From the NCBI GenBank assembly GCA_963965975.1, contig OZ014424.1, positions 4,402,001 through 4,466,000 on the forward strand: a stretch of DNA of 64,000 nucleotides, read 5' to 3'. The notes beneath the pieces are model-generated. The model was given only the letters and a program-made list of their open reading frames with translations, did no database searches and had not been told where the DNA came from. The stretch is from Xestospongia bergquistia. Lineage: Eukaryota > Porifera > Demospongiae > Haplosclerida > Petrosiidae. Of the stretch, positions 1 through 64,000 are shown piece after piece (within the stretch, counting starts at the first letter, position 1; the number at the start of each line of letters is the position of its first letter). A program made the position numbers and the translations under genes.

Positions 1-426
1 TACATACTGTACGCACTGTGCATTAATAAGAACTGATTTGGGAGGGACTGAGATGTACGTACCAGCATAGATGTTTACACAGGATTAGAAATGAGTAATA
101 TCATTCTGTGTTATATTGTAGTGTTATATTCATAATCTATAACCAATACATACCCTATGCAATACTGTACTAACATAGCCTCTCTTTACATAGCAAAACT
201 AAGTTGAGTGAGTTCTTTTGGATGAAAGGTCTAAAAAATTAGTTAATTAATTTATTGAATTTTTATAACCAAGACCTTTTGACAACTTTGACCTCTTCAT
301 GCAATCTTTGTTAAATACATGTAACTTATACAATCTATGTTAGCAATGTTAGAAGAATGATATAATAATATATTATGCTATGTTTACTAAGTACGTCATT
401 TTGCATTTAGGTTGCTTGTGTCAACA
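1..426. other. Upstream region of the ZNFX1-like gene
   Basis: AT-rich sequence with no open frame of note. Just upstream of the ZNFX1 start there is a pyrimidine-containing stretch ending in ATTTAG near 405-411. It could be the 3' splice site of an intron in the 5' untranslated region, which would put the promoter further upstream, possibly outside the window. Nothing else is recognisable. Confidence 0.4.
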
Positions 427-3400
427 ATGAGTGAAACAAGAGGAAGAAGAACAGGTTGGAGAGGACATCCTAATAGACGAAGAAATTGGCAGCTTCAAGC
501 TGGTGATGAATCTAGTGAGGAAGAGCACGACAATGGTCCATCCCACACACATAAAAGGGGCTATAGTGGTTATACTCATTGTGAGGGCAGGGAAGGACAC
601 AGAGATAGATTTAGAGGTAGAGGTGGTAACAGACGTGGTAAAACAAATGATCGAGCTGATTATGTGTCTAGAGAAAGAGAAAGATCAAGAAGTCCTATTA
701 GTAGAGGTAGGAGGAGTCAAAAAAGAGGGAGGGGCAATTTGCTAGGCAAGTTCACTCACATACATCGACTTGAATTTCGAGATCTTGTTGATCTCACAAA
801 ATGCTCAGCCGCTGATGCAGTTGTCAAATTACATGGAGATTTAAAAGGTTTTCAACATTCTCTTAATAGTTGTAGCAAAGTATCACTATCAGCAAAACCA
901 CGTTACGTTATGATTGTTATTGATATACTTCTTAAAGTATATCAAGCACAAAGTGAAAATAATGAAGCAGCAATGTCTATACTAGCTGAATTCCTTACTG
1001 AAAGATGTGCAGAATTCCATATGCTCTTAAAAGAGTATATAAATACTGATATTAATGCCACAAGTTTCAGAAAGTTGGTTGTATTATTTCGTGGTTTATT
1101 AGATACTCTGCCAACATCAGCATGGCCAGTTCTTCCTATTGATGATATGGTTGATGCTTTGCAATATCAACCATTATTAGATTCAAAGCTTATTGATGAT
1201 ACACATCAGCTGAAAGCTCAGCGAGATGATTTAAGAGAGCAATGCAAACAAGCAAAAAGAGAATACACTGACAGCACAATACTAGTATCTAATGACTGGG
1301 ATAACTCTGAGTACCGATACTTTCCTATTTTGCCTACAATGGATGAAATTTGCTCAGTTGTTTCCCCTCAGCTTAGACCAAGTATTATTCACGGTGCTTA
1401 TACTGGATGGGAGCATTACTATGATGTTCACTTTCGCTTATTGCGTGAAGATTTCCTTGCTCCATTACGAAGAGGAGTGTCTATGCTTTTTCTCGAACAA
1501 AGACTGGGAAGATCTACAGATGTAAACATTTATAAAAGCATGAAAATAGTTGAACCTGAATTTACAGAAGATGGTTTGTGCTATACTGTTCAATTTGATG
1601 TTACTCTTTTCAGGCAGCGTAAAACCTGGGAACATTCAAAACGTTTAATATTTGGTTCTCTTCTTTGTTTTTCTCCTCAACAGGATAACTTTAAAGATAA
1701 CATTTATTTTGCTACCGTCATTAATCGAGATCCTGAGGAGCTTGACAAAGGTATTTTTCAGGTAAAATTTGAAGATGGTTTTCAAATGTTTGAACACATT
1801 CAAAAGACTGTTTTCACAGTAATTGAGTCCAAAGCATACTTTGAAGCTAGTCGTCATATTCTTAGAAGTCTTCAAGTGGCAGAAATTCATACAATGCCTT
1901 TTACTCGGTATTTAATTGAAAACAAGCCTTTACCAGTTCAAATGCCAAAATATTTAGAAGGTAATGCTACACCTTGCTATGATCTACGTTGGTTGTACCC
2001 TAATACCTGTCCTAAACCAATCACAGACAGTAGAATTCTCATGTATAGATGGTTAAGAGAAGGACAATTATTTACTTCTAATGAGCATTTAGTCAACATA
2101 GTTGAAGATAGTGCATGGCCAAGTGCTGATGAACTAGAGCTGGACAAGTCACAACTAGCAGCAATCAAAATGGCTCTTACACAAGAAATAGCTGTAATTC
2201 AAGGACCACCTGGTACTGGTAAAACATATATTGGATACAAAATTGTTCAGACCCTACTTCAAAATCGTCATATTTGGGATCCTACTTCTACTTCTCCAAT
2301 TCTTGTCATGTGTTATACTAACCATGCACTTGATCAGTTTCTTGAAGGCATCATTCATCACAAAATAGATAACGACAGAACTCCAAAGATTGTACGAATA
2401 GGAGGAAGAAGTCGGAGTGAAGAAATACAGAAATGTAATTTAAAAATTGTACGTAAGCAATTAGTTCCTCGTCACAGGCTTGATGATGTCCACAAGCTAA
2501 AAGAAGATATCATTTATACAGCTTCAAAAATCCCTTGGAAAAACCTTAAAAGATTAATTCAGGAATCAGTTAACGAGTACATTGTAGGTCCTGATGGGTT
2601 ATATTGTCTCAAACCAGTAATTAACCCATCTCATTTTTACCAATTAATGCAGCTAGGGAAGTCTTTTGGAATGATGGAGAATTCACTAGAAATATGGCTT
2701 GGTTTATGGGAGGAGCAGTATACACCAGTAAGAAAGGAAGTACACATGGAAGACAACTTAACAGATCAAAAAATGGAAGTAGATGTTAGTTATGATGCTA
2801 TTATTGTCATAAATGAAGAAGAGTCTAATGGAGACAGTAGCAAAGATTTCAATGAAGAGGACATGGTAGAGGTTGTAGGTGAAGCAGAGATTGAAGAAGC
2901 AAACAGAATGCTTGATGATGACAGCTATCATAGAATTACAGTTACTGAAGAGTGTGAAGATAAAGTAGAGGTGGATGATGCTTTGAGTAAATATATCAAA
3001 AGAACACAAATTGAAAAGAAGACTCGTGAAGCTAAAGACAATGTACAACAACAAGCTAATTTTGAAGTAATGTTACAGTTAGTAAAAAAAAGAAAGCCAG
3101 AAGTGAAAAGAATTTTACGACAAATTCAAAACTGTGAACCCCTAAATTCTGAAGATGAAAATACTATTCGTGATATCGTTAAACTAAGTGATCGTGAACG
3201 TTGGCAGCTATTCAAACTTTGGTTTACAAAATATGAGTTAAAATTACATAGCTTAAACCAAACTGGATTTGCTGATTTTGAAGCAGCCTGCCAAAATTAC
3301 AAAAGAGAACAACAAGCACTTGATCGATTTGCTCTTGAACGTGCTGAAGTTATTGGAATGACAACAACAGGTGCTGCTAAATATCAGCACATACTACATT

Positions 3401-6400
3401 TAGTTAAACCAAAAATTGTCATAGTAGAAGAAGCTGCAGAAGTACTGGAATCTCACATTGTATCAGCTCTAAATGCTGGTACCCAACACCTTATTTTAAT
3501 CGGAGATCACAAGCAGTTAAAACCAAAACCAAATGAATATGAGTTAGCCAAAAAATACAACTTAGATGTGTCACTATTTGAACGGCTCATTCGTAATAAG
3601 CTTCCTCATGCTACTCTTGAAATTCAACATCGTATGAGGCCCCAGATTGCCCGCTTAGTTTGCCCTTTTATTTATAAAAGACTAATAAATCATGACATTG
3701 TAAAACAATATGGAGCTGTCAAAGGGTTTGCTAAAAACATGTTTTTCTTTCATCATGAACATCTAGAGTATGAAATTGAGCATTTGCTGAGCCATTCAAA
3801 TGAATACGAGGCCAAGTTTGTTGTTGCTCTGTGTAAACACCTTTTAAACCAAAATTTTAAACCATCTCGAATCACTATCCTGACTGCCTATACTGGACAA
3901 TTACTTAAGATCAGAAACTTGATGCCAAGAAAACAATTTGAAGGTGTACGAGTTATTAATGTAGATAATTTCCAAGGAGAAGAGAATGATATTATTATTC
4001 TGTCTCTTGTACGAAGCAACAATTCTGACAAAGTAGGTTTTCTTAAAGAAGAAAATCGTGTCTGTGTTGCTCTATCTAGAGCAAAAATGGGTTTTTATTG
4101 CTTTGGCAATTTTAAAATGTTACGTAAAGTAGTACCAATATGGGAAGTAATCATGTCTCATGTGTCAAAGGAAGGATGTCTTGGTGAAGCTTTTCCTCTT
4201 TATTGCCATAATCATCCTGAGAAAAAGTATAATATTCAAGAACCAGAAGAGATTGCACAATATTTTCCTGAAGGAGGATGTACAGAATTGTGTTCATATC
4301 GTCTTGATTGTGGTCATAGATGCAGACGTCGCTGCCATATAATTGATTCTGATCACAAAGAGTACAAATGCAACCAGAGTTGTCCTAAACTTTGTAGAAA
4401 TGGTAAGCATCCATGCAAGACTCTTTGCTATGAAAAGTGTCCACCTTGTAAGGAGAGAGTTAGAAAAACATTTCCATTGTGTGAACATAAGCAACTGATG
4501 TTTTGCTTTGAACGGCCAGAAGACCAGCAATGCTTGAGTCCTTGCCCAAAACTTTGTGTGAATAATTTGCATCCATGTAGGGCTCGATGCTATGAAAAGT
4601 GTCCACCTTGTAAAAAGAGAGTCAGTAAAACAATTCCATTGTGTGGACATGAGCAACTGATGTTTTGCTATCAACCACCAGATGACCAGCAATGCTTGAG
4701 TCCCTGCCCAAAACTTTGTGCAAATAATTTGCATCAATGTCCACTCAAATGCTCAGAAAGATGTGAACCTTGTTCAATTAAAGTTGTTCAAACAATACCT
4801 ACTTGTGGACATAAGCAAAAAATGAAATGTCATAATGATCCACAAAGCATAAAATGTATACACAGATGTACTAAAGTCTGTTCTAATAATCATCCCTGCC
4901 AGAAACGCTGCTGGGAGGATTGTGGACTATGTGAAGTAATAGTAGGAAAGATTATGCCTCACTGTAAGCACTTGCAGTACATGCCTTGTCATCTTGATCC
5001 TTCTAAATTTGAATGCCAGGAAAGGTGCTCAAAAATATATGACAATTGTGGTCATCAATGTCCTAAGTTATGTTATGAGCAATGTGACATCCTTTGTCAG
5101 CTACCAAAAAGGAAGGTTGTACCCAAATGCAATCATGTTGAGAGAATACCATGCTATATAGACCTTAAATTATGGAATTGCACAAAACCCTGTGAAAGGA
5201 AATTATGTTGTGGTCATATATGTAAATCTTTGTGTGGCGAGGTCTGTCTTTCAACTAAATGCCAAGAACCTACTACAGTGATGTTGCCTTGTAAGCATTC
5301 AATAGTTGTTGAGTGCAAAAACTCTTCAAAGATTAAAGTTGATGCACTACTACAAGGGTCATATCAATGTGATGAGCCATGTGAGAAAGCACTGAAGTGT
5401 GGTCATAAATGTCGAAAGAAATGTAGTCAACCTTGTACTGATATGTGTAAATTCAGAGTTATGTACCGATGTCGAAATGGTCACACCGCTAAAATACCTT
5501 GTTATGAGAAACAAAATCCAACCCTCATTCCACCTTGTGATAGCCCATGTAATCAAAAGCTTTCATGTGGGCATGTTTGTAAGAATCGATGTGGAGAGAA
5601 CTGCACTGAGTACTGTCCTGAAATTGTGAATAAAAAGTGTCTTTGTGGGCATTGGCATAAAACTAAATGTGGAGATACTGATGGTAAATGTACCTGCACA
5701 AAAGATTGCAATGAAACTCTTAAGTGTGGACATAAGTGCTCAGGCAAATGTCGTGACTGTTTTACTAAACGGATTCATACTCCATGTCCTTTTGAGGTCC
5801 AAATCAATCGATTCTGTGGACACTTTGGTACTGTCCCATGTGTTGGTATGCAAGATCGCTGTACAAAAATATGTCAATTGTCTGTGTGCCCTCATGAAGG
5901 AAAGCCATGCACTCATTATTGTGGGGAAATATGCTCTTATAAATGTACTGAAGTATGTATTAGCGAATGCTTACATCATAAATGTCTTCAATCCTGCAGT
6001 GATATTTGCGAGGAATCTAGTTGTGATAAGCCCTGTTTAAAAACACTTAAATGTCGTCACCATTGTCCTGGTCTCTGTGGGGAGAAATGTCTTAGTACTT
6101 GTATGATATGTGACCCTAAAAAATTTCGGGAAAAAGCTGTGGGCATTGGAAAGAAAGCCAAACTTGAAAGTCATTGTTATATCCAGCTCGATTGTGGTGA
6201 TATGTTTACAGTAAGTTATCTTACTGAACGTTTCAGACCAAAACATACTGAGTCTCATTTGATTGCTCCTCTTGTTTGCCCTAAATGTTCAAAACCTGTG
6301 ATATCACCACATTATTGGAAAATGATTAAAGAAAGAAGAAAAGAAATAGAGGAAGTTAAAGATATTGTTACTGCTTTTCATGGCATCAACCCCGAGTTCA

Positions 6401-7077
6401 ATAATCTAAAAGAGGATGTGATTTTACTATTAATTCGTGAAAATATCACTGTCACATTTTCAAAAAAGGGTTATGCACGACCACTACTGGCTTATAATAT
6501 AGCATTTGATAATACTATTGAATGTGTCTGTGCTATGGAACTATTACTATGCACAGATAATCTACATGAAGCACTAAAAGAGCATGCTTTAGAGCCTAAC
6601 TTGATTAGTCAAGCATATAAATTAGTTCGAGAGGTGGCTTTCATTGTTGCAGACAAGAAAGGAAAATTGTCACCTCAATTGATACATGACATACAAAGTG
6701 AAATTTTTCGTCTCAACCTCACAGCTTTAACAGAACAGATAAAATCAAAACCTTTGATAGTTACTAGTACTGTAGCAATGAGACAACTTGGATCTGTATT
6801 GAGTATGCTCCATCAAATGGAACAAAACCACAACTTGCGACTTACAGCACCACGGTATGAATATAACCTGAGTATTCTTCAGCGTATCCATGAGGAAGAG
6901 CTTAGTTTTTGTCTTGAGCCTTTGGTGACTTTAAATATAACACCACCTCATGTAACAAAAGGGGAATGGTACAAATGTAGTCGAGCTGGTCACATCTTCT
7001 GTGTTCCTGCTAAATACAGTGTTGAACGAAATGACTGCCATGTCTGTCCACATTGCAATAAGGACATATCTACATAG
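427..7077 (+). CDS. ZNFX1: ZNFX1-like SF1 helicase with NFX1-type zinc fingers, 2216 aa
   Basis: A single uninterrupted reading frame. The first ATG is at 427; five sense codons precede it in frame but a TTG start is unlikely. The N-terminus (about residues 1-115) is rich in Arg, Ser and Gly. A UPF1-like superfamily 1 helicase core follows: Walker A GPPGTGKT at about 593-600, motif II VEEAAE at about 1000, GDHKQLKP at about 1026, HRMRP at about 1068, NFQGEENDI at about 1181 and VALSRAK at about 1214. An acidic insert sits between Walker A and motif II. Residues about 1258-1895 are a Cys-rich block with about eleven NFX1-type fingers (CGHxCxxxC pattern). The last 36 residues carry a C-x4-H...C-x2-C-x2-C array resembling the RZ-type finger of ZNFX1 and RNF213. 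Human ZNFX1 is about 1918 aa, an interferon-stimulated double-stranded-RNA sensor; nematode ZNFX-1 acts in small-RNA inheritance. Family assignment is firm; function in this organism is inferred. Confidence 0.95.
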   Translation: MSETRGRRTGWRGHPNRRRNWQLQAGDESSEEEHDNGPSHTHKRGYSGYTHCEGREGHRDRFRGRGGNRRGKTNDRADYVSRERERSRSPISRGRRSQKRGRGNLLGKFTHIHRLEFRDLVDLTKCSAADAVVKLHGDLKGFQHSLNSCSKVSLSAKPRYVMIVIDILLKVYQAQSENNEAAMSILAEFLTERCAEFHMLLKEYINTDINATSFRKLVVLFRGLLDTLPTSAWPVLPIDDMVDALQYQPLLDSKLIDDTHQLKAQRDDLREQCKQAKREYTDSTILVSNDWDNSEYRYFPILPTMDEICSVVSPQLRPSIIHGAYTGWEHYYDVHFRLLREDFLAPLRRGVSMLFLEQRLGRSTDVNIYKSMKIVEPEFTEDGLCYTVQFDVTLFRQRKTWEHSKRLIFGSLLCFSPQQDNFKDNIYFATVINRDPEELDKGIFQVKFEDGFQMFEHIQKTVFTVIESKAYFEASRHILRSLQVAEIHTMPFTRYLIENKPLPVQMPKYLEGNATPCYDLRWLYPNTCPKPITDSRILMYRWLREGQLFTSNEHLVNIVEDSAWPSADELELDKSQLAAIKMALTQEIAVIQGPPGTGKTYIGYKIVQTLLQNRHIWDPTSTSPILVMCYTNHALDQFLEGIIHHKIDNDRTPKIVRIGGRSRSEEIQKCNLKIVRKQLVPRHRLDDVHKLKEDIIYTASKIPWKNLKRLIQESVNEYIVGPDGLYCLKPVINPSHFYQLMQLGKSFGMMENSLEIWLGLWEEQYTPVRKEVHMEDNLTDQKMEVDVSYDAIIVINEEESNGDSSKDFNEEDMVEVVGEAEIEEANRMLDDDSYHRITVTEECEDKVEVDDALSKYIKRTQIEKKTREAKDNVQQQANFEVMLQLVKKRKPEVKRILRQIQNCEPLNSEDENTIRDIVKLSDRERWQLFKLWFTKYELKLHSLNQTGFADFEAACQNYKREQQALDRFALERAEVIGMTTTGAAKYQHILHLVKPKIVIVEEAAEVLESHIVSALNAGTQHLILIGDHKQLKPKPNEYELAKKYNLDVSLFERLIRNKLPHATLEIQHRMRPQIARLVCPFIYKRLINHDIVKQYGAVKGFAKNMFFFHHEHLEYEIEHLLSHSNEYEAKFVVALCKHLLNQNFKPSRITILTAYTGQLLKIRNLMPRKQFEGVRVINVDNFQGEENDIIILSLVRSNNSDKVGFLKEENRVCVALSRAKMGFYCFGNFKMLRKVVPIWEVIMSHVSKEGCLGEAFPLYCHNHPEKKYNIQEPEEIAQYFPEGGCTELCSYRLDCGHRCRRRCHIIDSDHKEYKCNQSCPKLCRNGKHPCKTLCYEKCPPCKERVRKTFPLCEHKQLMFCFERPEDQQCLSPCPKLCVNNLHPCRARCYEKCPPCKKRVSKTIPLCGHEQLMFCYQPPDDQQCLSPCPKLCANNLHQCPLKCSERCEPCSIKVVQTIPTCGHKQKMKCHNDPQSIKCIHRCTKVCSNNHPCQKRCWEDCGLCEVIVGKIMPHCKHLQYMPCHLDPSKFECQERCSKIYDNCGHQCPKLCYEQCDILCQLPKRKVVPKCNHVERIPCYIDLKLWNCTKPCERKLCCGHICKSLCGEVCLSTKCQEPTTVMLPCKHSIVVECKNSSKIKVDALLQGSYQCDEPCEKALKCGHKCRKKCSQPCTDMCKFRVMYRCRNGHTAKIPCYEKQNPTLIPPCDSPCNQKLSCGHVCKNRCGENCTEYCPEIVNKKCLCGHWHKTKCGDTDGKCTCTKDCNETLKCGHKCSGKCRDCFTKRIHTPCPFEVQINRFCGHFGTVPCVGMQDRCTKICQLSVCPHEGKPCTHYCGEICSYKCTEVCISECLHHKCLQSCSDICEESSCDKPCLKTLKCRHHCPGLCGEKCLSTCMICDPKKFREKAVGIGKKAKLESHCYIQLDCGDMFTVSYLTERFRPKHTESHLIAPLVCPKCSKPVISPHYWKMIKERRKEIEEVKDIVTAFHGINPEFNNLKEDVILLLIRENITVTFSKKGYARPLLAYNIAFDNTIECVCAMELLLCTDNLHEALKEHALEPNLISQAYKLVREVAFIVADKKGKLSPQLIHDIQSEIFRLNLTALTEQIKSKPLIVTSTVAMRQLGSVLSMLHQMEQNHNLRLTAPRYEYNLSILQRIHEEELSFCLEPLVTLNITPPHVTKGEWYKCSRAGHIFCVPAKYSVERNDCHVCPHCNKDIST
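4381..4760 (+). repeat. 54-residue (162-bp) tandem duplication inside the NFX1 finger block
   Basis: Related blocks begin at 4381, 4543 and 4705, exactly 162 bp apart: two full copies and the start of a third. Each copy opens with a CPKLC-type knuckle, runs through a YEKCPPCK segment and ends with a DQQCLSPC segment. The exact in-frame spacing and high nucleotide similarity point to a fairly recent duplication that added a zinc-finger module. Confidence 0.85.
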
Positions 7078-7327
7078 TGTTGTAGGACTAAATGCATTTA
7101 TTTGTTATGTTATTACTATCTTGTAGTACTAATAATTGTTTTTACATTATTGTATTAGCTAATTTTGTATTTTACAGTTTTAAAATTTCGTTTAAAAAAA
7201 GTTAATTTATTATTGTCATTAGGGGTGTCACCTTATAAGTATGGCTTCTCACCTACTTAACAAAAACCTCGAGCAAGGGAGTAAAACATTAATTTAGTAA
7301 CTTTAGTTTGAGCTAGAATTGACTGAA

Positions 7328-10300
7328 ATGGCAGAGAAAAGAAGTAATATTGATGTGGAGAAGGTTAGTAGGTTAAAGTGACTTTAACCATCTAACATGT
7401 TTACTTGGCTATTAGGTACTTCAGTCTCTTAATATCAAAGAGAAGCTCAAACGTATTGACTGTCCACCAAAACTTACTCAAATTCTCATGAAATCCAAGT
7501 ATTTCAAAGCCAAAGGAACAGTCTGTTTTGATGACAGTGATGAACGTAAGAAAGTCAGATCATGTAGATGGAATAGCACCTCAATTATTATGCCATTCCA
7601 TCTACATGATCTGTTTGACATAGTATAATATTACTATAAATGTCAAGTACCTCATTTCTAAATGCTCCAGATTTAGTGAACACTGCTGCATTACTGATGT
7701 AGTTTGTACTAATTCTGTTTGCTACATATTGTACGGAAGCCTAGTGGGATAGTCCAAGATCATATTTTCATGCTGTGATCCCTTTTCCTCAAAACCCTCA
7801 ATATTAAGCATTAAAATATGTGGTTTGAGGTTTGGATTGTTCCACTGGTATGAATTGGAATAATTTATGTTACCTATCATTTTTTTCTAGTTGATATGAA
7901 AGAGATTGAGGGTGAATTTATATATGTGGAATTTAAGAGCAAAGGAAGTAAGAATTATATTAGAATATAGGTTTAATAATATATGACCATATAATATATG
8001 GTTGCTTGTATTTGAACTGGCTAAATTAATTCCTTATTGCTATATTGTCAGGATTACAAATGGAGATTGATTAAAATGCCAGATAAAACTCTTGGAAGGT
8101 AGAAAAGAGTGGGCTATGGACTTCCATTCCTTCACCTTACATGAGTGCTGGGCTATGCCCTTCCAACATTTGTCTAGTACATGCAGTGTTGACGCAGCAA
8201 TCATAAAATGACAATGAATCTATAAGTAGTTCCATTATAACACTAATGACCAACTCATAATAAAGTAGACACATTGTCAAGACAAGTAATAAGAGTGCAA
8301 CATTAAGTATGATTCTTCAATCTATGTTCACACGAGGGACTCACTCATAACCACAACATTAATAATTACTTATCTAAATATAGTACCACTATTTTTGATA
8401 GCTCTACCTGGCATTTTAATCACTCATGTTGGATACTTATGCTCCATTCCCATCTTTTCCAGTATACATCTCTGTTACTGTTAACCACATTAAGCAATAC
8501 TACATATTAGTTAACTTAGCTATTGAGTTGTTCTGTAATAGCTTAAATAAAGATGATAAAACAATTCAAATGTAAGATATGTCCCACACTTAATGTAAGC
8601 TGCAATGTTTAAGATTTTCATGAATAGTAATTTTATAAGTGTAATATGTTAACTACAATGCACATATGTTTTGTAGACTTGTTAATTAGTGTAAATTATT
8701 GTTATTGAACTATTGTGGTTCAGTTGTTAATTAGGTCAACTCTATTAGAACAATATTTGTTAATTATTTTTTACTTTACTCTTTTGTTACTCCACTTGTA
8801 TTTAAATGGGTCTCTTGTTTTGTTGAATTAGTTAATAAAAGGTACTTATTTAAGTTGATATCTATGTGCAGCTAACAAGATATCACAATAAGTGCATACA
8901 CTTCCATTACTAGGTCTACTATTACAGTTAACCTGTGAAGACAGTGGTTATATGGATGTCAACAGTTTGAGTAAACAAGAAGGTTAGCTTCCTATAACTC
9001 TATGATAATTTACTTTCTGTTCTTTACAAACCAATTATACAAAGGAAATACAAATCAGGGTTCATACTGAGGGATGGCCTGGGATTTCCCCCTCACGCAT
9101 AATTAGTTTCCTCAGAATTTTAAAGGATGCATGCAGTATTAATACTAAGAGTATACCAATGAATATATTTAACACTAGCTAAAAGTCTTGTGGTACACTA
9201 GAAACAACCACAGGACCTAAAGCATAAAAACCTTACAGGAAAAGTACTGAGTATATCCCAGAACCCTTGGAGTGGTATGCAGCCATAGGCACTTACATTT
9301 GATTGATTGATCTCCTCCCTCCCTTCCCAAAAATCTTGCATGAAATGTCTGAGATCATATACATATATGGTCAGTATCAACAAGTCAAAACATTTACTAG
9401 ACAATAATGTACATTTGTAACCCTGGAAATTGAGTTCAGAGATCATTGATTATAATTAGTTATACCACAGAAAAGCATTAACAAGTAAATGGTTACTTGG
9501 CAACACTAAATTATCAGTCAAACAAGAATACAATAAAGCTGTTATATGGTCTATAGATTATAATGTAAGCTTAGAGTTTCCAGGATGTAGAAATGTTATA
9601 TTTTTACAAGTATCTGTTATTTTGTTCATTCACAGGAACATTACCAACTTCAGAAATCAGTACTACACCTGCTTCAATGGATTCTCCAGAGACTATTTTG
9701 TCTATGCCAGGAGATGATTTGCCTGGACTTGGGGATGTATTATTAACTAATATGATTTGTTTGGGTACTGATATAGAAATCCAAAAATCACAGCAGGCCA
9801 TCTTTGGATCTGACTTCTTTCCACCATCAGATGTTATAAACGAGTGTAGACAAGTTCAACCAATAATAAATGAGGAACTTCTTAAAAGTTTAGATACTAC
9901 TCAGAATAGTTCTTGTACAATTCACTCACCATGGCAACCGACATCAGTTCTTGACTTCAATGATAGTTTAATACATGTGATGAGCCAGTTACTGTCACTC
10001 TCTGAAGGTCAATCATGCACTACAAGGATCATTCATCTTCATAATCACATTCGTGATGATTCTTTTCCATTGTGCTATCTACTTGAGCCTCAATTCTTTC
10101 CCTTGAAGAAACCACTCCTTGTTTTCCCTTGTAGCCTTCAATCTCTAGTTTCCTCATCCACTCAATATATCAATAAGTTGATGCATCGAGTTGCTTTAGC
10201 ATCAACAGCCCACTTTAGTTCACCACATGTCATCATTCCTTTCATTGACTTTTACAACTTCAAATTTTGTACTTGTTTTGGTGATGAGGATTTATCCAGA

Positions 10301-12725
10301 GATGCTTACTCTAAAATTCGATTGAATGTACTTACTAGATGTCATGAAACATTCCGATACAGTAATGAACATCCAAGTATCACATCATTGTTATTGGGAG
10401 AAACACTCAGTCAAGAAATATCTCAAGAAATCTTTTCTCCTGTCACAGCTAACTCTGAGCATTTATCTTGGAATGAGTTTTCTTTTCTAATTTACATAAA
10501 AGCTTGCAGTCGGAGATTCCATCAACCCGTGATATCTTTACCTGATTTTGCTAATGTTGCAGCCTTATTTGCTATTCCTCCAGGAGACATTTGTAATTTA
10601 CTCAAAACATTCCAAACTCTTCAACTTATTTTTTCACTACCAAATTGTGAAACTATTATCTTAGACATGTACTGGTTTTGTTCTTGTCTAACAAAAGTAG
10701 CTGATTTTTCTGAGATAGAGAATTTACAGTTTCCTTGTATGTTTTATCAAGATATTGATCATGTGATGACACTGTCAACAGGATCAGAAGTACTTGGCAA
10801 CTACCTGACACAGGTTTTTGAGCAACATCATTTTATGGCCACTTCTAATTCAGACTATTTCACTCCACTCTTACTTCCATCTGATCGTCAAATCTCTTTT
10901 CCTTGCATCGATTCCATTTACCTATTACCTTGCATTGGAATAATGCCTCCGGGATTTTTTGAAAAGCTAATGGTTCTTTTCTGGAGATCCCCACAACTTT
11001 CTTTAATAAAATGTAAATGTCGCTCTTCAGCTATATATGAGCTTTGTCTGGATGACACTTTTGAAAAGCATTTGAGAATTTACAATCTCATGATCTCTAA
11101 CAAAAAGGGTTTTATCAAAGTATCCTTGTCTAATGCATACAATAGTGATGTGCCGTACTCAACATTCTCTTTAGTGGCATCAATTGCTCTCAAAGAGATA
11201 AAAACTGCTCTAAAACAAATACTACCAAATAACGTAGAAAACTCAATGACCATTTTTTTTGAATGTCATGATGTACGTTGTCAACATTCATCAGAAAAGA
11301 AACATCTTACTAGAGTTCATATCAAACATCTTGCTTGTACTCAACATAGCCATCAAAAACTACAGCTAAATCAACTTCAAGAATCCCAGTCTTTCTGGAT
11401 CAGCCATCTTTATAAGGTATTTGTAATATCATCAAGTGTAGCATTTCTCTAATACATTTCTCTCTTGCTCTCTTCCTTCTAGGATGCCACACATTTTGAT
11501 ATCAGAGAAGGTTTTGTTTTTAAAGGAATATCAAGAATTGTGAGTTTATCACATTAACTGTTTACATTCAGAGCATTACATTTGTGAATTACAACATGTA
11601 CATACATGTAATCTTGGTTAGGTGCCACAAAGGGTTAATATTAAGTGCTTATATCTTCTTTAGCCTAGCTCTTCATCAAATGACGTTGATGTACATTGTC
11701 ATAGTTCTTTTCTGAGGCGACGGAGTGCATCTGTGCCCCTAACCATGACAGAAATAGAAGAACTTAAACAAGAGAGCAGTAGCACTTGTTAGTGTTAATT
11801 TTCAAATTGTATAATGAATTGTTCTCACTTTGGCTACATCTCATTTAGCCTACCTTTGATTATGTCATTTTGCCTTCACAATTAACCCCTAGCCCCTACA
11901 AGATTATAGGCAAAATGATAATTGTAAATATAAAGGAAGAACTAGATGAAATATAATGTAGGCATTAGTGAGAATTGTATATAGGGTCCTTCTTGGTGTA
12001 ACTTCTATGATGATGTAACTTGTACTATGATGATGACATCACTATGTGTCATAAGGTTTGGTTTAGGGTGTAGGTGATGGATTTAGATGATGATGTCATC
12101 ATATATGATGACATCATTATCTGTCATTTAATGATGATGTCATCAGAGTGAAGTTACACCAAGAACCACTCTGTATATATGTATAAACCTTTTTCTTAAT
12201 TATTCATCAATCCATTTAAGCTGAATACTATTGACATTTTGTGCTCCAAAGCATGAATCATGAAATCGATTAACTTATATTTATCTGTAATTATTGTGCA
12301 TGCATTTTATATAAGGAAGAGTGCAGCATCACAGTTCATACAAACTTCATTACTTTTTCACAGATAATGACACCAGTGTGCTAGTGGAAAGATTCCTTCA
12401 TCAGCAATCTCTTAATATATATGACAATCTAGATCTAATATGTCGTGGTGCCCTTTATCAAGTTGGGATACTCAAATATCAGACTGACCTTGATATTATT
12501 GCACAAGGTGAAACAAACCCAGAGTCGTATCGTGATAAAGCCATTGAAACTATAACAAAAGCAGTGACTATTGCAGGAGTTCATGGAGTAATAGCATTAG
12601 TGTCTGCAGTCAAGGCTGACATTGGACATGGAGATCAAGATGATCATGCTGTGTTATATAAATTAATGATAAGAGACCCTAACTACAACAGAATTAAATC
12701 TGAATGGCTTCATCAGTTATTGTGA
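7328..12725 (+). CDS. ROC/COR-like protein, paralog 1, 871 aa (degenerate GTPase, death-fold-like tail)
   Basis: Eight exons rebuilt from GT-AG borders and phase: 7328-7363, 7416-7545, 7891-7947, 8914-8982, 9636-11416, 11483-11539, 11664-11787, 12364-12725. They total 2616 nt, an exact multiple of three ending in TGA, which supports the model. The large exon 5 encodes the body. Near residue 138, LGTDIEIQK sits where a P-loop GxxxxGK[ST] might lie, but the key Gly, Lys and Ser/Thr are replaced. A hydrophobic-strand region follows, then from about 375 (LSW) to 534 (PPGFFEKL) a stretch with the pattern of COR domains of ROCO proteins. Exon 8 (about 752-871) is a separate, probably helical domain. 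No LRR, kinase or membrane segment is visible. The ROC/COR reading is an inference from motif spacing; the family is otherwise unrecognised. It starts 250 bp after ZNFX1 on the same strand. Confidence 0.75.
7556..7613. repeat. Perfect 19-bp inverted repeat in intron 2
   Basis: The arms 7556-7574 and 7595-7613 are exact reverse complements, with a 20-base loop, all inside intron 2 of the first ROC/COR-like gene. The transcript could fold into a short stable hairpin. It may be a remnant of a foldback element or a precursor-like hairpin. Confidence 0.8.
8068..8422. mobile_element. MITE-like element in intron 3
   Basis: A terminal inverted repeat starts TGATTAAAATGCCAG at 8068-8082 and is matched exactly in reverse complement at 8408-8422; similarity continues inward for about 8 more bases with substitutions. 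The roughly 355-bp interior has no open frame. No clear target-site duplication was found, so the class is uncertain. Confidence 0.6.
11984..12172. mobile_element. MITE-like foldback element in intron 7
   Basis: Ends of about 23 bp are inverted copies of each other: GGGTCCTTCTTGGTGTAAC at the left and its near reverse complement at 12150-12172. Both sides are flanked by GTATATA, which may be a TA-rich target-site duplication. The interior is built of ATGATGATGTCATCA-type palindromic words. It lies in the intron before the last exon of the first ROC/COR-like gene. Confidence 0.7.
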
Positions 12726-13067
12726 TTTGTGTCTGATGTGTTGTTTATCATACAGTCTTGTTTGTTTTATTTCTTTGCTTTTTGTATTCATTTAACTATT
12801 GCTAGTTAATATAGATACAACACATGCAAGTAATTCATGGATGAAGCTGTTAGTGTATTCACTACTGTGAGGAAAATGGTATAGCCCCTTGTAATTACTA
12901 CTATTTCCTGTTAGCTGTTAACTATGAATAATATTACAAGCTGTTGTGCGGGTGGAAAGGCAATCTGTTGTGAGTTGCTTACTGTTTTAAAAGGTTGTGA
13001 TGTATGAATTAATAAAGTATATTTCGTTTAGGGTTTATCGTGGTCTTCATTTACCATCAATTTTAAA

Positions 13068-16000
13068 ATGGCAGATAAGAATAGGAGAGACCTAAAAGAT
13101 AAAGTAAGCCAAACAGTTAAAAGGAGTGATGTCATAGATTGTCACTTATAGATGTGTAAGTTTTTGAGTGACAAGAAAAATAGTCTGAGTTGCTCAAAGA
13201 AGTCATTTTCACAATTTATAAAAAATAAAAAAGGCAGAAACAGACAAAGAACACCTTGCTCTGACAGTAAGAATAATGATTCAACTGTATCTTTATGTAT
13301 ATATAAGATTTTGATTCCAATACACAATGAATAAATGGTTTTGACATTAGCTGGCATCTATGATGTGTCATCAAGGAAATTAAATGATGTTTAATATAGA
13401 TATATATTTTGTTGTCAATTATTAGTATTTCACACAAGCCTTTTATTCTTTAAAACAGTTGAACCAATGGAAGATGACTTCGTTTTAGTTCCTGAAGGTA
13501 AGATTCAAATATTATGGTAAAGCTTTATTGTAATATGTTGTACGTACTAATGTAGATATGCTGACTTAGCATAGTACTTTATAAGGCTTTGTTTACACTA
13601 GCAGGGGTTCATACAGGAGGGGGGGGAAGCCCTGGGATTCTGTTGTCAATGTATTACTACTATTAGCTCACTATAAAAATTAATGTAACCTAATAAATGA
13701 TCTAGAACTTTAACCTGTGCCTATGAAAACAGAACTTTTGGTTTTATGATAACAATTGAGCAAAATTTTTTGTTATAGATAGTACAATCACAATAACTTC
13801 CTCTGATGGTTTTGATATTGTTGACGTCGTTCGCATTAGTCGTCCTGAACAAGGTCAGTTTTCTTAGATTTATGTAACTGTAGTAACATTTATATAGTAC
13901 AAACTTACTGACAAATCTTAATGTAATTATAATGCTTTTAATTTTTTACAGAAAGTTTCGTAACTTCAGATGTAGATTTAGAGGCTACAGAATCACCAGA
14001 TACTTTGCCCCGACAAGAAGATGTATCCATAATTAACACTGCATGCTTAGGTAATGCAGTTGAGATTAAAAAACTCCAATTATCGATGTTTGGATCAGAT
14101 ATTACCAAGACTGCTCAAACAACACGTGGTCTTTTCATGCTAGATCATCACAAACGGATACAACCACTTCTAAATGAACACCTTCTGCAAACCCTTGATA
14201 CTGTTGAAAGCAATCTATGCACAGTTTTGCCATCTCCATGGAAACCGGCGTCAGTTTTTAACTTCAATCATTGTTTAAGGCACCAAAGCAGTCAGCTATT
14301 GCCTCACTCTGAAGATGAACCATGTACTTCAAAGATTATACATATTAATAATCACATCTGTGATGATTCTTTTCCGTTGCGTTACCTACTTGAACCACAA
14401 TTTTTCTCCTTGAAGAAACCAGTCCTTGTTTTTCCTTGTAATCTCCAATCTATCACTTCTTCATCCACTCAATATGTTAATGAGTTAATGTATCGAATTG
14501 CTTTAGCATCAACAGCCCACTTCAGTTCTCCACATGTCATTCTTCTTTTTATAGATTTCAATGACCTCAAATTCAATGTTTGTTTTGGTGACAAAGACTT
14601 AGCCAATGATGTCTACAGAGAAATTCAATTTAACATATTGGCTAAATGTCGTGAAACATTTCAATATAATGATCATCCCCCAAACATTACTCCATTTCTG
14701 TTGGAAAATGATGGCTCTCAAGCAATTCCACATGATGTCTTTGATTCTGGCAGTGATTTTTTATCTTGGAATCAATTTTCTTTGCTCGTGTACATTAAAG
14801 CATGCAGTCTAAAATTTAACCTGACCACAATATCTCATATGGACTTTGTTCATATTGCAAGTTTGTTTGCGATTCCTTTAGAAGACACAAATAGTTTGCT
14901 TGAACAGCTCCAGGCCTTACAACTTGTATTTTTGTCACCTAATCGTGAAATCATTATTATAGATACTAATTGGTTTTATTCTTGTCTCTCAAAAGTGGGA
15001 GACCTGTCAAAGTTGGTAAATCCACAGAGCCCTTATCTATTTAATGCTTGTAGTGATGTTGATCATATTTTGACTTGTTCAACTGATGCAGGCATTTCAG
15101 AGGATTTTCTGAAATGTGTTCTTGATCAATACCACCTTGTGGCAACATCCAAGTCATCATCTTTTACTACACTTTTACTTCCACCATATCATCGAAGCTC
15201 GTTTCATTGTATTGATTCAGTGTACTTATTGCCTTGCTTTGGAATAATGCCTCCTGGTTTTTTCGAAAGGCTAACGGTTCTTCTTTGGAGAGCTTCTCGG
15301 CTTTCATTAAAGAAATGCAAATGTCGCTTTTCTGCTATATATGAACTAAATTTGGACAAAAAAGGTTTGAGCACTTACAACATTAAGATCTGCAATGATA
15401 AAGGATTTATCAGAGTCTCCTTGTCTGATGCATATAATAAAGATGTGCCATACACCAAGCTATGCTCAGTGGCTTCTGTTGTTCTTGAAGAAATTAAAAA
15501 AGCTGTAGCACAATTGTTGCCAGTAGAGATGGCATCAAAAGGAAATGTGATGACCATTTTTTTAGAATGTCAGGACTCACGCTGCCGACCTTATCCAGGA
15601 AAGAAACACTTAACTAGAATTTATTCTAAACATCTTGAATGTACTCAGGAGAGTCATTATAAACAGCAGTTGAACCAGCTCAAAGCATCACAGTCTTTCT
15701 GGATCAATAACCTTGTTAAGGTATTATAGACTATTAGTATTATATGTTATATATAATACCTTCTCTCTAGGACCAAAGTGTCTTCAAACAAGATTATGTT
15801 TTTGAAGGACTAACCACAAGACCTGTGAGTTATTTAGTTTGTGGATCATGCAAATCAAATTGTACAAAATACATTATAGGTTGTAATGTAATTACTGTCC
15901 ACATATCAATTATACATAATAGTTTTTTGCATCGTATTGTGTAAAACATAAGCAGAAAATAGAGTATAATTTTTTACTTCTAAAAAGATTTTTGTTTATC

Positions 16001-17007
16001 ATTCCTTTCCAGCCTAGCGCTGTATCTGATGAGCTCAATCTATTCTCCTGTAGTCCTTATTTGAGCCAACGTACTGAGACTGCAAATGAAATAAAAACAT
16101 TTAAACACCAGCATGAAGGTAAATTTTAGTTACCTTACAGGCCAAATGTTTGAATAAGGTGATCATACTTTTACCTGATTTGCAATAAGAGACCACGTTT
16201 ATCGAAACATTTATAAACGCTAACATGTAAACAATTCTGTTTAAAGTATGTTCACTAAATTTTGCATTCAAGTCATGTATTGTTTTTCAACTAAGATATA
16301 AGTTAGTAAGCACCCAGTGAACAAATGTATGGTTGAAAGTTTTGAGATGTTTTAACAACAATAGTCCCTCTTGCAAATCAGGTTGTTAATATGCTAGAGT
16401 TCATTTGAGAGAGAAATATGGGGATTCCCCATCACTCTTAAATTTAGTTTAGCTCTATATAATCAATAAATAAAGAACTGGTAGTTCAAATGATAAAATG
16501 AATTCTTCCCTAAAAGACATTTTATATTTTTTTCAGTCTCTCAATTATTACATTGTGATTGCATGGTTCATAATTAAGCTGCACTACCAATAAAACATTT
16601 TAAATTTGCTATGTAAAACCTCTGCTATTTTTTCTATCACAGATGATGACACTAGTGGACTAGTAGAAAGGTTCCTTCATCAGCAATCTCTTAATATATA
16701 TGACAAGCTAGATCTAATATGTCGTGGTGCCCTTTATCAAGCTGGGATACTCAAATATCAGACTGACCTTGATATTATCGCACAAGGTGAAACAAACCCA
16801 GAGTCGTATCGTGATAAAGCCATTGAAACTATAAAAAAAGCAGTGAGTATTGCAGGAGTTCGTGGAGTAATGGCATTAGTGTCTGCAGTCAAGACTGACA
16901 TTGGACATGGAGATCAAGATGATCATGCTGTGTTATATAAATTAATGATAAGAGACTCTAACTACGACAGAATTAAATTGGAATGGCTGCATCACTTATT
17001 AACATAA
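13068..17007 (+). CDS. ROC/COR-like protein, paralog 2, 852 aa
   Basis: Eight exons: 13068-13103, 13152-13266, 13459-13497, 13779-13853, 13952-15720, 15771-15824, 16013-16118, 16643-17007. The sum is 2559 nt, in frame to TAA. Number and phase of introns match paralog 1. The body in exon 5 is roughly 60-65% identical to paralog 1 where I compared it by eye. The possible P-loop remnant near residue 119 reads LGNAVEIKK: one Lys is kept, but the second Gly and the Ser/Thr are gone. The COR-like stretch ends with PPGFFERL near residue 521. The last exon (about 732-852) is about 89% identical in protein to the corresponding exon of paralog 1, far more than the body. It lies 342 bp after paralog 1, a tandem duplication. 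Function unknown; a nucleotide-binding-dead scaffold or sensor is one possibility. Confidence 0.75.
16173..16383. mobile_element. MITE copy, ACCTGATTTGCAA family
   Basis: This element has inverted ends ACCTGATTTGCAA...GACCAC and matches copies at 42599-42824 and 63019-63260, including interior words such as AAACATTTATAAA and TTTTGCATTCAAG. It sits in the last intron of the second ROC/COR-like gene, in the opposite orientation to the 42.6-kb copy. Confidence 0.75.
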
Positions 17008-17818
17008 TACAATCTATTTTGGCATATAATTAATACCTCAAGATATATACTAGATGTGTTTAAAGAATAATTTATTTTTAGAGATATAGTTATGAAGGTT
17101 TGTTTAATATGCAATGTCAAAGCTATATTCCCTGAAACATTTCAAGTTTATTGACATTTTGATGGATTCTATTATACTTGAATAAAACCACAAATACCAT
17201 ATTCATAACTAAGTAATAATATCAATGACGTAGTGGGGTTCCCCAAGTGTGAGATCAGCAAATTGATAATATAGCCTGATGACTTTTGTTTCTATTTAAT
17301 GTTAACAAATGCATATTAATTTTGTTGTCCTTCAGTTCATACAATTTATAAGCTGGACTTGTGTTTAGTCACATGTATCATTGTTTTGGCTGTAAATTCA
17401 ATTTTACTTTATTATGTTGGGAGTCATGTGTGCGTTGATTTTATGTATAAACTTAAAGCTGTGCAAAATGGACATTTCATGCTCATACACATGTATTATT
17501 GTGCTAATGTTTTATTACTTGTTCCCTGTTGTCTTCAATGATTTTTTAAAGACTCTGATTTTTTAACAAAGCAAATACTGCTCACAACAACATAATTACA
17601 ACCACTTACACAGTGCCTTATCATAATTTAGATTATTTTTGCTCTTCCATTTTGTTCATGGTTACATACATAGTTTTATTATTGTAATTGGGGGTTGGGG
17701 GATGACTACTGTGTAGAGCATTCTCTTTATTGATAATCATCAAAAAAAATTGAAGATAAAAAATTAGATATTTTATATATATTCAAAGGACATTAAACAA
17801 ATATCATGTCTATACTAT
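17008..17818. other. Convergent intergenic region
   Basis: Between the 3' ends of the second ROC/COR-like gene (+) and the first GTPase gene (-). It is AT-rich and probably contains both 3' untranslated regions; an AATAAA-type word occurs near 17182. The short open frame at 17359-17541 has no family resemblance and I do not call it. Confidence 0.5.
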
Positions 17819-20800
17819 TTAATCATGCAGTTCTACAGATGATAATCGAGCAGACAATTTAGCAAAGTGTTCCTTGAGGCTGGAATATCTTTTTTTCCTC
17901 CGCTTCTTTTCTGTCAATTCCTCCTATAACATTAAATTAATAGACTGTAAATGAGGTCATCAATTTCAAATTAGTAAAAGTACCTTTCTTTCTTTTAGAT
18001 GCTGCAGTTGTATTGTTTGTCCTTGTTGTTCAATTAATGTAATAAAAAGTTTTAATTCCTCCATGACTACATTGCAGTAGGCTTTGAAGAAGTACTATAT
18101 CATGTTAGATAAAATTGTAGTAAAGATTAGTATTGTATATAATCACTTGAATAACTCAAAAGCTGTTCTATATCATTAAATTTTTCTTTTAGTTTCTAAT
18201 ATAAAAGCTATTCTCATGTACATTACCTCGTAGTTTGCTGTAGTAAATATACTTTTCTACAAATAAAATGCTACTAAAGAAACACTTGAAGTCTTCTGAT
18301 ATAGTTATATTATGCTTACAATAATAGTATTAATTTTGCACAATGAAATGTATTCATTAATCATACACAAATAGTTAAATAAAGTGTACTGTGGTATAAT
18401 AGACAAAGAAAGTTCATTGGATAACTGCTGGTGCAGTCTATTTACTCAGTAAGGATACCATTAGAATATGATAATAAACAGCATACAATTCTGGTGCTAC
18501 TATTTTGTCATTTACATCCTAGTATAACTCCTTAAAACATTATGCTCCATTGTTCTGTAATTTAAATTATACAAAGTGACAAATGTTTATATTGTCTGCT
18601 TCTAATTTGTCATGTTATTCTTGACATACCAAAATGACTTCTTCTTTAACTCCCTCAAAAAATATATGGTGCTGGGTCTTAATTGCTTCACGTCTATCTT
18701 CAACAAGTCGCTCCAAATTATCATCTCTGATCACACATCAAAAACATTTACTTAATTCATTATTAATAGACTTACTTGATAACATTAGCTCTCATTAAAG
18801 GGAACCTGAAAATCATTAAAGAGATAGTATAGGAGAATACAAAATGGTATGCTTGCACATTAATAAATACATGCAGTAATTGTCATGCTTTCATGATATC
18901 ACACTAATGTGTATATTACTTACCACATACGGATCCAATATGTCTCTGTAATTATCTCACTATATAATAAGGAATACATAATGTGTAATACAAAGTGGCA
19001 GTGAAAATATTCATACTTTAATCTACATGACCTCAAGTCAGTGAGAGTGTCTTCCATTTTCTCATCAATATCTCCAAAGTCATTGTCACCAACTGTAAGT
19101 TGATAATGAAGTAAGTAAATCATTCTTTTATATTACAGGAACATGTTAATTTGAAATAAGTATGGATTAGGAATACATTTTATAATAAATCTTACTATAA
19201 GCATAAACAATAATTATTCTACTTCATGTTTTAGCTTAAATTATAAATAACTCTTGCTTTCTATAATATTTTTAATCTCTATTTAGGTATACATACACTG
19301 TATTCTATTACTCTAATATATACATATAACTATACTTTTCTTTAATTATAACATACAGGGATTAAGATGTCCTGCTAGAGTTGGTGCAAAACCTTTTTGT
19401 TCTACCACTAGAGCTGCTGCACTTCGAAGACGTCCAAACTTTTCAGATACACGTTGTGTGTAACGATGAAGTAGCTTCTGACAGGAAGTAAATTTGGTCT
19501 GCAAAAATAATCCTTTTGTTCTTGTTTCAGCATCAGAATAAAATTTTTCATTAATATCTACAGTGTTAAGTACATTTTCACATACAGCATATTATTGCAG
19601 AGACATGATTATTAGTGATATTAAGTGCAATACAAGGATTGTTGGAATGAAGGAAACTATAAATAGTCAATGTAATTTAGATTAAAAATTGCTATTTTGT
19701 TAGATGATTAAATATATATAACATACCTTCATTCAACTGTTGAATGCTATATTTTCTTTTTTCCTTTTTATCCAAAAGTAAAGTTCTCAACTGATTGAGT
19801 AAATCATCAACTTTTCTCCTGAATTTTCCCTATTAATTATTATGAATCTGTACACATATTATATTATAATATAATTGTTTAACAAAATTACATAGTAGTG
19901 CTAATACATCACATCAACAGTCTTTACACAAAAGCACCACCTACACTATATTTTTCTTTGTAAAGAGCCTCAAATCAGTTAATATACTTCATAAAATTTC
20001 ATATAGCTGAGGTCAATAATGATATGTCAGCATCCACATAATGTCACAATCAAATTTAATAAAATTCATGAGCAAGAACCTTCTTACATCACTACGGACT
20101 CAGTGCCAACTATTATATGCATCTGTTGCTTTCTCTTAATAGGGAAACCTCTTGTCTATATCTGTTCACACCATTAATGTTTGGCCAATTGTAGTAACAA
20201 AATAGACTATATTTCTCAATATCTCATGTACTATTTACAACAAAATGACTATGGATTGGTTAAATCAACCAATTAATTTTATAATGTAATACTACAGAAG
20301 TGTAGACTACAATGTTCATATAGATTAAGGTAGCTATTGTCTAATGAACATGTTATACAGAATCTCATAATTGTGACAATCAACAAAATGACTTATCATT
20401 AGTGTATTAGTAGTGAGAACAGAGTGGAGTCTATACTTCTCAGTATCTCATTTTGTATTATATACAATGATAACGACCATAAGTCAACCAATTCATTTTA
20501 CACATTGTACCAATGAAGAGGGCTACTATATCGAGTTTAAAATGTCTGGTATATGAAAATTAATTGGTACCAAAAACACCTTGTATACTTATAAGACTTA
20601 CCTCATATTCTGTATCATTTGTATATCTTGCTTCCAATTCAGCTAAGAAAGATGATCGTTCACTGATACTATCCAGCATTGCCTTGTGATGGTCCACTAC
20701 TTTCTGGGCACACTCAATCTGGTATTCCGTCTCTATAAAAGCCAGAGAATTTGACAGCATAATTATATATCATTTTTCCATCAATTCAATTTGCATGTAC

Positions 20801-23800
20801 AGCACATAATTATTACTATAATTGTGTTTTCACAAACCTTTAATTTCCTTTGCATATTTTGTTTCAACATACTCTGACAACCTTTGAGCAGCTTTCAAAA
20901 ATCCTTTACAACTGGTAATGATGTTTTGTTTCCAGATAACAGACAGCCTTGTGGTGACCATACTAATCCTAAAATAAAGTAATTGATAATAACTATGGCA
21001 ACAAGATGAAAAGAATAAGTATAATAATAATAAAAAATGAAGCAAATATCAGTTATAAATTATTGCAATATAGATATGATACCTTTCTTCCAGTTCAGTG
21101 ATTAAACTTATCCTTTCAATTTTTTCCAAGACTTCTTCATGAGACATACTTAAGACTTTTTGAAAAGACTCACTAACGTCTATATCATTTAATGTCTTCT
21201 CCACGTTTACCAGACCAATCTGAAGATCATTAAAATGACCACCAGAAGAACGATATTTGCATTGTCTAGCCTTTATAAAAATAATAATAATGTCTATATT
21301 TACAAATTGTATCTACTTACATCACTAGCCCATTTTCCACAGACTGGGAAAATAATGTTTTCAGACACTTCAAGTTTAAGTGTTTGTGTGAGTGTCTTTG
21401 CAATTGTCCTCTTAACATCTGCTACAGAGACTTGTGCTTGTTGATTTTGGAAGTAGGTATCATAATGTGTGACCACAATAGTGAGTCGTTCACTTTGAAA
21501 TATCTCTGTAACATACACACACATACAGGAGAGGGAGAGAATGTTTTTATTAAATTTTGATCAATGAATACCTCTTTCATAATCAAATAATATTTTATTT
21601 TCATTTAAAGTTTATCTATATAATTTATGTATTGCATATTTAGAATCTATTATTAGTACATCATATTTTCAAATTATTCCTTCCTTCTTTTCTCATTTTA
21701 TAAATCCTAAGTTCAATCCCTAAGCAGACTCACGTGGATCTCTTTCATGAATTATTTTAAAAGCCTCATAATCTTCCTTGTTCTTAATGTCATCATATTT
21801 CATGACAAAGATGTAAGCAGCTGCTGACTTTAAGTTTAACTCTGATATCTTCTGTAGATTATCTTTTCCCACTTCATTAGAGCCAGGAGTATCAACAAGA
21901 TAGGGTTTAGGATCACCTTGAGTATGCAATAAAGGTAAGTTGATTTTGAGCAAATAATCTTCCTTTTTATTACACTAAATGAAAGACAAAAATTGCATTT
22001 ATCAACTGGTTTTTGTCAACCAATAATTCCACCAAGTATGTGTGGCATGCTACTCTGATATAATCATGCCACTAATGCTCAACTAGCACTTCAACTAGCA
22101 TATATTAGGACATATATAGCCTTGGTCTACACTACAATAAACTAATATGTACCTTACATGGATGGAAATGTATGGAATTCTAAAATCATGTGATTACTCA
22201 CAGTATAATTTGTTGTTTTGTAATAATATAACATATCAATAAATTATAGTGAGCTATTCCCACACAGTAAAAATTGATTGATTGATTTAATCATTATTTA
22301 ATTATACACGTTGCAATTGTAAACTTATTTTTTGCTGAAAAAGTAATCAGAAGACTGTTTTCATTACTAATACACTACTACTTATGTAGCTATATAACTA
22401 TTAATTTCATAATACATTAGTAATCAAATAGTGTTATATTTATATTTTGCATATTCAACCTATATAACCATATATTAGTTAAGCTGGCGGTACAGTGGAA
22501 GTTAGAAGCCAAATAATTTTATTATAATAATATTCATACTATATTCATGATATTCATAACCATATATTAGTTAAACCAACCAATCAATTTTTATAGTGCA
22601 TGAGCTCTAGATCTCATACTTATCAGCTGATCTAAGCTATAAATATTGATTGTTTTAATTTTTACAGTGATATACAACTACTTCAATGACATGTGATGAC
22701 ATACCATTGTTCCACATCTAATTCTTTCATGTAAACTCTTTAGATGTTTTCTAATGTTCTGGATACCAGCAGTAACTTGTAAAGAATCAGACCAGTTGAT
22801 AAGTCTAGGCTAATTGAAGATTGAAGAATAACAAACTTAACACATTAGTTCATGTAACAGTAAGAAGCATTATATAGAAAAAAATTAGAGGTGTACTAAT
22901 AAGATGAATTGTAGAGATGTTCTCACTAGTGGTGTTCCGTAACTTTGTTCAACCTTGTCATCATGTTGTATGTAGAGTGTCACAGCTGTCTCTGGTGATA
23001 TGGACACTGGTAGAACACTGAAAGTAGAAAACAATACCAATGAAAACTATTTTCACTACATAAGTATATGCCTACTAAGTTTTAAGAAATGGTACGATAA
23101 TATTATTTTACAAGTGCAAAAGTTATTGTGACAACAATATAAATAGTTGTGAGAAGGCTTAGTTATATTCAGTAACTCTGAAAACTAGTTATCCTCCAGT
23201 TCTAGCAATAAATTACTAATCCATAGTTTATCACTTTTACTCAGTGAACACAAGTATCATTTGTCAACTAGCTGATCAAGTGTTTTTTCATCTATTTATA
23301 TTATTTGTTTGTGTGTGTGCGTGTGTGGGAGAGGTGAGTGTGTGCCTACTCTATGTAACTACACACAAATTATACACTTACTCTTCACCAATGAGAGCAT
23401 TAATTAGTGTAGTCTTGCCGACATTGTATCTTCCAAGTACACAGATGTACACACTAGAGTCAATAAGTTGCTGTTTTACTTTCAACAAAGCATCAAGATG
23501 AACAAAATCAGGAACATCAAAGTCCCTAACTTGTTGTGTCTCTTCTGATATAGCTATCACTCTTGCCAATATTTTCTATAGTAACAAAATTATAAGTAGT
23601 AACCTATATAAATATAGTTAGTATTTTAATTGTAATTCCAACAATATAATGCATGCTATAAATTATAATATATCAACACAGAGCTGGATTAAACGTTTTA
23701 ACTATATTATAACAAATTTTGAAATTGGATATGATTATACAAATACATGTCAGTTAAACAAAGTGCTAACACATATGAATTATTCACAAGCATATCAACA

Positions 23801-24706
23801 TATATTAAATTAGCACATATATATTAGCTATCATGTGCTTACCCAGTTAACTAACTATTGTGATCAGCAGTCTAGAGTACACTTGGATGACTCACTTACC
23901 GTAGCAAAGCATTGGAAATCAAGATCTGGGGAAAGGTCTTCTTTCAATGACTCATCATCATAAACATCTTCTCTTGGTATTTGAACAATGTCATTGAAGC
24001 ACTTATTACTTAGTTCAGTATCTTTCTTTGTATTTATAAACTGAAACAATTCATTTAAGTTCTTTGCATCTACATGAATGAGATATTCTATTTGACTGGT
24101 TTTGCTATGACAATAGGATGAGGGTATCAAAATATAAATGACACAATATTACTTCATTTACCAATAATACAATTGCTACAATATCATATTACTCATAAAA
24201 CAAGGCCATATTTATACCATGTCAGCTTCCTGACACTAATCTCACACTGACAGGAAAACAAATTTGATACAGATGAAATGCTGTGAAAAACAGTTTATTA
24301 TGCTCTTACACTTTTGACAATGAATTGGCATAAATATGGCCTGTTCCTTGATAAACAGGGAAAGGAAAGTCCCTATGTTAATATAGGTTGTTTGAGACTA
24401 ACCTTCTATACTTTCTGGTATTCTGATATCCTCTGGTCTTGCTTCAGGTACCACTGGCTCATAGCCATGGTCATCAGGTCTTACTTCAACAGGCCCGTTG
24501 TCAAGGTTGGCTCCATTAACAGGTCCTTCTAACAACAGTACATACAAATAGGAAATTAAGATATCCCTTTCTGTCTAACATTATTTCGCTCGAAAATGAA
24601 CGTTTTATAAAAGTTGGAAGTCCTTTTTATAATAACTTAATCATTATTAAGGAATGTTATCTACTACTACTACTATTAATACTCTCTCTACCTTACCTAA
24701 CGCCAT
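17819..24706 (-). CDS. Dynamin-like GTPase, array member A, 774 aa
   Basis: Nineteen exons, 5' to 3' on the minus strand: 24706-24697, 24528-24403, 24069-23900, 23575-23382, 23017-22927, 22809-22705, 21974-21734, 21505-21321, 21270-21083, 20970-20837, 20732-20602, 19829-19727, 19558-19367, 19092-19017, 18959-18924, 18805-18776, 18726-18630, 18094-17984, 17923-17819. Total 2325 nt, in frame to TAA. The N-terminal about 100 residues are acidic and variable. The G domain has P-loop GRYNVGKTT (150-158) and a switch I segment VLPVSISPETA with Thr at about 177, matching the LP...PtT pattern of the Dynamin_N family. It continues with DTPG (260-263) and THYD (325-328) in the G4 position. From about 375 on the protein is predicted helical and rich in charged residues, as in dynamin-like stalks. 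No membrane segment is evident. Likely a membrane- or assembly-linked GTPase; the substrate is unknown. Confidence 0.88.
18385..18545. mobile_element. Dispersed repeat shared with 48.26-48.39 kb
   Basis: This intronic stretch of GTPase gene A contains words such as GGATAACTGCTGGTGCAGTC and TTTACTCAGTAAGGATAC, near-copies of which occur in the same order in the first intron of the MSS4 gene. The MSS4 copy has inverted ends (TTTAAAGGAATTG), so this is probably an older copy of the same MITE with decayed ends. Confidence 0.6.
22246..22675. repeat. Possible MITE with CACTGTAAAAATTG-type ends
   Basis: An intron of GTPase gene A starts a segment with CAGTAAAAATTGATTGATTG and ends one with AATTTTTACAGTGATATAC. 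Together these resemble the inverted ends of the clearer element at 35827-36017. The alignment is by eye and the limits are approximate. Confidence 0.4.
24202..24343. mobile_element. Short MITE-like element
   Basis: The ends are inverted copies: AAGGCCATATTTATACCA at the left and TGGCATAAATATGGCCTG at the right, about 140 bp apart, within intron 2 of GTPase gene A. There is no coding capacity. Confidence 0.6.
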
Positions 24707-25120
24707 TTTGTTGCCAGTCAGCTATTACATAACAATTACTTAACTTCAATTCATAATACTTTTTTAATTTAAAACCAAACCAATTATAAATATACACACA
24801 CATTGAATATGGTTTCCGGCAATTCTTTATAATTATTATGCCAATTACTTAATAAAGTTAAAAGCCAAGGTATTTGTGATCTGACATTAAAATTTTAACT
24901 GGTTAAAGAAGTTCAATGGAATATATTTAAACATTACAATGATACTGACTTTATCTTCTACCTATTAGCACAGAGATGTTTAATCACTGACATGATCAAC
25001 TATTACCGAGCACTGTACTATATCATTTCTACATATACAAGCAACAAATAAAGTTAAAATGATTCATTTCAAAATTGTGGCATACACATATTCAAACTGT
25101 ATTAAAATAATAACTTAAGA

Positions 25121-28100
25121 CTATGGTTCTACAAATTGTAATTGAATAGACAATTTAGCAAAGTGTTCCTTAAGGAGAGAATATCTTGCTTTTTTCTGTT
25201 TCTTGTCTGACAATTCCTTCTACAATGTTTAAACAATAACTAAATGATGTCATCAATTTACAATTATTAAATGTACCTTTCTTTCATTTAGCTGTTGTAA
25301 TTGTATTATTTGCCCATGTTCTTCAATTAATGTGATAAATAGAATTAACTCCTTTACCACTACATTGCAGTAGGTCTTGAAAAAATACTACATTGTATGA
25401 GAAAAAAAAGCTGATTACAAGTTAGTATTGTTGCAGTTGCTATGTATAATTTGTTAAGCTGCATTATATATTTGTTTTTCTATCTTATAAGCTTATTTCA
25501 TATATATAGTTTATTTGCTCTATTTAAGTGTTACTACAAACAAACTATTATGACTGAAACCTAAACATACCAAAATGACTTCGTCTTTCATTCTCTCAAA
25601 AAATTCACGATGCTGTGTCTCAATTGCTTGTTGTCTCTCTTCAACAAGTTGGCCCAAATTATCATCTCTGATTACATATTGAAAACTTTTAGCTAATAAT
25701 ATATGATCACTTACTTAATAACATTAGCTCGTAACAAAGGCAGCCTAGAAAATATTATTTGCATTATTGTTCATAGTAAATTTAGTCATACTATTTTGCT
25801 AAATTCAAACAATGTATACTTACTTCATACGTATCCAATGTGTCTGTGTAATTATCTCACTGTAATAAGGAAGAATTAACACTACATTAAGTATATAAGA
25901 AAATTCTCATACCTCAATTCACACTTCTTTAAGTTAGTGAGTGTGTCTTCCATTTTATCACCAATATCTTCTAAGTCATCATCACCAACTGTCATTGTTA
26001 AAAGGAAATAAGTACATTAATACCTTTATTAAAGGGGCATACTAATAATGGATAAGGAAACAAATTTAATTGAAATTTAATTGTATCATGTATTGTATTA
26101 TTTAATAATGGCTGAGCTATAATTTTATACAATCATTCATATTAAAGCTATGTCATTAAATGTATTTGGACACTGTAGGATTTTAATGAAGAATAACTCC
26201 AGGCTATGCTCATTCAAATGTTTATACTTTACTACAAATAACTGATTTTTCTTTAATTATAACATACAGGGATTGCTATGTCCTGCTAAAGTTGGTGCAA
26301 AGCCACCTCGTTCCACTGCTGAAGCAGCTGCACTTCGAAGACGACCAAACTTTTCAGATACACGTTGAGTATAACGATGGAGTAGCCTCTGACAACGAAT
26401 GAATTTGGTCTGCAAAAGCCATCGCTTCATCTTTGTCTCAGCATCGGCATAAAATTTTTGATTGATATCTAAAGTGTTAAGTATATTACAGCACACACCA
26501 GATTACATGTGCTATGAAAACACAAGTTATTTTAGTCTCTACTAATTTAGAAAGGTCATGTAAACAAATATTAAAATATGGTTGACATCAAAAATTTGAG
26601 TTCAAAATTATTTAGCCAACTGAACAATTACAAAATATATAATATACCTTCTTTTAATTGTTGAATGCCATACTTTCTTTGTCTTTGTTTTTCCAAAAGT
26701 ATGGTTTGCAATTCCTCAAGTAATTCATCAACTTTATTCTTGAATTTTCCCTATTAATTATATATAATATTAACATATGACTATCACGATAAATTAATTG
26801 TACACTATAAAGATGCCTTAAATCATTAATAATAATGTTCTTATTACATTTGTAATATTTATAAAATATTCATTATTGTCATTTATAATATTGTTGTACA
26901 TGTAATTTTCAAAAGCTTAATTTACTCTTACCCCAAGCACTTCAATCACAGTTAATAAAGTAGGACTGGTTCTAATATCAATGCTTCAATGTTGCAATTG
27001 CAAACAAATAATTGAATCAGCTTTGTTCAATGTAAACATTGAAACTTTTATAGTATTTTTGATGTTGTGCATAATTAATTGAAGCTTCTATAAGCTCTTG
27101 TAACTAACAAAATCACTTCACCACAAATTCTTTTAACTCTGCAGCCAATTTATTGCATTGTCAAAAAGTGTTAAAACAATTTCTACAATGATAATGTTGC
27201 TCATAAAACTAAAATAACCATGACTACAATAATATATTATTATTACAATAATGTTAAGTAATGATGGTCATATGCTCAATTTGTTACTGTCTTAACTTTC
27301 TTTTATAAGCAACATTGAAAACAAAAGATAGTCCATAATATCTATTGTATATTTAATAGACTAACTTCATATTTTGTATCATCTTCATAGCTAGTCTTAA
27401 GTTCAGCCAAGAATGCTGATTCATCACTTATACTATCCAACATTGCTGTGTGGTGATCAACTACTTTCTGTGCATACAATGTTTGATATTCTGTCTCTGG
27501 GAAAGGAGGCAAGGTGTAGGGTGGTAAAAGAAATCAGTTAATAATAAAGTAACAATAGATAATAATTTCCTCTTCCCAGGACAATTTGCACTTTAATTTT
27601 TAACTAAATAAACAAGAGTCTATGCAAACCTTCAACTTTTTTTGCATATTTTGATTCCAGATGCTCCATCAAATCCTTGCCAGCTTTCAAAAATCCTTTA
27701 CAGCTGGAGATAATGTTTTGTCTCCAGATAACAGCCAGTCTCTTAGAGACCATATCAATTCTAGTACAAGATAATTAAAATGACAACAGTTAACAGACAA
27801 ATAATAACTCTAATTTCAAATTAATAAGTCATTACTTCAAGAGAAAATGGAATATGTTAATAGATAAAATACACATTAGATGATACAGTAAGTTATAAGC
27901 AGAGTTACTTGTATAATGTCATAATAATCAACATCAGATATAAATACCTTTCTTCAAGTTCAGCAATCAAACTGATTCTTTCCATGTCCCGTAAGACATC
28001 TTCACGAAGCATGCTATTAACTCTAACTGAAGCCTCTCCAAATGTCATCCTTGATTTTTTCATCTCCACATTCATTAGACCCATTTGAATATCATTATAA

Positions 28101-31100
28101 TTACCATTTGCAGAACAGGATTTACACAATCGAGCCTAATAGAATAGAAAATTCATACTGCATATTGTTTAAAGCTTACATCACTGGCCCATTTTCCACA
28201 GATTGGGAAGACAATGTTCTCAGACACTTCAAGATGTAAAACTTTTGTAAGAGTACTTGCAATTGTCTTTTTGACATCTCCTGCAGACAATTGTGCTTGA
28301 TAATTTTGGAAGTAGGTGTCATAATGTGTGACCACAATAGTGAGTCGCTCACTCTGAAATATCTCTATTAGATAGAGAGACACTTACAAAAAGTTAAACT
28401 GATTTCTTATATTATTTTTGATTTCTGAATTTATTTAGTTATAGTGTAGCCTATGCTTAACATTGTAATAGCTTCCATTATCATCAAGTTGTTCCTATCA
28501 ACTTATTCATAAATCAATCACATATTTGCATAAACTCACGTGGATCTCTTTCATAAATAGTTTTAAAAGCCTCATAATCTTCCTTGTTCTTAATGTCATC
28601 ATATTTCATGACAAAGATGTAAGCAGCTGCTGACTTCAAGTTTAAATCTGATATCTTCTGTAGATCACCTTCTCCCACTTCATTAGAGCCAGGAGTATCA
28701 ACAAGATAGGGTTTAGGATTACCCTGAGTCTGCAATATAGGGAACTCAATCTTTAGTAGGTAGTCCTCTCTTCGAGGCTATAAGCAAAGATAAGTATACT
28801 CTCACCAAGTCATATGAAAAGACAATAAATAAAATTTTATATCTGTCTCTGATGGAACAAGTACATTTATCTATTTGTAAATGACTGAATCAGTGAACAT
28901 TAATAAACAATGTAACATAGTGCCTAGTTTGGACTAACAGCTGGTAGAATTATAATAATTCAAATTTCCATTACTAAATGCACTACTTTTTTCTAAATAC
29001 TGTCTTGGAACAATAATAGTCAACTCTGTTGGCAAATGCATCAAGTATATCATACCACTTTGCTTAGTTATGAATTTTTGTGTAAGCTATAAAATTTAGC
29101 TAATACAATGTCTACTTACCATTATAATTCTGTCTCTAATACCATGATGTAGATCGGAGAGATGTTGTTTTATGTTTTGTATACCAGTAGCAACTGGTAA
29201 GGAGTTGGACCACTTGATAAGTCTAGGCTAATGAAAGAATTGCAAACCATATTCTATATATAGATATACCAACAATGAATATATACTATTGCCATCTATA
29301 CACAAAGATGGCCTGAGTAATATATTCATTGCATGGGAAACTATTTGAGCAATGAAAGCCAAATAAAAACATGACCCCAGAGCAAATAACATATACTCAA
29401 GCATTCTTTGAATTTTCCTTCAGGTCATGAATGTAAATGAGCTTGATTCAATTGTGCTATTACTCAATTACTAGGTTACTTGTGGTGAGTTTCCTGAGTC
29501 AAGACTTTGTTCAACCTTGTCATCATGTTGTATGTAAAGTGTGATAGCTGTCTCTGGTGATATGGAGACTGGTAGAACACTGAATGTAAGACAAAGTGCA
29601 ATTAATATTATACTACGAATGAACTAATATTACAACTTAACTTCTGTCAGAAACAAAGGTCAATATTTATTATCTATCTCTCCATCCATTTGTCCATCAC
29701 TTCCCTGTGTGTGCTTTATTATATCTACTCATTAAACAAATCCACTTGTTTATCAACTTTTTATCCCCTCTTAATTCTGTTAACATTTGTGTTGCTCTAT
29801 TTATTTATACTTACTCTTCACCAATGAGAGCATTAATGAGAGTAGTCTTGCCAACATTGTATCGTCCCACTACACAGATGTACACACTAGAGTCAAGGAG
29901 TTGTTGTTCTACTTTCAACAAAGCATCATATTGAACAAAATCAGGAACATCAAGTTCATTTTCTTGACTATGTACATCCAATACTGTAGATTTCACTCGT
30001 GCCAAAATTTTCTACAGTAAACAGTGACAATTAATAGCAATGTTACTTTAAATATAGGTTAGACAACAGGTTGAAGGTTTTTATTTCAGTTGGAAATTTC
30101 ATATTGAAACCTGTAACAAATTGTCTAACCTAGCCACAAGGCCAGCCCAATACTACAAGTCCAACCCAATTATGATAGAAGTCTCTTTGATATTGATAAG
30201 AAACCTGTCAATGAAATAGAAACCTCAAATCTATAAACAACTGAGTTTTATCAGTAAATAGGCACCTCATGTTTCTTATTAACATTAAAGAGAGTTATTC
30301 ATAAATTGTCTAACCAGATATACTTTGGAATACAACAATAGTTTTAACTTAATTTCTATTATTGAAATACTGCACAATTAGACTTGCTTACTGTTGCTAA
30401 GGGTTTCAGATCAATATTGGGACCACATAGATCTTGTTTCAATGACTCGGCATTATAACTACCAAATATTTCTCCCTTTGATGGCTGTCGTGTAATGTCA
30501 ATGAAGTCTTTGATACTTAATTTGTCAGCTTTCAACCTCTCTAACAAATCAAACAATTGTTTTAAGTTCTCTGCATCTAAACAAAGTTAATAAATATTAT
30601 TGTAGTAATTTTTATTATAATTATTAAGTAAATTAACAATATCTTATTATTTAAATGAGAAGCCAATTTTACCAGATAAAATGTAACATTATAATGTTAA
30701 TTTTATAACTCAATTTGTAGACATAAACAGATTTTAAATGTCTATTACCAATAGTCATGAACTAACCACAAGATGATGAGTCAGCACAAACATAATGTTT
30801 ATATAATGTTATATATACCTTGTATTTTGTCTATTCTTGTGCTCTCAGTTCTTGCTGGTATGACTGGTACATAGTCATCATTAGCAGCATTTATCATTAC
30901 TTCTATAATAATAATTTAGAGCATTATATTAAATTAAGAGGATTTTATTTTTTATTGTGTAAAGTATTTAATACTTCGTTTAATACATTTAAGGAATTTA
31001 AAAGATGCTAAAGTTACTCTTTGTTTAAAAATTATTAGTTACACTCACTAGCATTACTACAAGTTATTTTCTTATCAAATCTTTCTCGTTTACAGAAGCT

Positions 31101-31138
31101 TACCGATAGCCATTAGCCAGCTTACCTAAAGAAGCCAT
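25121..31138 (-). CDS. Dynamin-like GTPase, array member B, 770 aa
   Basis: Nineteen exons: 31138-31126, 30902-30819, 30576-30392, 30011-29815, 29579-29480, 29227-29120, 28777-28540, 28364-28180, 28135-27948, 27760-27630, 27496-27366, 26750-26648, 26468-26268, 25988-25913, 25859-25824, 25744-25715, 25667-25571, 25387-25277, 25219-25121. Total 2313 nt, in frame to TAG. Intron phases equal those of member A. The tiny first exon encodes only M-A-S-L plus one base, as in the other copies. P-loop GRYNVGKTT is at about 143-151, followed by a Dynamin_N-like switch I with PETA, DTPG and THYD. The C-terminal half is helical and ends in a Lys-rich segment (ELSDKKQKK). Its P-loop exon is much closer to that of member D than the rest of the gene is. 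The start is 434 bp from the end of member C, and the stop is 414 bp from the start of A. Confidence 0.88.
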
Positions 31139-31572
31139 CTTGCCGGAACTTTTTTGTAATCAATTCAGCATTTTAATAATTACTTAATAACGAAACAATT
31201 TATTAACAATATATAAACAATTTGTCATTCATTGTTAACAATCAAAACTATTAACCGGATATATGATTATCGGTGTAGTGTATTTCTATGAGTATAGTAA
31301 TTTGAACCATTTAATACTATTATAGTCTACTCCCACTCTATAATACATAACAATACATGCATGCTAATAATAAATTTGTTTGACTGTTTCAATTTATAAC
31401 ACTTCAATGCAACATAATAAATTTTAATATCAAAGAACAAAATAGTTAAACTAATTCTATCACTGATACTGATTACTAGGCAAAGAAAAAATTAAGAGTA
31501 AATACTCTTTTTATTTTCATTATTAAATGATATTTTAGTCAAAACGTTAGTTAGTTACATTTAGTTATGTAG

Positions 31573-34500
31573 TTACACAAATGATTCTAATTGAGCAGAC
31601 AAGCGAACAAAGTGATTCCTGAGGTGTGCATATCTTTCTTTTTTCTGCTTCTTATCAGATAATTCCTCCTACATAACATAAATCAATAAAGCCCTTATAT
31701 CTATAAAACTAATGGATAATCCATTGATATATACCTTTGTTTTAGTCAGTTCTTGTAACTGCCTTGTTTGTCCACGTTCTTCAATTAATTTGATGAATAG
31801 TTTTAATTCTTTGACTACTACATTGCAGTACGTCTTAAAAAAATACTACATGATATAAGAGAGACAGTAAATATAAGTAGGTTTGTAATCCAACTATTCA
31901 TCAAGACTGTTTTTAACCCTACCCTGATTTGAACTTGTGTATTCTCAATGGAATAATTTAAATACTGAACTATTGAAAAGTCTTGGTGCTCTATTTATTG
32001 TTAGCATTGTCAATGTAGGGGATCTCTCATGTACCTTTTCAACACAAGGAGCTGGTGTCATTATAATATCTATTACTTTAAACAATGGTACTGGACCAAT
32101 AAGCTAATTCTTCTTCTAGTAATATCTTACTATTATATGCAAGTAGCCTGAATGACAGGGCCATATCTGTATCATGCACGCTAACCTGTGCTTGTGGTAT
32201 CACTGAATTAAAATACAATGATATACATTAAATGTTACATCAGAACATTGAGCTCATAAAAAATATTTGTCTAATGTTTTACATTCTTGTCATACCAGAA
32301 CAACTTCTTCTTTGATCCTATTAAAGAATTCTTTATGCTGTCTCTGAATAGCTTGTCGCCTGTCATCAATGAGTTCTCTAAGGGTATCATCACTAAGTAC
32401 ATACAAACACTTACTCAACAAGAAATACTATATATATGAACATACTTGACAACATTAGCTTTGACAAAAGGTAACCTGTAAATAAAATTCAATAATAATA
32501 CACAGTAAATAAGACTGTACCTAATTATAAACATCATGACATTATTATACTTTAATATATGCTATAAACAGAATGTGTCATACTTACTTCATACGTATCT
32601 GATGCTTCTCTCTAATTATCTCACTAAAATAACAAAAGAAGTTATAACTTTAAGCACTAATATAATTTCTCGTACTTCAATTTACAAATCTCTAAGTCAG
32701 TACGAGTCTCTTCCATTGTGTCATCTATATTCCCAAAGTCATCATTACCAACTGTAAGACATTGTGCAGTAAGGACACACACACACACATTTATTTATAT
32801 CATCGGGAAAATTATGCTTTTTTAAAATTAAACAACAATTAAAATTTTATTTTATAATATTTGCTTCTCAATATGTGTAGGGATGGTTGTTTAAATTGAC
32901 CTAATACAAATGATGCCACAAACACTACTAATAATTGACAAAGATTACTACAGAACTAGAGTTGCTCATGTTAAATGCAAACTAATTGTATAGACTTCAT
33001 GAACAAGTATTGCAAACAAGTATATGCTATGTATACCACACCATATATGCATCAAAATAATCAAAGTGATCCACTACAATACATAACACTTCACTTAATT
33101 CTCTTCTTACTCACAAGGATTGTTCCGCTGTGATATAGTTGGTGCAATACCACCTCGTTCCACTACTGAAGCAGCTGCACTGCGGAGACGGCCAAATTTT
33201 TCAGATATACGCTGAGTCTGACGTTGAAGTAGTCTCTGACAATACATGAATTTAGTTTGCAAGAGCCATCCTTTCAATTTTATCTCAGCCTCTTCATAAA
33301 AAGTAGTGTTAATTTCTATTAGTGTTGCAGAAAACAAGGAATCCATATAAACTTCATTTTCCATGATATATAGCATCACTAAATCAAAATTAAATGATCA
33401 GACTTTTATATACTAAGATAATTAAGGGACATGCATGGGAATTCAGTCACTTTAGCAGATCAACAGTATTTATAGCTGTTTATGATCACTACTTATACAC
33501 CAGTTAAATTTTATGAGATATCAGATATATATGTACATAGTAACATGGCGTTTAACAAACCTTCTTTTAAATGTTGCATGCCATATTTTCGCCGTCCTTG
33601 TCGTTCCTGTAGTGTGGCTTTTAACATGTCCAGCAAGTTGTTGACTTTTTCCTCAAATTTCCCCTTTTTAAAAAAAACTTTTAGAATGTACTGTCCTTTC
33701 TTTTTAAATTCTCATAATTGTTTATGCACACACATACACTTTCTCAAGTACATTAAGAACATACTTCATATTTTGTATCCTTATCATAATTATCCTTTAA
33801 ATTTTTCAAAAAAATTGATTCACTGCTGATAGTATCCAACATTGTCTTGTGATGTTCAACCACTTTTAGGGCATACTGTGTTTGAAGTTCAGTATCTATA
33901 GAAGGGAAATTTCAATGCAGCTAGAACTCATTAGTATCTTTTTTTCTTTTTTCATGTCTTAATAATATATTATAACTTTACATTTTAAATAATTTGTATA
34001 TGTACTCTACATTTAGACATACATCCTTACAAACCTTGAACTTCCTTTGCATATTTTGATTCAAGATTCTCTGTGAGCTTCTGGGCAGCTTTCAAGAATC
34101 CTTTGCAACTAGAAATGATGCTTTGTCTCCAGATAACAGACAGTCTTTTAGTGACCACACTGAGTCTAGCATAAAAATAATACAACTACATGATATGGAG
34201 TATTATCTATTAACAAAATTTGTTCTTAATTTCAAGCTCAAAATGCTATAAAGCAGGTTTTGTTAAGCAAGAGTAAATTTGGCAAAATGTACAAGTAAAT
34301 ATTCAGCAATTCTAAAAGAAGGAAATGCTATGATTATATAGGGATATATCTTTGGCAGTACATTTAAAATTTGTTACCTTCTTTAAAATAATTACTAAAT
34401 TGATAGAGAATAATGCATTAACAGCAAAAAACACTAGCATACAATGACATTGTTATTACCTCTCTTCCAGTTCAGCGATTAAACTTAAGTTTTCGACTTT

Positions 34501-37500
34501 CTGCAACATTTCTTCATGAGACATGCTACTAACTTTTTGACAAGCATCCATAAAAGTCATCTTTGATTGTTTCCTTTCCACTGCTACCAGGCTCATTTGA
34601 ACATCATTGTAATCACCACTTGATCTACACAATCGACCCTAGACAGAATTAATCAAGCTATTTATATGCTGTGCCTACTTACATCAATGGCCCATTTTCC
34701 ACAGATTGGGAAGATGATATTCTCAGACACTTCAAGATTTAAGACTTTTGAAAGAGTACCTGCAATTAACTTTTTTATATCTCCTACAGAGAGCTGTGCT
34801 TTGATATTTTGGAAATAAGCATCATAATGTGTGACCACAATAGTGAGTTGCTCACTCTGAAATATCTCTATTAGATAGACAAAGAAAATAATCACACATT
34901 TCTTTCCATCTCACAATATAGTGACATGCACAAGTATGTCAGGTGGTTTTAAAGTATTTTTTGTATGTTAAAATCATCTTAAGAACAGTTTAAAAATTGC
35001 TGGAACATTTTGAAGCCAACAAGATGGTTTTAATAAAATAGGCTGGACAAATATAAAGCGAGTTGTTCCACTTTTAAAAAGATTTTGCGCATATAAGATA
35101 TTACTCTACTTTTATTTTGAGACCTGCAAAAACCATAGAATTGTACCTCAACTTCAATTAACTTCTGACCTGGTTCAAGAAAATTGAATGTACGTGGTAA
35201 TTTTTCAACAAACCTTTTAAACAGCTTTTCACTTGTTTTTTTTTATTTATTGAAGTACAGTAGTGGTTATTAATTTTAAAAATAGGCAGATTTACTTAGT
35301 CCATATATGGTATTTCTATTCATAATTATTTTGTCAATTTGTCTATCCTATTTGTCTATTTGCTGGTCAATCTATCCCTCCATTCGTCCATTTCTCCATC
35401 TATTCCATGATGTCTTAACACTTTTATACATGATAATAAATAAATTAGAACTCACGTGGGTCTCTTTCATGAATTATTTTTAAAAATTCATAATCTTCCT
35501 TGTTCTTAATGTCATCATATTTCATGACAAAGATGTAAGCAGCTGCTGACTTCAAGTTTAACTCTGATATCTTCTGTAGACCACCTTCTCCCACTTCATG
35601 AGAACCAGGAGTATCAACAAGATAGGGTTTGGGAGAGAATTCTGTTGCTGGAGATTGGAAAATGGGTAAGTTGATCTTGAGCAAGTAGTCTTCTTGGTTA
35701 TTAGGCTATATGAAAAATAATAGAATTAAAACAATGCTACTTTATCAACTATCTATATAGCTCACTATTTTAAATTAACTTTATTGCTTTCTAGAAGTAG
35801 GAACATAAATTAATATTATGTACACATCACTACAGAAATGGATTGGTTGATTTAACCAAATATATGATTATACAGATTGAATACATGTAGCAAGTTATTT
35901 GACACAAACTAAATTAAACTAATATTATACTATATACTATCAGATTGACTGTTTACATAAACAAGCAATCTAATAGTACATTTTGGTTAAATCAACCAAA
36001 TCAATTTTTACAGCGATATATACAAAATTATGTGACATAAACCCTAATGTATGTGCTATGCAGATAAAACTCTAATGTATGTACTATATTACATAGCAGA
36101 TAAACCTCTAACATGAGAAAACTTAATGTATGTGATTATATAATTACAGCTAGTATTAATATCTACACTGACATGATATACCTTGATAGATTTGCCTCTA
36201 ATGCCATGATGTAATTGCAATAGATGTTCTCTAATGTTTTGTATACCAATAGCAACTTGTTTGGAGATAGACCAGTTAATGAGTCTAGGCTAATGAAAGA
36301 ATAGTACGATATAACAGATTCAGTTATTATTGAAATGGATTATGCCTTTTAGCTTGAAGTGTACATGTCACATACTAACAAAGGCTTTATAAAATACACA
36401 CAATTATATAAAAAGTGTACTCTTGATAAAGAAACAAACTCAAAGCGATCTGGATTCTCACTTGTGGAATGTTTCCTGGTGTAAGACTTTGGTTAATCAT
36501 GTCATCATGTTGGATGTATAAGGTAATAGCTGTCTCTGGTGTTTCCGACACAGGAAGAATACTAAAATTATCCAAGAGTAAAGTGCAAATAAATATCATT
36601 GTAGTCCTGTATATGCATTCTATATTTATATTGTAGAAGTGAAAGAGGTCAACTGTTTAATAAAAATTCAACAAACCATCCATTTATCAGTCTTTCATGC
36701 TCTCTATATTGTCTATGATCATTGTGGTTATTTATTTACACTTACTCTTCTCCAATGAGAGCATTAATTAAAGTAGTCTTCCCAACATTGTATCGACCTA
36801 GTACACAGATGTATACCCTAGAGTTACGGAGTTGTTCTTCTACTTTTAATAAAGCATCATATTGAATAAAATCAGCAACTTCAAACTCCTCTTCATTAAT
36901 ACGCACCTCTTCTGATACTGTTTTCACTCGCACCAAAATGTTCTAAAATGAGGAAGAGAGAAAGTAGTTTTAGTAAATTTTATTTTAATTTGGATTTTAA
37001 TTTTTCAGAACAGTATAATATACTTGGATAACTATGCTTACTGTAGCCAAATTTTCTAAATCAGGATCGCCACAGAGATCTTGTTCTAATGATTTGTCAT
37101 CAATAATAACTCGTTCTCTATTTGATGTTTGAGCAATGTCAACAAATTGCTGAATAGTTAGTTCCTCAACTTTCATCATTTCTATTAACTTAAACAGTTC
37201 CTCTAAGTTCTCTGCATCTAAGAAATTTAAAGATAAATTTTAAATTTGTTGCAATAGTAATGACATGTATTAATTACGTGTGTTCCATATAGTCATTCCA
37301 AAGCTAGTCTTCTATGAGATATTTGTACATACACTTCACTTTTAGAAAGTTACCATGTACTTGTTTGTGGTATTTATAAAAACAAACCAACTTATCTTAA
37401 TACCAATAATATACATGTACATATTTAGGTATATCCAAGTACAAGATATAGATCTTACATTTTTCTTTTGGACTACTTCAAAGGGTAGCCTCTCCATTGA

Positions 37501-38638
37501 AGACAATGAAACAGTAGCTAGTTATTAAATTATGCATTTTTACATTACTACTTAATTAATTAATTACATGCCAATATATCATAAGCCAAATATAAATTCA
37601 CCAAATTTGTCATATAACCTCTTTACTGGAAAAAATCTCTATTGAACAACTTTTAATGTCTATTAAAGCAGGCCATGACTCTCTAATAGAACAACAGAAT
37701 AATGCACATTATAACTTACTACTTCAAATTCTAAATGCTAAACACCTTCAATTGTTTTGAATAATAATAATAAAATATTGAAATTTAGGGATGGCAATAC
37801 AAATATATCCTACATGAGAGTAGCAATGGCAATAAAAGTTGCTACATAATTGCCATATTGATATACTAACTTAATTTTCAGCTATTACAGTAAAGAACAA
37901 CCAGGAATTTGTGCAGTGGATGTAATAGATGAGTAGGAATGTCTTGTGAGTAAATACCATATTAGCTTCCATGCATAAAACCTATTATGCAATATTAGGA
38001 ATTGATTTTTAAAGAAGTTCTTTTATCAGGGTAATTATGTTGATAAGCCCTAGTTGTAAAAACAGCTATGAAAGCATTTCACTTGAACATGTGCAGGCCT
38101 CGTGATATAATACTGTCCTCAGCTCATTTTCCTTTTTAAGTATTTTAAATAAGTATTAGCAAATAAAATGGTATCATTGATATTCTTTAAAACATTGCAT
38201 ATTTAAATTCTTGAAAATTGACCTACAGAGCACACACACATATACTCTATGATCATTTTAAAATCACTGCTATGTATAATTGTATATGTAAAACTGGTTA
38301 CAACCTGCCTGATAATGAGTCTGTTAGCACAACATATATATATAATGTACCTTGTATATTTTCTATTCTTCTGTGGTGCTCTAGTCCTGCTGGCCCAGGT
38401 ATTCCTTGAATGTTCATAAGGTCATCATCGTTTACTTCATCAACATCTCCTTCTAATAGTAGGAGGAAATTCATTAACAGAAATAAGAGCGAAAAACCGT
38501 CAGTTCTATATCTCCCCTCTTTTTGTCTATAAGACTATTATACTTATTAATTTATTTAGAAAACAGCTTCCAACAACATTCAAAAGTAAGAACAGTAATG
38601 ACTACCCCATCTACTACTTACTTACCTAAAGCAGCCAT
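31573..38638 (-). CDS. Dynamin-like GTPase, array member C, 773 aa
   Basis: Nineteen exons: 38638-38626, 38452-38351, 37217-37042, 36942-36746, 36561-36462, 36289-36182, 35705-35456, 34867-34683, 34638-34460, 34165-34035, 33895-33765, 33663-33561, 33315-33115, 32751-32676, 32623-32588, 32475-32446, 32392-32296, 31845-31735, 31668-31573. Total 2322 nt, in frame to TAA. P-loop GRYNVGKTT is at about 146-154. Switch I reads VSETPETA, where the other copies have an ISPETA or similar form, and the third motif reads DTPGSHEV instead of DTPGSNEV. THYD is kept. Exon 7 carries a few extra residues before DTPG compared with A and B. The helical C-terminal half retains the FGRLRSAAA segment seen in A and B. 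All catalytic motifs are intact, so a functional GTPase is expected. Confidence 0.87.
35827..36017. mobile_element. MITE-like element, TTGGTTAAATCAACCAA ends
   Basis: The left end reads CACTACAGAAATGGATTGG followed by TTGATTTAACCAA. The right end is its near reverse complement, TTGGTTAAATCAACCAAATC followed by AATTTTTACAGCGAT. The inverted ends are about 35 bp with a few mismatches, and the element is about 190 bp. It lies in an intron of GTPase gene C. Similar end words occur near 20255, 22260 and 22575. Confidence 0.65.
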
Positions 38639-38987
38639 ATTGTGGTCTGACTTTAATATTGAAACAGGAATATCAGCGTCATCATGACAGCTACTTGCAT
38701 ATTGAAACAGCAACATCAACATCACTATCACAGCACTTAAATATTGAAACAGCAATATTACCATCATTATCACAGCTACTTGAGTACATGTGTACTGTTT
38801 ATTGCACATTTAACTAAATCCACTTGTTGGTTTTGGCAGCTATCTTAGAGACACAGGCATTCTTTTGTATACATATCATATCTTTGTATACATGTCATAT
38901 CAGTTATACAAAATTAGTTCAGCAGCAAGAAAAAATATATTTCCAGATGTCATGTCACGCACACACACACACACATGCACACTTTAA

Positions 38988-39295
38988 CTATTTAGCCTGT
39001 TCTACAATTGATAGTTGAGCAGACAAACGAACAAAATGTTCTTTAAATACTACACATTTCTTCTTTTTCTGTTTCTTCACTAACAATTTCTCCTATATAT
39101 AAGTAACAACTGTTATGATACTGTTAACACATGAATTAATGATACCTTATTTTCATTTAGTTCTTCTAATGATTTCAGTTGTCCCTGCTCTTCAATATAA
39201 CTGATAAAAAGTCTTATATCAGTTACCACTAAGCGACAGTATGATTTAAAGAAATACTATGTATGTATATTTGTGTATGAGAGAGGTAGATAGAT

Positions 39296-39362
<67 letters not shown>

Positions 39363-42300
39363 TAGCTGACATGGAGTGGCTTTTCTGTAGTGACAATGTA
39401 CTTTCTATACTACTTTCCAAATTTATAGTAAACTGCTGAATCCCTTTTTAAAAATATGATGGGATCATTCCTGAATGTGTGTGTATTAATTGATTAAATT
39501 GTATACATTATTTTTAGCCAAGGATGCTTTTTATATGTAATGCTTTTGCATGTATTCCTACAAAATTACAGAAATCATTATGTAATTAATATCATATACC
39601 AGTATGACATCTTCTTTTACTTCATCAAAGAACTCAGTGTATAGGCTAAGTAATGCTTGTCGTCTATCATCAACAATTTCATTGATATTATTTTCTCTAT
39701 TCAATTATATAAATAACATAATCGCAACAATTATTAGGAGACTCACTTAATAACATTAGCTCTGACAAATGGTAGTCTATAATAAATAATAATATAATGT
39801 TACCAGCTATATTACCATATGCATTTCAATTAAAGCAGAATAGACTACAAGGATCTAATATTAAATATTTATTCTACTACTGTGTGCTTAAAAAAATGGC
39901 AATAGTTTCATAGCAAAAATAGTTCTATAAGAGTTAATGAGTAAGCTCATCAAAATCAATAATTAGTATTGTCTATTTGAAATACACATATAGAACTTTT
40001 CTTCTGCTTACCTCATGCGTATTCTATGTCTTTTCTTTATGATCTTCCTATATGTGGACAAGACCAAATATAGTTATAATAAAAATTCATTGTAAATATA
40101 ATTAGCACCTTAATTCACATTTCTTTAAGTCACTAATTGTACTTTTCTTTCTTTCATATAAGCCTCCAGACTCAAAATCTTCATATTGGAGTTTGCCTAA
40201 AAAAGGTGTTATAGTGGTATACTGAGTATAATAAACATTGCAAAAACTAGTTTAAAAGTCATTGCTTAAAGCTGGCTGTACCAATAATTAACATACAGAC
40301 TATAGTGACAATACATACTGTGATTAATTTGATCTGGAGTAATGCATCCTAGAGTAGCAGCACAGCAGAACTGATCAAATACCTCTGATATACTTTCAAT
40401 ATATCTATGAACTCTCTCTTGACAGCAATCAAACTTAATTTGTAACAACCATTCTTTTGAAACTGCTTCAGCCTCATTATGGAATGTAACATTGAGTTCT
40501 ATATAAATGAAGACACAAAACTATATGTAGTTGAAGTATATCCATACCTTCTTTTAACTTGGCTATGCTATACTTTCTTCGTCTTTGTCTTTGCTGGAGT
40601 GTGGTTAGTAAAGACGCTAGTAACTCCTCAACTTTATTCTTGTATTCTCCCTGTATTGATTAATAAACATCCTGTTATATAATATATATTACATTACAGA
40701 ACTAATAACCATGTCAAAATTCTAAAGGACACGACTACAGATATAAATACTGAAATACATCAAAAAATATATTGTAGAATATTTTGTCAGTATTTATATA
40801 CTCATCTGATCAGACATTACATTCTTATAAAAATTACTTCTGACCTCATATTTTCCGATATCTTCTTTATAGCTATCATTCAAAGCAGCCAACAAGGTTG
40901 ATTTATCACTGATACTTTCCAGCATTGCCTTATGATGTTCCACTACATCCTTGGCAGATTGAATATGCTTTTCAAGTTGAGGCTCTATAACTAAAACAAA
41001 GGAATATATTATTAAAATTATAACTCTTTTTCCTTCTCCTTTATCGAAGTATTTGTTAATTATTACTATTATATAGGCAATGCTACTGCTTGCCTGTTAA
41101 ATATAGCTTCACTACCTTGAATTTCACTTGTATATTTTGATTCAAGATGTTCTATCAAATTCTGGGCAGCTTTCAAGAATCCATTACAACTAGAAACGAT
41201 GTTTTGTTTCCAGATAACAGAGAGCCTCTTTGAGACCATACTGACCCTAGTAGTTAAATTAAATGAGAGTATTATAAACTATTATCATTTAAATAGGACT
41301 TTAGACAATTAACAAGAAAATACATATAACAAAAGAAACATACATGTTGACACTAACATGATAGAGTTAATAAATACCTTTCTTCCACCTCCTTTATCAT
41401 ACTAATTTTCTCAACACTCATCAAGACTTCATCACGAGACATCTTAAAAACACCCTCTGTAATTTTCTGTTCCTTGTCTTCCAATTCATCCAAGTCACTA
41501 GCATCATTATCCTCCTCTAATTGCTTCATCTTTACCCATATAAGATTTGAGCGAACACCTCTGTAACTACCACTTGAGGGAGAACATCTGCACTGTCGAA
41601 CCTTTATGGAAAATATGGAATGTTAGGATTATTCTAGCTTACTACTTACATCACTGGCCCACTTTCCACAGAGAGGGAATACAATATTCTCAGACACCTT
41701 GATATCTAAGATTTTTGCAAGAGTACTTGTGATTTTCTTCTTAACCTCTGCTACACAAATTTGTGCTTGTTGATTTTGGAAATAAATATCAAAATGTGTG
41801 ACAACAATAGTGAGTCGTTCACTCTGAAATATTTCTGTTAGATAAGGAAATAAAACAAATTAATTCATTCAGGGAGTCAAAGCAGGTAAAATTCAATGAT
41901 TACTATAGCATTTTAATGTATTCTAAAAATTGTTAAGTTTACATAATTACTTGTACCCGAATTATTTGGTCCTCTATTCTATTAAATCAACTTACGTGGG
42001 TCTCTTTCATAAATAATTTTAAAAGCATCATAATCAGCTATGTTCATTATGTCATCATATTTCATGACAAAGATGTAAGCAGCTGCTGACTTCAAGTTTA
42101 ACTCTGATATCTTTTGCAGATCTTCTTCTCCCACTTCATTGGAGCCAGGAGTATCAACTAGATACGGTTTAAGAGAGAACCCTGTGGTGGGGACATGCAT
42201 TATGGGGAGACTGATTTTGAGTAGGTAGTCCTCATCTTTTATCTAAATGACAACATTGGACTATTATCAACTGTTCATCTAATTTGTTTTTTTATGAAGA

Positions 42301-45280
42301 CTACAGTTATCTATTTTAGAGTATAATATTAACTTTGATTCTCAATACATAAAGATTCATTCTTCTAACATAGCTATTTTATAAGCATGCATTAGTAATA
42401 ACTTACCATAATTGTTTTTTCTCTAATACCAAGATGTAGATCTGTGAGATGCTTTTTAATGTTCCCTATACCAGTAGCAACTTGTGCTGATGTAGACCAA
42501 TGCAAGAGTATAGGCTAATAAGAAAATGATATAGACACCTAATTAATTCTGTGTACAAAAACTATATTAACATTTTAAAAATTATATTAATATATGTGAC
42601 CTGATTTGTGAAAAGGAACCATTTTTGCTAAAACATCTCAAAACATACAGTTGCTGTGTACAAAACTATAGATTTTTCCCTGTCTGTTTACTAAGTTATA
42701 TCTTAGTTGAAAAACAATACATGTCTTAAATGCAAAATTTAATAAACATGGTTTAAACAGATTTGCTTACATGCTAGTGTTTATAAATGTTTTGATAAAA
42801 GTGGTCCCTTATTGCAAATCAGGTCAGATATTTTTATAGTAAAATCAGTACACACTGATACACTAAAAGACCTGGTATATTGAATAACATGTTCATTTTA
42901 GGAGGAGCTAGTTAAATATACTATATCCAATTTGAGTTTGATCCCAGGCTCAGTGCTATATCTCAGGCAAGCTGAAGAGAAATGGTTTGTACCATGAGCA
43001 CATCATTAACGTTGAAGAGTGCTTTAACCTCAGGGAAAGAACTAGATAGGTTCTTACTTCAGGCTTGTTCTTTGTTTTGATGATGCTTTGTTCAGTGATC
43101 TCATCATGTTGAATATAAAGTGTAGAAGCTGTCTCTGGTGATATTGACGTCGGAAGAACTCTAAAAAGAACATAAAATATCATGTAAATAAAGAGGAATT
43201 ATTGGAAGCACATACAGCAATTAAGACATAGTTTAGTGCTTATATTATCATTCTTTTATCAATTCAAACTTTTTGTTACAATATACTGTTAAATAGATTT
43301 GTTGTTTTAACTGATCCATAGTCACATAGCTTGCATGCATCTCCACAAAATGTTTTGAAAAGGAACAATAACAAACACAGTTATGATTACTAATTACTAT
43401 GGAACTTTATAACTAATGTACTTAAACTAACAACTTCTCTATATGTATGTAGTATGTAGGGATGCCCTATTATAATTCCATAGTAACAATCCTTACACAC
43501 AGGCCCAGAATCTTATATTATCTAACTAATGAGATGTTAAATAGTATCTCCATAACTATATGATCATCAACTAGTATATTTTAGTTATTATAGTATGTAA
43601 TATTTACTACTTTGCAGCATCTTGTCCTGTGCTATATGCAGCAATGGGTTAGTTTAGATTGCTATTAATGTGATACAATAATGTTTTACATTTTGCAATA
43701 GCAAACATTTTATTAGACATTATTTTTCAAAAATTTTATATTAAATTTACTTACTCTTCACCGATGAGAGCATTAATGAGAGTACTCTTGCCAACATTGT
43801 ATCGTCCCACTACACAGATGTACACACTAGAGTCAAGGAGTTGTTGCTCTACTTTCAACAAAGCATCATATGGAACAAAATCAGGAATTTCAAACTCCTT
43901 TTCTTGACTACGTACATCTAATACTGTAGATTTCACTCGTGCCAAAATTTTCTACAGCAAATAGTAAAATTAAGAGATCAGTTAATCAATTATTTAACAA
44001 TTAATTATAACAATATTTTAATAACATTAGATTATTTGAAACATGCATAAATTTACATGCTAAATACAATGTAGCTATAATACATCAACTAAGAGTATCC
44101 ATGTTACTTATGTACTACAAATTCTGCATGTACATAGGCACAAGTGCTATAAACAACAATATTCTAGTCATAATATTGTGGTCTCTGGGGATATCTAAGA
44201 ATGCAATAACTTTACTTACTGCAGCTAAACTTTGTATATCAGAACAGATATCAAGTTCCAATGTCTCATCATTGAAAGCAAGTTCCTCAAGTTTTGGTGC
44301 CCAAGCAATATCCTTGAAGGGCTGAATGTTTAAGTCAGTATCTTGCAATTCTTCTACTAACTGATTCAGTTCTACTAAGGACTCCACATCTGTAAACAAG
44401 ATAGAACTCAATAAAATAAACATCATTGTTTTCATTAAATTGAAAATAAATATAAAATAGTGATATTCCGTGAACAGATAATTGTTATTAAAGCTAATGT
44501 TTAAATAATGAATTTAAAAAAATAACCATTAAAATTAATTGATGACATAGCAAGTTGACATAGGCTCTAAGCACATTACACATGTGTATTTTGAAACATG
44601 CACTTAAGGTAAAACTAATTCACTTCCTCACAGTTGTCATTAACTACCAGTACATCTACTGTGACAGTCATGATACTAACAAGGTATTTGTGACCTTTAT
44701 TTAAAAGGAGATGATGGGAAAAAATATTTCATAAAACAATTTAAATAGCATATAGAGAATGCAGATTCCTCAGTTATCTATCTACAATCCATGTTAATAC
44801 AGGTTATAGCATGGACAACATGACTGAGTAATATTTTTCATTAGATCATTACAACAATTAGGTAATATACTTAGAATAAAAAAGCAAGCAAAATGCTATT
44901 ATACTAAGCATTACAATAATGACTGTGTGTGTGTGTAAGACATCCTAGACATTCAAGCCTGTAGATAAACTTAAGAAAGTATGCAAACAATATCTAATAC
45001 ATATTACATTGAATATCTATTATAAATCAAAGTTAATTAGCTATAGACCTGTATGTCTCATAAGCAATCCAAAATTCCTCATTATATCGTGTATATGGTA
45101 CATCAATCAATATATACATAATATTATTACCTTGTATGTTCTCAAATTTTCTGCTGTGCTCTGTTCTTTTAGTGATAGGTTCACTGTCATTGAGAAGTTT
45201 TTCTAGTAAAATTAAAACATTACGTCAGTCCGTTTAAGTCGAGTGTTATGTACGTATATAATCTTACCCAGAGAAGCCAT
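38988..45280 (-). CDS. Dynamin-like GTPase, array member D, 779 aa (most diverged copy)
   Basis: Nineteen exons: 45280-45268, 45202-45131, 44389-44220, 43951-43755, 43160-43058, 42514-42407, 42242-41996, 41834-41650, 41601-41378, 41246-41116, 40984-40845, 40650-40548, 40498-40319, 40196-40109, 40047-40012, 39776-39747, 39696-39600, 39256-39146, 39092-38988. Total 2340 nt, in frame to TAG. The P-loop is GRYNVGKST (about 134-142), with Ser where the others have Thr; both are allowed in GTPases. DTPG and THYD are present. Exon 9 carries an acidic insert (EEDNDASDLDELEDKE). Exons 13-14 differ strongly from the other copies: the FGRLRSAAA segment is replaced by a Cys-containing one, and the VGD(D/N)D acidic segment by GKLQYEDFES. 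The gene is nearest to the array's upstream border, 230 bp from CTF8. Confidence 0.87.
39303..39352. repeat. (GA)n microsatellite
   Basis: About 25 GA units in the last-but-one intron of GTPase gene D. The long Leu/Ser open frame across it on the minus strand is an artefact of the dinucleotide repeat. Confidence 0.95.
42599..42824. mobile_element. MITE copy, ACCTGATTTGCAA family
   Basis: It begins ACCTGATTTGTGAAAAGG and ends, in reverse complement, ACCTGATTTGCAATAAGG. The interior shares words with the copies at 16173-16383 and 63019-63260, such as TAAAACATCTCAAAACATAC and TTTATAAATGTTTTGATAAA. It lies in the intron between exons 5 and 6 of GTPase gene D. Confidence 0.8.
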
Positions 45281-45510
45281 TGTCTCTCTGCTGCAGGTCA
45301 GTATAGTGGGTGGGGTAGAAATTATAGGTGGTGAGATGCGTTATATAATGTGTATAGCTTTATACTGATTAAAATAGATTCAAAAGTCACTCATGAGTCA
45401 GACATAATGGAATTGATTATCTTTCTTTTTACTTCAATTTTGCAAATATTATACTTTTTATAACAGTTTTATCAAAAATGATGCCACAATAATTATCATT
45501 GAGTCAAGTC

Positions 45511-45828
45511 TTAATGTTTGATTGACACTAAAGGTTTTGGTCTGTTACTGAAGACAATCTTCTTTGTCACAAAAGCAACAATATTATATTCCATACTACT
45601 GATACCAGACTTCTTCATCACAGCTAACGGCTGATCTAATGAAACCACCTTTCCCGTAAGTAGGTGATGTCCAATAATTAAACTGGGTGTACCACTATCA
45701 CTAAAATGAAGGTCGCCAATATGAAGTCCATCATATGAATGGCCTTCATGAGTTTCTAGAACACCTTGTAATTCTACTAAACCCCACTCCTTGCCTGCTT
45801 CAGTACACAAACTCACCACCAGCTGCAT
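45511..45828 (-). CDS. CHTF8: CTF8 homolog, RFC-CTF18 clamp-loader subunit, 105 aa
   Basis: A single-exon gene. The protein carries the CTF8 signature blocks in order: WGLVELQG near the N-terminus, then GDLHFSDSGTPSLIIGHH, GKVVSLDQPLAVM, and FSNRPKPLV at the end. Its length is close to the roughly 120 aa of animal CTF8. CTF8 with DCC1 and CTF18 forms the alternative replication factor C complex, which loads PCNA and supports sister-chromatid cohesion in the nucleus. The start ATG follows nothing in frame and precedes the conserved block by only a few residues, as in other animals. It is transcribed in the same direction as the GTPase array, 230 bp from the start of member D, and 345 bp downstream of RAB5IF; no functional link is implied. 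Confidence 0.93.
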   Translation of the reverse strand: MQLVVSLCTEAGKEWGLVELQGVLETHEGHSYDGLHIGDLHFSDSGTPSLIIGHHLLTGKVVSLDQPLAVMKKSGISSMEYNIVAFVTKKIVFSNRPKPLVSIKH

Positions 45829-46173
45829 CAGGGGAAGTGGTTGTTAATTTGAAGGCGTGTCTCTAACCCACGTGTGTAGATCAGTAATTACACGTATAAT
45901 ATTATTCACAAATGGGGTAGAGACATCTACTGTTATTGTGGCTAATTAGCTAAATCATAGTTGAACATGTTTCAGTGTCAGTTCACTGAATAGTGTGACT
46001 AAATAGTTGTTGCTAGTATGCTACAACTTTACCACTTCAATGTAATTGAAGAGCAATAATTTCCAATTAAATATCAATTTAATTATACATCTTTTATGTA
46101 CCTACAAATGATTTATGATTTTTGGCTTATAAGGTTTGTCCTTTTATAAATAAAGATCTACTATACCATATCA

Positions 46174-47728
46174 TCAGCTGAACTGAAAAGCTGTATAGGA
46201 TAGGATCCAATTTACCTGTAGGAAAATGACAAAAATTAATAAAATGAAACTAAAAGTAATAAAGTGATAATAAAACAAACTTAAGTACTTTGATAAGATA
46301 AACAACAATAAAATGTGCCAATAATTTCATCAGTCAAAAAGCTAGGCTTGCTTATTATTTATTTTATTTAAATTTAGGAACAAAGTTCAAACACATATTC
46401 AATAAAGCATTAATAAGTTTTATTGCTTCATGTTTGAGTATATTGAGACATTGCCTGTATATTATATTGTATGAGAAGTGTGGTCTCAACCTACAGGGTT
46501 GCTAATTGAAGCACAGGCCAATGGCAGAAGACAACTTTCTTATAATATTATAACAGGACAACAAATATAACATGAAATTCAAATAATAGATCAATAAAGT
46601 GTCATTTTTACTTTTATAGAACAGAAATTAAAGAATTCAAGATGTGGTTTTGTGACCTTGGATTTGCTATGTCATTTATTTATCACTTGATTAAACCTCT
46701 TGTGTGCTATCATATCCATACTATATTCTCAACAACACTTTATCTACCTTTTTAATTTCATTTTTGATATTAATCTAAACACTAGAACTACAGTCCAATT
46801 GATCAATATATTATTGTATATCTATGGTTTTCTTACAATAAATATTGCAAAAGAAGTCATAAATCCTTCTTTGAGTAATTCCCAGATACCTCCTAGCTCT
46901 TCTTCATCCACTCCTTGATATAATGTACAATAAAAATAGACTATCCCACATGTAATTAGAAAGTAACTACAAAAGAAAGACAATAGTACATTAGTTAAAT
47001 GACATAGTGCTACAGGCAAAGGTGAGTGTATGAGTACCACATACAAACATTGTTAGTTATGGTGTCAGCTTAAGGCACCAAAACCCAAGGACTAATGTTA
47101 TTCAGAATTATAGCACAATATATATGTTTTATATTAAAGCTACTGTTACTTAAGAGTAGATAAGTATAACTTTTGTTGTTTTGATGATACAATATAATTG
47201 TAAAGTATCAATGATCAAGGTGGTAGCAGATATAAAACAAGGGTCTGGTCATTAGTCTCACAAACCAGACCTAACTCTATCATTGAATGCTGGAGAAGGG
47301 CAGTGTGTAGATAGCAGGGACTCCTAGACTAGAAATTGTCAGTTAGAATGAATACATTTTTGGCAACACTTGAGGAATATTTAACTCCTTCTGTCTTCAA
47401 GTACTCTATGAGATTTTAAGGAATCGCAAACCTCTACCTTTGTGTCACATCATGTCAATCTTTTATTGACACAACTAATTACCAAATCTACTTACAGGAG
47501 CATCCCCACTACACCAGTTAATGGTATAAGACCCCATACTAGACCTAAAAACAATGACATTATCTGCCTCATCCAATAGACAACATCCAACAAATCATCC
47601 TAAAAGACAATAATACATAACTCCATATAATAATATCAAGTATACTATACCTTGTTCTCCCAATTTTGCCTTTTCTTAAATGCTTTATTCCACAAGATAG
47701 CTCGTCTACTTTTGGTTTTGGACTCCAT
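46174..47728 (-). CDS. RAB5IF: RAB5IF (Rab5-interacting factor family) homolog, 117 aa
   Basis: Four exons: 47728-47651, 47599-47496, 46966-46837, 46215-46174. They sum to 354 nt in frame to TGA. The family pattern is clear: DVVYWMRQIMSLFLGLVWG followed by a first hydrophobic segment, then a second hydrophobic segment, then VDEEELGGIWELLKEGFMTS. The last short exon gives VNWILSYTAFQ, matching the C-terminal segment of animal RAB5IF (C20orf24). The family belongs with Rab5ip/EMC6-like small membrane proteins of the endoplasmic reticulum and mitochondria, linked to multipass protein insertion and respiratory-chain assembly in vertebrates. Three membrane segments are expected. If the donor at the end of exon 3 were not used, reading would stop after three more codons and lose the last segment. 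The gene is divergent to MSS4. Confidence 0.9.
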
Positions 47729-47846
47729 GCTTATGGGCAGTGCCTACTAGTAGCAGCCACACCCCTTATAAGAATGGTGAGTCATTTCTGACACATCATG
47801 CAAAGTGAGTGTACATCAATTACAAAGTGAGACTTCAAGTGAAATA
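47729..47846. promoter_or_regulatory. Compact bidirectional promoter between RAB5IF and MSS4
   Basis: Only 118 bp separate the two start codons, so both 5' untranslated regions and core promoters must share it or overlap into the first exons. It contains a CCACACCCC word (KLF/Sp-like box) and GGTGAGTCA (AP-1-like). No TATA box is clear. Site names are motif resemblance only. Confidence 0.6.
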
Positions 47847-49291
47847 ATGGCTGAACCAACTGATAAAGGAGAAGATACGGCTATATCCATTAGTGATATT
47901 ACTGCTGAAATACTTATGGAGCAATCTAAATCACATGCAACTGACCTCATTGATTTCAGGTAGGCACAGATTAGTTATTATCAAGAGGGTGTGTCAAGTG
48001 AATTTATAATAGGCTGCTTTAATAAAGATTGTGTATTAATACTTAATCATTTGCCCTATACGAGGGGATGGGGCAGATTGGGAGACTCCTGTGTTTACTG
48101 TGTCTTACCAATAGTTTGCACTTTTGTTAATGTTATTGTGTCAATAAAGGAGGCTAAATTAATTTCCTATTGTTTCTGGTATGGAGGAGGCATACTAAAT
48201 ACATTGGACAACTGAAGCCACTAGCAACTGACTCTGTTGTTTACCAATCTCTCTTCCTTTAAAGGAATTGTACCATAGTATAAAAGGACAAAAAATAGTA
48301 ACACTGGATAACTGTTGATGTAGTCTGTTTACTCAGTAATGATACTATTAAGTACTTTTTTTGCTGTTTATATCCTAGTTCAATTCCTTTAAACTTTGTA
48401 TCCTAAATCTATATATCCTCTTATGTATCTGTAAATTATCTGTATGTCTAATGTTAATCCGTTATATTTGGTAGTTAGTTAATGTTCCAACATTCATACT
48501 CAGTATTCTAGAAACATGTATAATTTGTTAGTACTACTGTCTGTCTTATTTTAACCCTTAGTGTTGGTGAGTGTTGTGGTGATGATAATAAGAACTCACT
48601 AGACTTGATTTGTGGACATTGTAACTGTAAAGTTATGAAATCTAATTATGGTACATTGATACAAAAAGAGGTAAATTTCAATCCAATTATTAATAGTTGT
48701 ATTAATTATATATGTACATAACTCCACCCACTTGCTACATTATACATATGTCTAAACATACACTCCTTTTCAAATTTAAACAAACTCTTAATTCTATAAT
48801 TATTTCTGACTATCTACTAGTCAATGATCACAACCTATAGCTTTCTATAATTATTTCTGACTATCTACTAGTCAATGATCACAACCTATAGCTACAGCTT
48901 GTCATCCAGCTTTTATTAAACATCTTAGTTTTGTTTCAATTGTTCAACTACTTTGTGATATCTGCAGGTAGACTGCTTTAATTTTCATTGTAGAAGCCTC
49001 ACAGTCCATTGATTGGTGACATTGATTCTCTCTCTCTCTCTCTAGTTCTTTCTTCCTGATATGACAGAGAAGTACCTAATAGGTACCAAACCAGCTGGTG
49101 ATACTCTCACCGATCATTGGTTGGTAGTTGATATGTTCAATTTTGAGAATGTAGGTTTTACTAAACCTGTTGATGATCTCAAATATTTGATATGTGCTGA
49201 CTGTGAGGTAGGACCTATTGGCTGGCACAAGATGAGTACTCCCGAAGAATTTTATATTGCGTGTACTCGAGTTAAGTATGGTAGTGACTAA
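47847..49291 (+). CDS. RABIF: MSS4 / RABIF homolog, Rab guanine-nucleotide-release factor, 155 aa
   Basis: Three exons: 47847-47959, 48562-48670, 49046-49291, 468 nt in frame to TAA. After an N-terminal extension of about 35 residues, mostly acidic or polar and longer than in mammals (123 aa total), the MSS4 fold is recognisable. The first zinc-binding knuckle lies in LICGHCNCKV; KEFFLPDM follows, then DHWLVVDMFNFENVGFT, and the second Cys pair is in YLICADCEVGPIGWH. Four Cys (two CxxC pairs) would hold one zinc. MSS4 binds nucleotide-free exocytic Rabs (Rab1, Rab3, Rab8, Rab10 groups) as a chaperone or slow exchange factor in the cytosol. It is head-to-head with RAB5IF. Confidence 0.95.
48258..48393. 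mobile_element. MITE in MSS4 intron 1
   Basis: It has inverted ends TTTAAAGGAATTG and CAATTCCTTTAAA about 136 bp apart. The interior is related to the GTPase gene A intron segment at 18385-18545. No coding capacity. Confidence 0.75.
48793..48894. repeat. 51-bp direct tandem duplication
   Basis: Two essentially identical 51-bp units start at 48793 and 48844 (TCTATAATTATTTCTGACTA...). They lie in the second intron of the MSS4 gene and are probably a recent duplication. Confidence 0.95.
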
Positions 49292-49695
49292 TGTTGCTCT
49301 TGTAATTAATTATTAATTGTGAAGGACATTGTTTGTTATAATTGTTACGTAATTTTATCTTCATTTTATTTAAAAAATCTTTAAATCCTCCAATTACTGA
49401 ATTGGGACAGACTATTGTTAATGGGAACAATTAAATAAAAGTAGTCTTATCAGTACTCCTAATTGCTTCTTAGTAGGTAAATACATACAATATCTGGCAA
49501 CTAAGGAATGACTAAGAAATGACAAAATGCTTGCTAATGTATGTAGGCAGCTGTGTACAAGTAATCATTCAAAAAACAAAGATGAATGTATAGATATGAA
49601 TATATAGATGACAATGCCAAAATGTACATAGACAAGGTATGGATGAGTACATTAAATCTACACAAAAGGTCTCTGTACAAGTAGCCAGGTCTTTA

Positions 49696-49699
<4 letters not shown>

Positions 49700-49736
<37 letters not shown>
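49700..49736. repeat. (GT)n microsatellite
   Basis: About 18 GT units in intergenic sequence, uninterrupted. Confidence 0.95.
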
Positions 49737-49738
<2 letters not shown>

Positions 49739-50225
49739 TGGTAATATGTGAACTGATGTTGTCTTTAAAGTAGTTTTCCTTAAATATATTTATAGAGAAA
49801 TGAAATATCAATGATCATGTGCTTGTGATTTACACAAGCAAGCCATTGTGGCAATACTGCTTAATTAAAATGAAATTGAACAATATTATATTCGCATTAT
49901 ATAAAATAGTCAATTTCATTTGACTTGACCTTATGAAGTTTTAGAAACAAAAATAAAATTAAATGTAATAACTTCACGTTATCCTCAACAAAGAACATAT
50001 AAATATATTGTAACTTTATTCGTATGTACACTGATGTTATTGTTGGTAGTTACTCTTATTAGTTCATTGTGATGCTCCCCTCCTTGTGAAACCCTCTGTC
50101 CCTATGATAATATTCCTACTATTTTATCAAATGTTGCTCCATTAATTCAAATCACTCCTCAGGTTAGTAAAGTAAGTCATACATATATAAACAGTAGTTA
50201 AGATCTATGGAATGAGTAGGAAAAT

Positions 50226-50671
50226 AAATCTAAATAGTACATTTTAAACAGGAATTATTACAAAGAAAATAGTTCTTTCCTTTAAAAATTATATTCTTTT
50301 GTATAGTTATATCTACTTGAATACACTGTATTACTATTTCAACTTTATTTGTGTAGTAACAATATTAATGACAAACACACCTTTGAAGTAGTAAGACCTG
50401 CCTTAGAAGATTGGGTTATGAAAGAGAGGAGTGGTATAAGAATATAATGAAATCTAAATAGTACATTTTAAACAGGAATTATTACAAAGAAAATAGTTCT
50501 TTCCTTTAAAAATTATATTCTTTTGTATAGTTATCATGGACATATCTACTTGAATATTACTATTTCAACTTTATTTGTGTAGAAACAATATTAATGGCAA
50601 ACACACCTTTGAAATAATAAGACCTGCCTTAGAAGTTTGGGTTATGAAAGAGAGGAGTGGTATAAGAATAT
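50226..50671. repeat. 224-bp tandem duplication upstream of the secreted gene
   Basis: Two copies start at 50226 and 50450 with AATCTAAATAGTACATTTTA. Both run through TTTCAACTTTATTTGTGTAG to AGAGAGGAGTGGTATAAGAA, with only small insertions and substitutions between them. Weaker similarity to 63345-63485, upstream of the second paralog, suggests the sequence belongs to the ancestral duplicated unit. Confidence 0.85.
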
Positions 50672-50944
50672 TAGTAGAGAAGAATTATTACTAATAATAT
50701 CCTGTAACTTCAAAGTCTAAAGTAAGAAATAAAAGATGGAATTTAACAATGGTCTGTTTGTTTAGAGGCTCAGAAGTTCACATTAATATTCTTATAAATA
50801 AGAGGTCACTTATCTTCTATCAACTTAAGCTAACAGGAGAGGAGGCTTCACAATTGATGACAAGAATATAAAAGGAACACAAGACTCACTGACTAATCAA
50901 AACAAGAGAGGCAGTTTAAACTAAACAAAGTTTCTTCAATCATC

Positions 50945-51973
50945 ATGAGTTATAACCTCCTCCTCTTGTTTGAAGTAGTAACTCTGTTCTACTCTACTAC
51001 TCTCATCAATACTGTCAATGGACACTGTCCTGGAGGTAGTACACTTAAATATATCATTTCCCTCTATTCATTATTATCTTATAGACTGTCTACCTCGATG
51101 CTGTAAAGATTGGTATGATTTAGGAATAAGGAAGAACTGTTATTATCCAATATATCCTGATGGATACACTCCCCATTTGGTAACTACTGTATACAACTCT
51201 ACTAACAACATATATAGTAATCTATTACAACTCAATAATATGTCTACATATCACACATTTAGGTCTACTGTGATATGAAGGGTACACACTGTGATGGGAA
51301 AGGTGGTTGGACTAGAGTGGCTTATCTTAATATGACTGAGTCTGGTGCTACCTGTCCTCCTGGACTCTCCCAACAAGAATATAATAATATTAATCATGGA
51401 CTATGTGGTCGACCTAGTTCTTCCTCTTCAGCTGGTTGTAGTTCAACTACATTTTCCACTCTTGGTCTTAACTACTACAAAGTGTGTGGACAAGTTAGAG
51501 GATATCAATATCACTCTTCTGATGCATTTGAACCTCTTAGTGCAGGTATAGACAGTTATTATGTTGATGGTGTTTCCATTACTTACGGACTAAATCCACG
51601 TACACACGTCTGGACATATGCTGGTGGATTAACTGAAGATAGAATTGACTTATTTGCCTGTCCATGTAATAAAGGTTATTCTGGTGGTAGAAATGTAGCT
51701 TCAACATTTATTGGTAGTCATTACTACTGTGAGTCTGCTCTTGATCCTGGTAAGAGTTGGACAAATGTTCTCTATGCTAATGATACTCTGTGGGATGGTA
51801 AGAACTGTAGTAGTCGTGAAGCTTCCTGTTGTACTAACTCTAAGATGCCTTGGTTCAATCGATTACTTGATGATATGACTCAAGATGATATTGAACTGAG
51901 GGTGTGTGGTAATGGAGGTGTTTCTAATGATGAAGACACACCCTTAGATATCATTGAACTATATGTTCGTTGA
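50945..51973 (+). CDS. Secreted Cys-rich protein with fibrinogen-like motif, 298 aa
   Basis: Three exons: 50945-51035, 51085-51179, 51263-51973, 897 nt in frame to TGA. The first about 26 residues form a signal peptide (MSYNLLLLFEVVTLFYSTT...) with likely cleavage near VNG. Next comes a CCKDWYDLGIRKNCYY block and then VYCDM with GGWT, the hallmark of the N-terminal subdomain of fibrinogen-related and collagen-propeptide domains. The rest does not match a complete fibrinogen domain. It has VDGVSITYGLNPRTHVWTY followed by a CPC element, a pattern I associate with uncharacterised secreted proteins of sponges, cnidarians and lancelets. Several NxS/T sites and more than 15 Cys suggest a glycosylated, disulfide-rich extracellular protein, perhaps matrix or lectin-like. 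A paralog begins at 63796. Confidence 0.85.
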
Positions 51974-53380
51974 AGAGCAAGTTGTATGTAAAACAAAAGT
52001 TTATGCTTTTGAAATTTAAGTTTTGGTTTTCTTAGTTTAAAAACATGTTTTGTTAGTTTGTTTTCTTTTTTAGTCTTTTAATATTCATTTTGGTTTTAAT
52101 TTTGAAGCAGTTTTTCCTTTAAATAATAAATTTGATGACCATTGAGTATTTTTAAGTTGTACTGTTCTTTGCAGACTTTCACTTAAACTGTTACATATTC
52201 TAAGCAATTTAATCGTCACACTGTTGAAGTGTGATAATATATATATATATGTCCTCAAAACTGAGGTTACAATAGAACAATATTCCTATGCTTTAATTGC
52301 TAATGTGACAATAAAATTAATGGTTATTACTTTGTTAATGGTACTAAACCACATATTTAAAAGATATGAATTAAAATTTATTGGACATTCACATTAATAA
52401 TAATATACTTGTTGCCATAAAAACTAAGGAGTTGCATGTACAAATCAAGAGAGTCAATCATTAGAGGTGAACATTACTAAATTAATGATCTATACTAATA
52501 ATCTATTATTAACAATACTTTCAGCTTCTCTCAGTATGAATCTCTAGCCAATATGATAAATGTTTATAGTCTTCCTATACAAGAAGTGATACTGCAGAAA
52601 AGTCTTTTTCAAATAAAATATAAACCTCTAAAGAGTGAGATAAAGAGAGGGCAAAACTACATAGCCTATATTAGAGAGAATGATGCAAATTTCATGAACT
52701 GACATAAGAAACTCTTAAAGCAACTTGACCATTCATATTCACTTCATGCACTCAATAATTCAAGCAAAGAGCTACAATGATACTTAAATGTGAAGACATT
52801 TGAAATGTACAGACAATAGAAATACGTTATTATGGTATTGCTTAAATTTATATGTATTATTCATGTTAAATTAAAAGATTAGACAAAAAATGAAATAATC
52901 TATAAAAGATAAAAGAACTATATTTTTTAAATTATAAAAGAAACATTTTTTAAATAACCTTTGGAACTATTTTAAGATTGACTTTTGACAAATTTTAATG
53001 AAAAATGCTTTTAAAAAACAATTGATATAAAAAATAACAAGCTATAAAAGGCAAAAGAAAAAATAACAAACATATTTTTTTTTAAAATTACAAACTATAA
53101 AAGAATATTTTATAAAATAAACTATAAAAGAAAAAAATTAATAACTGTTGAAACTAAAGTTAAGATTGACTTTTGACAATCTTTTAGTAAAAAATATTTT
53201 TTTTAAAAACAATTAATATAAAACTATAAAAGATAAAGAAAAAATTAACAATCTATAAGAAAAAAAACAAGCTATAAAAGAAAAACTAAACTATAAAAAT
53301 TACAAAAAATAAAAATTAAGAAAATTAAAGAAATAAAAATAAAAAGATAAGACAGTTTCTGTAGTTGAAGAGTCCTCCAG
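51974..53380. other. AT-rich non-coding region
   Basis: No gene recognised. From about 52850 to 53340 the sequence is A-rich on the + strand and made of degenerate words such as CTATAAAAGAAAAA and TTGACTTTTGACAA, suggesting decayed simple repeats. It should contain the 3' untranslated region of the secreted gene. Confidence 0.5.
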
Positions 53381-53529
53381 AAGTCCAGTGAATGTCTCCA
53401 ATCCAACAAGAAGTCCAGTGAAGGCCTCCAATCCAACAAGAAGTCCAGTGAAGACCTCCAATCCAACAAGAAGTCCAGTGAAGGCCTCCAATCCAATAAG
53501 AAGTCCAGTGAAGGTCTCCAATCCAGCAA
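53381..53529. repeat. 30-bp minisatellite, five copies
   Basis: Units start at 53381, 53411, 53441, 53471 and 53501 (AAGTCCAGTGAAGGCCTCCA plus ten bases). Because 30 is divisible by three, all minus-strand frames stay open and give periodic Leu-Asp-Trp or Gly-Leu-Leu peptides. No start context or splice sites support a gene. Confidence 0.95.
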
Positions 53530-53835
53530 TTGCAGGAAAGAGAAGATAGAGAGTTCCCAAGAGTCCAGTCAGTCCACAAGTTGGGAACATAAAGGGAGAA
53601 AGAAAAGAATAACAACTGGATTACTAAAGAATGGATGAAAAATGGATGGATGGATAGAGAGACAGCTAACCTTTTTCACCAGTGCTGCTCCTGCAGGGAA
53701 AGAAAAAGAGAGTAGTTATGAACTGATGGTGACAATGAATGGATAGAGAGTGAAGAGAGACAGAGGAAGTGAAAAGGGACTACCAACCTACACACACACA
53801 CACAGCACACACACACGCACCCTAGAAGATCAGAG

Positions 53836-53907
53836 CTCCCCCCCGCCACTCGGCGGCCTGAGATATTAAAAAAAATTTTTTTTAGGCCGCCGAGCGGCAG
53901 GAGGGAG
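53836..53907. repeat. GC-rich inverted repeat (hairpin)
   Basis: A left arm CTCCCCCCCGCCACTCGGCG and a right arm ending AGGCCGCCGAGCGGCAGGAG form a stem of about 24 bp with a few mismatches, around an A/T-rich loop. The composition is very unlike the AT-rich surroundings. It may be a transposon terminus or foldback element. Confidence 0.8.
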
Positions 53908-54067
53908 ATAATTTTTAGGGATTGTATGAGTGTGTGTATAGTGTATAGGCTGAATAGCCCCAAAAAAAGTAAAAATAAAAATAAAAAAGAAGAGGAAAGA
54001 AGGCTTGAAGGAAGAAGAGAGAAGAGAATGGGCAGGAGAGCGACTCATCTTTTTCATCAAGAGAGCA

Positions 54068-54663
54068 GTTGAAACATCAGAGAACTGAGAACAATCAATC
54101 CATCAAAAAACTGAGAAAATCAATCCATTGGAGAACTGAGAATAATCAATCCATCGGAGAACTGAACAATCAAAATATCAGAGAACTGAGCAATAAATCC
54201 ATCAAAGAACTGAACAATCAAAATATCAATGAAGTAAAACAATCAATCCATCAGAGAACTGAACAATCAAAATATCAGTGAAGTAAAACAATCAATCCAT
54301 CGAAGAACTGAACAATCAAAATATCAGAAAACTGAGATTAATCAAAATATCAGAGAACTGAGAAAAACAATCCATCAAAGAACTGAGAAGAATCAAAATA
54401 TCAGTGAAGTAAAACAATCAATCCATCGAAGAACTGAGAAGAATCAAATTGAAAACAATCAATCCATCGAAGAACTGAACAATGAAGATATCAGACAACT
54501 GAGAATAATCAAAATATCAGAGAATGAGAATAATCAATCCATCAAAAAACTGAACAATAAATCCATCAAAGAACTGAGAAGAATCATAATATCAGAAACT
54601 GAAAACAATCAATCCATCGAAGAACTGAACAATCAAAATACCAGAGAACTGACAACAATCAAC
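54068..54663. repeat. Degenerate minisatellite, AATCAATCCATCGAAGAACTG-type
   Basis: About 600 bp of alternating short modules of about 22-26 bp. One contains CAATCCATC(A/G)AAGAACTGA, the other CAATCAAAATATCAGAGAAC. They are irregularly interspersed and mutated. It ends abruptly at a GC-richer patch (54664-54700, containing GACCCACGGGGGTC) that may be a separate element border. Confidence 0.9.
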
Positions 54664-54699
54664 GACGAGTCGTAGCGACGAAGACCCACGGGGGTCTGT

Positions 54700-56200
54700 T
54701 GAACTAGTATAAGCTTGCAACATGAAGTACTTTTATGCTTTCAAGACATCTCTGTCATGCTTCATTTTGGAAAACACAAGGCACAAAATCGTGACAAAAA
54801 CTAATTAAATTTTTGGCGTGTGCTAGTGATTGATTTTTCCCGCCATAATGGTGGTCACGCGTTTCGTGTCTGGGTCTGTACACGTGCTCACAATATTTTC
54901 CCGCCCAGTCAACATAATTTAATTTCTTTTTTTAATCAATTTTTTTAATGTTTATTCTTTTAGGCATTAAAATTAACTTCTTATTTATTATTTAATTTGT
55001 TAACAACAACTCAAGTTGATGATTCACTGTCTATCAATGTACACAAATTTTATTTTAAATTGCACATGTATGATAGAAATTGTTTTGAAACATTTAAATT
55101 TACTATTTCTGATGAAAAAAGTGTGTATGCTAATTGTACTCTTTATTATTGTACTATCCTTGACTAGACTGGAGACCTTTCAATTTTCCTGACAAGATCA
55201 ACTCTGAAGCAAGAACGCCCACTGTATTCATAGACACTTACCATTAGTATCATCAAACTGACAATATTAAATATTCAAGATAAATTTACAATATCAAAAT
55301 GTTTTCATATGATGAGTAGACTGTTACTCTTGCTAATCAAACCAGAGACAAAGACACTAAAATATTCTGTGACCATGAAGTCATTGTTTTCAATCGTTTT
55401 GTAGCAATTGAACCTAAATGCTATACAAAGATAGTAATAACTATTACAGAGTAGAACATGAGGTTTGTCAAACTCTATCAGCTTTGGTCCATGTATTATC
55501 TATAGTTAAGAAAAATAGATTGACAAACTTAATAGTCTGTCATAATTACTTTATAATTAGTAGATAAACCTACTAGAGTGACAAAATGGTTACTAGTATC
55601 ATATACATATAGCACAGTAGTTGTATTACAATACAGCTGTTATCATTCCTAAATCAAAGTTACAGCCTAACTTATCAGAGAATACAGTAAATCAACATTC
55701 CTCTAAACAATTAAGGTACATGAACAATAAAGGACTGCTCATATTATTATTGTAGATCAGATCATCACTGAAAGAGACCATTAGACCTGTCCATCCTACT
55801 TTAAAACAAACGTCAATTCAATAGACAATTGTACTATTTCATAAGTCAACTCACAGTAGGTATATTAAGAAATGTCATCAGATCATTTCTAGTAGTTGTT
55901 ATAAATAGACCTACTAAATGTAACAGAAATTGAGTTGTTCTAACATTATAGTTAATATACAACTCATAACCATTAGAACATTGTCATTTTACATCAGAAC
56001 AATAAATAATTAGTAACTCAGTAATAAATCATACATTTGACTTACATATAGTATATCATAGGACCACACTAGATCTAGATACAATCAATCAAGTTGGTGT
56101 AGAACATATTATAATAGAAAAATAGTAATAATAGTCCTACTATAAAATGAAAAATAGCTATTACAACAACAAAATAATTATTGTTATGAATTGACATGAG
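54700..56200. other. Non-coding region
   Basis: No gene recognised. One diverged copy of the 122-bp unit of the 57.67-58.4 kb array lies at about 55865-55990. The rest is unique AT-rich sequence as far as I can see. Confidence 0.5.
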
Positions 56201-56204
56201 TCTG

Positions 56205-56900
56205 TTGTATGACATGCATGGAAGATTTACAGTACAGGATAACATGGCAGATACAGAGGGTTAACAATACAGGATAATACGATAGACACAGAGGGTTAAT
56301 AACTTAATACTGCAGGATAATATGGCAGATACAGAGGGTTAACAATACAGGATAATACGATAGACACAGAGGGTTAATAACTTAATACTGCAGGATAATA
56401 TGGCAGATACAGAGGGTTAACAATACAGGATAATACAATAGACCCAGATAACACTACAGGATAATATGCAGACACAGAGGGCAAACAATACAGGATAATA
56501 TGATAGACACAGGGTGTTAACAAATACATAATATTACGATAGACACAAATGGTTAATAACACAGAATAAAACAATAGACCCAGTAGGTTAACAATACAGG
56601 ATAATATTGCAGATACAGAGGGTTAATAGTGCAGGATAATATGGTAGACACAAGGGTTAAAAATACAAGCTATATGACTGACACAGAAGGTAATAGTGCA
56701 GGATAATATGGGAGACACGAGGGTTAACAATACAAGATAACACGACAGACACAGAGGATTAATAGTACAGGACAATATGGCAGACACAGAGGGTTAAAAA
56801 ATACAGGATACTACAATAGACATAGGGGGTTAACAATTCAGGACAATACGACAAACACAAGAGTATTAACAATACAGGATAATACCATTGACGCAGATGT
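56205..56900. repeat. 35-38 bp minisatellite with a 78-bp higher-order unit
   Basis: The basic module is ACAGGATAATATGGCAGATA followed by CAGAGGGTTAACAAT. Near 56229-56420 two modules form a 78-bp double unit repeated twice almost exactly; further right the modules become degenerate. Minus-strand open frames here are repeat artefacts. Confidence 0.9.
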
Positions 56901-57355
56901 AGAACATTTCAAGACAAACACAGAAGGAACATTTCAGAATTGCTACAACTTGCACACAAAGGGTTTGAAGGATGATGGGAGGGTCTGACATCAGGTTTAA
57001 TAAGAAGATAATGGGTCAACTGATATAAGAGGTTATACAGGGGTAGTTTTATAAATAGCTACACAAAAAACAAAGATGAACAAGATGTGAGGTAACACAA
57101 CAAGGTACATGATTATTAGAAAGTAATGACAAAACAATGAATGTCCTGTTGTTCTATGTCCAAACCTGCTTATTGATACCTCAGGCTAGAGAACCACATA
57201 CAATCACATTACAATGTCCATATGCACAGCTTACAAAACTGATCCTTGAAAACTCACAAGACATAAAAAGCCTCAAGATCCAAAGCAGAACAACGATTCT
57301 CAAGACACAAGCAGTTATCAATGTCCAGCATTATAAAAAACATATTAAAGACACG

Positions 57356-57357
<2 letters not shown>

Positions 57358-57393
<36 letters not shown>
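57358..57393. repeat. (TA)n microsatellite
   Basis: About 18 TA units without interruption. Confidence 0.95.
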
Positions 57394-57395
<2 letters not shown>

Positions 57396-57672
57396 CATGA
57401 TATTACCAGTATTATCCCCAGAAATAAGTAACACCCAACTAGAACTAAAACAACAACTACAGAATAAAAATGATCCATTAGAATTAAAGATATATTAAAA
57501 GATCAATATTACATTGAGTAGTTATTAGAGAACCTCACTATATCATCTCCAGTGTAGTTATCAATGTCTCACTATAAAATTAAAGAAAATAGTTTAGTAT
57601 AGTCTAAGTTATCAGAGGATAACATTAAGTAGACAAATATAATATTTAATAATTAAACTTACAGTAGATATT

Positions 57673-58400
57673 AACAAATGTCATCAGATCATCTCTAGTA
57701 GTTATAAATAGACCTACTAAATGTAACAGAATTTGTGTTGTTCTAATATTATAGTTAATATACAACTCACAACCATTAGAACAATACATCTTTACAATAA
57801 TGTTGTCAGATCATCTCTAGTAATTATGAATAGACCTACTAAATGTAACAGAAATTGAGTTGTTCTAATATTATAGTTAATATACAACTCACAACAATTA
57901 GAATAATACATCTTTACAATAATGTTATCAGATCATCTCTAGTAGCTATAAATAGACCTACTAAATGTAACAGAAATTGAGTTGTTCTAATATTATAGTT
58001 AATATACAACTCACAACCATTAGAACAATACATCTTTACAATAATGTTATCAGATCATCTCTAGTAGCTATAAATAGACCTACCAAATGTAACAGAAATT
58101 GAGTTGTTCTAATATTATAGTTAATATACAACTCACAACCATTAGAACAATACATCTTTTACAATAATGTCATCAGATCATCTCTAGTAGTTATAAATAG
58201 ACCTACTAAATGTAAAAGAAATTGAGTTGTTCTAATATTATAGTTAATATACAACTCACAACCATTAGAACAATACATCTTTACAGTAATATTGTCAGAT
58301 CATCTTTAGTAGTTATAAATAGACCTACTAAATGTAACAGAAATTGAGTTGTTCTAATATTATAGTTAATATATAACTCACAACCATTAGAACATTATAT
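57673..58400. repeat. 122-bp tandem array, six copies
   Basis: CAGATCATC-type starts occur at about 57684, 57807, 57929, 58051, 58173 and 58295, a period of about 122 bp. Each unit contains GAGTTGTTCTAATATTATAG followed by TTAATATACAACTC, so GAGTTGT and ACAACTC can pair within the unit. Copies are highly similar. A separate diverged copy lies at about 55865-55990. It is a satellite-like repeat with no coding frame. Confidence 0.93.
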
Positions 58401-58439
58401 AATTATACTACAGAACAACAAATAGTTAGTAAATTAGTA

Positions 58440-59820
58440 ATAAATAATAGATATAACTTACATATAGTATATCATAGGACCACACTAAATCTAGATCATC
58501 TTAAGTTGTTATAGAGTAAGTTACTATAACATAACAAGAGAATAAACAGTAAAAACTTTTAACAACTTTTTCCATTAACTTACTAGCAGCAGAACACTCC
58601 ATTAGATCAACAAACAGTCCTATTTTAAAATAGTCAATAAAAAAAGGTATCATTTAAATTGTTGTCAGTTTATTATCATTTCCAGTAGACTAGAAAACAA
58701 CAATCCTACTATAAAATAAAAAATAGTTATTATAACAGTGAAATAATTATTGTTATAAATTGACAAGAGTTCGTTGTACACTAAAATTACTTAATAAAAA
58801 TTCTAGTGTATAACAATTCATGTCAGTTAATAAAAATCCTAGATGCCAGCATATAAGCAAGAAAAATCCGAGGTCTGTAAAAAAACCTAAATGCCAGTAA
58901 AACAATGAGATGTCAGTAAACTTTAGCTGTAAATATAATAGTGAAAATAGAAATGAAAATACTAGATGCTAATGAAAAACCAATAGATTTCAGATGATAT
59001 ATAAAATCCAAACTGAAACAGAAGGTAGATATCAGTTAAGACACTAAGACATTTACATCAGGATTATATGATTGACACAAGGGTATATCAAGATTATATA
59101 ATGAAAGATCAAGGAGTTTAACATATTAGACTCAACACAACAAGCAAAATAATACAAAGAAAACAAGACAATGTAGAACATGAACTCTGTGGGCCATATA
59201 CATAATACATAAGATATAAGGCCATACACAACAAGACTATAATACATAAGATATAAGATAACAATAGAACAAACTCTAGTCTATAAAAGTATTGCATAGT
59301 TGAAAAAGGAGTATACAATAATATATGATACAAATGGAAGTTGAAAACAATACAACACAAAGTGTTGAAGAACAGCCTCAAGAAATGGTTATGTAAGATA
59401 ACATATACAGGAGCTATTGTTGAACCAAAAAAGTCAGATTAAGTACCAAAGTTTTAACAGTCACAGGAAATATTAACACAAGATATAACTATTATTTAAC
59501 AAATACTCTGATAATTACAGAGTCATAACAGTCATAATAGATAACAAGGAGAGATTGACTACAGACTCTATTACTAATCAATAACTCAAACAATGTACCA
59601 AAGTGACAACAGATTACAAAATAGAACACAGGAGCTAATAACACTAAGCAAAAATTCAATGAGAAGATCATTGTTATATATTCATACACAACACAATAAC
59701 ATATTTATGGCAACATATTCAAGAGATGATAACAACAGTAGATAGAAATACAAAGATATTACTAGATCAAACACTAATAAAGAACACTCATCATAGTAGT
59801 TTCAGGAGATGTTAATATAA
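58440..59820. other. Non-coding region
   Basis: AT-rich sequence with short recurring words (for example ATACATAAGATATAAG at about 59200 and 59250) but no gene. Minus-strand open frames between 59053 and 59690 are rich in Leu, Ile and Tyr from AT-rich composition and lack any family resemblance. Confidence 0.5.
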
Positions 59821-59821
59821 G

Positions 59822-60025
59822 GTAAATCAAGTGAAGAAAGTATTACTAGATAAACACTATTATAGTACCAGTATTCTAACTGGAACAAGTAAATCAAGTG
59901 AAGAAAGTATTACTAGATAAAAACACTATTATAGTACCAGTGTTCTAACTGGAACAAGTAAATCAAGTGAAGAAAGTATTACTAGATAAAAACACTATTA
60001 TAGTACCAATATTCTAACTGGAACA
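59822..60025. repeat. 67-69 bp tandem repeat, three copies
   Basis: GTAAATCAAGTGAAGAAAGT starts units at 59822, 59889 and 59958; each continues to ATTCTAACTGGAACA. Copies differ by a few bases only. Confidence 0.93.
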
Positions 60026-60249
60026 CACACAGGAGTTATTAGTAGGAATCAACTAAGGACAGAGTTATAACAGTAAGAACCTGTCACAAATATATAACAA
60101 AACTATATAAATTGTAGACACTAGTACACTTAGTGTGAATAGGACGTTTACAAAAGTATATACTTTTAGTGTATGATGTCACAAAGATTTCTTAGATAAC
60201 AGACAAAATACCAAATTATAATATTACATAAGGGATGTGTTTTATGTCA

Positions 60250-60770
60250 TTGGGTATAAGAGGTGTATGTACATGTCACAGGGCTAAGTTGTATTGTATT
60301 ATAAGAGTTTGAATATTAAAACATCTGTATATATTAGGTTGTATAATAGGACATTATGTGGTATGTGTAATAAGACATTCATGCATGTACATGTCACAGG
60401 ACAAGATTATACCATAATTATAGAACATTATGTAACAAGAACATGTCAAAGGGTTAAATTGTGTCATAAGGTCACAAAAGGTTAGTGTATGCATGTCACA
60501 GAGCTAAGTTGTATCATATGATATTATTTGGTATGGGTTAAATAAAAGGTTTATATATAAATATGACAAATTGTACATGAGTATGTCACAAGGTTAGATT
60601 GTATAATGAGATATTATGTGACACAGGTAAATAAATAAGACATTTATAAATGAATATGTAAAAAGTTAGTGTATGTACATGTCACAGGGCTAACTTGTAT
60701 ATAAGATATTACAGATGTTTACATATGCATATGTCACAGGGCGGTATTATGGTGCTAACAGGAGGTTTGT
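60250..60770. repeat. Irregular repeat of a CATGTCACAGGGCTAA word
   Basis: Related words recur near 60272, 60391, 60440, 60493, 60583, 60678 and 60728, mostly followed by a TTGTAT-type stretch. Spacing is irregular (about 45-120 bp), so this is a decayed minisatellite rather than a regular array. Confidence 0.75.
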
Positions 60771-60779
60771 ATATGTAGG

Positions 60780-62400
60780 GTAAATGTTGTATTGTAAGTC
60801 TTGGGAATATTATGAACTAGTGATGTATTTAAATGTTATAGGACTCATAATAGATTTGTCATGTATATGTGATAGGTAGATTATATGGGTATTTGGATGA
60901 TAGCATAAACTAAAGCACTTAAAAAGTTACAAGTATATCTGAATATATATGTTATATACATAGTGTAATAAGATTAACAAAGGAAATTATACTTACATGT
61001 TATAGGATGTACATGGTGATTACTATTGTTAGAACACTCAATGGAAAGGCTTTATAACATAATAACAATAGATAGGGAGAATTGTTACTGAAATAGTACA
61101 ACAGGACATAGATTATTAGACATTACAAAGTGAATATGTGGTATAGTTTTCTATATGATATGTTGATCATAAGTGTTAAAACATACTAAATAAAGGGTCA
61201 CTTAAACTTAATCTGTACAAACTACAACTCTAGTACAAGACTTGTAATGTAGTTATACAGTAGACAAAAATTACAGCAAGAACATTACAAGAAGGTTGTG
61301 ACCATGTTCTAAAATAAGACTCCTGGACCCACAAAGTTCATGTACTTAATAAAGAGGCTCTGCCAGTCATCATGATGACTCCTTATTAGCTAGACTACAT
61401 GTGGTTGTAAGCTACAACAAAGAAGAAAGCTAGCTTGCTATGTCAGAACTTCTGGTATGCTCAGCATTATTACTCTACAAGTTGTGTACCTGTATATATT
61501 ATGCAGTTCTTAATGTTTATGACATACGCTACAAGGTAAAGATAGAGTGGTTGAGTGTTGTAAAAGGCTCTCTAACACAGTTGTACACAAGGAGTGAAAC
61601 TGTTGAGAGAAGTGAGGGATGGTACAAACAAAGACTTGGTACTAGTAGGGGCGCAGAATCACTAATAAGTTGCATATTCTACACTAGTGTCTAGGTATAT
61701 TCCAAGCTTCTAATCTGGCTCTCAATGTGGAATATAGCTACTCCACTTGTCAGTTATAAGGTGCCAGGGCCTTCTAACTTTAAAGCTCCATTATTATTGT
61801 CAGCTGTAACATTCATGAGAAAGTTTACCCAGTCTATGAAGAAATTTGTACTAACAATTCCAGTTCTGTTTATCACAGCAAAATCCTCTCTACTGAATAC
61901 ATCAGGTTCTCAGTCTCTTGATATAGTATCTTTCTGTGCACACTAGCTACCTGGCAGCCACATTGGGCCAACTAAAGGCTGACTTGAACTGAGATAGAAC
62001 TGGGTTTGCTAATATACTATAGAAGTAGGTTACCTCAAGAGGTCAAAGCTTCTAAGTCATAAGAAAGTAACTATAGGAGGCTATATGTGAAATGACTGTA
62101 ATTATCTGGGTCCAGACAGATCAGGATCAGGCTTTCCACTTATATATACACATGGTGTACATTTACTCTGACCTGAACATTTTCTCTGTCTCTTTTGTAC
62201 TGCAAAAAAAGTGTATTTTCTTTGTTGTTGGCCTCAGCTTGACTGTAGCGTTTTCTGCATGAGAGGTGAACGAAAAGAAAAAGATAGTAGTTGGGTTGAC
62301 TGTAGACAGCAGCAGCAACAGTTATGCTCTTCTTCTTTAAAACATGTCGGCCCTGGGGCAGCACTGGAAGTAGCCTCGCAGAAATGAGGAAGTCCCGCTA
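60780..62400. other. Non-coding region
   Basis: No gene recognised. Short open frames at 61440-61694 and 61725-61946 have no start context, splice partners or family resemblance that I can support. Confidence 0.4.
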
Positions 62401-62420
62401 ATGCATAATATTTTTTAAGA

Positions 62421-62523
62421 CTAAAATTGGCGCCACTAAAGCGGTTTGTTAAACTGAGCATGCTCAGTTCACTAAAATTAGCGCTATTAAAGCAGTTTGT
62501 TAAACTGACCATGCTCAGTTCAT
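62421..62523. repeat. 51-bp duplication carrying ACTGAGCATGCTCAGT palindromes
   Basis: Two diverged 51-bp units start at 62421 and 62472. The first contains the perfect 16-bp palindrome ACTGAGCATGCTCAGT and a TTGGCGCC word; the second has one mismatch in the palindrome and TTAGCGCT. It could be a pair of binding sites or part of a foldback element. Confidence 0.75.
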
Positions 62524-62845
62524 TGGATTTACTACAGTTTGATAAGAATCTATGATAAGATCATAAAAAACAAAAAAATAATATTCAGCACAATAAAATA
62601 TATATCTATCTGTTAATACTTAAATTATTTAAGCCCTAAACCCTAAATCCTAAAACCTAAACCATTTTGTGCATATTGCATTAGGTTTACCATAATATAT
62701 CATTAGTACTTACATCAGTAAGTAGTAATGATATATTATTCTCTCTGATGACACCATAGCATTGACTATTGTTGTTATTAACATTGTCATTTATACATTC
62801 ATCATCATCAAAACTTTTGTCATAGCATCTTGCGCATTACGTGCA

Positions 62846-62863
62846 TACATATACATACATAGA

Positions 62864-62950
<87 letters not shown>
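62846..62950. repeat. Compound (CATA)n/(AT)n microsatellite
   Basis: A stretch of ACAT units passes into about 30 AT units. Several Tyr/Ile and Cys/Met open frames on both strands here are artefacts of it. Confidence 0.95.
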
Positions 62951-62953
<3 letters not shown>

Positions 62954-63018
62954 CATATATGTATGCATGTATATATATAATATAAAACCAAACCATCATT
63001 CCAAGAAACCAAAATATA

Positions 63019-63260
63019 TATGTGACCTGATTTGCAAAAAGGGATCACTTCTGTCAAAACATTTGTGGCCTGATTTGTGAACAAACCACTGTTAAAACAT
63101 CTCAAACATCTCAGTTTTGTATACATACAGTTGCTATGTATGTATAATTATTCTAAATGTATGCAAAACTGTTTATTAAATGTTTTAACAGGTTTTTTTC
63201 ACAAATCAGGTAACAAATGTTTTGACAGACGTTGCCCCATTTTGCAAATCTGGTCACATA
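63019..63260. mobile_element. MITE copy, ACCTGATTTGCAA family
   Basis: The ends ATATGTGACCTGATTTGCAA and TTTGCAAATCTGGTCACATA are inverted copies of about 27 bp. A second internal GGCCTGATTTGTGA end near 63070, facing ACAAATCAGG near 63205, suggests one copy nested in another. The family also occurs at 16.2 and 42.6 kb. Confidence 0.8.
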
Positions 63261-63795
63261 TGCACATATGAATATATGCATAAATAAAGTAATACATTTA
63301 GCTTTTTCATATAGCTTTGTGACACTTTAATTTTCCTATTGTAGTGACATGGACCTGCCTACTAGAGTATTACTACAACTGGAGTATTATTATTATAACT
63401 TTCTTTTAAAGTAATAATATCAAACACATCTTTGGACTGATAAAGACTACTTCATTTTGATAGAGAAGTGGTAATAATATTACGGTAGTATGTGAACTGA
63501 CATTATCTGTTTTGATTTTAAAATAACTTACACAAAGTTTCTTACAAGAATGAATTATAAATTGATCATGTCACTACTTTCATATAAATTCTGCACACAG
63601 TGTAAAGGATAAAAGATAGAAATTAAACAATGGCTTCTTTGTTCAAAGGCACAAATGTTCAGATAGTGATCAAGAAGGGTTGTCATTACTCATCAACTTA
63701 CAATAACAGGAAAGGAGATAATAACAAAATAACACAACAACTCACTGACTGATCGATAAAAAGGCAACATATCTTCACAATCTATCTCAACTGCC

Positions 63796-64000
63796 ATGAG
63801 TGATATCTTCCTCTTGAGTGTAGTAGTAGCTCTGTTCTACTTTACTACTCTCATCAATACTGTCAATGGAAATTGTACTCAAGGTATTACATTTAAATAT
63901 ATATCATATCTCTCTATTCATTATCATATTATAGATTGTCCTCTACCTCAAAGCTGCAGAGATTGGTATCATTTGGGTATAAGAAAAAATTGTTATTATC
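63796..64000 (+). CDS. Second secreted fibrinogen-like paralog, 5' part only
   Basis: Exon 1 is 63796-63883 and exon 2 starts at 63935; the window ends inside exon 2. The signal peptide (MSDIFLLSVVVALFYFTTLI...NG) and the Cys block with RDWYHLGIRKNCYY match the gene at 50945 in order, phase and intron position. Part of exon 1 (ACTCTCATCAATACTGTCAA) is identical in nucleotide sequence, and the upstream 200 bp are also similar. The rest of the gene lies outside the window, so completeness cannot be judged. Confidence 0.88.
   Translation, partial: MSDIFLLSVVVALFYFTTLINTVNGNCTQGITFKYISYLSIHYHIIDCPLPQSCRDWYHLGIRKNCYY

Follow-up and report, generated by a model that had tools for sequence, protein, structure and literature searches.

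Is a run of seven adjacent sponge genes, a ZNFX1 helicase beside two COR-like genes and four dynamin-like GTPase genes, part of an innate-immunity neighbourhood, or did unrelated tandem arrays come to lie side by side by chance? The run occupies positions 427-45280 of the window, by which we mean the whole 64-kb stretch of DNA that was analysed (C14:4402001-4466000, from a 146-Mb genome of 21 contigs). Gene models were built by hand from open frames, GT-AG sites and the agreement between paralogs, and gave the following genes (R1 and R2 denote the COR-like pair, DLP_A to DLP_D the dynamin-like proteins).

Seven genes at the right-hand end of a longer cluster

ZNFX1, 427-7077, plus strand: single exon, 2216 aa; hand-built model
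R1, 7328..12725, plus strand: 8 exons, 871 aa; long exon 9636-11416, which holds the COR-like region; last exon 12364-12725, which holds a C-terminal domain that has no relatives
R2, 13068..17007, plus strand: 8 exons, 852 aa; tandem paralog of R1; long exon 13952-15720, last exon 16643-17007
DLP_A, 17819..24706, minus strand: 17 exons, 754 aa; Pfam Dynamin_N 2.6e-16; motifs GRYNVGKT, DTPG and THYD
DLP_B, 25121..31138, minus strand: 17 exons, 748 aa; Pfam Dynamin_N 2.9e-15
DLP_C, 31573..38638, minus strand: 17 exons, 751 aa; Dynamin_N match
DLP_D, 38988..45280, minus strand: 17 exons, 759 aa; Dynamin_N match

All seven look intact (start and stop codon, GT-AG introns, open frames), and their coding regions are separated, from left to right, by 250, 342, 811, 414, 434 and 349 bases. 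The initial annotation had described seven adjacent, tightly spaced genes, six of them tandem paralogs in two families, and the models and gaps of 250-811 bases bear this out. R1 and R2 are 55% identical (89% in the products of their last exons), the other three DLPs are 67, 61 and 54% identical to DLP_A, and the 17 exons of each DLP follow one another in matching order. Rfam and tRNA scans of the 64-kb window gave no matches. The naming of ZNFX1 was likewise correct: the protein carries the domain PF25396 (E 4.2e-30) and an SF1 helicase core, AAA_11 plus AAA_12; an RZ-type zinc finger was sought in it and not found.

The seven genes stand as proposed, but they are not the whole cluster. Upstream of the window the run goes on: three further ZNFX1 genes and three GBP-like ones bring the cluster to ∼ 79 kb and 13 genes, with its left end at about C14:4368098; on the right it is bounded by Ctf8, EMC6 and Mss4, whose frames all lie within 4 kb. 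The GTPase domain of GBPs (PF02263) is above the cut-off in all three upstream GBP-like genes, which are frames rather than gene models and for which atlastin is a formal alternative; the helical domain PF02841 is above the cut-off in one and weak (E 0.03-0.05) in the second, the third having been scanned in part. A fifth ZNFX1 gene lies on C3, and the 50 kb read around it contain neither R nor DLP genes; about 8 kb from this ZNFX1 is a gene that has a COR-A match and, judged by eye, ankyrin-like repeats. The majority of the GBP matches also lie outside the cluster (C3 1516-1597 kb, C2, C11 and C8). Linkage of these families is thus not obligatory.

Dynamin-like GTPases and the COR-like pair

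The four genes proposed as dynamin-like GTPases were rightly named: all four match Pfam Dynamin_N (best 1.8e-17) and have the GTPase motifs G1 (GRYNVGKT/S), G3 (DTPG) and G4 (THYD/THFD). Dynamin_M, GED and PH gave no Pfam match up to E 1 in any of them; having neither Dynamin_M nor GED, they cannot be labelled 'Mx-like'. Outside Pfam the best match is bacterial CrfC. The GTPase region matches CrfC (1.8e-14) and DynA (1.1e-9) in NCBIfam, LeoA (1.1e-9) in PADLOC and BDLP (3.2e-4) in the PDB, and Escherichia coli CrfC is 24% identical to DLP_B over residues 117-424. The ribosome GTPase Der equals DynA in score, on the P-loop alone. Library and phmmer scores favour the bacterial dynamin-like proteins; NCBIfam and PADLOC, however, are bacterial collections themselves, and the bacterial phmmer sequences were chosen by a shared motif. 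The comparison of bacterial with eukaryotic relatives is one of scores against these collections and proteins of the same genome. Among the latter, hhalign gives L005 84% over 36 P-loop columns. It gives 21% for L001, which by eye looks like a classical dynamin, and none of the four DLPs retrieved L001 in a phmmer search. On balance the DLPs would be nearest, among what was searched, to bacterial dynamin-like proteins, a placement that we slightly favour. A relationship between the N-terminus of the DLPs and the R termini was also considered and rejected (hhalign probability 0.1).

R1 and R2 had been called ROC/COR-like. The ROC half of that name has no recognisable GTPase behind it: a P-loop and a D-x-G/A-G-Q motif are both absent, Pfam Roc has no match, and for want of GTPase motifs a full ROC-COR identity was rejected. 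Pfam-detectable repeats were not found either. The COR half is more durable. Visual comparison shows a likeness between the long exon and the COR portion of ROC-COR proteins encoded in the same genome, and a profile of five of these (picked by the analyst from the match list) aligned to R in hhalign with a probability of 96.1% and a score of 75 over 174 columns. The controls scored far lower: none of 100 column shuffles exceeded 27.9, reversing the alignment gave 15.6, and ZNFX1 and DLP_A gave 12.7. In HMMER the five-sequence profile gave E 0.0099 (R1) and 0.018 (R2), where the best of 500 shuffles reached 0.13. Since the hhalign score is strong but HMMER yields only these E-values, we grade the evidence as moderate and regard R1 and R2 as probably COR-like by profile comparison.

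They might instead belong to an orphan family that has nothing to do with COR, in which case the profile similarity would be a chance effect of composition. This would agree with the failure of Pfam to match R1 or R2 up to E 10, with searches of solved structures, whose matches stayed at chance level (E 2.4 and 0.18), and with the behaviour of single COR sequences, which scored 16.2-27.5 in hhalign at probabilities ≤ 4.4%; R set against one ROC-COR protein produced no match, and only the five-protein profile worked. The modest HMMER values point the same way. The gap between the profile-profile score and its shuffled and reversed controls speaks against such an effect, and we consider an orphan origin improbable. 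COR-A itself has 148 matches genome-wide and 0 in the window. The C-terminal domain of R has no Pfam match up to E 10 and matches PDB chains only at chance level (E 1.1 or more), and a genome search with R1 returned 9 matches, which comprise only R1, R2 and a relic.

Duplication, probable gene conversion and selection

Signs of gene conversion between the paralogs had been reported, and in each tandem family one exon supports them. Of 110 exon-by-pair tests on codons for the same amino acid, two remain significant after Bonferroni correction: exon 8 of R1/R2 (p 3.2e-13) and exon 4 of DLP_B/DLP_D (p 2.5e-5). The likely tracts are:

R1 last exon, 12364..12725, plus strand: likely gene-conversion tract in common with R2 16643-17007; synonymous difference 0.10, compared with 0.59 in exon 5
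DLP_B exon 4 (the P-loop exon), 29815..30011, minus strand: likely gene-conversion tract in common with DLP_D exon 4, 43755-43951; synonymous difference 0.09

The flanks of the R1/R2 last exon, the one of the two tracts for which flanks were compared, are 10-55% identical in ungapped 20-base steps. The simplest reading is gene conversion that is largely limited to these two exons. Seven paralog pairs have dN 0.21-0.33 and dS 0.57-0.89; the resulting dN/dS of about 0.34-0.40 points to purifying selection on them. The cluster grew by local duplication, with probable partial homogenisation by gene conversion.

A proposed intracellular defence-type cluster and its alternatives

We favour, with a probability of roughly 0.55, the reading that 427-45280 is the right-hand part of a ∼ 79-kb intracellular defence-type cluster (three GBP-like, four ZNFX1, two COR-like and four DLP genes) that would serve cell-autonomous immunity. 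The immune neighbourhood of the initial annotation gains from the adjoining GBP-like genes and four-copy ZNFX1 array; it loses in that the DLPs have none of the other dynamin or Mx domains and score best, in the libraries searched, against bacterial relatives, and in that R1/R2 have none of the ROC motifs. An immune role, for which family identity, co-location and the published responses of such families elsewhere speak, is plausible but unproven, and the genes may also be regulated together.

The same genes could be neighbours by accident, unrelated tandem arrays that abut in a compact genome, the DLPs having everyday tasks at membranes or organelles and ZNFX1 acting in RNA silencing or RNA quality control. 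The C3 ZNFX1 gene without R or DLP neighbours and the many GBP matches elsewhere fit such a picture, as does the close packing of Ctf8, EMC6 and Mss4 in another part of the window. Repeated tandem duplication with conversion, as seen here, tends to occur more often in immune gene families than in housekeeping ones, and this argues against it. So does the co-location itself: in ∼ 1/10,000 uniform-placement trials both a GBP and a dynamin locus came to lie no more than 60 kb from the same ZNFX1 locus, and each alone did so in ∼ 1.3%. These trials used 2 ZNFX1, 8 GBP and 8 dynamin loci (the analyst's counts, with weak matches included and one place on C5 in both families). The p of about 1e-4 is only a guide, because it was computed after the cluster had been seen, the counts are analyst-made lower bounds and genes are not placed uniformly in a genome; the genome-wide Dynamin_N search missed all four DLPs of the window, whose domain is split by introns. 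We hold an accidental neighbourhood to be rather unlikely. ZNFX-1 of Caenorhabditis elegans is described as acting in inherited RNA silencing (review PMC11959080), which accords with accident and also with a small-RNA or transposon surveillance module, in which RNA silencing would be the work of the ZNFX1 copies and R proteins, with the DLPs and GBPs as bystanders. No Argonaute or RNA-directed polymerase was present among the scanned frames, which are part of those in the cluster, and such a module seems to us very unlikely.

If the defence-type reading is right, roles carried over from the protein families suggest how the parts might act. ZNFX1 helicases would bind double-stranded or aberrant RNA and trigger or tune a response; GBPs and DLPs might assemble in a GTP-dependent manner on damaged membranes or on those that enclose pathogens, which they would then reshape or seal; R1 and R2, with a COR-type fold and no recognisable GTPase, could be scaffolds or regulators. 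Responses of related families are described in other animals: in Nematostella the genes that respond to poly(I:C) include GBPs (PMC13319465, PMC8476169), and in A. aerophoba given microbial elicitors three dynamin-family transcripts changed, two up and one down, the kind of dynamin being unstated (PMC6208332). In H. panicea GTPases changed after LPS, and the terms GBP and dynamin are absent from the text available (PMC8242945); the available portions of PMC12465263, PMC8242945 and PMC11229196 make no mention of ZNFX1/NFX1, dynamin or GBP. No such cluster is described among the matches listed in a literature search on ZNFX1, GBP or dynamin-like GTPases in sponges and other invertebrates, whose coverage leaves out preprints and most subscription papers.

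A bolder proposal is a 'defence island' of an early-branching animal, in which ZNFX1 helicases, GBPs, bacterial-type DLPs and a GTPase-less COR pair would be co-regulated and act jointly as the animal counterpart of bacterial defence islands, the DLPs deriving from, or convergent on, bacterial anti-phage dynamins. We think this unlikely. Were it true, one locus of such an animal would unite ZNFX1, GBPs and a bacterial-type dynamin family, and one could ask whether the interferon-stimulated genes of vertebrates go back to an older set that was already linked, and whether dynamins of bacterial style serve in animal defence.

Comparison with known systems delimits these readings. Bacterial CrfC, DynA (described as delaying phage lysis; PMC8844932), LeoA and BDLP resemble the DLPs in the GTPase region only; the DLPs are 17-exon animal genes, with an N-terminal ∼ 100 aa that has no match and without any stretch of mean hydropathy ≥ 1.5. 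ROCO (ROC-COR) proteins, proposed as immune receptors in brown algae (PMC11378527), have the COR-like region in common with R1/R2, which differ in having no P-loop, D-x-G/A-G-Q motif or Pfam-detectable repeats and in a C-terminal domain without known relative. Classical dynamin, Mx and GBP belong with the DLPs to the Dynamin_N fold family, and the cluster includes GBP-like genes further upstream, whereas Dynamin_M, GED and PH are missing from the Pfam matches of the DLPs up to E 1. The ZNFX1 of the window has the ZNFX1 domain, the AAA_11/AAA_12 core and a long cysteine-rich region in common with C. elegans ZNFX-1 and with the mammalian SF1 helicase ZNFX1, which is described as binding viral dsRNA and signalling via MAVS (PMC8787094).

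COR, GBP and helicase genes across the genome

COR proteins are greatly expanded in the X. bergquistia genome, with 148 matches genome-wide to COR-A; many of these sit in single open frames of ∼ 700 codons that form tandem runs on contigs C10, C11 and C12. The contig that carries the fifth ZNFX1 copy, C3, holds further COR-A matches at 2074–2101 kb. At C3:2127583-2148430 (stretches L021-L023), this ZNFX1 is ∼ 8 kb away from a large open frame that combines a COR-A match with repeats judged ankyrin-like by eye. Eleven matches to the guanylate-binding protein (GBP) domain make up a separate array at C3:1516-1597 kb. On C14, a single open frame of 2007 codons gives a strong AAA_12 helicase match (C14:4665647-4666198) and is absent from the genome's list of ZNFX1-domain matches.

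The C-terminal domain of R1 and R2

The tandem COR-like paralogs R1 and R2 end in a 120-residue domain encoded by their last exons:

Window 12364-12725, + strand: C-terminal domain of R1
Window 16643-17007, + strand: C-terminal domain of R2

The two copies are 89% identical. Pfam searches with this domain came back empty, and its matches in the PDB were all at chance level. Directly 3' of R1 exon 2, a short inverted repeat with arms of ∼ 17 bases was seen by eye (window about 7555-7615), possibly a small mobile element.

Open frames to the right of the cluster, and low-complexity repeats on C14 and C3

A run of six or more open frames that contain cysteine and resemble one another follows along C14:

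Window 51263-51970: one frame
C14:4466117, 4477028, 4477834, 4482069 and 4484223 (stretches L019, L020): further frames

Low-complexity repeats, which translate into repeated short peptide units on both contigs, occur at window 53275-54672 (C14) and at L024 6721-7395 (C3). Pfam gave no match for the two cysteine-containing frames scanned, nor did the PDB for the one searched. Most of these frames start with VYCDMKGTHCDGKGGWTRVAYLN, and by eye they appear fibrinogen-like.
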